Shown piece by piece: positions 1 through 47,640 of a stretch of DNA of 47,640 nt (position 1 is its first letter; the number at the start of each line of letters is the position of its first letter). The translations under genes were made by a program, and so were the position numbers. The DNA is from Parabacteroides faecalis. Its GTDB lineage: Bacteria > Bacteroidota > Bacteroidia > Bacteroidales > Tannerellaceae. The notes below the pieces were generated by a model, which saw only the letters and a list, made by a program, of their open reading frames with translations, was not told where the DNA came from and made no database searches. The stretch spans positions 1 through 47,640 of the forward strand of contig NZ_JAKZMM010000034.1 of assembly GCF_022809355.1 (NCBI RefSeq). Reading direction: 5' to 3'.

Positions 1-43
1 TTTTGCAACACTAAGATAAGTGAAAATTCTGACATGGCAAAAT

Positions 44-68
44 CCTGGGCAACTTTTTGTTGCTCAGG
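44..68 (-). terminator. Hairpin downstream of the GH127-like gene
   Basis: A 10-bp stem, CCTGGGCAAC pairing with GTTGCTCAGG through one G-T wobble, closes a five-base loop about 80 bases past the stop codon of the minus-strand GH127-like gene. Read on the minus strand the stem is followed by ATTTTG, a weak T-tract. It fits a terminator for the end of the locus. The rest of positions 1-147 shows nothing I recognise. Confidence 0.45.
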
Positions 69-147
69 AACTTATAAATAAAGTTAAATTATAGTGTTGC
101 GGAATTAAGGTATTTTATCAATCTTCTCAAGATACATCAAACTGGAC

Positions 148-2187
148 TTACCTTCTAACCGGGAATTCAGCAATACGTAAGGTCGTACAACCATACGGAA
201 TCAGTTCGATGGTTTCTTCTCCTTCCGTATCGTTTTCCATTTGTGTATAATAAGCGACTGGTCCTGCCGAGCCACGTACCAACGTCCAATTCTTAACCCG
301 CTTGGCTTGAGTCTTGATAGAGATCGGAGCATTCTCCACATTCCACGGATAACCAGTTACCGACGGACGTTTCTCAACGATAAAACTTTGCTGAATCCGT
401 TCAGGAGCAAATGAAGATTCCGATAACGCATAATTCCAAGGTGTATCCGATGTTACTTCATAATACCAGGGACCATAAGTCACCACTTTATCGGCTTCAA
501 ATGATTTCTTTTCCCATTTCTCCTGCATCTTCAAAGCATACAACAGCGGACCACGTTCGACTACAGCTCCACCGTCATACCAACGACTGACAGCTACATC
601 CATCGGTAATTCCAATGTCAGACAATCTCCTTCTTTCCATGTCCGGTTTACCCGAGCAACTTCTCCTGGGAACAAATCTACCTCAATGGCTTTACCATTC
701 AATTTGACTACCGGCCGCTGACACCAGCCAGGCACACGGAAATGGAAGGGGAAGAAAGCCTTTTTCACTGATTTATCGGTAAATGATACCCGGAACTGAA
801 TAGCCTCATCAAACGGATAGGCAGTCTCTTCCTGAATCTTCACTCCTACACCTTCAGCTACTTTTGCCATAACTTCCGACGGACCATAAACTAAAGCAGC
901 GATACCATTATCAGCTGTTGCATACCATAAATTCTGTACAAACTTGGGCCAACCCTGATGTAAATTGGAGGTACAGCAAGGATAACCCGTCAATACACCA
1001 AAAAGAATATCCGTATCTTCATGAGGTGTCGAGAATTCCCGATAATCACGCGTTACATTCACCTGATTAAACTGCTGGTAATACTGACGAGCTGAATAAT
1101 CATCGGTAATCTGCGTTGGTAATACATTATATGTTATTCGCTCCAAATAATCGGCCCACTCAATATCACCCGTTATTTCCAGCATCTCTTCCAACGAAAA
1201 CATCATCTCGACAGCCGTACACAACTCCGAACCGGCAGTTGGCTTACCAAAACGAAGTAACTCATCGCCGCCCCACAAACCGGTTGGCAATCCGATCGTA
1301 TTACGGATCTGCTTCACTGCCTGCTTTACCGCCATAATCTGCTGCGGATCCTTATTCTGCTGATAATATACAACCGGCTCTTTAAAACCCTGTCCCAAAT
1401 TCACACAGTGTAAACTCAGCTGACGGCTCAAATGATCCTGATGCAGAAAAACATCCGTCCAGTTGAAGGTCTGCTTATGAATTAACTCACCCAGTTCCAA
1501 CAGAAACTTATCACCCGTGATGTTATATAACCAATATACCACCATCAGATTGTCTCCTCCGCGTTGTTCTCCCCAAAAGGTCCAATGTCCCAACGGACTT
1601 TCCGGTAAAGTCTTCAGCTGATACTTGAAGTAATTGGTCAGCAACTGAATCACCCGTTCATCACCAGTAGCCGAATAATACTGCTGCATGATTTTCAGCA
1701 TCACCATTTTAGGCCACCAATCGTAAGCATTATCCCGCTGCAAACCGGGTTCATACGGACGATCAGTATCCGGACCAAAATATCCGTTTTCCTTTTGTGA
1801 AGCCAACGACCATTCAATCCACGGCTGCACTCTCTTCTTCAATTCCTCATCATCCAGTATATAAGCCAAAGGTAACAAACCGTCAATCCAGTACGGTCCT
1901 CGTTCCCAGACATCACCATCCCCACCAAGCCAGCCATTACGTTGGCCCATCACTTGTTCATAAACTTGATCAAGATGTCCCGTCATCCCTTTCTTCATCC
2001 GAAGCAACTGATCTTCCATCCAGCCTTTTGCCCGGATTGTTCCCAAAGGCAACTCAATATATTCTTTCTGCAGCAAAGGCTGACGATTGTTCTGGTAGTT
2101 TCCGGAGAAACCAGCTTCTTCGGCCCGCACAGAGGAACAGGCAAACACAGCCAGCGAAGCTGCCCATAAAGCTATTCTTCTTTTCAT
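148..2187 (-). CDS. GH127/DUF1680-type beta-L-arabinofuranosidase-like protein
   Basis: A 679-residue exported protein of the DUF1680 group, which includes GH127 beta-L-arabinofuranosidases and GH146. Seen: an N-terminal export signal ending near VRA-EE at residue 22, and an alpha-toroid region. A Glu-x-Cys motif at E321/C323 and adjacent cysteines C404-C405 match the spacing of the zinc-thiolate active site known in GH127 (Glu and three Cys around Zn, one Cys the nucleophile). A beta-sandwich follows. It lies 17 bp after the second GH127 gene, so the two are surely cotranscribed. The two proteins differ around the cysteines (GYPCCTSN here, CACCPSQ in the neighbour), which suggests different linkages or substrates. 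The ATG at 2187 fits the signal peptide. The exact CAZy family is uncertain. Confidence 0.85.
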   Translation of the reverse strand: MKRRIALWAASLAVFACSSVRAEEAGFSGNYQNNRQPLLQKEYIELPLGTIRAKGWMEDQLLRMKKGMTGHLDQVYEQVMGQRNGWLGGDGDVWERGPYWIDGLLPLAYILDDEELKKRVQPWIEWSLASQKENGYFGPDTDRPYEPGLQRDNAYDWWPKMVMLKIMQQYYSATGDERVIQLLTNYFKYQLKTLPESPLGHWTFWGEQRGGDNLMVVYWLYNITGDKFLLELGELIHKQTFNWTDVFLHQDHLSRQLSLHCVNLGQGFKEPVVYYQQNKDPQQIMAVKQAVKQIRNTIGLPTGLWGGDELLRFGKPTAGSELCTAVEMMFSLEEMLEITGDIEWADYLERITYNVLPTQITDDYSARQYYQQFNQVNVTRDYREFSTPHEDTDILFGVLTGYPCCTSNLHQGWPKFVQNLWYATADNGIAALVYGPSEVMAKVAEGVGVKIQEETAYPFDEAIQFRVSFTDKSVKKAFFPFHFRVPGWCQRPVVKLNGKAIEVDLFPGEVARVNRTWKEGDCLTLELPMDVAVSRWYDGGAVVERGPLLYALKMQEKWEKKSFEADKVVTYGPWYYEVTSDTPWNYALSESSFAPERIQQSFIVEKRPSVTGYPWNVENAPISIKTQAKRVKNWTLVRGSAGPVAYYTQMENDTEGEETIELIPYGCTTLRIAEFPVRR

Positions 2188-2204
2188 GGTTAAATCTATT
2201 TATA

Positions 2205-4064
2205 CTATTCCTGATAATCAATCCACACTTTCATCTGTCCTGCCTCCCGGTTATCCCATGCATAATATGGGATGAAGGTCATTTGTTGTTTTCCAGACTG
2301 AGCTTTAATCAGTTTAACACCGCCCAACAGTTCCGGAGCATCTACTACTTCGAAAGTGGTCCCGGCTTCTAATTGTAACTGATCAAAACCCTTCGGATTA
2401 TCCACTTCTTCCAAACAATATACCAATGGCCCACGCTGAATAGCTCGCTTACCAACATCCTGCTTTACACGCGGATCAGCAGCTACCTTTTCTACCGGCA
2501 TTTCCATTTCCAAAGAAATCACATCGCCCGGTTTCCAATCCTTAATCACCGCATAGCCTTTATCTACCGAAACCTTTACAACCTGACCTTTTACAGACAA
2601 TTGATAATCTTTACACCAGCCCGGAATACGGATACGCAATTCTTTATCCAAAGCCTGTGCTGCTGATACCTTCAGTTCCACTTTTCCATCCCACGGATAG
2701 TTAGTCTTCTGTTGGATCGTCACTTCCAGATTACCCACTTTCACCTTCGTTGTATTACCAATAAACAGATTTACCCATAAAGCTTCATTGGAAACTCCAT
2801 AGATATAATTCCCGATAGAAGGCAAGAAGCGAGAAATTTGACTCGGACAGCAAGCACATCCATACCAAGCCTGCCGATGATGATCACCTTTCGATTCCAA
2901 CGGATTTACATAGAAGAAACGGTCTCCAGTCAATGAAACACCAGCTAAAGCACCATTGTACATCGAACGCTCCAGTACATCCACATACTCGGCATCTCCC
3001 GTAAACTGATTCATACGCTGATTCCAATATACCATACCGACAGAAGCACACGTTTCACAATAAGCTTCCAGATTCGGTAAATCGTAATCTTCTGTAAAAC
3101 CTTCATTATGGCCAGAAGAGCCAATACCACCTGTGATGTACATATTTCGTAATACTACATCATCCCACAATCGGTTCATAGCTTCTACATAACCTGTATC
3201 CTGCTTTAAAGCCGCCACATCCGCCATACCACAATATAGATACATACAACGGACAGCATGCCCGGAGATACTTTCCAAATCCCGTACCGGCACTACATCC
3301 TGATAATATTCCGGATTCCAGTCTCCCTCATCACCTTTACTGCCATAACCATGACCTCGTTCTTCCAGCAACCAGTTGGCAAAATCCAAATACTTCGTTT
3401 CTCCTGTTGCCTGATATAACTTCACCAAAGCTAGTTCGATTTCTTCATGTCCCGGTACCCAATGCCGTTTTCCCGGACCAAAAACACTCAGCATATGATC
3501 AGCCATCCGGATACTTACATCCAATAACGTCCGTTTTCCCGTAGCCTGATAATAAGCGACTGCTGCTTCCATCATATGACCAGCACAATACATCTCATGC
3601 TTATCCATATTTGTCCAACGCTTATCCAAGCCAGTCAACGTATAATACGTATTGATATATCCATCCGGTTGCTGGGCAGCGGCCATTTTGTCAATCCATT
3701 CATCCGCCTTCTTCTCCAACTCCGGATTCGGATTGTTGATCAAACTATATGCAATACCTTCCAAAGCCTTATACACATCCGAGTCATCGAAGAAAATACC
3801 CGAATGTTCTCCTTCTCCTTTCGCTGCATTCTCAAAATTACGGATACGACCCGTCTGATTCTCAATCTGATCGATACAAACCGGTAACGTAGCCGTTGTA
3901 TGTTTACTCAGTCGAGGAGACCAAAAACCATCCTCTATTTTCACATGCGAAAAGTCCACTTGACTAATTCTCTTTAATGGTGCTTCTTCTTTCTGCGCTT
4001 CTTTCGTGCCTGTACAACCCACCAAAGCCAAACAAGCCGCTGATACAATAATTAGATTTTTCAT
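2205..4064 (-). CDS. GH127 beta-L-arabinofuranosidase, lipoprotein
   Basis: A 619-residue GH127-type enzyme, predicted to remove terminal beta-L-arabinofuranose or a related sugar from glycans. The N-terminus has a lipobox (LVGC, Cys17), so it is probably membrane-anchored. The ETC motif at E337-C339 and CACCP at C403, C405, C406 give the Glu/Cys/Cys/Cys zinc-thiolate site of the family; by alignment with characterised GH127 enzymes C405 would be the nucleophile. Length is normal for GH127. It is the first gene of a tight pair with the downstream GH127-like gene, and a TATCTTTG promoter element lies 30 bp upstream. GC content is visibly higher than in the sulfatase-SusC block, suggesting a separate origin from that block. 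Confidence 0.9.
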   Translation of the reverse strand: MKNLIIVSAACLALVGCTGTKEAQKEEAPLKRISQVDFSHVKIEDGFWSPRLSKHTTATLPVCIDQIENQTGRIRNFENAAKGEGEHSGIFFDDSDVYKALEGIAYSLINNPNPELEKKADEWIDKMAAAQQPDGYINTYYTLTGLDKRWTNMDKHEMYCAGHMMEAAVAYYQATGKRTLLDVSIRMADHMLSVFGPGKRHWVPGHEEIELALVKLYQATGETKYLDFANWLLEERGHGYGSKGDEGDWNPEYYQDVVPVRDLESISGHAVRCMYLYCGMADVAALKQDTGYVEAMNRLWDDVVLRNMYITGGIGSSGHNEGFTEDYDLPNLEAYCETCASVGMVYWNQRMNQFTGDAEYVDVLERSMYNGALAGVSLTGDRFFYVNPLESKGDHHRQAWYGCACCPSQISRFLPSIGNYIYGVSNEALWVNLFIGNTTKVKVGNLEVTIQQKTNYPWDGKVELKVSAAQALDKELRIRIPGWCKDYQLSVKGQVVKVSVDKGYAVIKDWKPGDVISLEMEMPVEKVAADPRVKQDVGKRAIQRGPLVYCLEEVDNPKGFDQLQLEAGTTFEVVDAPELLGGVKLIKAQSGKQQMTFIPYYAWDNREAGQMKVWIDYQE

Positions 4065-4093
4065 GATGTCTGATTTAAGTAATTATTATTGTA

Positions 4094-4101
4094 CAAAGAT
4101 A
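4094..4101 (-). promoter_or_regulatory. Bacteroidetes -7 element for the GH127 pair
   Basis: Minus-strand TATCTTTG matches the Bacteroidetes -7 consensus TAnnTTTG, 30 bp before the ATG at 4064. No clear TTTG -33 element is visible. It suggests the GH127 pair can be transcribed apart from the upstream PUL genes. Confidence 0.5.
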
Positions 4102-4144
4102 GGAGGATTTTAGGATTTTAATCTAACAACACTTTTATAAACAT

Positions 4145-5269
4145 CTAATATCCTTTAGGATGAAATTGACCATTTTCATAGATCATAGGTATAAGTCCGG
4201 GTTGGCAAGTTTGCTGAAATTCAGATGCCTGATTCCCTCTAGGATTCCAAAAACAAGTTGCCCACCAATTGCCATCTTTGTCTTGGAAAAAATTATTATG
4301 CCCACCTCCTGTTATCGCACAATATCTATTACCATAAGGTCCGTAGATATTATCAGAAGTCGCAATCACACAATCATAACTATAGCGTGTATTTTGAGAT
4401 GTTATCCCTTCTTTTTCAACATAAGTATCACCTTCTGATGTCCGATGAGACCAAATAGCCTGAACTAAATGATATTTACCAGCAAATTTAAAGATAAATG
4501 CACCTTCTATATATGGCTCAGCATAGTATTCAGTTTCTTTTATTTTCATCAGTTCTTCAGCCAAATCACTCATGTCTGGTTTCATCTTTGCTATATAATG
4601 ATTATGTCCTACAAAATAAACTGTTCCATCAGAATCCTCAAATAGACTTCCATCAATATCAGAAAATATCGGTTTATATTTATTCCCTTCAATATTTTCA
4701 TATGGTCCTTCTGGTTTACCTGTTTTACTTCTTAATATAAAAGAGCCTTTTCCTTTAGCAGAATTATTCATGCAAGCAACAATAAACCAATTCTTAAGAC
4801 TTTTAATATAATGAAGCTCAGGAGCCCAAACAGCTCTAAACTTGTTATCTAATGTATCTCCATTAATAGATTTATTTTCATAAATCTCATCTGTCTCATA
4901 TACTTTAGGCTTTCCTTGCCATGTTGCATCTTCATCTAAAGACCAAATTAATCCTAGATTTTCCCATATTTTTAAATCTGCTGAACGCCAAAGATACAAT
5001 CCATCATTCCAATCCCAACAATGAATTTTCCCTTTAAATATCCTTTCAGGGGGAGCTGTTGTTCCTGTTATATAATAGAATCCATCAGGGCCTAATATTG
5101 CCCAAGTATCTCGAATCCAATAGTTAAATACAGGCTTCAAAGATTCCGGTAATTGAGTTTTTACACTTCGGGTATTTACTTTCCCATATTCTCCATACAT
5201 AAACTTCTGAGAATATGACACATTTATAAACAAGTTTAGCAACAAATAGAAAAGAAAAAATTTATTCAT
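4145..5269 (-). CDS. GH43-like glycosidase (five-bladed propeller)
   Basis: A 374-residue secreted protein with a signal peptide ending near residue 20 (SYS-QK). The pattern is that of the GH43 clan. An early blade has an Asp in WIRDTWAILGPDGFYYITG (D54, candidate base), followed by WAPELHY near residue 148 where GH43 has WAPDxHY. D206 in DIDGSLFEDSDG is the candidate pKa modulator, E255 in EPYIEGAFIFK the candidate acid, and a GHNN motif (H323) is near the end. GH43 enzymes commonly remove alpha-L-arabinofuranose, beta-xylose or galactose; the substrate here cannot be told. It follows the sulfatase by 109 bp, with a strong hairpin between them. The gene is very AT-rich compared with the adjacent GH127 genes. 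Confidence 0.75.
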   Translation of the reverse strand: MNKFFLFYLLLNLFINVSYSQKFMYGEYGKVNTRSVKTQLPESLKPVFNYWIRDTWAILGPDGFYYITGTTAPPERIFKGKIHCWDWNDGLYLWRSADLKIWENLGLIWSLDEDATWQGKPKVYETDEIYENKSINGDTLDNKFRAVWAPELHYIKSLKNWFIVACMNNSAKGKGSFILRSKTGKPEGPYENIEGNKYKPIFSDIDGSLFEDSDGTVYFVGHNHYIAKMKPDMSDLAEELMKIKETEYYAEPYIEGAFIFKFAGKYHLVQAIWSHRTSEGDTYVEKEGITSQNTRYSYDCVIATSDNIYGPYGNRYCAITGGGHNNFFQDKDGNWWATCFWNPRGNQASEFQQTCQPGLIPMIYENGQFHPKGY

Positions 5270-5314
5270 AATTATCTCAAAACGAATATCATCCTCATAA
5301 AAACTAATAGCATA

Positions 5315-5354
5315 AGATCCGTTTTAGTAAAAACTTATAATCTAAAACGGATCT
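5315..5354 (-). repeat. Perfect 13-bp inverted repeat between sulfatase and GH43 genes
   Basis: AGATCCGTTTTAG at 5315-5327 is the exact reverse complement of 5342-5354, with a 14-base loop. It starts 24 bases after the sulfatase stop codon. There is no T-tract after it on the minus strand, so it may stabilise or process the transcript rather than end it. Confidence 0.7.
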
Positions 5355-5378
5355 GTAAAGAAGAATCAAATAGAACTA

Positions 5379-7058
5379 CTACTTGGCTGGTCTAGGAACA
5401 ACTTTACATTGTTTTTCCCATTCTAAATATCGCTTCACCATAGCCTTCACTCTATTAGGATATTTACTAGCTAAATTAAACATTTCAGATCTATCTGTAT
5501 TTAAATCATATAATTCCCAAGCCTGAGTTTTCGAATCACTAGGTTGAACAATTTTCCAGCCTTCTGCATCAATCAAAGCCTTCTCATTAAAATGTTCAAA
5601 ACACAAATCTCTTTCTACTGATTGTTCTTCTCCTTCAAATATAGGAAGCATACTTACTCCCATATAAGGCTGAATATCATATCCATTATATTTATCAGGA
5701 TAACTTGCATTCGTAATATCCAAACAAGTTGCCATAATATCTATAACATGGCAATATGCGGTATTTATACTCCCTTTTTTTTGTTTTATACCTTTTGGCC
5801 AGTGTGCAATCATTGGAGTACAAATTCCTCCTTCATAAGATTTCGCTTTCCAAAAACGAAATGGAGTATTAGCAACGTTTGCCCATTTAGGGCCAACAGA
5901 AGCATAAGATATTTCTGGACCTGGTAGTATTTCTTTCTTCTTAGGATAAATAATTTTACGACCATCTCTAGTTTCAGCAGGTCTATCATTTTCTCCCTCA
6001 GAGTATAACTGGCAAATTTCATTACTACAACCATTGTCTGACATAAAAAGAATCAATGTATTGTCTATTTGACCATTTTTTTCCAATGCTTTTAATAGCA
6101 ACCCAATACTCTGATCCATACGATCAACCATAGCCGCATGTACAGCCATAGCTCGAGCATCCCATTCTTTATCAGGATTATCTTCCCAAGAATCCTCAAA
6201 TTGACGAGGAGACAAGAAATTATCAATATCACCAAAAAGTTTCATTCTCTTTTGACGATTATAACGCTCCTCTCTAATTTTTTCCCAACCACATTTATAA
6301 GTATCTTTATACTTTTCTATATCCTGAGGTAAAGCATGCAATGGCCAATGAGGGGAATGAAAAGCTAAATACATAAAAAAAGGCTTATCCGATTGTGCAT
6401 ATTTATTCACAAATGAAACAGCTGTATCCCCCAATGCTATTGTACTATAATAATCCTTAGGCACAGTATCTACAGGTTGATCTCCATAAATTAAACTGAA
6501 CGGATCAAAATAGTCAACTACTCCATAAATTGTTCCATAACAATCCTGAAAGCCTCTATTAATAGGATAATTATTTTTGGGAGCGAACTCTTCATGTTTC
6601 ACTTGATGAGCTAACCATTGCCTTTGATCTGGTCGCAATGGTGTCTCAGCGACATGCCACTTACCAACCCAAGCTGTATTATAGCCAGCAGATTTTAAAA
6701 CCTCAGCTATCGTCACACCATTATGAGTCATGGTCCCTCTATAACCTGGAAGGCCATCATCAAATGTCATACGTCCAATACCAGCTTGATGCTGATAAAG
6801 TCCAGTTAATAATGAAGCTCTAGTTGGACAACTTCTACTTGTATTATAGAAATGTGTAAACCTTATTCCATCCTCAGCCAAACGATTTAAGTTTGGGGTT
6901 TCTATTTCACCTCCATAACAACCTATATCTGAATATCCTAAATCATCTGCCAATATTAAAATAATATTAGGACGAGGATCTTTTACAGCAAGCAATTCAT
7001 TTGAAAACAGAGCAGTCAATAAGTTTAACGAAGTCAAGCTCAACAAAGATTTATACAT
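5379..7058 (-). CDS. Ser-type sulfatase, S1 family
   Basis: A 559-residue exported type I sulfatase that hydrolyses sulfate esters on a glycan. The activation motif is S76-C-P-T-R80-A-S-L-L-T-G, so the residue converted to formylglycine is Ser76. This needs the anaerobic maturase anSME, which is not in this window. Metal and sulfate ligands are visible: D38-D39 in LADDLG, K133-W-H135, H234 and H237 in HSPHWPLH, and D341-N342 in MSDNG. The HQAGIG motif near residue 90 resembles the arylsulfatase A-like subgroup S1_4, which is only my impression. It lies between a phosphoesterase and a GH43 enzyme in the PUL, so sulfated glycan is a likely part of the substrate. Confidence 0.9.
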   Translation of the reverse strand: MYKSLLSLTSLNLLTALFSNELLAVKDPRPNIILILADDLGYSDIGCYGGEIETPNLNRLAEDGIRFTHFYNTSRSCPTRASLLTGLYQHQAGIGRMTFDDGLPGYRGTMTHNGVTIAEVLKSAGYNTAWVGKWHVAETPLRPDQRQWLAHQVKHEEFAPKNNYPINRGFQDCYGTIYGVVDYFDPFSLIYGDQPVDTVPKDYYSTIALGDTAVSFVNKYAQSDKPFFMYLAFHSPHWPLHALPQDIEKYKDTYKCGWEKIREERYNRQKRMKLFGDIDNFLSPRQFEDSWEDNPDKEWDARAMAVHAAMVDRMDQSIGLLLKALEKNGQIDNTLILFMSDNGCSNEICQLYSEGENDRPAETRDGRKIIYPKKKEILPGPEISYASVGPKWANVANTPFRFWKAKSYEGGICTPMIAHWPKGIKQKKGSINTAYCHVIDIMATCLDITNASYPDKYNGYDIQPYMGVSMLPIFEGEEQSVERDLCFEHFNEKALIDAEGWKIVQPSDSKTQAWELYDLNTDRSEMFNLASKYPNRVKAMVKRYLEWEKQCKVVPRPAK

Positions 7059-7093
7059 AAGTCCATGTATTGGTTTTGTATTTTCTAAAAATT

Positions 7094-7133
7094 AAAGATA
7101 GTCCATCATCATATTCGAATATGGACTATCTTT
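7094..7133 (-). terminator. 13-bp hairpin with T-tract after the phosphoesterase gene
   Basis: AAAGATAGTCCAT at 7094-7106 pairs perfectly with 7121-7133 across a 14-base loop. On the minus strand it begins eight bases after the phosphoesterase stop and is followed by AATTTTTAG. That is a terminator-like shape in the middle of the operon, so it may act as an attenuator limiting sulfatase and GH43 expression. Confidence 0.6.
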
Positions 7134-7140
7134 ATGAATA

Positions 7141-8214
7141 TTATTTAACAACAATATCAAATTGATCACATGCCCCAGTTCTATGAGCAAGGTGTTTTGT
7201 CGATGGAGAAATCCCGAATAAAGGAGAATAAGTTCTTACTTTAATAGTTTTCCCATCCGGTAAGAATTCCAATATACGTAACCAACCATCACCTCCATTA
7301 CCTTCCCAACCTCCACCAAGAATTTGAATATTGAACATCATCTGATGAACATCTTTTCCTGAGGAATTTTTATCTACTCGATATGCAACTGAATCTTCAA
7401 AATCCCCAGGCTTTCCTGTATGACCACAAATGACCATAAATATATTCTCTGAAGGTTTTATCAGTTTCTGCCAAATAGCTTCTCCCCAATTTCGTGGAGT
7501 AATAGCATAAGTCTCCTCTTGTATTCTTTCTGCAGTTCGTTCTTTTAAGAAAGAATGAGTCATAAATATTACTTTATGATCCTTATAAGAAGATTGAGAT
7601 ATTAAATTTTTAGCCCAATTTAACACTTCATCACGAGGAGCAAATTCGGTTGTTAAAACCAATAATTTTCCCCAATTCGGATCAGCAAACTCAAACGCAG
7701 CATTCTCCAAAGATGCTAAACCATTTCGATTGGGATATGCACTGACGCAAATATCCCGCCAAGCTGAATTTCTTTCAAACGGGAAATATTCAGGGAAATG
7801 AGTCATTCCATTCTCTGATCGCTGATAGCCATATTCATGATTTCCTGCTGAAATAATATAAGGAACTTTATTATCCAAACGTTTAAAAGCATTAGAGGCA
7901 GCTTCCCACATTTCCCTACTTGTTTGATTCAGCATTTTACGATTACGAACAATATTTTCATTTTGCTCAACAATATCACCCGTACATAAAACTGTTTTTA
8001 TGTTTAACTGATCAATGTTATCTGCAATCCAAGCTGTACAAAGATCAAATAATGGCTGATTAATATCATATTTCGTGTATCCTTGCGGATCACCTAACAA
8101 GATCATCGAAAACGAGTTCTGATCTGTTAAATGCTGCTGATCTGCACGATCTTGAGCAAAAGAATTCAAAGAAACACAAAATAAGCAGCTAATAAAAAAC
8201 AATAAACACTTCAT
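7141..8214 (-). CDS. Secreted calcineurin-like metallophosphoesterase
   Basis: A 357-residue protein with a signal peptide (cleavage near residue 20, SFA-QD) and the full set of metallophosphoesterase motifs: GDPQG at 41-45, GD at 79-80, GNHE at 124-127, a TH at 219-220 and GHTG at 264-267. The first motif is D-x-Q where most family members have D-x-H; this variant is also found in the CSTP1/CPPED1 branch. It starts 16 bp after susD, so it is cotranscribed with the transporter genes. In this setting it would remove phosphate from a glycan or a nucleotide-sugar-like group outside the cytoplasm. That role is inferred only from the neighbours. Confidence 0.8.
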   Translation of the reverse strand: MKCLLFFISCLFCVSLNSFAQDRADQQHLTDQNSFSMILLGDPQGYTKYDINQPLFDLCTAWIADNIDQLNIKTVLCTGDIVEQNENIVRNRKMLNQTSREMWEAASNAFKRLDNKVPYIISAGNHEYGYQRSENGMTHFPEYFPFERNSAWRDICVSAYPNRNGLASLENAAFEFADPNWGKLLVLTTEFAPRDEVLNWAKNLISQSSYKDHKVIFMTHSFLKERTAERIQEETYAITPRNWGEAIWQKLIKPSENIFMVICGHTGKPGDFEDSVAYRVDKNSSGKDVHQMMFNIQILGGGWEGNGGDGWLRILEFLPDGKTIKVRTYSPLFGISPSTKHLAHRTGACDQFDIVVK

Positions 8215-8230
8215 AATATTATATATTTAA

Positions 8231-10123
8231 TTAATCTTGCCAACCTGCATTTTGGGTTAAATTTGGATTCATTTCTCTTTCTTTTGCAGGAATTGGCCAT
8301 ACTTTGATATGCTCACCAACACTAAGATGCTTATATGTAGTTTCACCCCATATTTGCATTAATCCATTTGAATTCAAAGCACCAACTTGATTAGAGGAAT
8401 TATCTTTAAATTTCCGATCATACCACGTACCCCAACGCAACTCATTAAAAAACATTGAATCTTCACCACCTAATTCAACATAAAACTCTTTCCGAATTCG
8501 TTGCCGCATATCTTCCTGGCCTTTTACACTTGTTGCAGGATACGTCGGATCATTTAATAAAACATGCCCAGCCCGCTTTCTTATCATATTCACATAGATA
8601 ATAGCTTCATCCGTTCTACCCAACTCATTTAAGCATTCTGCTCTACGAAGAAGTATTTCTGCATAACGACACAAAATAATATCTTCTGAATAAACCCAAC
8701 GTGTAGTACATTCATCATTTTCTGTAACATATTTTCTCCACAAATAATAAAACTTTGAATTTGTATCTGTACGAATATCATATGGCTCACCTGCATCCAA
8801 AATATAAGGCCAACGAAGTGTCCACGTATGATTGCCAATGCCAGATTGATTACCTTCATAGGTCGAGTATGGAGTAATTATTGATTGCATTAAACGCGGG
8901 TCTCGATCTTCATATGCTTTACGAATTCTTTCTTCATTTCCCTGATCTAAGTATTTAGTCATATCAGCTCCATACGCTACCATATTATCATATAAAGATT
9001 TATAATCTGAAGTTGCATCAGTTGTTCCCCAATGTCCGTTACCCGATTCCAAACCATCACGTAAAAAAAACACAACACGTTCTGTCGGGTTCATTGAATC
9101 CCAACCCTGACAATATTTTTCCCAGTTAAAGTCTGAACCATCCGCACATTCAAACATTTCTACAAAAGCAGGATTAGGCAAATAATTGTTCCAAGCAGAA
9201 CCTCCAGTACAACGGTTCCCATAATTTATACCTCTTGGATTTCCCATATCAGTTGTTTCAACACACTGAATTGAGAATATCATTTCATCGCACTGTTCGT
9301 TGGCAGGTTTAAACAACTGGAAAAAATCATCATTCCCTTTTTCACCATCACTTGGGCTATAAAGCGAATAACCCATAGGTTCTATTGCTTCAAAATCAGC
9401 AAGAGCTTTTGTATAATCTTCCAAAAACTGATATACCTGTCCTCTTAATGCATATGCAGCCCCTTTTGTGATACGCCCATAATCACTATTTCCTTTCGCA
9501 TATTTATTAGGAAGATTAACCTCATTTATACAATCTGTAAGATCTGAAATTATCAAATTCCAAACTTCAGATTCTGAGGAACGAGCTTTAGTCGCTTCTG
9601 AATTAGGGACATTTTCTGTATAAATAGGAACACCTTTCCATAAAACATTCAAATAGAAATAAGCCCAAGCACGTAAAAACTTACATTCTGCCTTCAATTT
9701 AGCTTTCTCTTCATCATCCATTTCAGGTACATTATCTATATTATTTATAACATCATTTGCACGATATATAATCGTATAGTAAAATTTATAATGAGTAGAA
9801 ACGGCTGATGTTGAGGGTGTACAAGAACCAGAAATAACAAAACAACTATTCTTCCAATTCATATCAATATCCATAACGGAAGAAAATGCATCATAGGGAA
9901 TCCCTAATGTCTGTCCTGTACAATTTTTTGAAAACTTTTCATACAATTCATTATATACACCCATTACTGCAGCACGAGCTAATATTGGACTTTCCCATAC
10001 ATTTGCACTTGAAATACTACTACTAGGAGTTGTATCAAGAAGATCAACATCGCAACTTGAATATCCTAAAACAAATGTCATTCCTACCAAAATAGCGGCT
10101 ATATTTCTAATAATTCTTTTCAT
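8231..10123 (-). CDS. SusD/RagB family glycan-binding lipoprotein
   Basis: A 630-residue SusD-like outer-membrane lipoprotein that caps the SusC barrel and binds the glycan before import. The lipobox is YSSC at Cys24, followed by acidic residues (DVDLLD), a common surface-export context. The N-terminal half has the TPR-like helices of the SusD fold (AYFYLNVLWKGVPIYTE), and the C-terminal part has the RagB/SusD motif LRRAECLNELGRTDEAIIYVNMIRKRAG written here in part. It begins 11 bp after susC. No SusE/F-type surface glycan-binding protein follows; the next gene is the phosphoesterase. Confidence 0.95.
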   Translation of the reverse strand: MKRIIRNIAAILVGMTFVLGYSSCDVDLLDTTPSSSISSANVWESPILARAAVMGVYNELYEKFSKNCTGQTLGIPYDAFSSVMDIDMNWKNSCFVISGSCTPSTSAVSTHYKFYYTIIYRANDVINNIDNVPEMDDEEKAKLKAECKFLRAWAYFYLNVLWKGVPIYTENVPNSEATKARSSESEVWNLIISDLTDCINEVNLPNKYAKGNSDYGRITKGAAYALRGQVYQFLEDYTKALADFEAIEPMGYSLYSPSDGEKGNDDFFQLFKPANEQCDEMIFSIQCVETTDMGNPRGINYGNRCTGGSAWNNYLPNPAFVEMFECADGSDFNWEKYCQGWDSMNPTERVVFFLRDGLESGNGHWGTTDATSDYKSLYDNMVAYGADMTKYLDQGNEERIRKAYEDRDPRLMQSIITPYSTYEGNQSGIGNHTWTLRWPYILDAGEPYDIRTDTNSKFYYLWRKYVTENDECTTRWVYSEDIILCRYAEILLRRAECLNELGRTDEAIIYVNMIRKRAGHVLLNDPTYPATSVKGQEDMRQRIRKEFYVELGGEDSMFFNELRWGTWYDRKFKDNSSNQVGALNSNGLMQIWGETTYKHLSVGEHIKVWPIPAKEREMNPNLTQNAGWQD

Positions 10124-10134
10124 ATCCTATAAAT

Positions 10135-13100
10135 TTAAAATGTAACATTTATACCAAATGCATATTGACGCATTGTAGAATAACCTACCGTTGTACGCAT
10201 TTCTGGATCTTGACCTGAGAAGCCTGAGATTGCAAACAAATTTTCTCCAGAAGCATACACCCGCAACCGTTCCACAAAAAACTTTTTAGATAACTCTTTT
10301 GGCAAAGTATAACCAAATGTTAGATTACGAAGTTTTATAAAATTACCTTTTTCCAAATGCAAAGAAGAACTTGCCGAACTCTGAGCTCCCGAAACATTAA
10401 CCAAACGAGGTTGTTTCGAATCTTGATTGGTACGAGGATCGAATGGATTTTCTGGATCATAGAAATAATGGTCATTTGCGACATCTTCTGGAATTGCATA
10501 ACCATAAACTGTCTCACTAGAGTTTCTAGATGTAGAATAGTAATAAATACTAAATCCAGCCGCACCTCCCCAAGTCATTGAAATATCAAAATCTTTCCAA
10601 TTAGCATTTGCATAAAGTCCAAAGTTATATTTCGGAGTTGCTGAGGTTCCCTGGAACTCCGAATCATATGAGTTTCCATATATTCCATCTCCATTTGCAT
10701 CTGCATAAATATATTCTCCATACCAAAGTCCATTCCTTGCTATTGTATTGTAAGGTTGAAATGAATAACCTGCATCCACCATTGCTTGAAGCCATCTCAT
10801 ATCATTATCTGTACGAATCATACCATCTTTCGGTCCTCCATTTACATTAACAGAACCATCTTCATTAAAATAAGTTCCATTACCTTTATACACATTTGGA
10901 AGATAAAACTCATTTATCTCATGACCTTCTATTACCCGTGTCGTACTACCAGTAGAAACATCTCCTATATTAGTAGAATATTCCGAATGATCTACATTCC
11001 ATCCACGTTCTAACTTTCCTTTATATTTACTAACAAAATTCTTATTAAAAGAAAATTGACCTCGAATACTATAACTGAAATCTTTTCCAATATTATCAGA
11101 CCATCCTAATTCAAATTCAATGCCTCGGTTCGTTACTTCTGCTATATTCTCTTTTGGTCCTGTAGCATTACCCATTACCATATACATATCCGGCGTATAA
11201 AGAATTCCAGAAGTAAGTTTGTTATATATATCAAAACCTCCAGATAGTTTATTACCAAAGAAACCATAGTCAACACCAACATTAGTCACAGATGTTTCTT
11301 CCCAAGTTAAAGCGGCATTAGCAATTGAAGTAATTGCTATACCACTTGTTATTGCCTGTCCCGTTGAATAGTTTGCAGAAGAATAAACTGATTGCCAATC
11401 ATAATTACCTATAGAATTATTACCTAACTTACCCCAAGAAGCACGCAGTTTTAAATTACTCAACCAATCAACAGAATTCAACCATGCTTCTTCAGACATT
11501 CGCCAGCCCGCAGAAAAAGAAGGGAATGCTCCCCAACGATAATCAGGAGCAAACCTAGATGAACCATCATAACGTAAATTAAACTCAAACAAATATTTAC
11601 CTTTATAAGCATAATTCATACGACCAAAAACTGAACGAGCTGCATATTCTGTTCCATATCCAGATGTAGAATATGGTGTGGTAGCTGCATCTAAATCGCT
11701 AACACTCGCATCCGTTAGTCCTAATTTACTTACATCTGTCACACGATATTTATACGTCTGTTCTTCGTATCCGATCATTGCAGACACATCATGTCCTCCA
11801 AAGGATTGATTGTAATTAAGCAAATGATTCAATTTAGTCGTATTCTCTCTTGTATAGTACATATACGTATAAAGAGTAGATGGATCTGCAGCACCTGTCG
11901 AGTAAGCACCTTTCAAAAAGCTGTATTTCCCTATAGAAGTATCCACAGTTTTCTTTTCTCGGCGAAGATCTTTATAATAGAAATCAAAATTATAGGTAAA
12001 ATGTTTTAAGAATTTCACTTGAGCATACCAATCCGTGTACAATTGCGTATATTTATCATGTCCATCTGAAACGGCCATATCCCAAAGCGGATTATGAGAT
12101 TGAGGATCATCCTCTGGACCTTCCGGTGCACCATACTTTCCATCATAATAAGGATAAATACAAGGTGTCATCTTCATTGTATTTATCGAATTGAAAAAGC
12201 CACTACCAGAGCTACTAACATCCCGGTCTGTGACATTTCCCCAAGTACGAGTTCCAACACGCAGCCAATCCGTTATGTCAGAATACAAATTTACACGTCC
12301 CATATATCGTTGATAACCTGTTTTTTTAACAACACCTGGATTATCAATATAAGAGAAACTCATCGAATAACCGGTTTTCTTTTCTTTTCCATTCAATGAA
12401 ATAGAATGTTTCTGCATCCATTGCTTCGTATAAATTTCATCCCACCAATCCGTGTTAGGATACGCTACATAATTCGGATATCCTGAAGCTGAAGTTCCAT
12501 TTGGATCTGCATTTGCAGCTTCCCAAAGGTCAATTGAATTTTGAGAGAATATATCTGAATTTCCAAGATTATTTGCTGATTCATTCATTAATTTCATATA
12601 CGAAACATAATCGGAAATTGTATGGATAATTTTAAATGGCTCATTATATGAAACCGTACCATCATAACTGATACTAATTTTACCATCAGAACCACTCTTC
12701 GTTGTTATAAGAATTACGCCATTTGCTCCTCTATTTCCATAAATCGCACAAGAAGCGGCATCCTTCAAAATGGAAACACTCGCAATATCTGATGGATTAA
12801 CCATACTAATACTTTGCTCCATTCCATCTACTAGGACCAATGGACTTGAACTGTTCAACGTCCCGACTCCACGTATGTTATATGAAAAACTCTCCGCATT
12901 CGGCTCTCCTGAACTCTGCATAATCTGGAGACCAGGAGAAGCGCCATTCAACATCTGAGAGACATCGGTTACTGGTCTTGAGGTTAATTTATCATCAAAA
13001 CTTACTGTTGAAACAGAACCAGTCAAATTCACTTTCTTTTGTGTACTATACCCTACAACCACCAATTCATCCAAAGCCTCAGAATCTTCTCTTAAAGTTA

Positions 13101-13710
13101 TAGATAGTTTTTTCTGATTCCCTACTGAGATCTCTTGATTGGTATATCCAACATAAGTGACAACTAAAGTAGCACCTTTCGGTACATCCAACGAGAACTT
13201 ACCATCCATATCAGTAATGGTTCCGTTGGTAGTTCCTTTTATCATAATATTAGCTCCAATGACAGGCATGCCAGTAGGGTCTAATACGGTTCCTGTAATT
13301 TTGTTATCCTGCTGAACAGCATCCGGTACAACAGCCAAGTTTTGCTCTTTCCGCATCAACATGATATTTTCTCCTTCGATGGCATAGATGATATCTGTAC
13401 CTTCAAAGATGGTTGATAGAACTTCGGCAGTTGTTTTGTTGACTGCATTGACACTCGTTTTTCTCTTCAGATCTACTTCTTTCTTGTTATAGACAAACAG
13501 ATAATCGGTCTGCTTCTCTATTTCTGAAAGAATTTTTCCGGTAGACACATTATCAGCTTGAATATTTACACGCATGGTTTGTGCATTACCCGTCGCGAAG
13601 ACGCCCATAGAGGCGGTAAGTAACAAAGCACAGGTTAATTTCATGGCTCGATTTGTTTTTATAGGTGTTTTTATTTTAGGCAATAACAGCCTGGTACAAA
13701 TATTTTTCAT
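10135..13710 (-). CDS. SusC-type TonB-dependent transporter with STN domain
   Basis: A 1191-residue SusC/RagA outer-membrane transporter. After a long N-terminus (second possible ATG at Met23) and signal sequence comes an STN signalling domain at about residues 45-118. A carboxypeptidase-regulatory-like domain follows at 137-208 (GTVLDPTGMPVIGANIMIKG), then the plug (about 226-340, with LVLVDGM and SILKDAASCAIYG) and a 22-strand-type barrel ending in an aromatic-rich C-terminus (FGINVTF). The STN domain, together with the fecR and ECF sigma genes just upstream, shows a trans-envelope signalling system: substrate import should release the sigma factor. The coding region is AT-rich relative to the flanking genes. 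Confidence 0.95.
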   Translation of the reverse strand: MKNICTRLLLPKIKTPIKTNRAMKLTCALLLTASMGVFATGNAQTMRVNIQADNVSTGKILSEIEKQTDYLFVYNKKEVDLKRKTSVNAVNKTTAEVLSTIFEGTDIIYAIEGENIMLMRKEQNLAVVPDAVQQDNKITGTVLDPTGMPVIGANIMIKGTTNGTITDMDGKFSLDVPKGATLVVTYVGYTNQEISVGNQKKLSITLREDSEALDELVVVGYSTQKKVNLTGSVSTVSFDDKLTSRPVTDVSQMLNGASPGLQIMQSSGEPNAESFSYNIRGVGTLNSSSPLVLVDGMEQSISMVNPSDIASVSILKDAASCAIYGNRGANGVILITTKSGSDGKISISYDGTVSYNEPFKIIHTISDYVSYMKLMNESANNLGNSDIFSQNSIDLWEAANADPNGTSASGYPNYVAYPNTDWWDEIYTKQWMQKHSISLNGKEKKTGYSMSFSYIDNPGVVKKTGYQRYMGRVNLYSDITDWLRVGTRTWGNVTDRDVSSSGSGFFNSINTMKMTPCIYPYYDGKYGAPEGPEDDPQSHNPLWDMAVSDGHDKYTQLYTDWYAQVKFLKHFTYNFDFYYKDLRREKKTVDTSIGKYSFLKGAYSTGAADPSTLYTYMYYTRENTTKLNHLLNYNQSFGGHDVSAMIGYEEQTYKYRVTDVSKLGLTDASVSDLDAATTPYSTSGYGTEYAARSVFGRMNYAYKGKYLFEFNLRYDGSSRFAPDYRWGAFPSFSAGWRMSEEAWLNSVDWLSNLKLRASWGKLGNNSIGNYDWQSVYSSANYSTGQAITSGIAITSIANAALTWEETSVTNVGVDYGFFGNKLSGGFDIYNKLTSGILYTPDMYMVMGNATGPKENIAEVTNRGIEFELGWSDNIGKDFSYSIRGQFSFNKNFVSKYKGKLERGWNVDHSEYSTNIGDVSTGSTTRVIEGHEINEFYLPNVYKGNGTYFNEDGSVNVNGGPKDGMIRTDNDMRWLQAMVDAGYSFQPYNTIARNGLWYGEYIYADANGDGIYGNSYDSEFQGTSATPKYNFGLYANANWKDFDISMTWGGAAGFSIYYYSTSRNSSETVYGYAIPEDVANDHYFYDPENPFDPRTNQDSKQPRLVNVSGAQSSASSSLHLEKGNFIKLRNLTFGYTLPKELSKKFFVERLRVYASGENLFAISGFSGQDPEMRTTVGYSTMRQYAFGINVTF

Positions 13711-13717
13711 ACATTTG
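13710..13717 (+). promoter_or_regulatory. Candidate promoter of a plus-strand antisense RNA
   Basis: TACATTTG on the plus strand is an exact TAnnTTTG -7 element that starts on the susC start codon and points away from susC. A TTTG -33 element is not apparent. The only thing downstream is the strong plus-strand terminator at 13779-13813. Confidence 0.4.
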
Positions 13718-13721
13718 TAGT

Positions 13722-13813
13722 GTTAAAAGTGAGTACTAAATTGATTTAAGGGAAAGTCAATTATTCACTGACTTACAGATTCGGGAGATGTTGCAGCATC
13801 TTCCGAATTTTTT
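13722..13813 (+). ncRNA. Candidate cis-antisense RNA over the susC leader
   Basis: Inferred RNA of roughly 90 nt between the plus-strand TACATTTG element and a canonical rho-independent terminator (stem 13779-13790 with 13797-13808, then T-tract). It would be complementary to the 5' untranslated leader of susC. Antisense RNAs at the susC start of ECF sigma/anti-sigma-controlled PULs are known in Bacteroides (DonS type). There is no open reading frame on this strand that would need the terminator. The exact 5' end is a guess. Confidence 0.45.
13779..13813 (+). terminator. Rho-independent terminator, plus strand, between fecR and susC
   Basis: ATTCGGGAGATG pairs with CATCTTCCGAAT over 12 bp with one G-T wobble and a 6-base loop (TTGCAG), followed directly by T residues and then a T-rich run. 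On the minus strand the same stem has an A-C mismatch and no T-tract, so its orientation is plus. Confidence 0.7.
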
Positions 13814-13858
13814 GTTTCTTTTTTTATTTTACCATAGGCCTTCGATTTAACACGTTGT

Positions 13859-14785
13859 TTATTTTATTATTATCAAATTTTGTTCCTCCTCTTCTATATA
13901 GGTGAATTTATGCTTTAGCTGTAATACTTTCAATACGTGTTCTACACCATCCCGAATACGGAATTTACCGGAATAATGGTATTTCATCAGCGAAGGTCTT
14001 TGAACTACAATATTAACATCGTAATATAACTCCAGCTTCTCTATCAGACTACCAATGGACTCGTCATCTAAACAGAGCAATCCTTCTTTCCAACGAAAAT
14101 AGTTTTTATTCTGAATGGTTGAACGTACTAACTGACCTCCGTCACTGACCACTTGTTCATCCGGTTTTAAACGAATCGTCTGCGATTTATTCGCATTTGA
14201 AACCTCAACGCTTCCTTTCAACAAAGAGGTTTCGAACTGTTCTTTATCTTTGTATGCCTTTACATTAAATTCGGTACCTAATACTTTCACATCATATTTG
14301 GAGGTATGAACTGTAAAAGGAACTTCTTCCTGATGGGTCACCTCAAAATATCCTTCTCCATCCAATTCTACTTTCCGGGCGTCTTTTTGAAAGCGATCCG
14401 GGAATTTTAACTTCGAACGAGAATTTAACCAGACTTTAGTACCATCGGCCAATAATAGTTCAGCCCGTTGTCCGGCCGGAACAATTACGGTTTGCATATT
14501 TACCGGATCATCTTTTCCGTCAAAGAAAGCTTTTGTTCCTAAAAAGGTAATCAGGATAACGGCTGCCACCTTCAAGAATTCAATCCAAACCGGCTTGAAT
14601 GTCCGTGTTTGTTTTTCCTCTTGCCGGGTTTCTTCAATCGGACTCCACAAAGAAATATCATAAAGCTTCCGTAAAGAACGATACTGATGCATGTGTTCCG
14701 GATCTTCGTCCAACCAACGCACCACCTTTTCTCTTTCTTCCGGTGTTGTTTCTCCCTTTATGTATTTCATCAACAATTCATCCAT
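13859..14785 (-). CDS. FecR-family anti-sigma factor
   Basis: A 308-residue inner-membrane anti-sigma regulator. The cytoplasmic N-terminus is helical (MDELLMKYIKGETTPEEREKV, here cut by position). One membrane segment follows near residues 72-90 (FLKVAAVILITFLGTKAFF), then the periplasmic FecR domain (QTVIVPAGQRAELLLADGT and the VWLNSRSKLKFP motif) and a C-terminal STN-like part. It should hold the ECF sigma factor encoded upstream and receive the signal from the STN domain of SusC. I chose the ATG at 14785, where the family usually begins; an in-frame GTG at 14818 adds eleven residues. A TATTTTTG element at 14836-14843 may give it its own transcription. Confidence 0.9.
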   Translation of the reverse strand: MDELLMKYIKGETTPEEREKVVRWLDEDPEHMHQYRSLRKLYDISLWSPIEETRQEEKQTRTFKPVWIEFLKVAAVILITFLGTKAFFDGKDDPVNMQTVIVPAGQRAELLLADGTKVWLNSRSKLKFPDRFQKDARKVELDGEGYFEVTHQEEVPFTVHTSKYDVKVLGTEFNVKAYKDKEQFETSLLKGSVEVSNANKSQTIRLKPDEQVVSDGGQLVRSTIQNKNYFRWKEGLLCLDDESIGSLIEKLELYYDVNIVVQRPSLMKYHYSGKFRIRDGVEHVLKVLQLKHKFTYIEEEEQNLIIIK

Positions 14786-14991
14786 ATTCTTACCGAATTT
14801 TCTATTATAACGATTCACGAAAAGATATCCCTAAACAAAAATAGATTTTTTTGAGAAAAAAATTGGATGAGACGACAGGTTTCCCTTTTCCTCTAACTGG
14901 ATACTACTATTTCTAAAAAATAAAATAGGGTTCACACACCTGTCTATTCCATTGTTAATAAGCGATTTCCTGTGAAGGGTGTGAAATCTGA

Positions 14992-15549
14992 TCAATTCTG
15001 ATACCAATAGAACCAGATAAGCCACAGCGGTAAATAATCTTTCAAGGCGATACGCAAGGCTTTCAAAGCTTGAGAGATATGATATTCAACAGTTTTAGGA
15101 CTAAGATTCACTATCTCTGCAATCTCTTTGAATGTTTTATTCTCATATCGGCTTAAAAAAAAGATTTCTTGTGTTTTTTCAGGCAAAGTATTCATGGTCT
15201 CTTGAACAATCCGCTGAATTTCTTCCGAAAACAGTTCGTTCGGATCGCAAGCCTCTAATGCGGAAATTTGTATTTCCAGATTCCGTACGGCCATTTCTGC
15301 CATATCTTCAAGAGCTACTAACCGATGTGCATCTCTCCTTAAATGATCGATCGCTCTGTTTTTCAGTATGGTGACCAGCATCGCTTCGGAAACATTTTCT
15401 TCCGACTCCTTGCAGATTTGCCAATATTTGAACAAAGATTCGGCTGCAATATCTTCTGCTACCAAATCATCATGTACATACGATTTGGCAAACAGAAACG
15501 AACGCTTGTAATTCCGCTCATATACCTTTGCAAAGTCTTTGTCTTTCAT
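14992..15549 (-). CDS. ECF RNA polymerase sigma factor of the PUL
   Basis: A 185-residue sigma-70 family extracytoplasmic-function factor. Region 2 covers about residues 8-75 (SYVHDDLVAEDIAAESLFKYW, then NRAIDHLRR) and region 4 about 115-175 (TLPEKTQEIFFLSRYENKTFKEIAEI and the HTH LSPKTVEYHISQALKALR, quoted in parts). It heads the minus-strand locus and is followed by fecR, susC and susD. It should therefore direct transcription of susC and the downstream genes when FecR releases it. The hydrophobic tail (LPLWLIWFYWYQN) is slightly unusual but occurs in Bacteroidetes ECF factors. A TACATTTG element lies 19 bp upstream. Confidence 0.93.
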   Translation of the reverse strand: MKDKDFAKVYERNYKRSFLFAKSYVHDDLVAEDIAAESLFKYWQICKESEENVSEAMLVTILKNRAIDHLRRDAHRLVALEDMAEMAVRNLEIQISALEACDPNELFSEEIQRIVQETMNTLPEKTQEIFFLSRYENKTFKEIAEIVNLSPKTVEYHISQALKALRIALKDYLPLWLIWFYWYQN

Positions 15550-15567
15550 TTTATATTATTTCCAAGG

Positions 15568-15575
15568 CAAATGTA
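15568..15575 (-). promoter_or_regulatory. -7 element for the PUL sigma factor gene
   Basis: Minus-strand TACATTTG, an exact TAnnTTTG match, 19 bp before the ATG. No clear -33 TTTG at the usual distance. A phased palindrome array lies 112 bp further upstream. Confidence 0.45.
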
Positions 15576-15686
15576 AAGAAAATTACACAAAGGCTTCATT
15601 CTTTTCAAATATTTTCCGATTACTGTTCCGAGTGCATCTCTATATATTCCTACGGACTCCTAGGTGAAAAATAACGAGAATTTATA

Positions 15687-15768
15687 TTTTTGACAGATGT
15701 CGTAAAGCTTTTCCATATATGTGATAAAGCTTTACCACAATAGTAGTAAAGCTTTTTGACAGATGTCA
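15687..15768. repeat. 22-bp phased palindrome array A
   Basis: Three AAAGCTTT palindromes are centred at 15707.5, 15729.5 and 15751.5, exactly 22 bp apart. They are flanked by two exact copies of TTTTTGACAGATGTC (15687-15701 and 15753-15767), which are 66 bp, or three periods, apart and contain the dyad GACA-n2-TGTC. The array sits between divergent promoters of the sigma gene and namZ. The rest of the 336-bp gap 15550-15885 shows only the two -7 elements. Confidence 0.8.
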
Positions 15769-15849
15769 AACAATTACTTTGTCGTATGATTTCGGTCAAT
15801 TCTTCCCGACTATCTGTCTATAAAATAAGACTGAATAAATAAAATTATT

Positions 15850-15857
15850 TATCTTTG
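15850..15857 (+). promoter_or_regulatory. -7 element for the namZ-like gene
   Basis: TATCTTTG matches TAnnTTTG exactly, 28 bp before the ATG at 15886. No convincing TTTG -33 element. It lies 82 bp from the edge of the phased array at 15687-15768. Confidence 0.45.
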
Positions 15858-15885
15858 CCATAACAGGAATCAATCTAAAACGGAT

Positions 15886-17079
15886 ATGGAAAAGATACGA
15901 ATCGTTATATGCCTGATTATTCTTTTATGGAATACCCCTGGTTTTTGTTCAGCCCAAGGCAGTACCCAGCTTAAAGTCGGCGCTGAGCGAATCGAAGTGG
16001 TAACACGGCTCCTGAAAGATAAGCGAGTCGGACTGGTGGTTAATCAGACTTCTTGTCTGGGTGAACAGCAACAACATTTACTGGATGTCTTGCTCGAACG
16101 CGGAATCGATGTCAGATGTGTGTTCGCTCCCGAGCATGGTTTCAGAGGAACGGCTGATGCCGGAGAGAAGGTAAAGGACAGTAAAGACATCAAAACCGGT
16201 ATTCCTATCGCTTCAATTTACGGAAAGCATAAAAGTCCGACAGCTTCGCAACTGAAAGATATAGATGTCGTCGTCTTTGATATACAAGATGTAGGAACCC
16301 GCTTCTATACGTATATCAGTACGATGCATTATGTGATGGAATCATGCGCTGAAAACAAGAAACAGTTTATCGTGTTAGATCGTCCGAATCCGAATGACTT
16401 TGTGGATGGACCGATCCGGCAAGATAAATTCAAATCATTCGTCGGAGTTGATCCGATTCCTTTATTGCACGGCCTGACAGTTGGCGAATTGGCTTGGATG
16501 ATCAACGAAGAAGGTTGGTTGAAGACCGGAAAGAAATCCTGTAACCTGCATATCGTCAAGGTCGAGAACTGGAAACATGGAGATCCGTACTGGTTACCGA
16601 TCAAACCTTCGCCCAACTTACCCAACGATCAGGCGATCCGGCTTTATCCGTCACTCTGTTTCTTCGAAGCAACACCATTCAGTATCGGGCGCGGTACCTA
16701 TCATCCTTTTCAAATGATCGGTTATCCGGATGAGAAATATGGAGACTATACGTTCACACCTGTTTCACTGCCGGGCTTTGATACCAACCCGTTGCAGAAA
16801 GACAAGCTATGTTATGGAATCAACCTACAGGAATATCCTTTTGAAGGAGGTTTGACACTGCGTTTCGTCTTGGATTTTTACCAGAAGACAGGAAAGAATA
16901 CCGACTTTTTCTTCTCACGGGCCAAGTGGTTTGACCTGTTGGCAGGAACCGATAAACTCCGTCAGCAAATCATCGACGGACTTACAGAAGAAGAGATAAA
17001 GGCTTCTTGGCAGGAGGAATTGAAGGCTTATAAAGAAATGCGTAAAAAGTATTTACTTTATCCGGATTATAACGAGTAA
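15886..17079 (+). CDS. namZ: Exo-beta-N-acetylmuramidase, DUF1343 (NamZ/GH171 type)
   Basis: A 397-residue secreted protein with a signal peptide (cleavage near SAQ-GS). The DUF1343 family has been shown in Bacillus and Tannerella to release terminal N-acetylmuramic acid from peptidoglycan fragments (GH171). Family motifs are EHGFRG at 83-88, FDIQDVGTRFYTYIS from 131, DRPNP at 165-169 and the conserved SIGRGT. Length is typical. It is a single gene, divergent from the PUL sigma factor and convergent with the META-domain gene. It most likely serves murein recycling in the periplasm. It has no evident link to the PUL apart from the shared intergenic region with the phased array. Confidence 0.85.
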   Translation: MEKIRIVICLIILLWNTPGFCSAQGSTQLKVGAERIEVVTRLLKDKRVGLVVNQTSCLGEQQQHLLDVLLERGIDVRCVFAPEHGFRGTADAGEKVKDSKDIKTGIPIASIYGKHKSPTASQLKDIDVVVFDIQDVGTRFYTYISTMHYVMESCAENKKQFIVLDRPNPNDFVDGPIRQDKFKSFVGVDPIPLLHGLTVGELAWMINEEGWLKTGKKSCNLHIVKVENWKHGDPYWLPIKPSPNLPNDQAIRLYPSLCFFEATPFSIGRGTYHPFQMIGYPDEKYGDYTFTPVSLPGFDTNPLQKDKLCYGINLQEYPFEGGLTLRFVLDFYQKTGKNTDFFFSRAKWFDLLAGTDKLRQQIIDGLTEEEIKASWQEELKAYKEMRKKYLLYPDYNE

Positions 17080-17094
17080 ACTAGGAAACGAGAA

Positions 17095-17131
17095 AACAAG
17101 TTGACGAAGAAACAAGCCTTGTCAACTTGTT
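17095..17131. terminator. Hairpin between convergent namZ and META-domain genes
   Basis: AACAAGTTGAC at 17095-17105 pairs perfectly with GTCAACTTGTT at 17121-17131 (loop 15), and an outer CGAG/CTCG pair extends it after a small internal loop. Two more GTCAACTT copies follow at 17137-17152. It can serve as a terminator for both converging genes. Confidence 0.5.
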
Positions 17132-17155
17132 CCCTCGTCAACTTGTCAACTTAAT

Positions 17156-17578
17156 TTATTTCTTCAACAGAAACACAACATTACCTTCGCCATCCACCAA
17201 CTGAGCTTCATTGGCATTTGCACCGGCTTTAACACCTTTTACTGATTCAAAAGACCGCAGAATCTTTGTCTCTGTATCCATATCCGGGCAGGCCATCATC
17301 GTAGTCATTCCCTGAGCGATGGAAAGAGCCGAAGCATCTTTTTCATCCACCGTTACAGCGGTGTTGAAGATATTACATCCTGCATTACCATGCAATTTGT
17401 TTTCCTTCATGTCAAACTCCATGAAAGGTGTATTCTCTGCTGTTACCTTTTCACCTTTTACTTCTACAATATTCCACTTTCCTTCCAATTGCTGAGCCGT
17501 CATTTTGGCATTTGAACATGCAACCAATGATCCGATAAAAGCCGGAATCATCAAAGCAAACATAAAAAACTTTTTCAT
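17156..17578 (-). CDS. META-domain (HslJ-like) lipoprotein
   Basis: A 140-residue small lipoprotein: signal sequence with LVAC lipobox (Cys21), then one META domain. The motif pattern is GKWNIVEVKG, LHGNAGCN, a TTMMACP segment and a final VVFLLKK strand. HslJ-like proteins are periplasmic or surface lipoproteins of unknown biochemical role, in Escherichia linked to heat shock and novobiocin resistance. I chose the second ATG (17578), because the signal peptide MKKFFMFALM begins there; an ATG 11 codons upstream would put charged residues before it. It is single, on the same strand as hicAB but separated from it by a terminator. Confidence 0.8.
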   Translation of the reverse strand: MKKFFMFALMIPAFIGSLVACSNAKMTAQQLEGKWNIVEVKGEKVTAENTPFMEFDMKENKLHGNAGCNIFNTAVTVDEKDASALSIAQGMTTMMACPDMDTETKILRSFESVKGVKAGANANEAQLVDGEGNVVFLLKK

Positions 17579-17627
17579 ATTCTCTCTTCTATTTGTATTA
17601 TCAAATTTCATTTACCTATATAGACGG

Positions 17628-17655
17628 AAAAAGCGGGTCAGATGTTCACCCGCTT
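17628..17655 (-). terminator. Rho-independent terminator after hicAB
   Basis: AAGCGGGT (17631-17638) pairs with ACCCGCTT (17648-17655) around a 9-base loop. On the minus strand the stem runs into five T residues, 42 bases after the hicB stop. Confidence 0.65.
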
Positions 17656-17696
17656 CCTTATATTTAACTCTAATTAATATTTAATAGAGTCACATT

Positions 17697-18047
17697 TCAA
17701 GAGGTAGCACAATGATGATCCAGCTCATGGATAATCGCTTTATTAATAAAATCGTTGATGGTCGTACCTGTACTATTAGCCAAACTGGCAACTCGCGCAT
17801 GTAATTCAGAAGGCATACGGAGATTAAGACGCCCACTAAATGGTTTCCTGGGTTCTACTCCTTCAGCAATACACCCGGCAATATAATCATCTATACCTGC
17901 CTCAAAGTCACTACGCAATTCATCTAACGTTTGTCCTTCATAAAGGATTACATCTTGAGACATGCCTATCACTTTTCCAAAAAGGCAATTATCCTCTTTA
18001 CTATATTCTACAGTACCTTTATATCCTTTATATTCCAAATAATCCAT
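17697..18047 (-). CDS. hicB: HicB-family antitoxin
   Basis: A 116-residue antitoxin with two parts. The N-terminal HicB fold (residues 1-60, with TVEYSKEDNCLFGKVIGMSQD quoted in part and LDELRSDFEAGIDDYI) binds and blocks the toxin. The C-terminal ribbon-helix-helix (about 71-108, GRLNLRMPSELHARVASLA and TTINDFINKAI) should bind DNA. The ATG at 18047 starts the recognisable domain; the longer frame would need a TTG codon. It lies 5 bp after hicA, toxin first, the usual HicAB order. A 14-bp dyad upstream of hicA is its likely operator. Confidence 0.9.
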   Translation of the reverse strand: MDYLEYKGYKGTVEYSKEDNCLFGKVIGMSQDVILYEGQTLDELRSDFEAGIDDYIAGCIAEGVEPRKPFSGRLNLRMPSELHARVASLANSTGTTINDFINKAIIHELDHHCATS

Positions 18048-18052
18048 AACTG

Positions 18053-18313
18053 CTATTTTAATAATCCCCGATCTAATAAATGCTGATAAATCGCCTTCAT
18101 CATCCAATGCTTCATAATACTTCCTGGATGAGGGCGATGTATATCTATAAATTGGCCTGTTTCTTCATTCTTAAAGCGAATGCGAGAACCAGATGTTGCT
18201 CCTTTATTATGTTTCTCATACCCAAAGATACGAAGCAATGCTAAAGTTTCTTCAAATGTAAAATCTTTAGGCAACTTCTTGAATCGTTCAACCAGTTTTT
18301 CTTTTGATCCCAT
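18053..18313 (-). CDS. hicA: HicA-family mRNA interferase toxin
   Basis: An 86-residue HicA-like toxin with the double-stranded-RNA-binding type fold, expected to cleave mRNA. The commonest HicA signature is GS-H-H-x-F. Here the matching segment is SGSRIRF (41-47), and the conserved histidines are instead in HRPHPG (H59, H62). This is the pattern of a HicA subgroup common in Bacteroidetes, so I read it as functional. It starts after a TATCTTTG promoter element and forms an operon with hicB, 5 bp apart. Toxin activity is inferred from the pairing. Confidence 0.88.
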   Translation of the reverse strand: MGSKEKLVERFKKLPKDFTFEETLALLRIFGYEKHNKGATSGSRIRFKNEETGQFIDIHRPHPGSIMKHWMMKAIYQHLLDRGLLK

Positions 18314-18329
18314 CCAATTCGTATTTTCA

Positions 18330-18349
18330 CAAAGATACTAAAATTAGTA
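18330..18349 (-). promoter_or_regulatory. hicAB promoter and dyad operator
   Basis: Minus-strand TATCTTTG (18330-18337) is the -7 element, 17 bp from the hicA ATG. Overlapping its upstream end is TACTAA-AA-TTAGTA (18336-18349), a dyad with 6-bp arms and a good candidate for HicB ribbon-helix-helix autoregulation. Confidence 0.55.
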
Positions 18350-18394
18350 CCAAACACAATCATTTCCTCTTAAAATTCCTTTTAGAAAATCTGG

Positions 18395-19750
18395 TTATCG
18401 AATCAAGTTCCGTTGTTTCCATTTCTGTGTACGCCAACGAAGAGCCAGGACAACTCCGCGGGAACTTTCATCCAAAGCCAAGCCGACCCAGATACCAGCA
18501 AGGCCCAAGCCTAAGGCAATACCCATAAAATAGCCGAAAGAAACAGCAAAAACCCACATGCAGACAATTTCGATCAGGACCGGAACAACGACATCGCCTA
18601 CTGAACGAAGGCAGAAAAGGAACATCAATACCGTAGCCCGCCCGTGTTCCAGGAATACATCGATCAACAATGCGCTCATGGCTATCTTGATAATCGATTC
18701 ATTCTCGGTAAAACATCCCAATAGAAAACGACCACACAAATAAACACCCATACTGGCTACAAAGGTGATCATCAACGAACGTTTCCAAGCATACCAACTT
18801 AGGATGTATGCTGCCTGTTTCTTGCCGGCTCCCACCAGATTACCGGTACAAACGGAAGTCGCACTGGCCATGGCCAAAGAGAATATATAACCGATAATCA
18901 CAATATTCATGATATAAACCCGGGCAGTCAATACTTCATTCCCTAACATATTGATAAAATAGACCACACAAACCTGAGCTGCATCGTATGAAATCTGCTC
19001 GGCAGCCGAAGGCATTCCTACTTTCAGGACATCCCGGAGCTTATCAAAAGGAAACGGCCGGAAATAGGCCAAAGGCATCCGATGAATCAAACGCTTAAAT
19101 AAGACAAAGAAAAGAAAGAGCATGCCTAAGCCTCTGCAAACAGAGGTTGAAATGGCCGCTCCCTGTATTCCCATTTCCGGAAATCCGAAATGCCCGTAAA
19201 TCAATGAATAGTTACCTATGATATTGAAGATATTAATCAAGCATGTTACTTGCATGGCATAATTCGGCTTGTTGGCCGCACGTAACACAGCTGAAACAGT
19301 AAAGCTGATAGCCTGAAAGAAACCGAAACCACCGACAATCTGCATATAGGTTACTGCCATAGGCATCAGATTCGGACGAATATCCATCCAGACCAGCATC
19401 TGTTTTCCACCGAAAGTAAGCAGGGCACTAATAATTATACCGATAATAGCGTTGAAAAGCAAAGACACACCAACCACCTGTGTAAAACTCTTGGTGTCTT
19501 TTGCGCCAAAATATAAGGCACACATGACCGATGTTCCGACTGCCGTTACATTAAACAACAGGAAAACCATATTCAACAGCTGATTGACAACCCCGGCGGC
19601 TGCCACCGCATTATCTGAATAATGGCTCAACATCAACGTATCGACTACGCCCAACGTCAGAATCAATAAGGTTTCAAGGAAAATCGGACCGGTCAGTTTC
19701 AGCAACTTGCCTCGTAGTCCGTTCGGATAATGTAAACGTCTTATCTTCAT
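18395..19750 (-). CDS. MATE-family efflux transporter
   Basis: A 451-residue inner-membrane protein with about 12 hydrophobic segments in two similar halves, as in the MATE (MatE) family of cation-coupled drug or metabolite exporters. The N-terminal half has the typical TGPIFLETLLILTLGVVDTLM and the Ala/Gly-rich VAAAGVVNQL, and the second half repeats the pattern with GMPSAAEQ and FSLAMASATSVCTGNLVGAG. These are quoted as short parts. I chose the ATG at 19750; the longer frame starts at a TTG and would place a promoter element inside the gene. The substrate is unknown. Confidence 0.9.
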   Translation of the reverse strand: MKIRRLHYPNGLRGKLLKLTGPIFLETLLILTLGVVDTLMLSHYSDNAVAAAGVVNQLLNMVFLLFNVTAVGTSVMCALYFGAKDTKSFTQVVGVSLLFNAIIGIIISALLTFGGKQMLVWMDIRPNLMPMAVTYMQIVGGFGFFQAISFTVSAVLRAANKPNYAMQVTCLINIFNIIGNYSLIYGHFGFPEMGIQGAAISTSVCRGLGMLFLFFVLFKRLIHRMPLAYFRPFPFDKLRDVLKVGMPSAAEQISYDAAQVCVVYFINMLGNEVLTARVYIMNIVIIGYIFSLAMASATSVCTGNLVGAGKKQAAYILSWYAWKRSLMITFVASMGVYLCGRFLLGCFTENESIIKIAMSALLIDVFLEHGRATVLMFLFCLRSVGDVVVPVLIEIVCMWVFAVSFGYFMGIALGLGLAGIWVGLALDESSRGVVLALRWRTQKWKQRNLIR

Positions 19751-19778
19751 GCCCACAAACAGTTTGTATTTCGAGCTG

Positions 19779-19786
19779 CAAAGATA
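19779..19786 (-). promoter_or_regulatory. -7 element for the MATE gene
   Basis: Minus-strand TATCTTTG, 28 bp before the ATG at 19750. The rest of the gap 19751-20108 holds one strong terminator (19927-19975) and otherwise nothing I can identify. Confidence 0.45.
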
Positions 19787-19926
19787 CAAAGACGTTATCT
19801 GCCGACATTCATATCCGCTCTGATTTCCTCTTCTGGAAAATCATTAGTTGATTTCTGTCAAAAGTTTTCCCAAAAGGTTCGAATTATCCCAGTCATGAAT
19901 CTTACAGGTACTTTCCAAACAATAAT

Positions 19927-19975
19927 AAAAAAGCTGTTCCTTTTCAGAAGCTCATACGCCCTGAAAAGAAACAGC
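19927..19975 (-). terminator. Rho-independent terminator of the HTCS-GH92-peptidase unit
   Basis: GCTGTTCCTTTTCAG (19933-19947) pairs with CTGAAAAGAAACAGC (19961-19975) over 15 positions with one mismatch and a 13-base loop. On the minus strand it is followed at once by six T residues. It lies 134 bases past the peptidase stop. Confidence 0.8.
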
Positions 19976-20108
19976 CGATTGAATAACACGCAACTAATTT
20001 ATATATATAATTAACACAACTGCTTCATAGCCAGGTTTTGTAATTCTTATAATCTATATTCACATTTCCTATGTATCGTATCTACCGATCGAGCGACTCA
20101 AAGACTTC

Positions 20109-20906
20109 TTAGATCTCGTCACCCATCGCTTTCATGTATTCTTTCCAAAGATCATCAACATGCTGATCACTACCTAAAGCATATTGAATGCCACCTTCAA
20201 AAGACCAAGGTATGACTTCCAGCGTACTTCTGTTGAACTTACGAAGAAAATCCTTATCCTTATTTTCGGTCAACCACGCCAAGAAGAAACCTGTCGTACG
20301 ATAACCATCCATATAATGACCACCTTTTGGCCGATCTTCAGGAGTAAAGCAACCATTCAACAAACGAACAGCATCAGCCACACCTTCAATCATCGCCCAA
20401 AAAGTCTTGTTAGTTCCATAACTTCCAATTCCCTGCGGCTCCAATTGGAATCCATGCGTCAACTCATGATACAGAACACCACGTGTTTCGTAATCAACCT
20501 TCGCAGTATCTCCTTCACCAAAGCTTTTCTCTATCCATTTTGTACTATACTCAATTGTGATTGCTGGAGGTGCTCCGTCTTTGGCCGAAACGCCATCATA
20601 TTCTCTCAATTTATAATGGATACATTCAATGCCCGGAATACTGTCTTCGGGTGAAAAGTATAATGTAGCCAACACTTTACGAGCCTGCTCGGTAATATAT
20701 GTATCCGGATCCGGAATAATTGTCTTGTAAATCGCCGCTCCCCGTGTTTCAGGCGATAAAACCTGAAAGTCAATCTGACCGACATCATAATTATCCCAAG
20801 TCGCAGAAACGGTTTCTTTCGTCTCTTCTGTGGTATTCGACTGACAAGAGATACAACAGCAGCATGCCAGACTAAAGAAACATGATATTAAAAATCGACT
20901 TTTCAT
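20109..20906 (-). CDS. Basic secretory protein (BSP)-type metallopeptidase lipoprotein
   Basis: A 265-residue protein with a Cys-rich export signal (several Cys at residues 15-21; CISC is the likely lipobox). It matches the plant-type basic secretory protein family, which carries a zinc peptidase core: HELTH at 147-151 is the HExxH motif, and EGVAD at 174-178 supplies the downstream ligand. GGHYMDGYRTTGFFLAWL is also typical of the family and is quoted in part. It begins 39 bp after the GH92 gene and is cotranscribed with it. In Bacteroides such proteins often sit beside mannosidases, fitting a role in peeling host or fungal mannoproteins. That role is an inference. Confidence 0.8.
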   Translation of the reverse strand: MKSRFLISCFFSLACCCCISCQSNTTEETKETVSATWDNYDVGQIDFQVLSPETRGAAIYKTIIPDPDTYITEQARKVLATLYFSPEDSIPGIECIHYKLREYDGVSAKDGAPPAITIEYSTKWIEKSFGEGDTAKVDYETRGVLYHELTHGFQLEPQGIGSYGTNKTFWAMIEGVADAVRLLNGCFTPEDRPKGGHYMDGYRTTGFFLAWLTENKDKDFLRKFNRSTLEVIPWSFEGGIQYALGSDQHVDDLWKEYMKAMGDEI

Positions 20907-20945
20907 TTTCTTATATAATAGATTAAAAACACACTCACTATACCT

Positions 20946-23285
20946 TTATTCAGCTTGCGTCAATGAATACGGCTGATTGTCGCCTGTAAACAAACGCTTC
21001 TTGTTCGGCTTCGAACTCATTTCAAATTCGAGAACACCACCGTTCATAATATCCTGCTGGGTAATAAAACCTTTATCATACGGTTTTCCGTTCCACTTCA
21101 CCGACTTGACGTACCGGTTTTTATCGCTCACTTTCGGAGCCTTCACCTCAAAAGTATTACCGCTTTCCAGATTCAGTTTGATATAAGGCAGATAAGGAGC
21201 GCCCAATACATATTGGTCTGTTCCCGGACAAACCGGATAAAATCCCAATGCTGAGAAGATATACCAGGCAGACATCTGTCCGCAGTCATCATTACCGCAC
21301 AAACCGTCAATATTATTCCGATACATCTTGTTCATGATCTCACGTTGCCAGTATTGTGTTTTCCAAGGATTGGAAGTCCAAGCATAGAGGAACGGTATAT
21401 GATGACTCGGTTCGTTTCCTTGTACATAACCACCCAACAAACCTTCTTTGGTGACATCTTCCGTCTGAGCAAAGAATTCTTCCGGTAAATGCATCGTAAA
21501 CAAAGAATCCAATTTCGATATAAAAGATTTCTCGCCGCCCATATTCCGAATCAATCCATTCACATCTTGCGGAACATAGAACGAATAGTTCAACGCATTA
21601 CCTTCAATAAATCCCTCACCATGCGTACTCAGCAAATTAAAGTCCTTCTTAAAGGAACCATCCTTCAACTTCGGACGAGCATAGCCAATTGACGGATCAA
21701 ATACCTGGTTGTAATTAGCCGCCCGTTTCTTATATGTTTCAGCTACCTGCTGATCTCCGGCACGAAGTGCGGTCTGATAAATCGTCCAGTCATCATAAGC
21801 ATATTCCAATGTCAGCGAACCGGCACTTCCATTCCGTTCCAACGGAACGTATCCTTTTTCCATATATTCCTTGATTCCATCCAAATAAGGAATTGTAGAA
21901 CTATTGATCATAGCCGCCAAAGCCTCTTCTTTGTCGATTGGTAATCCTTTGGCAATCGCATCAGCCAATACGGATACGGAATGATACCCAATCATACACC
22001 AGTTTTCATTCGCCATGTGACTCCAGATAGGCAATATCTTATGTACACTTTGTTCGGCATGTTTCATCATCGACTTGGCAATATCCGTATTGACCTGTCG
22101 GTTGATGATGTTAAACAATGGATGTAATGCCCGATAAGTATCCCAAACTGAGAAAACCGTATAGTTGGTAAAGCCATCAGCTGTATGAATATTCTGATCA
22201 ATTCCACGATACTGACCGTCTACGTCTGTATAAACACACGGATTGATCATCGTGTGATACAAAGAAGTATATAACATAGCCAACTGATCATCATTGCCAT
22301 TTGCTTCGATCACAGAAAGAGCCTTGTTCCAAGTGTTCGAAGCCCGGCTGGCCAATTCATCAAACCCGGCAGATGCAGCTTCTGCCTGCAAGTTCTTCAA
22401 TGCACCGGCTGTACTTACTCCCGACAAAGCAACCTTTACTTCCAGCTGTTGAGAAGCTTTCGGATCAAATTCGAAATAAGCAACGATCTTCCGACCGCCT
22501 ATATCCGGGAAATTCTCTTTCATATTGAATTTTCCATAACCACCCCGATAATTCACCTTGGCTTTTTCTTCACAACCGTAATGAACGATAGGTTTGGAGA
22601 ACGAGATCGCAAAATAGGTATAATTCGTACGAGCCCAGCCGTTGGTAATCCGGTAACCGGTCAGTAACGTATCATTTTCTACCCGCAAACTAGCCCATAA
22701 GACTTTTCCATCATAATTATAAATACCATGAATCAAGTCCAAAATGATGCGTTGCTCTTTTGCTTGTGCAGGATAAGTATATTTATGAATGCCCACACGC
22801 TGAGTCGTAGTCAACTGGGCTTTTACACCATAATCACTTAATAAGACTTCATAATATCCAGGTTTGGATACTTCGGTATTATGTGAATAACGCGAACGAT
22901 AACCGCCATCCGGATTGGTGGCAGTTCCCGGATTCAGTTTCAAGGATCCGGTTGTAGGCATAATTAAGATATCACCTAAATCAGAATGTCCTGTTCCACT
23001 GAAATGTGTATGACTGAAACCGACAATACTGCTATCCTTATATTGATATCCGGCACAATATTCGTATGCCCGTGGCTGATACTTTCCATCTACGTTATGA
23101 GGAATCGTATCTGTATCCGGACTTAATTGAACCAATCCAAAAGGAACACAAGCGCCAGGGAAAGTATGTCCCATACCATTTGTTCCAATAATCGGATTCA
23201 CCCGTTCAATAACGGACGACTGAGCAAAAGCTACAACCGAACAAGCTGCAGCCAACAAAGAACCAATTAATTTTGAATATCTCAT
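20946..23285 (-). CDS. GH92 alpha-mannosidase
   Basis: A 779-residue secreted GH92 exo-acting alpha-mannosidase, a calcium-dependent family active on N-glycan or yeast mannan termini. Signal peptide ends at VAFA-QS. Family motifs are clear: NPIIGTNGMGHTFPGACVPFGLVQLSPD near the start, GFSHTHFSGTGHSDLGDILIMP, YEYCAGY, and the catalytic-domain GLCGNDDCGQMSAWYIFSALGFYPVCPG, all quoted as short parts. The two Asp of NDDCGQ match the general base region of characterised GH92 enzymes. I chose the ATG at 23285; the longer frame starts with TTG and adds a non-signal N-terminus. It follows the hybrid regulator by 142 bp and precedes the BSP peptidase. Confidence 0.95.
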   Translation of the reverse strand: MRYSKLIGSLLAAACSVVAFAQSSVIERVNPIIGTNGMGHTFPGACVPFGLVQLSPDTDTIPHNVDGKYQPRAYEYCAGYQYKDSSIVGFSHTHFSGTGHSDLGDILIMPTTGSLKLNPGTATNPDGGYRSRYSHNTEVSKPGYYEVLLSDYGVKAQLTTTQRVGIHKYTYPAQAKEQRIILDLIHGIYNYDGKVLWASLRVENDTLLTGYRITNGWARTNYTYFAISFSKPIVHYGCEEKAKVNYRGGYGKFNMKENFPDIGGRKIVAYFEFDPKASQQLEVKVALSGVSTAGALKNLQAEAASAGFDELASRASNTWNKALSVIEANGNDDQLAMLYTSLYHTMINPCVYTDVDGQYRGIDQNIHTADGFTNYTVFSVWDTYRALHPLFNIINRQVNTDIAKSMMKHAEQSVHKILPIWSHMANENWCMIGYHSVSVLADAIAKGLPIDKEEALAAMINSSTIPYLDGIKEYMEKGYVPLERNGSAGSLTLEYAYDDWTIYQTALRAGDQQVAETYKKRAANYNQVFDPSIGYARPKLKDGSFKKDFNLLSTHGEGFIEGNALNYSFYVPQDVNGLIRNMGGEKSFISKLDSLFTMHLPEEFFAQTEDVTKEGLLGGYVQGNEPSHHIPFLYAWTSNPWKTQYWQREIMNKMYRNNIDGLCGNDDCGQMSAWYIFSALGFYPVCPGTDQYVLGAPYLPYIKLNLESGNTFEVKAPKVSDKNRYVKSVKWNGKPYDKGFITQQDIMNGGVLEFEMSSKPNKKRLFTGDNQPYSLTQAE

Positions 23286-23427
23286 ATTACCGCTCGTTGA
23301 TTTAAGAATCATTCCAACGGCAATATTAAGCGCTTTTTCAGAGATAATAAGGGACAAAATCGATCATGATAGTATCAGAATCTACCACAGTGTCGTTTTT
23401 GACACAATTTATGCAGGCTTCGACACC

Positions 23428-26400
23428 TTATTCATTCCCAGCCTTTTGATTCATGCTACGATAGTCCTTGGGCGTTACCTGATACTTCCGGGAAAACTCT
23501 TTATAGAAATACGACTTATTCGTATTTCCGATAGCATACAAAATCTCCTGCACGCTCATATTCGTAGTAACTAGCAATTGAGCTGCGTAAGACAATTTAC
23601 AATCCTTGATGTAATCAGAAGGTGTCATATCTGAAATCTTCTTGAAGCGACGATACAATGAGCGCGTATTCATGTGTAACTGCTCAGCAATAAACTCCGG
23701 ACGCAAACCTTCCTGATTCATGTTTGCCTTGATAATGGCTGTTACCTTTTCCAGAAACTCTTTATCCTCCTGGTGCATCAACTGTCCGCCAGAGAACTGG
23801 AATGCACTTTCCGGAGAATAATAATACTCCTTCATCGTTTCCCGATTGGATACCAAACGGTCAACAGTCGACTTCAGGACTACCGACGAGAAAGGCTTTG
23901 TCAAATACGCATCTGCCCCACGATTCAGACCTTCGGCCTGTTCCTTTTCGGAAATCATGGCAGACACAATAACTACCGGTATATGGGATAAATATTTATC
24001 CTGTTTCAAGGTAGTCAGCAAATCCAGTCCGTTCATGCCCGGCATCATAATATCTGTAATCAGCAACACTGGTGTTTCCTGTTTCAGAAAAGCCAAAGCA
24101 GATGTAGCCGAATACTCTACATGTACCCGATAGTCTGAAGATAAGACATCCGAAATCATCCAGGTGATGTCTTTATGATCATCTACCACCAATATCAGTT
24201 CTTTCTGCTTTGAATCTGCCGGAACAGGAGTTTCTTCCGGTTCCAATTCTTCCGGTAAAGCAGATTTTTCCAACGGTTGCGCCGGCAAAGAAACGATAAA
24301 CTCGGCATATTGCCCTTCTTCACTTTCTATATCAATGTAACCTTTCAGCAACTGAACCAAATTAAAGCAGATAAAAAGTCCCAATCCGGTACGCATTTGC
24401 ATAGAAGTGGCAGCACCGGCCTCCTCATCTTTGAGTAAATAATACCGGTCGAAGATATGTTCTCTCTCTTCCTGAGGAATTCCTTTTCCCGTATTATAAA
24501 CCCGGAAGACCAAGATTTCATTTTCTATGGCTGCCGAAACCCGAATTTCTCCACCTTCCGGAGTATATTTAAAGGCATTAGACAACAGGTTGGAAAAGAT
24601 CTTCTTTACCAACAGTATATCCGTATTCCAATTTAATCCGGAAGCAACTTGTAAGTGGAAATGAATCTTGCGTTGTTCGATCAATGCCTCAAAACGTTCA
24701 CACTCATGCTGCAAGAAGTCGGATATCGAAGCCGGAGCAAACTTCACATTCCGGAATCCATCATCTTCCACCTTACGGAAGTCCAGAATTTCCTGTATCA
24801 GATGATTTAGTTCCAATACATTTTCCCGGAGAATCCGACTATATGACTGTAACTTCGAATCTTTCCGCTGTGCAGAATATTGCTGCAGGTAATCATCCAC
24901 TCCCGTAATCAAGGTTAACGGAGTACAGAGTTCATGAGTGATATGCGTGAAGAAGTTTAGTTTCGCTTCATATAACTTCTGCTTCTGCTTTTCATCCATC
25001 GCCTGTAAGATCACTTGTTGCTTGCGACGTAACTGCCTCCGATACAAAAGATGTAGGAAGAACAACAGTAGAATAGCCAGAAAACCATATCCTACCTTCG
25101 CATAGGTAGTCTGATACCAAGGCGGCAAGACCGTAATTGGCAAGACATATTCTTTGTCGGTATAATCAGAAACACCTAATCGGAACCGAACCTTCAACCG
25201 ATAATCTCCAGGAGGCAGCCACGATAGTGTAATCTTATTTCCCCGACGCAGTTCATTCCATGACGGACTGAAGCCTTCCAGACAATAGGCATACTCATAA
25301 TTACCGATATTAATATAATCTGGCACGGCAAACGAGACTTGAATTTCACGTGTATCATGAGCCACACGGAGTCCTTTCCGCACCAAAGAACTGTCTAGAG
25401 GCATGTATGTATCTTCTATCCGGGCATTAAAGAAATGTAAATCCATTCCTTCATCAATCCAAAAAGGATGTTGCTGATTTACCCAAACCAAACCATTGAC
25501 ACCACCAAAGAACAAACGACCGGTATAAGGACACTTCCAATATGAATCATCCGAAAACTCAACGACTTCCAGTCCGGAACCAATGTAACTATGGAATAAC
25601 TTGTTCTTCGGATTATACTGGGTTAGTCCTTTATTCGTACTCATCCAGACACTCTGGTCCGAACCTTCCAATATTCCATGAATCATATCATTTCCAATAC
25701 CATCGTTCCGATTATAATGATAAAGATAAGTTGCCCTGTTATCCTGCAAGCCTAACAAACTCATACCCGAACTGGCTCCAATATAAAACAAGGAATCTGA
25801 CGAACGGCAAATAGAAAGCACATCTCCAATCGCCGAATGATCCTCAAAATTCTTCTTCGCAAATCGATAGTTCTTGGTATATACATTCATGCACAGCACA
25901 CCGTATCCGCCACGAGTCCCGGCATAAAGCAATGAATCTCCATCATAGTAAAGAGACTGAAACTCATTACAGCTATTCGTTCCGTGCTTGGGTAAATAAG
26001 AAGTCACCGACCGTATTTTCAGTTGGGATGGCTGAATCTGCAAATGTACTTCCAGCAAACCGACATTCGTTGTAGCCAACCAAAGCGTTGAATCGTTGAT
26101 CTCGGCAATAGCATGCACATGCTTGATAGCTACCTCATCTTTCCCTTGAACAAGTGTATGGATCCGTTTATCCTTATAAGAATAATAAGAGATACCGATA
26201 CCATCCGAACCAATCCAAAAACGGGTTGTATCCTGACTGGGTGTACAACAATAGACGCGGTTACTTGGTAAACCTTCATTTATCGTATACTTGGTAACAG
26301 ACGAAACCGGAATCATCCCGACATGCGTATCATAATGAGAGATTTTATAAAGGCCGTCTCCTTTCGTTCCGATCCACAAGTTTTTATAAGGGTCCGTAAA

Positions 26401-27426
26401 TAAACCACGAACCGGATTATAAATACGCATCGGAAACTGACTGGCCAGTAACGAACCGAACAACTGCGGTTTATCATAATAAACATGTACACCATTTCCA
26501 TCCGTTCCGATCCACAGCAGATTCTGTTTCTGGTCTTTCATAACACAAAATACACCAAAGCCCGTTTGCAAGGCGACCTGAGATGTCATGGCATCGACAA
26601 AATATCCTTCACGGAAGAAGACAAAGATCCGTCCGCAATGCGACATGACATTAATAACCGATCCGTATTTCTGTCTCATTCCTGTCAGATCAGCCAACTT
26701 TTGTTTTACTCCCGTTCTCAAATCATATTGATACAAAACCTCCTGCTCATCTACCAGATAAAGTGTCTGTCCTTCAACCGTAGCATACAAGATAGGTTGC
26801 GAATGTATTTCCCGGTCTGTATAATTCACCCGGAAATTCTGTTCGGAGAAGTCCGTTTCGAGGGTTCTTAATTTACCCGAAGCCAAGACCATCATGAATG
26901 TATTTTCACTGTCGGTAAACAGACTCTTCACCGTTGAAGGGGAAATTTCATCATCTGGTAAATCCCGAAACCCTCCACTGGTTAATGAATAGCCGGAAAG
27001 AAAGCCATTTTTACAGACAGCCAATGTATTTCCTTTCCGGTCGGTCGCCAAAAAAGAACATTCCAGATAACCCGGATATGATTCTACTACCGCCCGTTTA
27101 TCCAAAGAGAATTTATTAATTCCTAATGAGGTTGCTATCCACAAATAGCCAGGTTCGGCGTCTGTAATCTTATGGATAATATTACTGCACAGCGAATTTT
27201 CATTGTTCTGTTCAAAACGAAACACGTACGAGTCTGTCCCATTATACAGATTCAGCCCATCGTAGGTACCAAACCAGACATAATGGTCCCGATCTTGATG
27301 CATACAGAGAATAGCATTGTTTGATAGGTCCGGTAGATTACATTTGTCCATCAACAAAGTTGCCTTCGAAGGTATTGTCAACAGACAACCAAGTATCAGA
27401 TAGAAGAGGTATATAATTCGCTTCAT
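23428..27426 (-). CDS. Hybrid two-component system regulator (HTCS)
   Basis: A 1332-residue one-protein two-component system. Order: signal/TM, about 14 propeller-type sensor repeats in the periplasm (residues 30-650), and a Y_Y_Y domain (about 690-770). A membrane segment (about 775-795) is followed by a HisKA domain with the phospho-His in THELCTPL (H831) and a HATPase with GLGLFICFNLV. The receiver domain has phospho-Asp D1125 in LLITDIMMPG, and an AraC-type DNA-binding domain (about 1235-1330) ends the protein. HTCS proteins bind an oligosaccharide cue and switch on adjacent PUL genes. Here the adjacent genes are GH92 and the BSP peptidase, so a mannose-containing glycan is the likely cue. 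The ATG five codons into the frame precedes the signal peptide and is preferred. Confidence 0.95.
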   Translation of the reverse strand: MKRIIYLFYLILGCLLTIPSKATLLMDKCNLPDLSNNAILCMHQDRDHYVWFGTYDGLNLYNGTDSYVFRFEQNNENSLCSNIIHKITDAEPGYLWIATSLGINKFSLDKRAVVESYPGYLECSFLATDRKGNTLAVCKNGFLSGYSLTSGGFRDLPDDEISPSTVKSLFTDSENTFMMVLASGKLRTLETDFSEQNFRVNYTDREIHSQPILYATVEGQTLYLVDEQEVLYQYDLRTGVKQKLADLTGMRQKYGSVINVMSHCGRIFVFFREGYFVDAMTSQVALQTGFGVFCVMKDQKQNLLWIGTDGNGVHVYYDKPQLFGSLLASQFPMRIYNPVRGLFTDPYKNLWIGTKGDGLYKISHYDTHVGMIPVSSVTKYTINEGLPSNRVYCCTPSQDTTRFWIGSDGIGISYYSYKDKRIHTLVQGKDEVAIKHVHAIAEINDSTLWLATTNVGLLEVHLQIQPSQLKIRSVTSYLPKHGTNSCNEFQSLYYDGDSLLYAGTRGGYGVLCMNVYTKNYRFAKKNFEDHSAIGDVLSICRSSDSLFYIGASSGMSLLGLQDNRATYLYHYNRNDGIGNDMIHGILEGSDQSVWMSTNKGLTQYNPKNKLFHSYIGSGLEVVEFSDDSYWKCPYTGRLFFGGVNGLVWVNQQHPFWIDEGMDLHFFNARIEDTYMPLDSSLVRKGLRVAHDTREIQVSFAVPDYINIGNYEYAYCLEGFSPSWNELRRGNKITLSWLPPGDYRLKVRFRLGVSDYTDKEYVLPITVLPPWYQTTYAKVGYGFLAILLLFFLHLLYRRQLRRKQQVILQAMDEKQKQKLYEAKLNFFTHITHELCTPLTLITGVDDYLQQYSAQRKDSKLQSYSRILRENVLELNHLIQEILDFRKVEDDGFRNVKFAPASISDFLQHECERFEALIEQRKIHFHLQVASGLNWNTDILLVKKIFSNLLSNAFKYTPEGGEIRVSAAIENEILVFRVYNTGKGIPQEEREHIFDRYYLLKDEEAGAATSMQMRTGLGLFICFNLVQLLKGYIDIESEEGQYAEFIVSLPAQPLEKSALPEELEPEETPVPADSKQKELILVVDDHKDITWMISDVLSSDYRVHVEYSATSALAFLKQETPVLLITDIMMPGMNGLDLLTTLKQDKYLSHIPVVIVSAMISEKEQAEGLNRGADAYLTKPFSSVVLKSTVDRLVSNRETMKEYYYSPESAFQFSGGQLMHQEDKEFLEKVTAIIKANMNQEGLRPEFIAEQLHMNTRSLYRRFKKISDMTPSDYIKDCKLSYAAQLLVTTNMSVQEILYAIGNTNKSYFYKEFSRKYQVTPKDYRSMNQKAGNE

Positions 27427-27451
27427 GCCCTTAAAATCCATAGATGTGGAA

Positions 27452-27459
27452 CAAATGTA
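27452..27459 (-). promoter_or_regulatory. -7 element for the HTCS gene
   Basis: Minus-strand TACATTTG, an exact TAnnTTTG match, 26 bp before the chosen ATG at 27426. No clear -33 element. Confidence 0.45.
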
Positions 27460-27482
27460 AACAATAAATATGAGGAAATGAG

Positions 27483-27514
27483 TTTGCCAGAGTAGATTTT
27501 ATTCCCTACATTTG
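27483..27514 (+). promoter_or_regulatory. Full Bacteroidetes promoter for the M23 peptidase gene
   Basis: TTTG at 27483-27486 and TACATTTG at 27507-27514, separated by 20 bp, match the -33/-7 consensus and spacing. The start site would fall near 27519-27522. That makes an ATG at 27520 leaderless, so translation most likely starts at 27550. Confidence 0.7.
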
Positions 27515-27549
27515 TTCGGATGAACTGTTTTCAGTTGAAAATAAAGTAT

Positions 27550-28872
27550 ATGAACAAACAATTTACCCTTATTTTTATTCTAACAGGATTTTTATTCCTG
27601 ACGATTACCAATAGTTGCCAACCGAAAAAGCAAGTAGAAGAAGAAGTGGACAGCGAATGGGTTGACAGTCTGCAACACGTATATGAATATGGCGTCTGCA
27701 TCGATTCACTGGATGTAAACCGATATGAAATCCGGCAAGGTGATAATCCGGCAATTATCTTTTCCCGTTTAGGATTTTCTGCCTTAAAAGCAGACAGTAT
27801 CACGCGTGCTTCGGCTCATGTTCTGGATCCGACCAAGCTGAAAGCCGGTATGCACTACTGTACTTTAACAACGTTAGATTCTTTGGCTTCTATCCAATAC
27901 ATCGCTTTTGCCAAGTCACTGACAGATTATGCTGTCATCGATTTGACCGGAGATTCCATCCATGCGTATGAATACACAAAAGATATTACGCTGAAGCGTA
28001 AATATATCGAAGGAACGATTACTTCCTCGCTGTGGAATGTGATCAAGGACGGAGGCGCATCACCGCTGTTAGCCTTAAAGATAGCTGATGTCTATGCCTG
28101 GCAGATCGACTTCTTTGATGTAAAAGAAGGGGACTCGTTTCAGGTAATCTATCATGAAGCCTTCATCGATGATACCATTGCCTTGGAGATTACTTCGATC
28201 GATGCCGCTATCTTCACCCATCAAGGAAAGGCTTTCACAGCCATTCCTTTTACACAAGACAGTGTGTTTGAATATTTCGATCCGGAAGGAAACAGCTTGC
28301 GAAAGGCTTTCCTGAAAGCACCGCTTGATTTCTTCCGCATCACATCTCGATTCTCGAACGCCCGTTTCCACCCGATACTGAAGCGTTACCGTGCTCACCA
28401 CGGAGTAGATTATGCGGCTCCAGTCGGAACACCGGTCAAGACGATTGGTGCCGGTACAGTTATAGCCAAAGGTTATATGAACGGTGGTGGACACACCGTA
28501 AAGATCAAACACAACTCAATGTACACAACTTCCTACATGCACCTGAGCCGATATGCCAAAGGACTTTCCGTAGGAAGCCACGTACAACAAGGAGAAGTGA
28601 TCGGGTACGTCGGTTCAACCGGATTATCTACAGGTCCGCACCTCGATTTCCGGGTATATAAGAACGGAGAAGCCATCAATCCGCTAGCTATGGACGCACC
28701 GCCTTCGCTTCCTGTCAAACCCGAATTGCGCGACAGCTTCCTGCTGATCAAAGAAAGATATCTGATGGAGCTGGACAGCCTACACCGGCAATATACCGAC
28801 ACGATTCTGGAGATCAAGCAAACTTCTGATTCGATACAGATTAATCAACCTTCAAATAAAGAGAGTAAATGA
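27550..28872 (+). CDS. M23-family peptidoglycan metallopeptidase, lipoprotein
   Basis: A 440-residue lipoprotein (lipobox TNSC) with a LytM/M23 peptidase domain in its second half: HHGVDYAAP gives the HxxxD zinc ligands, GGGHTVKIKH and YMHLS are typical, and SGLSTGPHLDFRV holds the last motif (parts quoted). The final motif is H-x-D, not the common H-x-H. This is frequent in Bacteroidetes members, so I still read it as an enzyme, or else a divisome or elongasome activator. The N-terminal half (residues 40-270) resembles the OapA/NlpD-like extension of MepM-type proteins. The start at 27550 is set by the promoter. Its stop overlaps the yccF start by ATGA, so the two are translationally coupled. 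Confidence 0.85.
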   Translation: MNKQFTLIFILTGFLFLTITNSCQPKKQVEEEVDSEWVDSLQHVYEYGVCIDSLDVNRYEIRQGDNPAIIFSRLGFSALKADSITRASAHVLDPTKLKAGMHYCTLTTLDSLASIQYIAFAKSLTDYAVIDLTGDSIHAYEYTKDITLKRKYIEGTITSSLWNVIKDGGASPLLALKIADVYAWQIDFFDVKEGDSFQVIYHEAFIDDTIALEITSIDAAIFTHQGKAFTAIPFTQDSVFEYFDPEGNSLRKAFLKAPLDFFRITSRFSNARFHPILKRYRAHHGVDYAAPVGTPVKTIGAGTVIAKGYMNGGGHTVKIKHNSMYTTSYMHLSRYAKGLSVGSHVQQGEVIGYVGSTGLSTGPHLDFRVYKNGEAINPLAMDAPPSLPVKPELRDSFLLIKERYLMELDSLHRQYTDTILEIKQTSDSIQINQPSNKESK

Positions 28873-29237
28873 AAACAATCGGAAACATCATTTGGCTTAT
28901 CTTCGGTGGACTGCTAACTGCCGTTGAATACATCCTTGCCAGTTTAGTCATGATGATTACCATCATCGGTATTCCCTTCGGGCTTCAAACACTGAAATTA
29001 GGAATCCTGGCGTTGTGGCCTTTCGGAAAGACGGTGACAGACAGCGGCGGCTCGAGCGGATGCCTTTGCCTGCTGATGAATATTATCTGGATCTTCATCG
29101 GTGGTTTTTGGATCTGCCTGACGCATTTCGTCTTCGGTCTGCTACTTTGTATCACCATCATTGGCATCCCGTTCGGAAGGCAGCATTTCAAAATGGCAGC
29201 ATTAGCTTTGACGCCTTTCGGTAAAGAAATTCAATAA
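28869..29237 (+). CDS. yccF: YccF domain inner-membrane protein
   Basis: A 122-residue membrane protein with an internal duplication. Each half has a hydrophobic helix pair followed by the signature ITIIGIPFG and a [A/T]LWPFGK or LTPFGK ending, which is the YccF family pattern. About four membrane segments. Function is not established; family members are small bacterial inner-membrane proteins. The ATG overlaps the stop codon of the M23 peptidase gene (ATGA), so coupled translation is expected, and it may work with that envelope enzyme. Confidence 0.9.
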   Translation: MKTIGNIIWLIFGGLLTAVEYILASLVMMITIIGIPFGLQTLKLGILALWPFGKTVTDSGGSSGCLCLLMNIIWIFIGGFWICLTHFVFGLLLCITIIGIPFGRQHFKMAALALTPFGKEIQ

Positions 29238-29377
29238 AGTAATCTTTCAATTTGAATCACCACATCTAAAAGATTAACAGTGCATTACAAGGAATATGAA
29301 AGATATTTCCACGAACATTCTTTCGTGAAAGAAGCAAATGATACGGGCATATAAAAAAAGATGCCTTACTTTTATCC

Positions 29378-29437
29378 AAAATACGCCGGCTTTTCATCAA
29401 AAGCTGGCGTATTTTGATAAAAAGCCGGCGTATTTTT
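29378..29437. terminator. Triple-copy bidirectional terminator between yccF and murI
   Basis: AAAATACGCCGGCTTTT (29378-29394) pairs with 29399-29415 over 17 positions with one G-T wobble and a 4-base loop. A third inverted copy at 29419-29437 also pairs perfectly with the first. A- and T-runs bound every stem, so termination can work on both strands. A smaller GGCAT/ATGCC hairpin lies at 29346-29365. The rest of 29238-29377 shows nothing else clear. Confidence 0.75.
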
Positions 29438-29451
29438 CAGCAATCAATTGA

Positions 29452-30294
29452 TCAATCGATAACGACCTGCTCGACCCTAATCGGGCGGCTCAGGAAAACG
29501 GAGGCAGCCTCCGAGAACTTTTCGGCTGATTCGGTAGTCAGAAAGCGGCATGTACTGCCTTTCGTCAGCTTACAGTCCATCTCCGGATGCCGATGCAAGT
29601 AATCTTCCAAACTGCTGGCAACGTATTCGCCCTGCGGAAGCAATGTCACTCCAGTCGGAACATACCGACGAATCTTCTCAATCAACAATGGATAATGCGT
29701 ACAACCCAAGATCAAAGTATCAATCAAGGGATCTTTCCGAAACAATTCATCCAAATACTTCCGGACAAAATAATCGGCCCCGGGCGAATCAAACTCGTTG
29801 TTCTCGACCAAAGGAACCCACATCGGACAAGCTTCCGAAGTAACCTGAATATGTGGAAACATCTTGGCAATCTCTATCTGGTACGAACCGGAAGCAATCG
29901 TTCCAGCCGTTCCGACTACGCCTACATGTTTACTCCGGCTGATGCGATCCATCAGTTCGACCGTCGGACGGATAACACCCAACACCCGGCGTGTTTCATC
30001 CCAAATGGGCAAATCCCTTTGCTGGATTGTCCGTAAAGCCTTTGCCGAAGCCGTATTACAAGCCAGGATGACCAGTTGACAACCTTCAGCAAACAAGCGC
30101 ATGACGGCCTGCCGCGTAAAACGATAAACCACATCGAACGAACGTGGTCCATACGGCGCACGGGCATTATCGCCCAAATAGATATAATCATACGCCGGCA
30201 TCCGTTCTCGAATCTTATCGAATACCGTCAAACCTCCGTAACCGGAATCAAAGATTCCGATCGGACCAGGCAAAGATGAATACTTTGTTACCAT
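29452..30294 (-). CDS. murI: Glutamate racemase
   Basis: A 280-residue cytoplasmic enzyme that makes D-glutamate for peptidoglycan. The cofactor-independent racemase motifs are all present: IFDSGYGGLTV (D16, S17), YLGDNARAPYG, ACNTASA with catalytic Cys79, GVVGTAGTI, and LGCTHYP with catalytic Cys198 next to His200. Length is normal. It is the last gene of the uppS-bamA-ompH-ompH-murI series on the minus strand. A strong terminator-like hairpin ends only about four bases before its start codon, so its expression from the upstream genes should depend on readthrough. Confidence 0.96.
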   Translation of the reverse strand: MVTKYSSLPGPIGIFDSGYGGLTVFDKIRERMPAYDYIYLGDNARAPYGPRSFDVVYRFTRQAVMRLFAEGCQLVILACNTASAKALRTIQQRDLPIWDETRRVLGVIRPTVELMDRISRSKHVGVVGTAGTIASGSYQIEIAKMFPHIQVTSEACPMWVPLVENNEFDSPGADYFVRKYLDELFRKDPLIDTLILGCTHYPLLIEKIRRYVPTGVTLLPQGEYVASSLEDYLHRHPEMDCKLTKGSTCRFLTTESAEKFSEAASVFLSRPIRVEQVVID

Positions 30295-30298
30295 AACG

Positions 30299-30335
30299 AA
30301 AAAAGAGGGCGTACCTCAGCAAGTACAACCCTCTT
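30299..30335 (-). terminator. Terminator hairpin abutting the murI start codon
   Basis: AAGAGGG (30303-30309) pairs with CCCTCTT (30329-30335), with an inner GTAC/GTAC pair and a small internal loop. On the minus strand it is followed by T6, then CGTT and the murI ATG. It can end the ompH transcript and also hide the murI ribosome-binding region. Confidence 0.75.
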
Positions 30336-30363
30336 CTCATTTATTTATTAATCACCAAATAAG

Positions 30364-30867
30364 TTATTTCAATCCTAATTTAGTCTTTACCATCGGCGTA
30401 GCGTCGATTGCATTCGGACCTGTATAAAGCAACACTTGCGGATCGATGATATATGTATAACCTTGTTCTGCACCTACTGCTTTGATAGCATCTGAAATCT
30501 TCTGCTGAATCGGAGTAACTAAATCCTGCTGTTGCTTATTAACATCCTGCTGAGCAACCTGTACGAAATTATCCATACGCTGCTGCATATCCTGAATATC
30601 CTGCATTCTTCTTACTTTGATATTCTCAGTCAATGAATCCTGCTGAGCTACAAAGTCTGAATATTTCTTTTGGAATTCACTCTGCATTGTCTCCAACTCT
30701 TTCTTATACTTAGCATTCAGTTCGTCCAACTTCTTCTGCATATCTGCCACTTCCGGCATAGCCATGAACACTTCCTGCGTATTAACAAAAGCTATCTTAG
30801 CTTCCTGAGCACTAACGACTCCTGCAAAAGGCAGGATCATCAACAATAAAGCAATAAGTTTCTTCAT
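30364..30867 (-). CDS. OmpH/Skp-family periplasmic chaperone
   Basis: A 167-residue secreted protein: signal peptide (VVSAQ-EA), a first strand (AKIAFVNTQEVFMAMPE), a long charged and Gln-rich coiled coil (about residues 40-120), and a closing segment (GYTYIIDPQVLLYTGPNAIDATP, quoted as parts). This is the Skp/OmpH architecture. Skp trimers hold unfolded outer-membrane proteins in the periplasm and pass them to BamA, encoded two genes upstream. It is the second of two adjacent paralogues, like the tandem OmpH pair of Porphyromonas. It has its own TAACTTTG promoter element at 30927-30934. Confidence 0.93.
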   Translation of the reverse strand: MKKLIALLLMILPFAGVVSAQEAKIAFVNTQEVFMAMPEVADMQKKLDELNAKYKKELETMQSEFQKKYSDFVAQQDSLTENIKVRRMQDIQDMQQRMDNFVQVAQQDVNKQQQDLVTPIQQKISDAIKAVGAEQGYTYIIDPQVLLYTGPNAIDATPMVKTKLGLK

Positions 30868-30926
30868 TTTTCTTGATTATAATAGATTATTAATATTTAT
30901 CGAGATACAAGCCACAATAAGGCGCA

Positions 30927-30934
30927 CAAAGTTA
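30927..30934 (-). promoter_or_regulatory. -7 element for the second ompH gene
   Basis: Minus-strand TAACTTTG matches TAnnTTTG, 60 bp before the ATG at 30867 and just after the stop of the first ompH gene. No clear -33 element. Confidence 0.4.
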
Positions 30935-30939
30935 CGCAA

Positions 30940-31455
30940 TTATTTTGAATATCCTAACTTTACAAGCACTTCATTACTAATATCGATCTTCGGTGATGCA
31001 AAAATAATACTCATGGCCGAAGCACGGTCAATCACCAGCTGATAGCCTTTGTCTTCCGATATTTCTTTCACGGCATTATAAATTTCATCCTGAATCGGTT
31101 TCATCAAACTTTCGCGCTTCTTATACAATTCACCATCTGCACCAAAATACTTCCGTTTCAAATCCTGCGCTTCCTGTTCCTTCTTCACAATTTCTTCTTC
31201 ACGCTTCGTCTTCATCTCGGCAGAAAGGAACACCAAATCACTCTGATAGGTCTTATACATATTCTGCGCTTCCTGCTGTAATGCATCCACTTCGTTCTGC
31301 CATTTCTTGGAAACCTGGCTTAACTGTTCGTTAGTCATCTCGTATGCCGGGATATTCTTCAGAATATATTCCATGTCTATCAAGGCATACTTCTGGGCAT
31401 CAGCCATCCAAGCGCATACAACCAACAAACAACTTATCAAAAAAAGCTTTTTCAT
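30940..31455 (-). CDS. OmpH/Skp-family periplasmic chaperone
   Basis: A 171-residue secreted protein of the Skp family: signal peptide (WMADA-QK), strand KYALIDMEYILKNIPAYE, a long coiled coil rich in Glu/Lys/Gln (about 40-125), and the closing GYQLVIDRASAMSIIFASPKIDISNEVLVKLG, quoted as parts. It lies between bamA and its paralogue and should help deliver barrel proteins to BamA. A hairpin and an overlapping -7 element in the 118-bp gap after bamA suggest separate control from bamA. Confidence 0.93.
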   Translation of the reverse strand: MKKLFLISCLLVVCAWMADAQKYALIDMEYILKNIPAYEMTNEQLSQVSKKWQNEVDALQQEAQNMYKTYQSDLVFLSAEMKTKREEEIVKKEQEAQDLKRKYFGADGELYKKRESLMKPIQDEIYNAVKEISEDKGYQLVIDRASAMSIIFASPKIDISNEVLVKLGYSK

Positions 31456-31491
31456 ACATCTTCTGTTTTATAATTACTAAACTATCGACTA

Positions 31492-31525
31492 CAAATATAG
31501 CCGAGGTTTTAAACACTCGGCTATA
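31492..31525 (-). promoter_or_regulatory. Hairpin overlapping the -7 element before ompH
   Basis: TATAGCCGAG (31496-31505) pairs perfectly with CTCGGCTATA (31516-31525) around a 10-base loop, 49 bases past the bamA stop. Its 3' arm on the minus strand runs into TATATTTG (31492-31499), an exact TAnnTTTG -7 element 37 bp before the ompH ATG. One site may thus end bamA transcripts and start the ompH transcript. Confidence 0.5.
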
Positions 31526-31573
31526 TTTTACATTATTTTATAGACTATTTTAATTCAACAAGATACCGGCTGC

Positions 31574-34279
31574 TTAGAATTCCTGACCGATAATGAAGTG
31601 GAAGTTACTTCCGCTTCGTTTACCTGATGATCCATAGTTAGGTTCATCGAAACCGTATGCCCAGTCAATACCCATCAAACCGATCATCGGCAAGAAGATA
31701 CGAACACCGACACCAGCCGAACGCTTCAGGTCAAACGGATTATAGTTACTCATATCAGTCCAAGCATTACCGGCTTCTGCAAATACCAATCCGTAAATGG
31801 TTGACGACGGTTCCAAAATAAACGGATAACGCAATTCCATTGACAAGCGAGTATAAGCATAACCATACGAACTATAACTACCATTACCGGCAATACTACC
31901 ATTCTCATAACCACGCAAACCGATCGTTTCGGTAGCATACGTACTTGAATAACCAGTCATACCGTCACCACCCATATAGAAGGTTTCGAACGGAGAACGT
32001 TTATGCTTATTGTAAGTTCCCAAGAAACCAAATTCAGCACGTGTCATCAAGACCGGTGTACGTTTTACAGTCAGCGGAGCCAACGGAGAGAATACTTTTG
32101 CCTTGAACTTCCACTTATGATATTCAATCATCTTGAACTTCTCCGGATCCTGATCACTCATAGAAGCATAATCTTTGTTGTCAAACAAAGAGAACGGAGG
32201 CGTTGCTGCTACTGAGAACGAGAACTGCGAACCACTACGTGTATACAACGGGTTATCGATAGAGTTACGCTGCAACAACAATTCCAAGTTGACATTATGA
32301 CAAGTTCCGTTGTTTACCAAGAAATAATCCCAATCGTGCATCATATACACCTGATAGTTCAAGGTAGCCATAAACTGGAAGAAGTCATCCGGCCAGTTCA
32401 AACGTTTACCATAACCGGCAGCCAAACCAAACATCATGATAGACTTATCCGGGTTTAAAGCCAATTCATAGCTTCCGGTATTGTATCCATAACCATATCC
32501 CGGATAATAACCTCCATAATAACCACCGTAACCATAACCTCCGTAATAAGGATAACCACCATAATAATACGGATTATATCCACTATACATATTACTCAAA
32601 TAAGAAGTACTGATATCTGTTTGCTTGGAGAAATAAGCACTGACAGAAAGTGTATTCGGGCGTTTACCTCCAAACCACGGATCCAGGAACGAAATACTAT
32701 ACGCCTGATAATAACGTCCGTTGGTCTGTCCACTTAATGTCAAAGTCTGACCTTCACCTTGCGGAATGATACCCTTATAAGATTTCGGGTTCAGGAAGTT
32801 CTTCATAGAGAAGTTCGTAAACTTCAAACTCAACTTACCGATCACACCGGTTTGTCCCCAACCAGCCGAGAATTCAATCTGGTCGTTCGCCTTAGAAACC
32901 AAATTATATTCGATATCTACGGTTCCGTTTTCCGGATCTGGAATAGGACGCGGGTTCATGTTTTCCGGGTCGAAGTGTCCCATTTGGGCAATTTCACGGA
33001 CAGAACGCATCAAATCCTCACGGCTAAACAACTTACCCGGTTTTGTACGCAACTCACGACGTACGATATCTTCATACAAGCGGTCATTACCGTTAATGAT
33101 GACACGATTAATCGTAGCCTGCGGACCTTCCTGAATACGGATTTCCAAAGCGATCGAATCGTTTTCAACTTCCACTTCCACCGGATCTGCGTTAAAGAAC
33201 AAGTAACCGTTATTAAAGTAAATATTAGAAACCGCATCTTCGTCCATACTTAAACGGTCATTCAGTTTCTTCTGGTTATAAACTTCACCCGGCTTCATGC
33301 CTAATACCGCCATCAAATAGTCTGTCGAATATTTCGTATTACCGACAAAGCGGATATCTTTCAGATAATACTTTTCACCTTCATCAACCTTCAAGAAAAT
33401 ATCAACTTTCTTTTCATTGAAGTTAACAACGCTGTCTGCCAAAAGAACGGCATCACGATATCCATACTCGTTATATTTGGATATCAAATTATTCTTATCG
33501 TTTTCGTATTCTTCTGTAGTAAATTTCTTCGTGCTGAACATTTCCAAGATACTTGACTTCCAGTCATTGAAAAGACTGAATTTTTCATTCGTCTTCTTCA
33601 TGGCTTTCTTCAGTTGACGAGCCGTCAACGCGTTATTTCCTTCAAAATAGATACGATGAATCTTGGTCTTTTCATTCTTGTCAATATAAATATCCAAAAT
33701 GACTTCACCTTCATGAGCCATATCATCCTTTTGCTGGATATTTACATCCACGTTCTTAAATCCCTTTCCATCGAAGAACTTTTCAATCAGAATCTTCGCA
33801 CGGTCCAAGACATTCGGTGTAATCTGGAATCCTTTTTTCAAGCCCAGTTTTGCTTCCAAGTCTTCCCGTTCACCTTTCTTGATACCATGATAATTAACTT
33901 CCGAAATACGTGGACGCTGTTTTAACTGATATTCCAACCAAATAGAATCGCCTTCAATCTTATTCGCCAAAATCTTTACATCCGAAAACAATCCATGCTT
34001 CCAGAAAGCTTTGACAGCAGCTGTCACTTCATCTCCCGGCACAGAAATCTCATCACCTACTGATAATCCGGAAAATCCGATCAGCACAAAATCATCATAA
34101 TTCTTTACACCCGTTACCTTAATATCCGCAATTTTATACTTCTTCGGCGTTAACGAGTAAGAAATCACCGGCAAATCTGCCGGTTTCTCAACCTTCGCAG
34201 TATCACTTCCATTCTCCTGAGCAAACACACCGAAGGTTACACTCAAGAAAAGGAAAAACAGCACTATTCCTTTGTACAT
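31574..34279 (-). CDS. bamA: Outer-membrane protein assembly factor BamA
   Basis: A 901-residue Omp85 protein, the core of the outer-membrane barrel assembly machine. Signal peptide ends at VFA-QE. About five POTRA domains follow (residues 45-465; repeated I-x-x-I-x-F/V-x-G-N motifs such as IRFVGNTKYSTDYL and VIINGNDRLYEDIV), then the barrel. It ends in GSNFHFIIGQEF, with the C-terminal aromatic signal. Residues 562-602 are an extreme Tyr/Gly-rich stretch in what should be an extracellular loop. Gene order with uppS before it and two ompH genes after it is the conserved Bacteroidales arrangement. Confidence 0.96.
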   Translation of the reverse strand: MYKGIVLFFLFLSVTFGVFAQENGSDTAKVEKPADLPVISYSLTPKKYKIADIKVTGVKNYDDFVLIGFSGLSVGDEISVPGDEVTAAVKAFWKHGLFSDVKILANKIEGDSIWLEYQLKQRPRISEVNYHGIKKGEREDLEAKLGLKKGFQITPNVLDRAKILIEKFFDGKGFKNVDVNIQQKDDMAHEGEVILDIYIDKNEKTKIHRIYFEGNNALTARQLKKAMKKTNEKFSLFNDWKSSILEMFSTKKFTTEEYENDKNNLISKYNEYGYRDAVLLADSVVNFNEKKVDIFLKVDEGEKYYLKDIRFVGNTKYSTDYLMAVLGMKPGEVYNQKKLNDRLSMDEDAVSNIYFNNGYLFFNADPVEVEVENDSIALEIRIQEGPQATINRVIINGNDRLYEDIVRRELRTKPGKLFSREDLMRSVREIAQMGHFDPENMNPRPIPDPENGTVDIEYNLVSKANDQIEFSAGWGQTGVIGKLSLKFTNFSMKNFLNPKSYKGIIPQGEGQTLTLSGQTNGRYYQAYSISFLDPWFGGKRPNTLSVSAYFSKQTDISTSYLSNMYSGYNPYYYGGYPYYGGYGYGGYYGGYYPGYGYGYNTGSYELALNPDKSIMMFGLAAGYGKRLNWPDDFFQFMATLNYQVYMMHDWDYFLVNNGTCHNVNLELLLQRNSIDNPLYTRSGSQFSFSVAATPPFSLFDNKDYASMSDQDPEKFKMIEYHKWKFKAKVFSPLAPLTVKRTPVLMTRAEFGFLGTYNKHKRSPFETFYMGGDGMTGYSSTYATETIGLRGYENGSIAGNGSYSSYGYAYTRLSMELRYPFILEPSSTIYGLVFAEAGNAWTDMSNYNPFDLKRSAGVGVRIFLPMIGLMGIDWAYGFDEPNYGSSGKRSGSNFHFIIGQEF

Positions 34280-34294
34280 ATTAACAGCTATTGT

Positions 34295-35038
34295 TTATAA
34301 AATTAATTGCTCACTTGTTTTACCAAAACGTCGTTCGCGCTGCTGGTAATACAGTATTGCATCAAACAACTCTTCTTTTCTAAAATCAGGCCAGTAAACA
34401 TTCGTAAAGTAAAACTCGGCATACGACAATTGCCACAACAAGAAATTACTTAAACGCTGTTCACCTCCTGTACGAATCAACAAGTCCGGATCCGGAATAT
34501 TTCGAGTAGTCAAGTGTTCAGAAACTGTACTTTCCGTTATCTCAGCTATATCCAAATCTCCGTCTTTTACTTTTCCTGCTATCTGCCGGACGGCTTCTGC
34601 AATCTCCCAACGGGAAGAATAGCTTAACGCCAAGACAACGGTTGTCCCTGTATTGACCGATGTCTCCTCAATACATTCCTGCAATGTATTCCGAGCCTCT
34701 TCTGGTAAACGAGACAAATCGCCTATCGCATCCAGCCGGACATTATTCTTCATCAAGTCGGGTGTTTCACGCTTGATTGCAGCTACCATCAGTGTCATCA
34801 AAGCATGCACCTCTTCTATTGGCCGATTCCAGTTCTCGGTCGAGAACGTGTACATCGTAAGGTATTTTATACCTAAATCGGAAGCAGCTTCCACTACTTT
34901 ACGAACCGAAACAACACCTTCCTGATGACCCATATAACGTTCAAGGCCACGAGCCTTCGCCCATCGCCCATTTCCATCCATAATAATTGCCACATGCTGC
35001 GGCAAGTGATTTTTGTCAATCTTTTCTTCTAACGACAT
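34295..35038 (-). CDS. uppS: Undecaprenyl diphosphate synthase (cis-prenyltransferase)
   Basis: A 247-residue cytoplasmic enzyme that builds the C55 lipid carrier for peptidoglycan and surface glycans from isopentenyl diphosphate and farnesyl diphosphate. Diagnostic motifs: [17 protein letters not shown] with catalytic Asp21, [27 protein letters not shown], and the substrate-binding [19 protein letters not shown] followed by YAEFYF, all quoted as parts. Length is normal. It lies 12 bp from the PorG-like gene and 15 bp from bamA, so these three form one operon. Confidence 0.97.
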
Positions 35039-35050
35039 TCTTCCAATATC

Positions 35051-35767
35051 TTAATAAACACCGTTACTAAATCGGTTATTACAAGGCTGACAACGCAGGC
35101 CAAAATCCCACGTCACTGAAAACATCAGCAATGAATACCAGTCTTTATTCTTGAATGCACTACTAGCCACTCCGTATGGATTATCCAAAAAGCCATTATT
35201 ACCATCCGTTACATCAAACGAATCACCGAACAATTTGCGGAAAGAAAACTCACATCCCAAATTCAAACGGTTAATGACCTTATATTTGACTCCAACCCCC
35301 AACGGAATATTCAAACTTGCAAACGTTTGATTTCCCAGAGCGACCGTTACCCCAAAGCCCATAAATATATAAGGAGAGAACCGCTTTGTATTCAGATAAG
35401 CGAACTTATCACTATACGGAAGGAAATTAAATTCCATCTGTCCGCCCAGTTCGAAGAAATTCCGTTCGAAAGAAGCAGTCGCTCCATTCGGAAAGACATT
35501 CTCCAAACCATCGGTACTTCCGGATACTCGTCCCCATAACAAGTCTGTCTTTACGGCCCAACGGAAATTCGGGGTATAACGAAAGACCACACCCAAGGAA
35601 GGATTCAATCCCTTAAAGAACGCATTCTTGTTTAAATCGCCCATATAATAGGAACCGCCTACCATACCGCCGATTTCATATTTATATTCTTGTGCTTTGC
35701 CGACCCAACAACAACCGACCAACAAAAATACCAAATAAAAGATACGCCGAAAAAGAAATGTATTCAT
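35051..35767 (-). CDS. porG: PorG-like outer-membrane beta-barrel protein (DUF6089 type)
   Basis: A 238-residue protein with a signal peptide (WVGKA-QE) and an eight-stranded-barrel pattern: alternating aromatic strands such as YKYEIGGMVGGSYYMGDLN, FSPYIFMGFGVTVALG and WYSLLMFSVTWDFG, quoted in parts. In Porphyromonas gingivalis the gene in the same place, directly before uppS and bamA, is porG, a type IX secretion component. Synteny and the GDLN/barrel features make this the best match. Whether this organism has a working type IX system cannot be seen here. It may also be a general envelope barrel. Confidence 0.7.
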   Translation of the reverse strand: MNTFLFRRIFYLVFLLVGCCWVGKAQEYKYEIGGMVGGSYYMGDLNKNAFFKGLNPSLGVVFRYTPNFRWAVKTDLLWGRVSGSTDGLENVFPNGATASFERNFFELGGQMEFNFLPYSDKFAYLNTKRFSPYIFMGFGVTVALGNQTFASLNIPLGVGVKYKVINRLNLGCEFSFRKLFGDSFDVTDGNNGFLDNPYGVASSAFKNKDWYSLLMFSVTWDFGLRCQPCNNRFSNGVY

Positions 35768-35830
35768 AAAAACAACTTCATTGCATTAAACCTATTTCTT
35801 TTCTAACGCTAAATCTTTTTATAAATTATA

Positions 35831-35858
35831 CGAACGGCCCGTTATTTACTGCCGTTCG
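35831..35858 (-). terminator. Hairpin over the DUF6242 stop codon
   Basis: CGAACGGC (35831-35838) pairs perfectly with GCCGTTCG (35851-35858) around a 12-base loop that contains the stop codon of the DUF6242 gene. On the minus strand it is followed by TATAATTTAT, not a clean T-run. It may be a weak terminator ahead of porG. Confidence 0.4.
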
Positions 35859-37216
35859 AAACCCAGACGATTAATACGACCTTTCCAAATATCGTTCAAA
35901 TCCTGGCCATTTATAGTCGATTTTCCACCAAAAATCATCAGATAATTATCCTTGTCAACCAACATAGAGGCAAAACCTCTGGCTTGATAAGACGAAGGCA
36001 AAACTACCAATGTATCTACATAATTCCACGTTACACCGTAGTCTGACGAACGGTAAATATCTTTCTGTGGTTTACCTGATTCATCAATACCTCCTATCAG
36101 ATAGAACATATTATCATAGTAAGCCATCATCGTTCCCTGACGTTTCGTGAAATAATCGCCGTAAGAATCAGTTTGCTCTGCCCAATCCAAAGCGTTCATC
36201 GTTGCCCATGAAGCATTCTGAAGCTGACCATCAGATGACTTACCGCCCACAACCATCACACGACTTGTATACATTAAATAAATAGAAGCCGACGAGAAAC
36301 CTTCTACCGGGAAATGAGCAGGTACCATTTCACCCGTCTCCCACTGTCCTTCAGCATTCATCGCTGCAAATACGAGTCCGTTTTCTTCTTCCACAATGGC
36401 AGATAGTACAGCCGGCTGATTGGTACTTTCATCAATATATCCTAAAAGAGACTTCACTTTAGGTGTTCCTTCAACAAGTTGCCAGTTAACGGCATCAGCC
36501 GAAGAGTAAAGAGAACCTTCTTTGGTTACTACATAATATAAATTATTGTAGGATGTTATTTGTGAAAGCAACACACCGCTAGCAGGAAGTCCAGTCAATG
36601 GCAATTCTTCCCAACTCTTGGCATCTGTTTGCTTTGAGCGATAAAGCTTATAAGCCGTATTAGCCGCAGGTTGAACGTACATATAATAATAGTCGGCACT
36701 ACCATCATTGAAGGAAATAACTTTCTGATCAACGAATTTAGTTGGCAGTATGTTTGTTATATATTGACGCCAAACCATTGAATCCGGAACAACCTGATGA
36801 ACATTGACCTGAGCTACATAAACACGTTTAGTCATTCCGTCATACGATGAAGTGATAAATTTCACCGGCTTGGAGAAATCCAACGAATCCTCGGCATTCC
36901 AGTCAATCGTATCTCCTGTGGCTTCCTGAATAACTTCCAGTTTCGTCACATAAGAACCATATTTTACTGTACAAATTACTTTCTCAATCTCTGTACCAAA
37001 AGGCATAGAATCCAAGTTCATGATACGTCCATTCAATTGATCGATCGTGAACTTTACATCCGAAAGTCCTGATACAGAATCTGAACTCAACGAAAATTCC
37101 GTAATTTGGCAATTCTTATCAACCTCATAATACGAATCATAATCTGAATCACCTAAACAGGAAGTCAACAAAACAGCGAAGCAACCTGTTATCAATAAAA
37201 ATATCTTACTTTTCAT
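35846..37216 (-). CDS. DUF6242-type lipoprotein with Kelch-like repeats
   Basis: A 456-residue lipoprotein (lipobox LTSC, then LGDSDYDSYY). The N-terminal part (about 25-150) looks like the Bacteroidales DUF6242 domain: QITEFSLSSDSV, VKFTIDQLNGRIMNLDSMPFGT and a KRVYVAQVNVH strand, quoted in parts. The rest has Kelch/BNR-like blades (LYSSADAVNWQLV, VMVVGGKSSDGQ, MFYLIGGIDESG, LMIFGGKS), suggesting a surface beta-propeller of unknown ligand. I chose the ATG at 37216, which precedes the signal peptide; the longer frame begins with GTG inside the promoter. It sits upstream of porG but with a hairpin between. Confidence 0.7.
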   Translation of the reverse strand: MKSKIFLLITGCFAVLLTSCLGDSDYDSYYEVDKNCQITEFSLSSDSVSGLSDVKFTIDQLNGRIMNLDSMPFGTEIEKVICTVKYGSYVTKLEVIQEATGDTIDWNAEDSLDFSKPVKFITSSYDGMTKRVYVAQVNVHQVVPDSMVWRQYITNILPTKFVDQKVISFNDGSADYYYMYVQPAANTAYKLYRSKQTDAKSWEELPLTGLPASGVLLSQITSYNNLYYVVTKEGSLYSSADAVNWQLVEGTPKVKSLLGYIDESTNQPAVLSAIVEEENGLVFAAMNAEGQWETGEMVPAHFPVEGFSSASIYLMYTSRVMVVGGKSSDGQLQNASWATMNALDWAEQTDSYGDYFTKRQGTMMAYYDNMFYLIGGIDESGKPQKDIYRSSDYGVTWNYVDTLVVLPSSYQARGFASMLVDKDNYLMIFGGKSTINGQDLNDIWKGRINRLGFERQ

Positions 37217-37245
37217 CAAAAACATAGTTTGTTCATATAAAGGCA

Positions 37246-37253
37246 CAAAAGTA
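37246..37253 (-). promoter_or_regulatory. -7 element for the DUF6242 gene
   Basis: Minus-strand TACTTTTG matches TAnnTTTG, 29 bp before the ATG at 37216. It rules out the GTG codon at 37246 as a practical start. Confidence 0.45.
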
Positions 37254-37311
37254 GAAACATTTTTTTCTTTCCACCTATAAAACGATAATATTTATAATAT
37301 TTTAGGTTCAA

Positions 37312-38358
37312 TTATTTCCGATGATGTGTATAAATCCGGAAAATATGTCCGCCAAAAGAGTCAAAACTTTGTTGTCCAAATGTGAAAACTGGCGCTTTCA
37401 CACCAGCACCTAATGTCAAAGGTGATTCTTCAACAATAGCGCGATCCCAATAACCGGAATCAAGAAACTGTTGCAACATAATGCTTCCGCCTTCTACCAT
37501 CAGCGAATTTAACTGACGCTCAAACAGACATTGAAGAATCTGGTGCACAATAGATATCCGAAAATCCAAAGGAATATATTCTGTCTGCCCTATTTTCTTT
37601 TTTTCTCCGGTTGTAAACACAATGGTTGGTATTGTATCATCCAACAAATGATATGAAGCTGGTATCTTCCGCTCCCGGTCTATCACCAAACGAACGGGCG
37701 ACTTACCACTCCAACGCCGAACTGTCAGCGACGGATTATCCAGCAAGGCTGTATTCGTTCCCACCAAAATAGCAGCCGATTCAGCCCGAAGCTTATGAAC
37801 ACGGGCCGCTGTTACCGCATTGGAAAAAACGACCGGTGAAATGTCCGGCGAGGTACGTGCAACATCCAGAAAGCCATCAGCACTTTCTGCCCATTTTAAC
37901 GTCACAAACGGACGCTTCTCCGACTGAAAAGTCATAAAGGCTTCATTCAAAGCACGGCATTCTTCCTCCAATACACCCGTTACAACTTCAACACCTGCGT
38001 CTCTTAACATACGAACACCTCTACCTGATACTTCCGGAAACGGGTCCATACATCCGACAACCACACGAGGAATTCCTTTCCGGATAATCAATTCTGCACA
38101 AGGAGGTGTTTTCCCATAATGAGAACAAGGTTCCAAACTGACATAAATGGTAGAATCACGCAAGATTGCTTCATCTCGAACCGAAGCAATCGCATTCACC
38201 TCCGCATGGGCCTCTCCGCAACGCCGGTGATAGCCCTCACCCACAATGACACCGTTATGGACGACCACTGCACCAACCATCGGATTCGGAGCCGTATATC
38301 CTGCTCCATGGCGGGCCAGTTCCAAGCAACGGGCCATAAATTTTTCTTCTACATGCAT
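37312..38358 (-). CDS. ribD: Bifunctional riboflavin deaminase/reductase
   Basis: A 348-residue cytoplasmic enzyme for steps two and three of riboflavin synthesis. The N-terminal deaminase (about 1-140) has the zinc site H51-A-E53 and PCSHYGKTPPC (C78, C87), and the APNPMVGAVVV substrate loop. The C-terminal reductase (about 145-348) has FVTLKWAESADGFL, GTNTALLDNPSLTVR and VEGGSIMLQQFL, quoted in parts. The start at 38358 is preferred, because the longer frame begins at a TTG that lies in the promoter. It is a single gene. The long upstream gap holds a phased palindrome array. Confidence 0.95.
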   Translation of the reverse strand: MHVEEKFMARCLELARHGAGYTAPNPMVGAVVVHNGVIVGEGYHRRCGEAHAEVNAIASVRDEAILRDSTIYVSLEPCSHYGKTPPCAELIIRKGIPRVVVGCMDPFPEVSGRGVRMLRDAGVEVVTGVLEEECRALNEAFMTFQSEKRPFVTLKWAESADGFLDVARTSPDISPVVFSNAVTAARVHKLRAESAAILVGTNTALLDNPSLTVRRWSGKSPVRLVIDRERKIPASYHLLDDTIPTIVFTTGEKKKIGQTEYIPLDFRISIVHQILQCLFERQLNSLMVEGGSIMLQQFLDSGYWDRAIVEESPLTLGAGVKAPVFTFGQQSFDSFGGHIFRIYTHHRK

Positions 38359-38385
38359 GATACGATCATTTCTTGTTACTTTTGG

Positions 38386-38393
38386 CAAAGTTA
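38386..38393 (-). promoter_or_regulatory. -7 element for ribD
   Basis: Minus-strand TAACTTTG, an exact TAnnTTTG match, 27 bp before the chosen ATG. The phased array at 38483-38581 begins 90 bp upstream of it. I see no RFN (FMN) riboswitch in the short leader. Confidence 0.5.
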
Positions 38394-38482
38394 AGATTTT
38401 GTTTGGATGCTTTACATGAATCTGTCAGCTTTTTGAGGAAAAATCCATTCTACATCACAACTAAATCCGTTTCATACCGGAT

Positions 38483-38581
38483 TTTTACCGTTTCACCCGG
38501 GTGGAACGATCTCTTCACCCTTGTGGAACGATCGTTCCACCTACGTGAGACGATCGAATCGCCTAGGTGAAACGGTAAAAT
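38483..38581. repeat. 22-bp phased palindrome array B, upstream of ribD
   Basis: Four 10-bp units, CACCCGGGTG (38494), CACCCTTGTG (38516), CACCTACGTG (38538) and CGCCTAGGTG (38560), start exactly 22 bp apart. The 12-bp spacers centre on CGATC; the middle one, GAACGATCGTTC, is a perfect palindrome. The outer flanks TTTTACCGTTT and AAACGGTAAAA are reverse complements, so the whole array is a nested palindrome centred at 38531.5. Confidence 0.85.
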
Positions 38582-38603
38582 TGATTGTCATTTAACGGAT
38601 TTA

Positions 38604-38707
38604 GTTGACTTAAAATCTCTTTATAAATAAAAGGGGTTGACTTTAGTTTAACTTATTTATATACTGAGTTGACTTATATTTTTGTTATTCACTCAACAGG
38701 TTGTCTT
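38604..38707. repeat. Four GTTGACTT-like boxes at 32-bp spacing
   Basis: GTTGACTTA (38604), GTTGACTTT (38636), GTTGACTTA (38668) and GTTGTCTTT (38700) are exactly 32 bp apart, three helical turns. The sequence between them is AT-rich and unrelated. They fill the space between array B and the end of the acyltransferase gene. Possible binding sites for an unknown regulator. Confidence 0.65.
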
Positions 38708-38747
38708 TTCTTATTTTGGGCAAAAAAGCAAAACAAATCCCGCAACA

Positions 38748-39887
38748 CTATATCTTCAAGAATATCCGTTGCTTATACATCACCCAAAGGATAAAAAAGA
38801 CAATCGAAGCTTCACTGAAGACTATGAGAAGAGGATAAAAACTCCCCAAATATTGTTCAAAACCGAACAACAACGACTCGCCGATACAGTTGAAACGAAT
38901 CGTTTCGGCCAGCATATAAGCTACGATCGAATTCATTCCATATACTTTCAACCATGTGATATGCTGACGATGCCCTTTGTAGTCAATCCAATAATAGAAC
39001 AAGCCCATCAGCAAGAAACAATATCCGCTACTGACAAACACCATCGAGCTCGTCCAAATCGTTTTAATCACCGGAAGTATTTCATTCCAAATCCAACCCA
39101 AAACAACCAAAGCAGCACCAATACCCAGAAATAACTGTACCTTTTTCTTCTCTGCCAATTCATGACTTTTGGCTATATATCCGGCAAACATACCCGACAT
39201 CACAGTAACCACAAAATTCAAGCTGCTTAAGATCCAGGTATAATAATAACCTTCAGCAAAGACAACAACTCCGTCTTTTACTTCCGCAGAATCACGAAAC
39301 CGGCCCATTACTGCCCGGTCAATCCATTCACATAAGTTTCCATCGGGTGTATAATCGCCTCCACCATATGAACCGACTTTAATAAATTGCATAGCGGCCC
39401 AATAAATCAGTAATAAGGCAAAAGAAACTATGATTTGCGTACGCCGGGAAGTATATAAATAAAGAAGGGCTGACACCAGATAGCCGACTGCAATCGTCTG
39501 CAATGTATTCGTATAAAAATAGATATGAGACGGATCCAACGCACGCAGGTTTCCTTGTACGATCATACCGAACAACCAGAGAAGCAAAACACGTTTCACC
39601 AGACGACGGATCAAAGGCTGTTTATCTGGATCTTTTTTATAACGGGAATAAGCAAACGGGATCGTAATTCCCGACATAAAAAGGAACAAAGGCATAATTA
39701 AATCCCAAGGAGAAAAGCCCGTCCAGGCCTGATGTTGAAACAACCATTCGCAAGAATTCAACCAAGGAATATCTGCCGCCCGAATAAACGAACGAATTAA
39801 CGGACCAAAAGCTACCAAGAAAAATAAGTCCAAGCCTCGAAGCGCATCCAACGATTCCAATCGTTTCGGTAATGTCTGTTTTTCCAT
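38748..39887 (-). CDS. NagX/HGSNAT-like membrane acyltransferase (DUF5009 type)
   Basis: A 379-residue inner-membrane protein with about ten hydrophobic helices. The start, RLESLDALRGLDLFFLVAFGPLIRS (quoted in part), and the FMSGITIPFAYSRY and SPWDLIMPLFLF segments match the NagX family, related to lysosomal heparan-alpha-glucosaminide N-acetyltransferase. Such proteins are thought to move acetyl groups across the membrane onto amino sugars; in Bacteroidetes they are often annotated DUF5009. The usual catalytic His may be H52 in the LFQHQAWTGFSPWD segment. It starts 30 bp after a broken DUF5672 gene and was probably cotranscribed with it. Confidence 0.8.
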   Translation of the reverse strand: MEKQTLPKRLESLDALRGLDLFFLVAFGPLIRSFIRAADIPWLNSCEWLFQHQAWTGFSPWDLIMPLFLFMSGITIPFAYSRYKKDPDKQPLIRRLVKRVLLLWLFGMIVQGNLRALDPSHIYFYTNTLQTIAVGYLVSALLYLYTSRRTQIIVSFALLLIYWAAMQFIKVGSYGGGDYTPDGNLCEWIDRAVMGRFRDSAEVKDGVVVFAEGYYYTWILSSLNFVVTVMSGMFAGYIAKSHELAEKKKVQLFLGIGAALVVLGWIWNEILPVIKTIWTSSMVFVSSGYCFLLMGLFYYWIDYKGHRQHITWLKVYGMNSIVAYMLAETIRFNCIGESLLFGFEQYLGSFYPLLIVFSEASIVFFILWVMYKQRIFLKI

Positions 39888-39917
39888 GAGAAATAAGATT
39901 TATAAGTATTCAATTAA

Positions 39918-40717
39918 TTATAGCATAGTCTTGATACAAGGAATAAATGGCTCCCAAAAACGAATCCGGCTTTTATGCATAAAGCCATGACATCCCATCG
40001 GAAGCTGTTTATGATTCAGATAATGACAGACTTTCGGTTTCAAATCATAGGCGAACTGTAAAGCCTCTTCTACGGTCGGATACTTCAATTCTTTAGGGAT
40101 CAACGCCCAGAATATATCTTCGTTATAAAGTCCATCTTCTGGTTTTGACAAGAAATAGGCGATTTCAGAAGCATACGACCGACATGCCACCTTGAAAGTT
40201 TCTACTTTACGCAAACATAATCCACCATTACCAATCTTTCCATACATCTGCGAACGGATAATCCGTTTGGATGCAAACAAGTATTTCTTCAGTTGCAGAA
40301 ACTGTTTGAAAGGAAAGTAATTATAACGAGGTCTTGTAGGCCAAGGAGCCGCCACCAAATCGTAGCCAGTCTCACACCAACGCAATACCTCATCACGGAA
40401 AATCCAAGCATCCAGATGACAAATAAGGATATAAGTCGTATCGCCAAACAAATCATAAAAGGATTCAGACATCATCATCCGGTTATATCCTGCAATTCCA
40501 TTTTTGTACCGAGCCATTCAGAGGACACATTCATAATCTCGGCTTGTGGATAAAGAACCGTTAAGTCATGAAGATCCACATCTTCCGGCTTCAACCAAAC
40601 GATAGGATAAGCAGCTAATACCTGCATCGTATTGGCTAACGACGCCCGTTCCCAATCTTTCAGTTCAGCCCGATAAATCGGTATCACAACTTTTACCTGA
40701 CATATATCCTTCTGCAT
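39918..40717 (-). pseudogene. DUF5672 glycosyltransferase-like gene, split by a frameshift
   Basis: Two overlapping frames make one protein of the DUF5672 family, found in capsule or LPS glycan loci: 40717-40475 encodes the N-terminus (VKVVIPIYRAEL) and 40517-39918 the rest (GIAGYNRMMMSESFYDLF, ILICHLDAWIFRDEVLRWCETGYDLVAAPW, GNGGLCLRKV, quoted in parts). The frames join at an A5 tract (T at 40501-40505 on the plus strand). Adding one A gives the continuous reading EWLGTKNGIAGYNR, as expected for the family. So either a real one-base deletion, a slipped tract, or a sequencing error. If real, the N-terminal product stops at 81 residues and the gene is dead. Confidence 0.8.
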
Positions 40718-40810
40718 ATCTAAATAGAATGAAAATTCACTACTCCAATAACAAAAAAAGCGACCCTTTTACAGAATAGCCTACATACTATATAAGAATA
40801 TTAAAGAAAG

Positions 40811-40884
40811 TGACTCGGGTGGGATTCAAACCCACGACCTTCAGAACCGGAATCTGACGCTCTATTCAGCTAAGCTACCGAGCC
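40811..40884 (-). tRNA. tRNA-Arg (anticodon CCG)
   Basis: A 74-nt cloverleaf on the minus strand. The acceptor stem GGCTCGG/CCGAGTC has one G-T pair. The anticodon stem TCAGA/TCTGA holds the loop TTCCGGT, anticodon CCG, which reads arginine CGG. The T stem GTGGG/CCCAC has loop TTTGAAT, and the discriminator is A. CCA is not encoded. Within the gap 40718-41086 I see only this tRNA and the asnA promoter. Confidence 0.95.
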
Positions 40885-41013
40885 AAAGACTGCGCAAAAG
40901 TATAAAGAATAAATGGAGAAAACAAATTATCCGAAGATATTTTTATAAAATTGATATTTTGAAAGATCATAAACAGAATATACTATCATTTTGCAATAAA
41001 ATATGCGAATACT

Positions 41014-41044
41014 ATTGATAATTTCACATTAATCATTACCTTTG
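41014..41044 (+). promoter_or_regulatory. Promoter of asnA
   Basis: ATTG (41014-41017, one mismatch to TTTG) and TACCTTTG (41037-41044) are 19 bp apart, close to the Bacteroidetes -33/-7 pattern. The start codon is 43 bp further. Confidence 0.6.
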
Positions 41045-41086
41045 CTGCACATCATAAAAATTACAGATACTTAAAACGTATAAAAT

Positions 41087-42124
41087 ATGAGTTATTTAAT
41101 CAAACCGGCAAAATATAAAGCAATCTTAAATTTGCCTCAAACAGAAATGGGGATTAAGGTAATTAAGGAGTTTTTCCAACAAAACCTTTCCTCAGAACTG
41201 CGCCTGCGTCGTGTGACTGCGCCGTTGTTCGTTCTGAAAGGCATGGGTATTAATGATGACTTGAATGGAGTTGAACGGGCTGTTACTTTTCCCATCAAAG
41301 ATTTGGGCGACGCGAAAGCTGAAATCGTTCATTCACTGGCAAAGTGGAAAAGACTGACCTTGGCAGATTATCACATCGAAGAAGGATATGGTATTTATAC
41401 AGATATGAATGCCATCCGTTCTGACGAAGAACTGGGTAACCTGCATTCTTTGTATGTCGATCAATGGGATTGGGAACGGGTTATGAAGCCAGAAGAGCGT
41501 AACATCGACTTCCTGAAAGAAATTGTTGAACGGATCTATGCGGCTATGGTTCGTACTGAATACCTCGTTTACGAGATGTTTACGGATATAAAACCTGTTC
41601 TTCCGCAGAAAATTCATTTCATCTATGCCGAGGATCTTTTACAAAAATATCCTACCTTTACGCCTAAAGAACGCGAAGATGCTATTACGAAAGAATATGG
41701 AGCGGTCTTTATCATCGGTATCGGTTCCAAATTAAGTAATGGCGAAAAGCACGACGGACGTGCTCCTGACTACGATGACTGGTCGACCGTATCTGCGGAT
41801 GGACATGTCGGACTAAACGGTGATTTGCTGGTATGGGACGAGGTGTTAAACCGCGCGCTTGAACTTTCATCAATGGGTATTCGCGTCAATAAAGAAGCAT
41901 TGCTCCGACAATTGGCATTGACAGGTACAGAAGACCGGAAGAATTTGTTCTTCCATCAGCGTCTGCTTAACGGAGAATTACCACAGAGCATCGGTGGTGG
42001 TATCGGACAAAGCCGCCTTTGTATGTTCTATCTCCGCAAAGCTCACATCGGAGAAATCCAGGCAAGTATCTGGCCGGAAGACATGCGTCGGGAAGCTCGC
42101 GAGGCAGGTATCAACTTAATTTAA
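41087..42124 (+). CDS. asnA: Aspartate-ammonia ligase (AsnA)
   Basis: A 345-residue cytoplasmic asparagine synthetase of the ammonia-dependent AsnA type, related to class II aminoacyl-tRNA synthetases. Family motifs are present across the length: [63 protein letters not shown], and the C-terminal [23 protein letters not shown], quoted in parts. Length is typical. It has its own promoter and lies 59 bp before ung, with a perfect 13-bp hairpin in the gap. Confidence 0.97.
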
Positions 42125-42135
42125 TAGAAGTCAGT

Positions 42136-42173
42136 GTTGGAAGCCAGGTCGTTTCCGGCTCCTGGCTTCCAAC
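42136..42173 (+). repeat. Perfect 13-bp hairpin between asnA and ung
   Basis: GTTGGAAGCCAGG (42136-42148) pairs exactly with CCTGGCTTCCAAC (42161-42173) across a 12-base loop. There is no T-tract after it; the ung start codon follows 10 bases later. It may be a processing or stabilising stem, or a weak attenuator. Confidence 0.7.
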
Positions 42174-42183
42174 AACGACAAAT

Positions 42184-42846
42184 ATGGATGTAAAGATTGA
42201 ACAAAGCTGGAAAGAACAACTGGCTGACGAATTCGAGAAGCCTTACTTCAAAACATTGACGGATTTCGTCCGCCAAGAGTATAAAACTACCCAAGTCTAT
42301 CCACCCGGACCCTATATTTTCAATGCCTTTCAACATTGTCCGTTCGACCGTGTGAAAGTGGTTATCCTAGGACAAGACCCATATCATGAGCCAGGACAAG
42401 CCCACGGACTTTGCTTTTCTGTCCAAGACGGTGTGCCTTATCCGCCTTCTCTCGTGAATATCTTCAAGGAAATTGAGAGTGATTTAGGCAAACCCATACC
42501 GGCCAGCGGTAATTTGCTCCGATGGGCTGATCAGGGCGTGCTGTTGCTTAATGCCACACTTACCGTCAGAGCACATCAGGCCGGATCACATCAGAACAAA
42601 GGATGGGAAACTTTTACCGACGCGGTTATCCATAAGCTGGCAGAATCTCGCCATCATTTGGTTTATATCTTGTGGGGATCGTATGCACAAAAGAAAGGAG
42701 CTTTCATTGACAGCAGCCGTAATCTGGTCTTAAAATCGGCACATCCGTCACCTCTTTCTGCCTATCGGGGATTCTTCGGAAACAAGCATTTCAGTAAAGC
42801 CAACGATTATCTGATTGCAACAGGACAAGAACCGATAGACTGGTAA
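42184..42846 (+). CDS. ung: Uracil-DNA glycosylase
   Basis: A 220-residue family 1 uracil-DNA glycosylase that removes uracil from DNA. Catalytic motif GQDPYH at 63-68 (Asp65), the uracil-binding LLLN (Asn123), and [13 protein letters not shown] at 187-199 (His187, Leu191 loop). The start at 42184 gives a protein of standard length ([13 protein letters not shown]). An upstream in-frame extension overlaps the asnA coding region and the hairpin, so it is not used. It is codirectional with asnA and converges with lptD. Confidence 0.97.
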
Positions 42847-42887
42847 ACTGATTATTTCACCAATCATACTTTCAGTGAAGGTTAGCC

Positions 42888-45626
42888 TTAATACCACTGC
42901 TGACCTTCACGATAACTGCTGCTCTGATTGTACTTCAAGTCTTTCAGCAACGATGAGCTGACGGCAACAGAAAAGGTATATGACTTGTACGGACCTATCG
43001 GAATAAAGCTGGCTGTCATCTGGAAACAGTGCATGTTTCGGGTAATATTACAAGTCATATAAGATACCTTATGCGTATCAAAATCGTAGGTTGCATTGAA
43101 GTTAAAGCTCCAGTTCTTGGTAGGCTGGATATTACCATTGAAACTCAAAGCATGGGTTAAGGCATACTTATACTCCATCTTTTTAGGATCGAATTCGTTA
43201 CTGTATCCCAAACTCATACTATAATTGAACGACAAACTCCAAGGTACTTTGGCCATATAATAACCATCAGCGTCATATTCTCCATCTTCTTTCTTCTTGC
43301 CCAATAGGCGCGAACTTTTTTTCTCTCCGTCTTCCGGACCATTCATATCCGCATTGTCTGCATTCGATTCAGCACCGGCGGCATCTCCTTCGCCCTTTTT
43401 CTTCGAATCGTCACCACCTCCAAACCATTTCTTGAAGGTATCATTATTAAAGGTATAAGAGAAGCTGGTTCCGGTCTGCTTCAATCGTCCGATTCCCTTA
43501 CCGGCTTGCCAACGTGGAATATCTACTTTGTATGCACGACCGGTTTGTTCATTATATTTATAGGTATAAGTATCGAATGTTCCGTTCAGGTTCAAAGTAT
43601 AGTTTTTCGAAAGCTTCAGACGCAGACCAACCGACAAATCACTCCATTTGAAAGAATCGGCTACCATGTTATAGCTCATTCCCAACGATAATTTATCAAT
43701 CAGACTGATCTTCTTGAAACCGGTCGAATCCTTATCCGAACGGACTTTCATTTCCAAGTTGTTATTGATTGAGAAGTTGACCGACCCAGATTTTCCCGAC
43801 GATGGCGGAGAGAAGATCTGATTAGCAAACGGAGAATATTGTACATGCACGTCTTCTCCCTGAGCGTTGGTATATACATAGTCCTGCCAGAATCCAAATT
43901 TAGAATCACCAAAGTCTGGGCGGGCACTCAAACTGATGGAAGGTTCGAAACGGTGACGTATCATTTCGATCTTCTTACCTCCGAAGAAAGGAAGCGGCTT
44001 GAAGAAACCATACAACGTAGTAGATGCCGAAATCGAAGCGTCATATTCGTAGGTACGATAAAAACCGTACGTCGTATCTACCGGGGCCATGGCCTTTTTC
44101 TGCATATCATACGCCTGTTCCACCTTGTGTGTGTACCAGTTCTCACTATAATTGAACGAAGGCGAGATATTCAAATACTTGAAAAGCGTAAACGTTGCAC
44201 TGACCGGAATCTTGTGTTGCATGGCATTATTCCAGTCTCTGATCAAGTTCGACTTAAACAAAAGATTCTCTTTCGTATTGATACTGTTACGCAAATATCC
44301 GGTATATGACATAGAAATCTTCTCATACCAACGTTCTTTACCCACAGCATGTTTCCGCTTGAAAGGATAAATACGGCTTAAAGTGAAAGTCACATCCGGC
44401 AGAGTCACCGAGATAGAAGAGTCACGCGAGGTCTGGTTGATAGACATCGTAGCCGAAATAGATAAAGGATTATTGGGGAAACGCTGGGTGATGTTCACAC
44501 TTGAGCTCTTGGTATTGCTCGTCGCATTCGGATTATACAATCCCATCATCTGGTTGCGGTCGTAGCTACTGGTCGAGAAATTGACACTCGCCGAGAAGGA
44601 TCGGTAAGGATTCGCCTTGGCATCCTGCGAATGCGTCCAGGTAATTTTGAAGTCTTTCGACTTGCTATAATCCGGCAAGCCCTTATCGCCATATTTGGAA
44701 ACCAGATAAGAAGCCAAGAAACTACCTGAATACTTATACCGCTTCCGATAATTAGACTTGGCAGACAATCCCCAGGAACCTTTCGTATAAATCTCACCCG
44801 TCAGGGCCAAATCCATATAATCGCTTAAAGCAAAATAGTATCCACCGTCCCGCAAATAGAAACCACGGGCCGATTCATCTCCGAAAGTCGGCATCAAAAT
44901 TCCTGAAGAATAGGTATCCGAGAAAGGGAAAAAGCAAAAAGGAAGTCCCAACGGATAGATCGGAACATCCTCAAACACCAAATAAACCGGACCGGTTACA
45001 ATATTCTTTTTCGGACGAACCTTAGCCTTCGTCATCTGGATATAGAAGTGCGGATGCTCATGTTCATCACAAGTTGTATATTTTCCGCCCACCATATTCA
45101 AGGCATCCGTTTCGGTTTTCTTGGTCTTTCCGGCTGTTACGTAGCCTTCACCCTGCTGGGTAATAACGTCTGTGATATAACCTTTCTTCGACTTGAAGTT
45201 ATAACGCATCGTCTTCGATTCATACTGGTCACTCCCATCGATAAACAAAGGATAACCAAACTCATCCCCTACCGAGTCAAGTCCGAACTTGGCATATACC
45301 AAGCTACTGTCCATGTTCATCTCGATATTTTCGGCCTGCAACTGAATCTGTTGGTACTTTACATCACCTTCACCAAACAGATAAGCCATATTGCCGGCCG
45401 TCATCACAATCGAATCTTTCGCTTTATAATCGACTGGTGCCTCCAGGCCTGCCTTTTTCGTCGAATCGGCCGGAGCAATAGAATCCTGTGCTACCGAATC
45501 AACCCGCAAGGTCGTATCGGCAACTGCCTGATCTGACGTATAAGAAGGAGAAGTCTTTCGTTGGGCAAACAAGCCCCAGCTTCCTAAGATATAGACAAAT
45601 AGGGTTAATAGAACTCTATATTTCAT
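42888..45626 (-). CDS. lptD: LPS-assembly protein LptD (Bacteroidetes type)
   Basis: A 912-residue outer-membrane barrel that inserts lipopolysaccharide into the outer leaflet. Signal peptide ends near LFA-QR. An OstA/LptA-like N-terminal domain (about 65-210; repeats such as KDSIVMTAGNMAYLFGEGDVKY and MRYNFKSKKGYITDV) is followed by the LptD core motif region PLGLPFCFFPFSDTYSSGILMPTFG, then the barrel (parts quoted). A hydrophilic insertion rich in Gly, Asp and Lys lies around residues 745-800 (FGGGDDSKKKGEGDAAGAE) and should be an exposed loop. A TACCTTTG -7 element precedes it, so it is probably transcribed apart from the HD-domain gene upstream. Confidence 0.92.
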   Translation of the reverse strand: MKYRVLLTLFVYILGSWGLFAQRKTSPSYTSDQAVADTTLRVDSVAQDSIAPADSTKKAGLEAPVDYKAKDSIVMTAGNMAYLFGEGDVKYQQIQLQAENIEMNMDSSLVYAKFGLDSVGDEFGYPLFIDGSDQYESKTMRYNFKSKKGYITDVITQQGEGYVTAGKTKKTETDALNMVGGKYTTCDEHEHPHFYIQMTKAKVRPKKNIVTGPVYLVFEDVPIYPLGLPFCFFPFSDTYSSGILMPTFGDESARGFYLRDGGYYFALSDYMDLALTGEIYTKGSWGLSAKSNYRKRYKYSGSFLASYLVSKYGDKGLPDYSKSKDFKITWTHSQDAKANPYRSFSASVNFSTSSYDRNQMMGLYNPNATSNTKSSSVNITQRFPNNPLSISATMSINQTSRDSSISVTLPDVTFTLSRIYPFKRKHAVGKERWYEKISMSYTGYLRNSINTKENLLFKSNLIRDWNNAMQHKIPVSATFTLFKYLNISPSFNYSENWYTHKVEQAYDMQKKAMAPVDTTYGFYRTYEYDASISASTTLYGFFKPLPFFGGKKIEMIRHRFEPSISLSARPDFGDSKFGFWQDYVYTNAQGEDVHVQYSPFANQIFSPPSSGKSGSVNFSINNNLEMKVRSDKDSTGFKKISLIDKLSLGMSYNMVADSFKWSDLSVGLRLKLSKNYTLNLNGTFDTYTYKYNEQTGRAYKVDIPRWQAGKGIGRLKQTGTSFSYTFNNDTFKKWFGGGDDSKKKGEGDAAGAESNADNADMNGPEDGEKKSSRLLGKKKEDGEYDADGYYMAKVPWSLSFNYSMSLGYSNEFDPKKMEYKYALTHALSFNGNIQPTKNWSFNFNATYDFDTHKVSYMTCNITRNMHCFQMTASFIPIGPYKSYTFSVAVSSSLLKDLKYNQSSSYREGQQWY

Positions 45627-45661
45627 TCACGTTAAAATTCACCGTAATCAATTACAGGTGG

Positions 45662-45669
45662 CAAAGGTA
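45662..45669 (-). promoter_or_regulatory. -7 element for lptD
   Basis: Minus-strand TACCTTTG matches TAnnTTTG, 35 bp before the ATG at 45626, in the 68-bp gap after the HD-domain gene. No clear -33 element. Confidence 0.45.
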
Positions 45670-45694
45670 TAATAAAATACGGAGCGAAGCCCAA

Positions 45695-46237
45695 TTATTC
45701 CCCTAAAAAGAGTTTACACCATGTGTCAAATTGTGAAACAGTCTCTTCCCCATACTTGGAAAGACTCTTATGAATCTTCTCGGGCGATTTCTCTTTATCC
45801 AATTTCGTCTTACTGAAAAACTTGTCGGCAAAGCAAATAATCTGTTCTTCCCACGAAACCGGACGCATATCCCGATGCGGAACCGGCAAGTTCTGTTCTT
45901 CGATCATTTTCAGGGAAAGTCCGGTCCCGGTATGCCGTTCGCACACCAACGCATGCCTTGGATAGCCTTCCGCCCTCATTAAATCTGCCCCCAAATATCC
46001 ATGACAAATATACGGAGCCTCGCCATGACAGTCGATACCATCGGCGTCACATTTAAAGATTCCTATATCATGCAACATAGCAGCCTCTTCAATGAAAGTC
46101 AAATCCAAATTCAATTCCGGATGACGGCGGGCAATTTCCAATGCCTTGTCGGCCACACTCCTACTATGTACCGTTAATATATGGTATGCTTCCGAGCTCT
46201 CCGGATAATATTTCTTGATAATGTCTAACGGATTCAT
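45695..46237 (-). CDS. HD-domain (HDIG) metal-dependent phosphohydrolase
   Basis: A 180-residue soluble protein of the HD superfamily. The metal site is seen in order as VHSRSVADKAL, the HDIG motif in AAMLHDIGIF, ICHGYLGADLMR, and CERHTGTG. The pattern is that of small uncharacterised HDIG nucleotide phosphohydrolases, often annotated simply as HDIG domain-containing or HD phosphohydrolase. The substrate is not predictable. I chose the ATG at 46237; the longer frame starts with TTG. It lies upstream of lptD on the same strand and has its own -7 element (TATCTTTG at 46274-46281). Confidence 0.85.
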   Translation of the reverse strand: MNPLDIIKKYYPESSEAYHILTVHSRSVADKALEIARRHPELNLDLTFIEEAAMLHDIGIFKCDADGIDCHGEAPYICHGYLGADLMRAEGYPRHALVCERHTGTGLSLKMIEEQNLPVPHRDMRPVSWEEQIICFADKFFSKTKLDKEKSPEKIHKSLSKYGEETVSQFDTWCKLFLGE

Positions 46238-46273
46238 AAGCAACAATTATTCCATTTCTTTCTTAAAATACCA

Positions 46274-46281
46274 CAAAGATA
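46274..46281 (-). promoter_or_regulatory. -7 element for the HD-domain gene
   Basis: Minus-strand TATCTTTG, an exact TAnnTTTG match, 36 bp before the ATG. The phased array at 46366-46463 begins 85 bp upstream. Confidence 0.45.
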
Positions 46282-46365
46282 TGCATTCATCTGCATATAA
46301 AGACACGCCACATTATCTATTTTCTTACCAAATATTCATATAAACCCTTTTTCCACTAATTAATT

Positions 46366-46463
46366 CACATTTGTGAATTAATTAATTTACATAAGTGATG
46401 CAATCAATTCATATTGGTGAATTAATTGCATCACTTAGGTGGATTGATTAAATAATAGCTATT
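46366..46463. repeat. 22-bp phased palindrome array C
   Basis: Five 10-bp units, CACATTTGTG (46366), TACATAAGTG (46388), CATATTGGTG (46410), CACTTAGGTG (46432) and the perfect palindrome AATAGCTATT (46454), start exactly 22 bp apart. The 12-bp spacers are AATTAATTAATT, ATGCAATCAATT, AATTAATTGCAT and GATTGATTAAAT; the second and third are near reverse complements. The array lies between the divergent HD-domain and sigma factor genes. Confidence 0.85.
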
Positions 46464-46520
46464 TTACATTAAAAAACAAGTTGTATTATAAAAATATCCG
46501 CACAAACTACATTAGTAAAA

Positions 46521-46552
46521 TTTGCGTTATTATAATTTTATTTATACTTTTG
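46521..46552 (+). promoter_or_regulatory. Full Bacteroidetes promoter upstream of the second sigma factor
   Basis: TTTG (46521-46524) and TACTTTTG (46545-46552) are 20 bp apart, a full match to the -33/-7 consensus and spacing. Transcription would start near 46558, giving the sigma gene a leader of about 315 nt that contains two hairpins with complementary loops. Confidence 0.65.
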
Positions 46553-46560
46553 TTCGATAT

Positions 46561-46849
46561 TCAAAGTCATAGCACTAATAAGACTATAGCTTTGACTTGT
46601 GATAAATTGCTAGATTCTGATACCTTTTTAGTAATATATCAATGTAAATGTACTAATTATAGGTTTAGAAGTCGTATGCACCAATAAACTAGGCAGGCTT
46701 ATGGAAAACGAAACGTAAATATATTCTGTGGTTATTTCACCCCAAATATCCTTATTTCAATTAGGTGAAATAAAGGAACATAAAAGCAAACTAACAAATT
46801 ATAGTAGAACACTTATTTAATAGTCATAGTCTTATTAGAACAATGACTA
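46561..46849 (+). other. Structured leader: two inverted hairpins with complementary loops
   Basis: Hairpin 1: TCAAAGTCATAG (46561-46572) pairs with CTATAGCTTTGA (46584-46595), with one mismatch and an 11-base loop. Hairpin 2: TAGTCAT (46821-46827) pairs with ATGACTA (46843-46849). Nine loop bases, CTAATAAGA (46575-46583) and TCTTATTAG (46830-46838), are exact complements; the match extends to 13 bp beyond the first loop. The two segments are inverted copies of each other, 22 of 27 bases matching. It may be an RNA switch with a kissing loop, or the terminal repeats of a small mobile element. Confidence 0.55.
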
Positions 46850-46874
46850 CTGAAACTATCCTTTCTGACTCAAG

Positions 46875-47360
46875 ATGGATATACTGATCTTTGAAGCTAT
46901 ATTTCGCCTTCACTATAATGATTTATGTAATTATGCATTACGCTACATCCAGAATAAAGATGTAGCCGAAGACATCGTGCAAAACTTTTTCATTACAATC
47001 TGGGAAAAGGATATAAAACTAACAGAAGAAAATATTCTACCCTATGCTTACACTGCAATTCGTAACGGATGCATCAATTATTATAAATCAGAATTGATTC
47101 GCGAAAACTTTCTCAATGAAGCACTAGAGGAATTAGAATTCCAAAACGAAGAAGAAGAACCTTTTTTATATAAAAAAGAAGTACGCTTAGCCGTTAATAA
47201 ACTACCAGAAAAATGCAGAAAAGTATTCCTCCTAAAATGTATTCATGATTTAAAATACAAGGAAATTGCTGAAATCATGGGAATTTCAGTTAATACCGTA
47301 AAATATCATTTAGGAGAAGCTTTTCGAATGATGCGAGAAGAACTGAAAGATCTACTATAA
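46875..47360 (+). CDS. ECF RNA polymerase sigma factor
   Basis: A 161-residue sigma-70 factor of the Bacteroidetes ECF type. Region 2 is at about 8-70 (FRLHYNDLCNYALRYIQNKDVAEDIVQNFFITIWEK, quoted in part) and region 4 at about 105-158 (NKLPEKCRKVFLLK, KEIAEIMGISVNTVKYHLGEAF). Such factors are normally followed by a FecR anti-sigma gene and susCD. None lies in the remaining 280 bp, so the partner would be beyond the window. A full consensus promoter 330 bp upstream and a structured leader are the notable context. The gene is AT-rich. Confidence 0.93.
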   Translation: MDILIFEAIFRLHYNDLCNYALRYIQNKDVAEDIVQNFFITIWEKDIKLTEENILPYAYTAIRNGCINYYKSELIRENFLNEALEELEFQNEEEEPFLYKKEVRLAVNKLPEKCRKVFLLKCIHDLKYKEIAEIMGISVNTVKYHLGEAFRMMREELKDLL

Positions 47361-47529
47361 ATTCCAACAACTGATTAATAAACAAAACTTTAGATCTAAT
47401 CAAAACAGAATGCTACTCAAAGGCAAATAATTTTATAAAAAAATCCTTATTCCGACCTACCCATTTAAACATCTTCAATTGTATTATTATAAAAGAGCGA
47501 ATAAAAACTCATGACAGATAATTATAAAC

Positions 47530-47586
47530 ACCCGTTGGCGGAATTAAATTAGCGCATATTTAACTTTGCCAATGGGTTTGTTGTTT
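47530..47586 (+). terminator. Possible terminator after the second sigma factor
   Basis: ACCCGTTGGC (47530-47539) pairs with GCCAATGGGT (47568-47577) over 10 bp with one G-T wobble and a 28-base loop, followed by TTGTTGTTTTT. The loop also contains TAACTTTG, a possible -7 element, so the region could instead begin a new unit. Positions 47361-47529 show nothing I recognise. Confidence 0.35.
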
Positions 47587-47640
47587 TTATAGTTGATGTA
47601 TTGTAGGATTGTAAGTGCGCTAATCTTCCCTATAATTCGG

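Follow-up and report, generated by a model that had tools for sequence, protein, structure and literature searches.

Three intergenic gaps in a 47,640-nucleotide stretch of Parabacteroides faecalis DNA, referred to here as the window, carry small palindromic units repeated every 22 bp, which raises the question of what such arrays are and which protein, if any, they serve. Tandem Repeats Finder (TRF) gave a period of 22 at all three. A sequence-blind scan for palindromes at that period, scoring nine pairs in each of four units (maximum 36), ranked arrays 1, 2, and 3 first, second, and third in the window with scores of 27, 25, and 25, against maxima of 20–24 in 20 first-order Markov windows. 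The 22-bp geometry that a preliminary description had placed at three sites is thus present, and the sites are the same, although we redrew their extents to cores of 88 bp with four units each, none assigned a strand. Array 1 (family 1) spans 15686..15773. Its 10-bp units are GACAGATGTC/CATATATGTG-like, the first (GACAGATGTC) at 15692..15701 and the others at 15714-15723, 15736-15745, and 15758-15767; AAAGCTTT, previously read as the unit, is actually the center of the 12-bp spacer. Array 2 (family 2; 38488..38575) consists of four 22-bp units CACNNNNGTG, the last being CGCCTAGGTG, with spacer GAACGATCGTTC; unit 1 (CACCCGGGTG) lies at 38494..38503, followed by units at 38516-38525, 38538-38547, and 38560-38569. 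Array 3 (family 3; 46360..46447) has four 22-bp units YAYNNNNGTG and a spacer of about AATTAATTAATT, with unit 1 (CACATTTGTG) at 46366..46375 and further units at 46388-46397, 46410-46419, and 46432-46441. Because a degenerate SAC-N4-GTS core is common to the units of all three and only the spacers differ, the earlier view that the sequences are unrelated is only partly right.

Beyond the window, each array belongs to a family dispersed in the P. faecalis genome, with at least 40, 22, and 16 copies for families 1, 2, and 3; the first figure is a lower bound, 40 of 64 candidates having been scored. Exactly four units were present in 73 of the 78 copies, and a further unit occurred at none of the 156 positions flanking them. 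When periods from 15 to 30 were scanned in an unbiased 800-kb sample, period 22 accounted for 21 arrays and period 21 for 11, with 0 or 1 array at every other period; shuffled sequence yielded no array at either 21 or 22. The excess of 22-bp periodic palindromes proposed earlier as a check was therefore found. Scaled from the 32 arrays in the sample, the whole genome is estimated to hold about 170. The same sample adds two family 1 places (L425 and L429).

A candidate partner emerged from gene context, given that one member of each family lies directly before an HU-HIG-wHTH gene (C49 for family 1, C5 for family 2, and C25 for family 3). The cognate proteins are members of HU-HIG (PF18291; TIGR01201 HU_rel), a family reportedly named, together with its domain fusions, by Burroughs and colleagues in 2017. 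P. faecalis encodes 20 PF18291 proteins, eight of at least 194 aa and 12 shorter. All eight long proteins exceed the Pfam gathering cut-off for HU-HIG (26.2 bits), and the NCBIfam score for TIGR01201 supports membership for the four proteins scanned. The winged helix falls below the Pfam cut-off in the P. faecalis proteins, and C36 carries DUF4469 instead. An AlphaFold2 model of one relative (L181; pLDDT 83.6, pTM 0.47) combines an HU-type fold with a C-terminal wHTH, and its best Foldseek match is 4fmr, followed by HU/IHF. An array lies upstream of all eight long genes. Since the geometry score alone did not fully separate long from short HU-HIG genes, the period test was redone on all 20. 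The upstream period was significant for seven of the eight long genes (22 in five, 21 in two; z 6.0–14.2), and none of the 12 shorter genes reached z 4 for period 21 or 22. The eighth long gene, C5, gave z 3.3; its array, of two units only, was assigned through the family 2 match.

Relatives in other genomes follow the same arrangement. We drew 80 full-length HU-HIG genes from at least 118 outside P. faecalis, following list order for the most part and then distributing the choice across genomes, and tried upstream periods of 18–26. A significant period was found for 75 of the 80, from 29 other genomes (22 in 51, 21 in 20, and 23 in four), compared with a period of 21–23 upstream of 39 of 436 ordinary control genes. 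Two of the five that failed had just 148 and 199 bp upstream. Among shorter HU-HIG matches in these genomes, seven of 20 passed; some of the short matches are truncated by a contig end or contain stops, and others are intact in both respects. Array period maps onto the deepest split of the protein tree, requiring five label changes against 23.3 when shuffled (0 of 200 shuffles as low). With sharp peaks at 21 and 22 only and a period that follows protein clade, the proposal that two-turn spacing is selected is supported. Array similarity also correlates with protein identity in Mantel tests (rho 0.31 for the HU part and 0.36 for the wHTH part, 0 of 500 permutations each), which do not separate the two parts from each other. 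In one other species, G008, five dispersed family 1-like arrays are 82–88% like the array before that species' own relative of the regulator, and mostly 71–75% like the P. faecalis copies. Counting against the model, G037 holds an orphan array that is 86% like the G008 array. The four-unit pattern also occurs in records titled Parabacteroides, Bacteroides, Phocaeicola, and Prevotellaceae. In other genera, an HU-HIG gene adjoins seven of the 74 array loci kept for a neighbor survey (six of 80 were left out), making it the most recurrent neighbor. Five non-Bacteroidota pattern matches among the 80 (L135, L152, L177, L179, and L189) were dropped; their spacer self-complementarity was 0.00–0.33 against a mean of 0.50.

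Taken together, we consider it probable, with good confidence, that self-addressed HU-HIG-wHTH proteins bind the arrays as phased sites of four units. This reading draws on shared geometry, a fixed number of four units, dispersal, gene–array adjacency, the match of period to clade, and array–protein co-divergence, each established by sequence comparison. The earlier suggestion of self-matching array elements or a phased DNA-binding system is likewise supported by the HU-HIG-wHTH gene link, by period–clade mapping, and by dyads lacking compensatory change. Most secure is the narrower proposition that the arrays are putative binding sites of the cognate protein, which is highly likely. A copy of a paralogue's own array sits directly upstream of its gene, and autoregulation is therefore likely as well. 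For the dispersed copies, an architectural role is possible, and a plain regulon role equally so. In the mechanism we envisage, each paralogue would have its own array sequence, with one copy upstream of its own gene and, for some paralogues, further copies spread over intergenic DNA. A dimer would sit on each 21/22-bp unit along one helix face, and the in-phase bends would add up so that about 90 bp is wrapped. Spacing may be fixed by the HU part and the family-specific sequence read by the winged helix, and dispersed copies could act as chromosome-organizing or regulatory stations. Dispersal is seen for five array families whose regulator is encoded in the same genome. It is not universal, which counts against the binding-array model: the 800-kb sample contains no copy of families 5 and 8, and for family 4 just the one upstream of its gene. 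The two-unit array of the family 2 regulator counts against it as well.

A bolder form of the model, which we regard as speculative and rather unlikely, envisions orthogonal, sequence-addressed chromatin particles in gut Bacteroidota. Each paralogue would recognize its own four-site array only, in-phase bends every two turns would wrap about 90 bp in a nucleosome-like manner at tens of chromosome stations, and the protein would control its own dose via the array upstream of its own gene; regulators and stations would evolve together into a species-private address code.

The cognate HU-HIG proteins have the same fold as IHF and HU, a fold known to bend DNA. HU-family proteins are commonly presented as almost blind to sequence, with HU showing little sequence preference in binding, and IHF as a binder of single sites. 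Unlike either, many HU-HIG paralogues appear to possess phased multi-site arrays private to each. MatP/matS, ParB/parS, Noc, and SlmA are chromosome proteins with dispersed sites, in each case single short sites, many and scattered, for one protein. The comparison is one of working principle only: here, five dispersed families with a regulator coexist in one genome, and the fold is that of HU. A literature search of titles and abstract openings found no report of such arrays before HU-HIG genes or scattered over a genome. A large, diversified HU-wHTH family seems to own private arrays of a fixed four-unit, two-turn geometry. If the binding is true, these would be ready matched protein/site pairs for studying how HU reads DNA, as well as a candidate chromosome-organizing system in dominant gut bacteria, and the binding sites of dozens of uncharacterized regulators would be predicted from sequence alone.

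The closest alternative is an ordinary regulon, in which conventional transcription factors would use the dispersed arrays as operators of neighboring genes, with no architectural role. We find this credible but do not favor it. Operators would suit the position of the periodic stretch upstream of the regulators, which ends a median of 68 bp (quartiles 51–95) before their own matched start, and a sigma-70 region 2 domain is carried by six of 75 genes starting next to arrays. Placement elsewhere argues against it. By a simple ORF rule, 47 of the 78 copies have both neighbors and no ORF overlap (the other 31 lack two clear neighbors or overlap a small ORF), and these comprise 18 divergent, 19 codirectional, and 10 convergent gaps, with array-to-gene-start distances from -9 to 427 bp. 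Promoter-bearing gaps, in which all three window arrays had been placed, are hence not the general location, and promoter-specific placement is ruled out by the convergent gaps and variable distances. No common function was found among the 75 scanned neighbor genes, the largest family accounting for six. Array 1 itself has an ECF sigma gene with matched sigma domains on its left (14992-15549, minus strand) and namZ on its right (15886-17079, plus strand); a NamZ_N match occurs among the neighbors. The namZ gene is present in 37 of 38 same-genus genomes. Inspection by eye of 30 upstream stretches found the sigma–namZ pair retained in G026 alone, where the gap is short and holds no array; the comparison is weak because seven genomes had no locus and minus-strand stretches were read unturned.

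Less probable still, and on balance improbable, is that the arrays are miniature transposable elements mobilized in trans by a transposase that would recognize the internal repeats. The model here is BrickBuilt, a MITE of Porphyromonas gingivalis (Klein et al. 2015), described in the parts of that account consulted as intergenic, with 23-nt repeats and 19 copies in ATCC 33277 (PMC4596501). Our arrays resemble it as dispersed intergenic elements of Bacteroidales with tandem repeats of about two turns. Homologous dispersed copies, species-specific families, and outer ends conserved beyond the array also suit such an element; those ends are partly inverted. P. gingivalis direct repeats, which the preliminary description had mentioned as 22 bp, proved a fair lead: the BrickBuilt repeat is 23 nt, and BrickBuilt_14 adjoins PGN_0872, annotated as a DNA-binding protein PF00216 of HU type (PMC4596501, Table 1). 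The consulted parts of the account describe no link to the HU protein family (PMC4596501). Differences are substantial. BrickBuilt has a leader, a tail, IS5-like inverted ends, and 1 to 22.8 repeats (PMC4596501), whereas our arrays mostly have four units, a family-specific spacer, and a cognate HU-HIG-wHTH gene for each window family. In 37, 21, and 14 copies of families 1–3, no boundary or length gave the clear excess of direct repeats expected of a target-site duplication. Transposition also gives no reason why almost all full-length HU-HIG-wHTH genes should be preceded by an array, or why the period should follow clade, though it may hold in part for the spread of copies. Conversely, if phased binding by HU-HIG-wHTH proteins is true, it offers a possible explanation of repeats such as BrickBuilt.

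Structured RNA or DNA hairpins selected for folding, whether terminators, REP-like stem-loops, or cruciforms, are very unlikely. A 9-bp stem closed by a 4-nt loop can be drawn for every unit, and taken as a whole the array forms an imperfect palindrome. Yet among the 75 of 78 copies kept for covariation tests (three truncated arrays were omitted), no dyad type of families 1–3 gave positive pooled covariation (z -4.3 to -1.3; loop pairs -1.0 to 1.0; shifted controls -1.5 to 2.1), and a few single entries were positive, with z up to 3.0. Pooled symmetry without compensatory change fits putative half-sites. Divergent, codirectional, and convergent gaps all contain arrays, and the window had no Rfam match at gathering score except one tRNA. 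With pooled covariation not positive, hairpin selection was set aside. Across species, pairing between the outermost half-spacers of 66 arrays reaches 4.70 of 6 positions, other combinations giving 3.2–3.8, and the outer flanks also pair better than permuted partners do. These 66 remained of 80 once the five non-Bacteroidota matches and L164, L123, L156, L169, and L188 had been removed, together with arrays whose unit count differed from four and loci lying too close to an end. Such pairing of outermost halves and flanks is also predicted by a folding or an end-recognition model.

REP/BIME-type repeats moved by a Y1 HUH transposase (RAYT), a system known for subclass 2.6 in Bacteroidetes, are a highly implausible source. 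They too are small, palindromic, and intergenic, and atypical structures adjoin subclass 2.6 genes in Bacteroidetes, according to the portion of the source consulted (PMC6006769). The identity was rejected because Y1_Tnp (PF01797) has no match in the P. faecalis genome; it matches in eight of 38 same-genus genomes, with none in array-rich G004, G005, G010, G023, and G034 and one each in array-bearing G008 and G033.

The chance of coincidence or assembly artefact is negligible: some copies lie at contig ends, but 21 of 38 same-genus genomes had matches against 0 in the reversed control, the peaks are sharp and confined to periods 21 and 22, and the pattern is present in the single-contig genome G004. 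Comparison of G004 with G005 (22 and 21 arrays) gave 12 clear pairs, matched by similarity instead of flanking genes, with changes at 5 of 288 core, 22 of 192 N4, 9 of 144 junction, and 20 of 288 spacer-core positions; the low core rate is partly built in, because arrays were picked by their core. Finally, the window holds a probable fourth, weaker array at about 29378..29437 (TRF period 21, no strand assigned), with approximately three units AAAAGCYGGCGTATTTTG. Elsewhere in the P. faecalis genome, C4:60728 carries a similar sequence, and a match at L414:15728 appears in the 800-kb sample.

A sequence-blind scan of the 47.6 kb for four units at period 22, with nine base pairs per unit, ranked three stretches highest (27, 25, and 25 of 36 pairs; maxima in 20 first-order Markov windows were 20 to 24). 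These are arrays 1, 2, and 3, the same intergenic arrays that the preliminary description had credited with a common, exact 22-bp geometry. Their refined cores lie at 15686-15773, 38488-38575, and 46360-46447, respectively, and each comprises four 10-bp blocks with three 12-bp spacers between them and a half-spacer at either end. All three arrays have SAC-N4-GTS, a degenerate dyad, as their block. The spacer is array-specific, with a AAAGCTTT core in array 1, GAACGATCGTTC in array 2, and approximately AATTAATTAATT in array 3; the unit originally assigned to array 1 is actually this spacer core. Within the corresponding families 1-3, column conservation is highest at the cores of the blocks and over part of the spacer, and the N4 center and the junctions are more variable. 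The sole Rfam match at gathering score in the window is a tRNA gene (40811-40884, minus strand).

A DNA-level search of the same genome (4.31 Mb, 104 contigs) located family 1 at 40 or more places, family 2 at 22, and family 3 at 16. The first count is a lower bound, since 40 of 64 candidates were scored and two more places were seen in the sample described below. Copies had exactly four units in 73 of 78 cases (three units in 3, two in 2), and a further unit occurred at none of the 156 flanking 22-bp positions. Among 40 unbiased 20-kb stretches scanned at every period from 15 to 30, we observed 21 arrays at period 22, 11 at period 21, and zero or one at each other period; shuffled sequence yielded two arrays altogether, neither at 21 or 22. 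The excess of 22-bp periodic arrays thus holds beyond the window, and extrapolation from the sample gives about 170 arrays per genome. The finding stands, and its extent exceeds what the preliminary description could show. Six families accounted for 28 of the 32 sample arrays, and four were left unassigned.

The most recurrent gene family adjacent to arrays in other genera was HU-HIG (PF18291), found at 7 of 74 loci (runner-up, 4). PF18291 has 20 matches in the P. faecalis genome, eight of them proteins of at least 194 amino acids. The genes for three of these (contig:position C49:25910, C5:87185, and C25:9793) adjoin arrays of families 1, 2 (two units only), and 3, respectively, and the remaining five each have an array of their own. 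The upstream period reached z 6.0 to 14.2 for seven of the eight (22 in five, 21 in two) and z 3.3 for the two-unit array on C5. Families 6 and 7, with period 21, are likewise dispersed, with five sample copies each, one of the five preceding the gene; the only sample copy of family 4 is the one before its gene. None of the twelve shorter HU-HIG genes reached z 4 at period 21 or 22. Four of them (C9:48327, C44:6457, C3:109721, and C12:3336) showed an upstream period of 20 (z 4.9 to 7.4), with 10-bp units such as TGATCCACAC visible by eye in three; these repeats may be a one-turn counterpart for HU-HIG proteins lacking the winged helix. In the HU protein at C36:35588, a DUF4469 Ig-like domain replaces the winged helix, and here too a 22-bp array lies upstream.

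The array-before-gene rule extends genus-wide. Searched with a profile of the long HU-HIG proteins, 35 of 38 genomes gave matches, and we tested 80 of at least 118 full-length matches outside the P. faecalis genome, drawn from 29 genomes, alongside 20 shorter matches. With periods 18 to 26 tested, the upstream period was significant for 75 of the 80 full-length genes (22 for 51, 21 for 20, 23 for 4); for two of the five that failed, the upstream sequence was limited to 148 and 199 bp. Seven of the 20 shorter matches passed, some of them cut by contig ends or containing stops and others neither. Of 436 ordinary genes in the P. faecalis sample (200 amino acids or longer), 39 passed at period 21 to 23, some of them neighbors of real dispersed arrays, and 10 passed at other periods.

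Array period falls on the deepest split (100/100 support) of a midpoint-rooted maximum-likelihood tree of 85 proteins. On one side, the period is 21 in 20 arrays and 23 in one. On the other, it is 22 in 56 arrays, 23 in three, 21 in two, and unassigned in three. Period labels required 5 changes on the tree versus 23.3 in shuffles, with none of 200 shuffles as low. For 51 period-22 arrays, array similarity correlated with protein identity in both the HU part (rho 0.31) and the winged-helix part (rho 0.36; 0 of 500 permutations each), and the correlation persisted among distant pairs alone (0.22 and 0.28). These sequence comparisons indicate that protein and array evolve together. Outside the P. 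faecalis genome, family 1 matches were confined to one of the 38 genomes, G008, where there are two, both weak. This genome also encodes the nearest tree relative of the family 1 regulator (locus L301), preceded by an array with GACCTAGGTC as block and AAACGTTT as spacer. This array is matched at 82 to 88% by five dispersed G008 copies but mostly at 71 to 75% by P. faecalis copies; dispersed copies therefore track their own species' regulator. One further copy of the L301-type array occurs in G037.

Nearly every full-length HU-HIG-wHTH gene tested (HU fold plus C-terminal winged helix) is preceded by a four-unit array with a period of 21 or 22; some arrays are dispersed, and arrays co-diverge with the protein. 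HU-HIG domains have reportedly been the subject of work by Burroughs and colleagues. AlphaFold2, applied to the L181 protein with six relatives (mean pLDDT 83.6, pTM 0.47), placed an HU fold at residues ~20-117 and a winged helix at ~135-195; among solved structures the best match was 4fmr (from Bacteroides vulgatus), with HU and IHF next. We infer that each unit would hold one protein dimer and that, because two helical turns per unit would place all dimers on one face, HU-type bends would sum. The HU part would set period and core, the winged helix would add family-specific reading, and the array copy before the gene would provide feedback. We rate the arrays as dispersed predicted sites of a DNA-binding protein, a kind already known; a bolder proposal, that arrays and cognate proteins form private chromatin particles, is possible though less likely than not.

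The arrays are not clearly folded RNA or cruciforms. A covariation test comparing left/right half pairing within copies of families 1-3 with pairing across shuffled copies gave no positive pooled excess for any dyad type, and whole-array, spacer, and unit-flank dyads fell under expectation in each of the three families (z -4.3 to -1.4; shifted controls, -1.5 to 2.1), although some single entries in finer tables reached z 3.0. Pointing the other way, the outermost half-spacers gave the best pairing in 66 cross-species arrays (4.70 of 6), and pairing of the outer flanks exceeded that of permuted partners, so the inverted symmetry of the array ends is real. Overall, the data agree better with symmetric half-sites for a protein than with a conserved stem. 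REP/RAYT systems are disfavored because the Y1 gene is absent from the P. faecalis genome.

The closest described repeat that we found is BrickBuilt of P. gingivalis, a 23-nt repeat in 19 copies whose repeat number is variable (PMC4596501), whereas the arrays here mostly have four units. BrickBuilt_14 adjoins PGN_0872, a PF00216 DNA-binding protein (PMC4596501, Table 1), an adjacency that offers a lead. No report of an array paired with an HU-HIG gene was found in the open-access literature, which leaves out most subscription papers.

When up to three mismatches were allowed, 21 of 38 same-genus genomes (P. faecalis included) contained four CAC-N4-GTG blocks spaced at 22 bp, and none contained a reversed control pattern. 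At a limit of two mismatches, the blocks were present in 43 of 118 same-family genomes; the reversed control matched one, G070, where GTG-N4-CAC recurs at 22 bp in 20 places and is probably another core type. An order-level broad draw gave 3 of 198 genomes, again including P. faecalis, so the pattern seems limited to a few families. Scanning one genome per species for the exact pattern, which itself requires at least four units, retrieved at least 117 stretches. Among the 80 listed, 75 carry Bacteroidota titles (including Parabacteroides, other Tannerellaceae, Bacteroides, Phocaeicola, and Prevotellaceae), and 71 (68 of the 75 Bacteroidota) have four units and no more. The 12-bp spacers vary between genomes among the same-genus and same-family matches. 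The highest count among the 38 genomes, 115 four-unit matches, came from the 3-Mb genome G010, in which the array at L253 has non-palindromic spacers.

The gene context of the arrays is unspecific. Both neighbors were found, with no ORF overlap, for 47 of the 78 copies (ORFs called by a simple rule rather than a gene caller); their gaps were divergent in 18, codirectional in 19, and convergent in 10. No common function emerged among 75 scanned neighbor genes; a sigma-70 region 2 domain occurred in 6 of 75 proteins whose genes start beside arrays of families 1-3. Array copies displayed no target-site duplication signal. Many arrays have, next to them or within them and often near contig ends, a repeat that terminates in CAGGGCTGACGCATTACAA or something very similar: in family 1 at L017, L018, L068, L069, L071, L076, L078, L080, L081, L082, and L086, in family 2 at L060, and in family 3 at L040 and L048. 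It is probably an insertion-sequence end and may target arrays. A longer repeat (GTCATTTAACGGATTTAGTTGACTTAAAATC...) flanks family 2 arrays in the window (38590-38720) and at 12 of 22 loci, and part of family 2 therefore lies within a larger repeated element. In four family 3 copies (L033, L037, L040, and L048), the sequence shared by eye continues on one side for well over 60 bp past the array, so what was copied was a longer unit that includes the array. The namZ surroundings in G008, G012, and G013 (L238, L241, and L255) carry other array types, such as three 22-bp units in G008 and G012.
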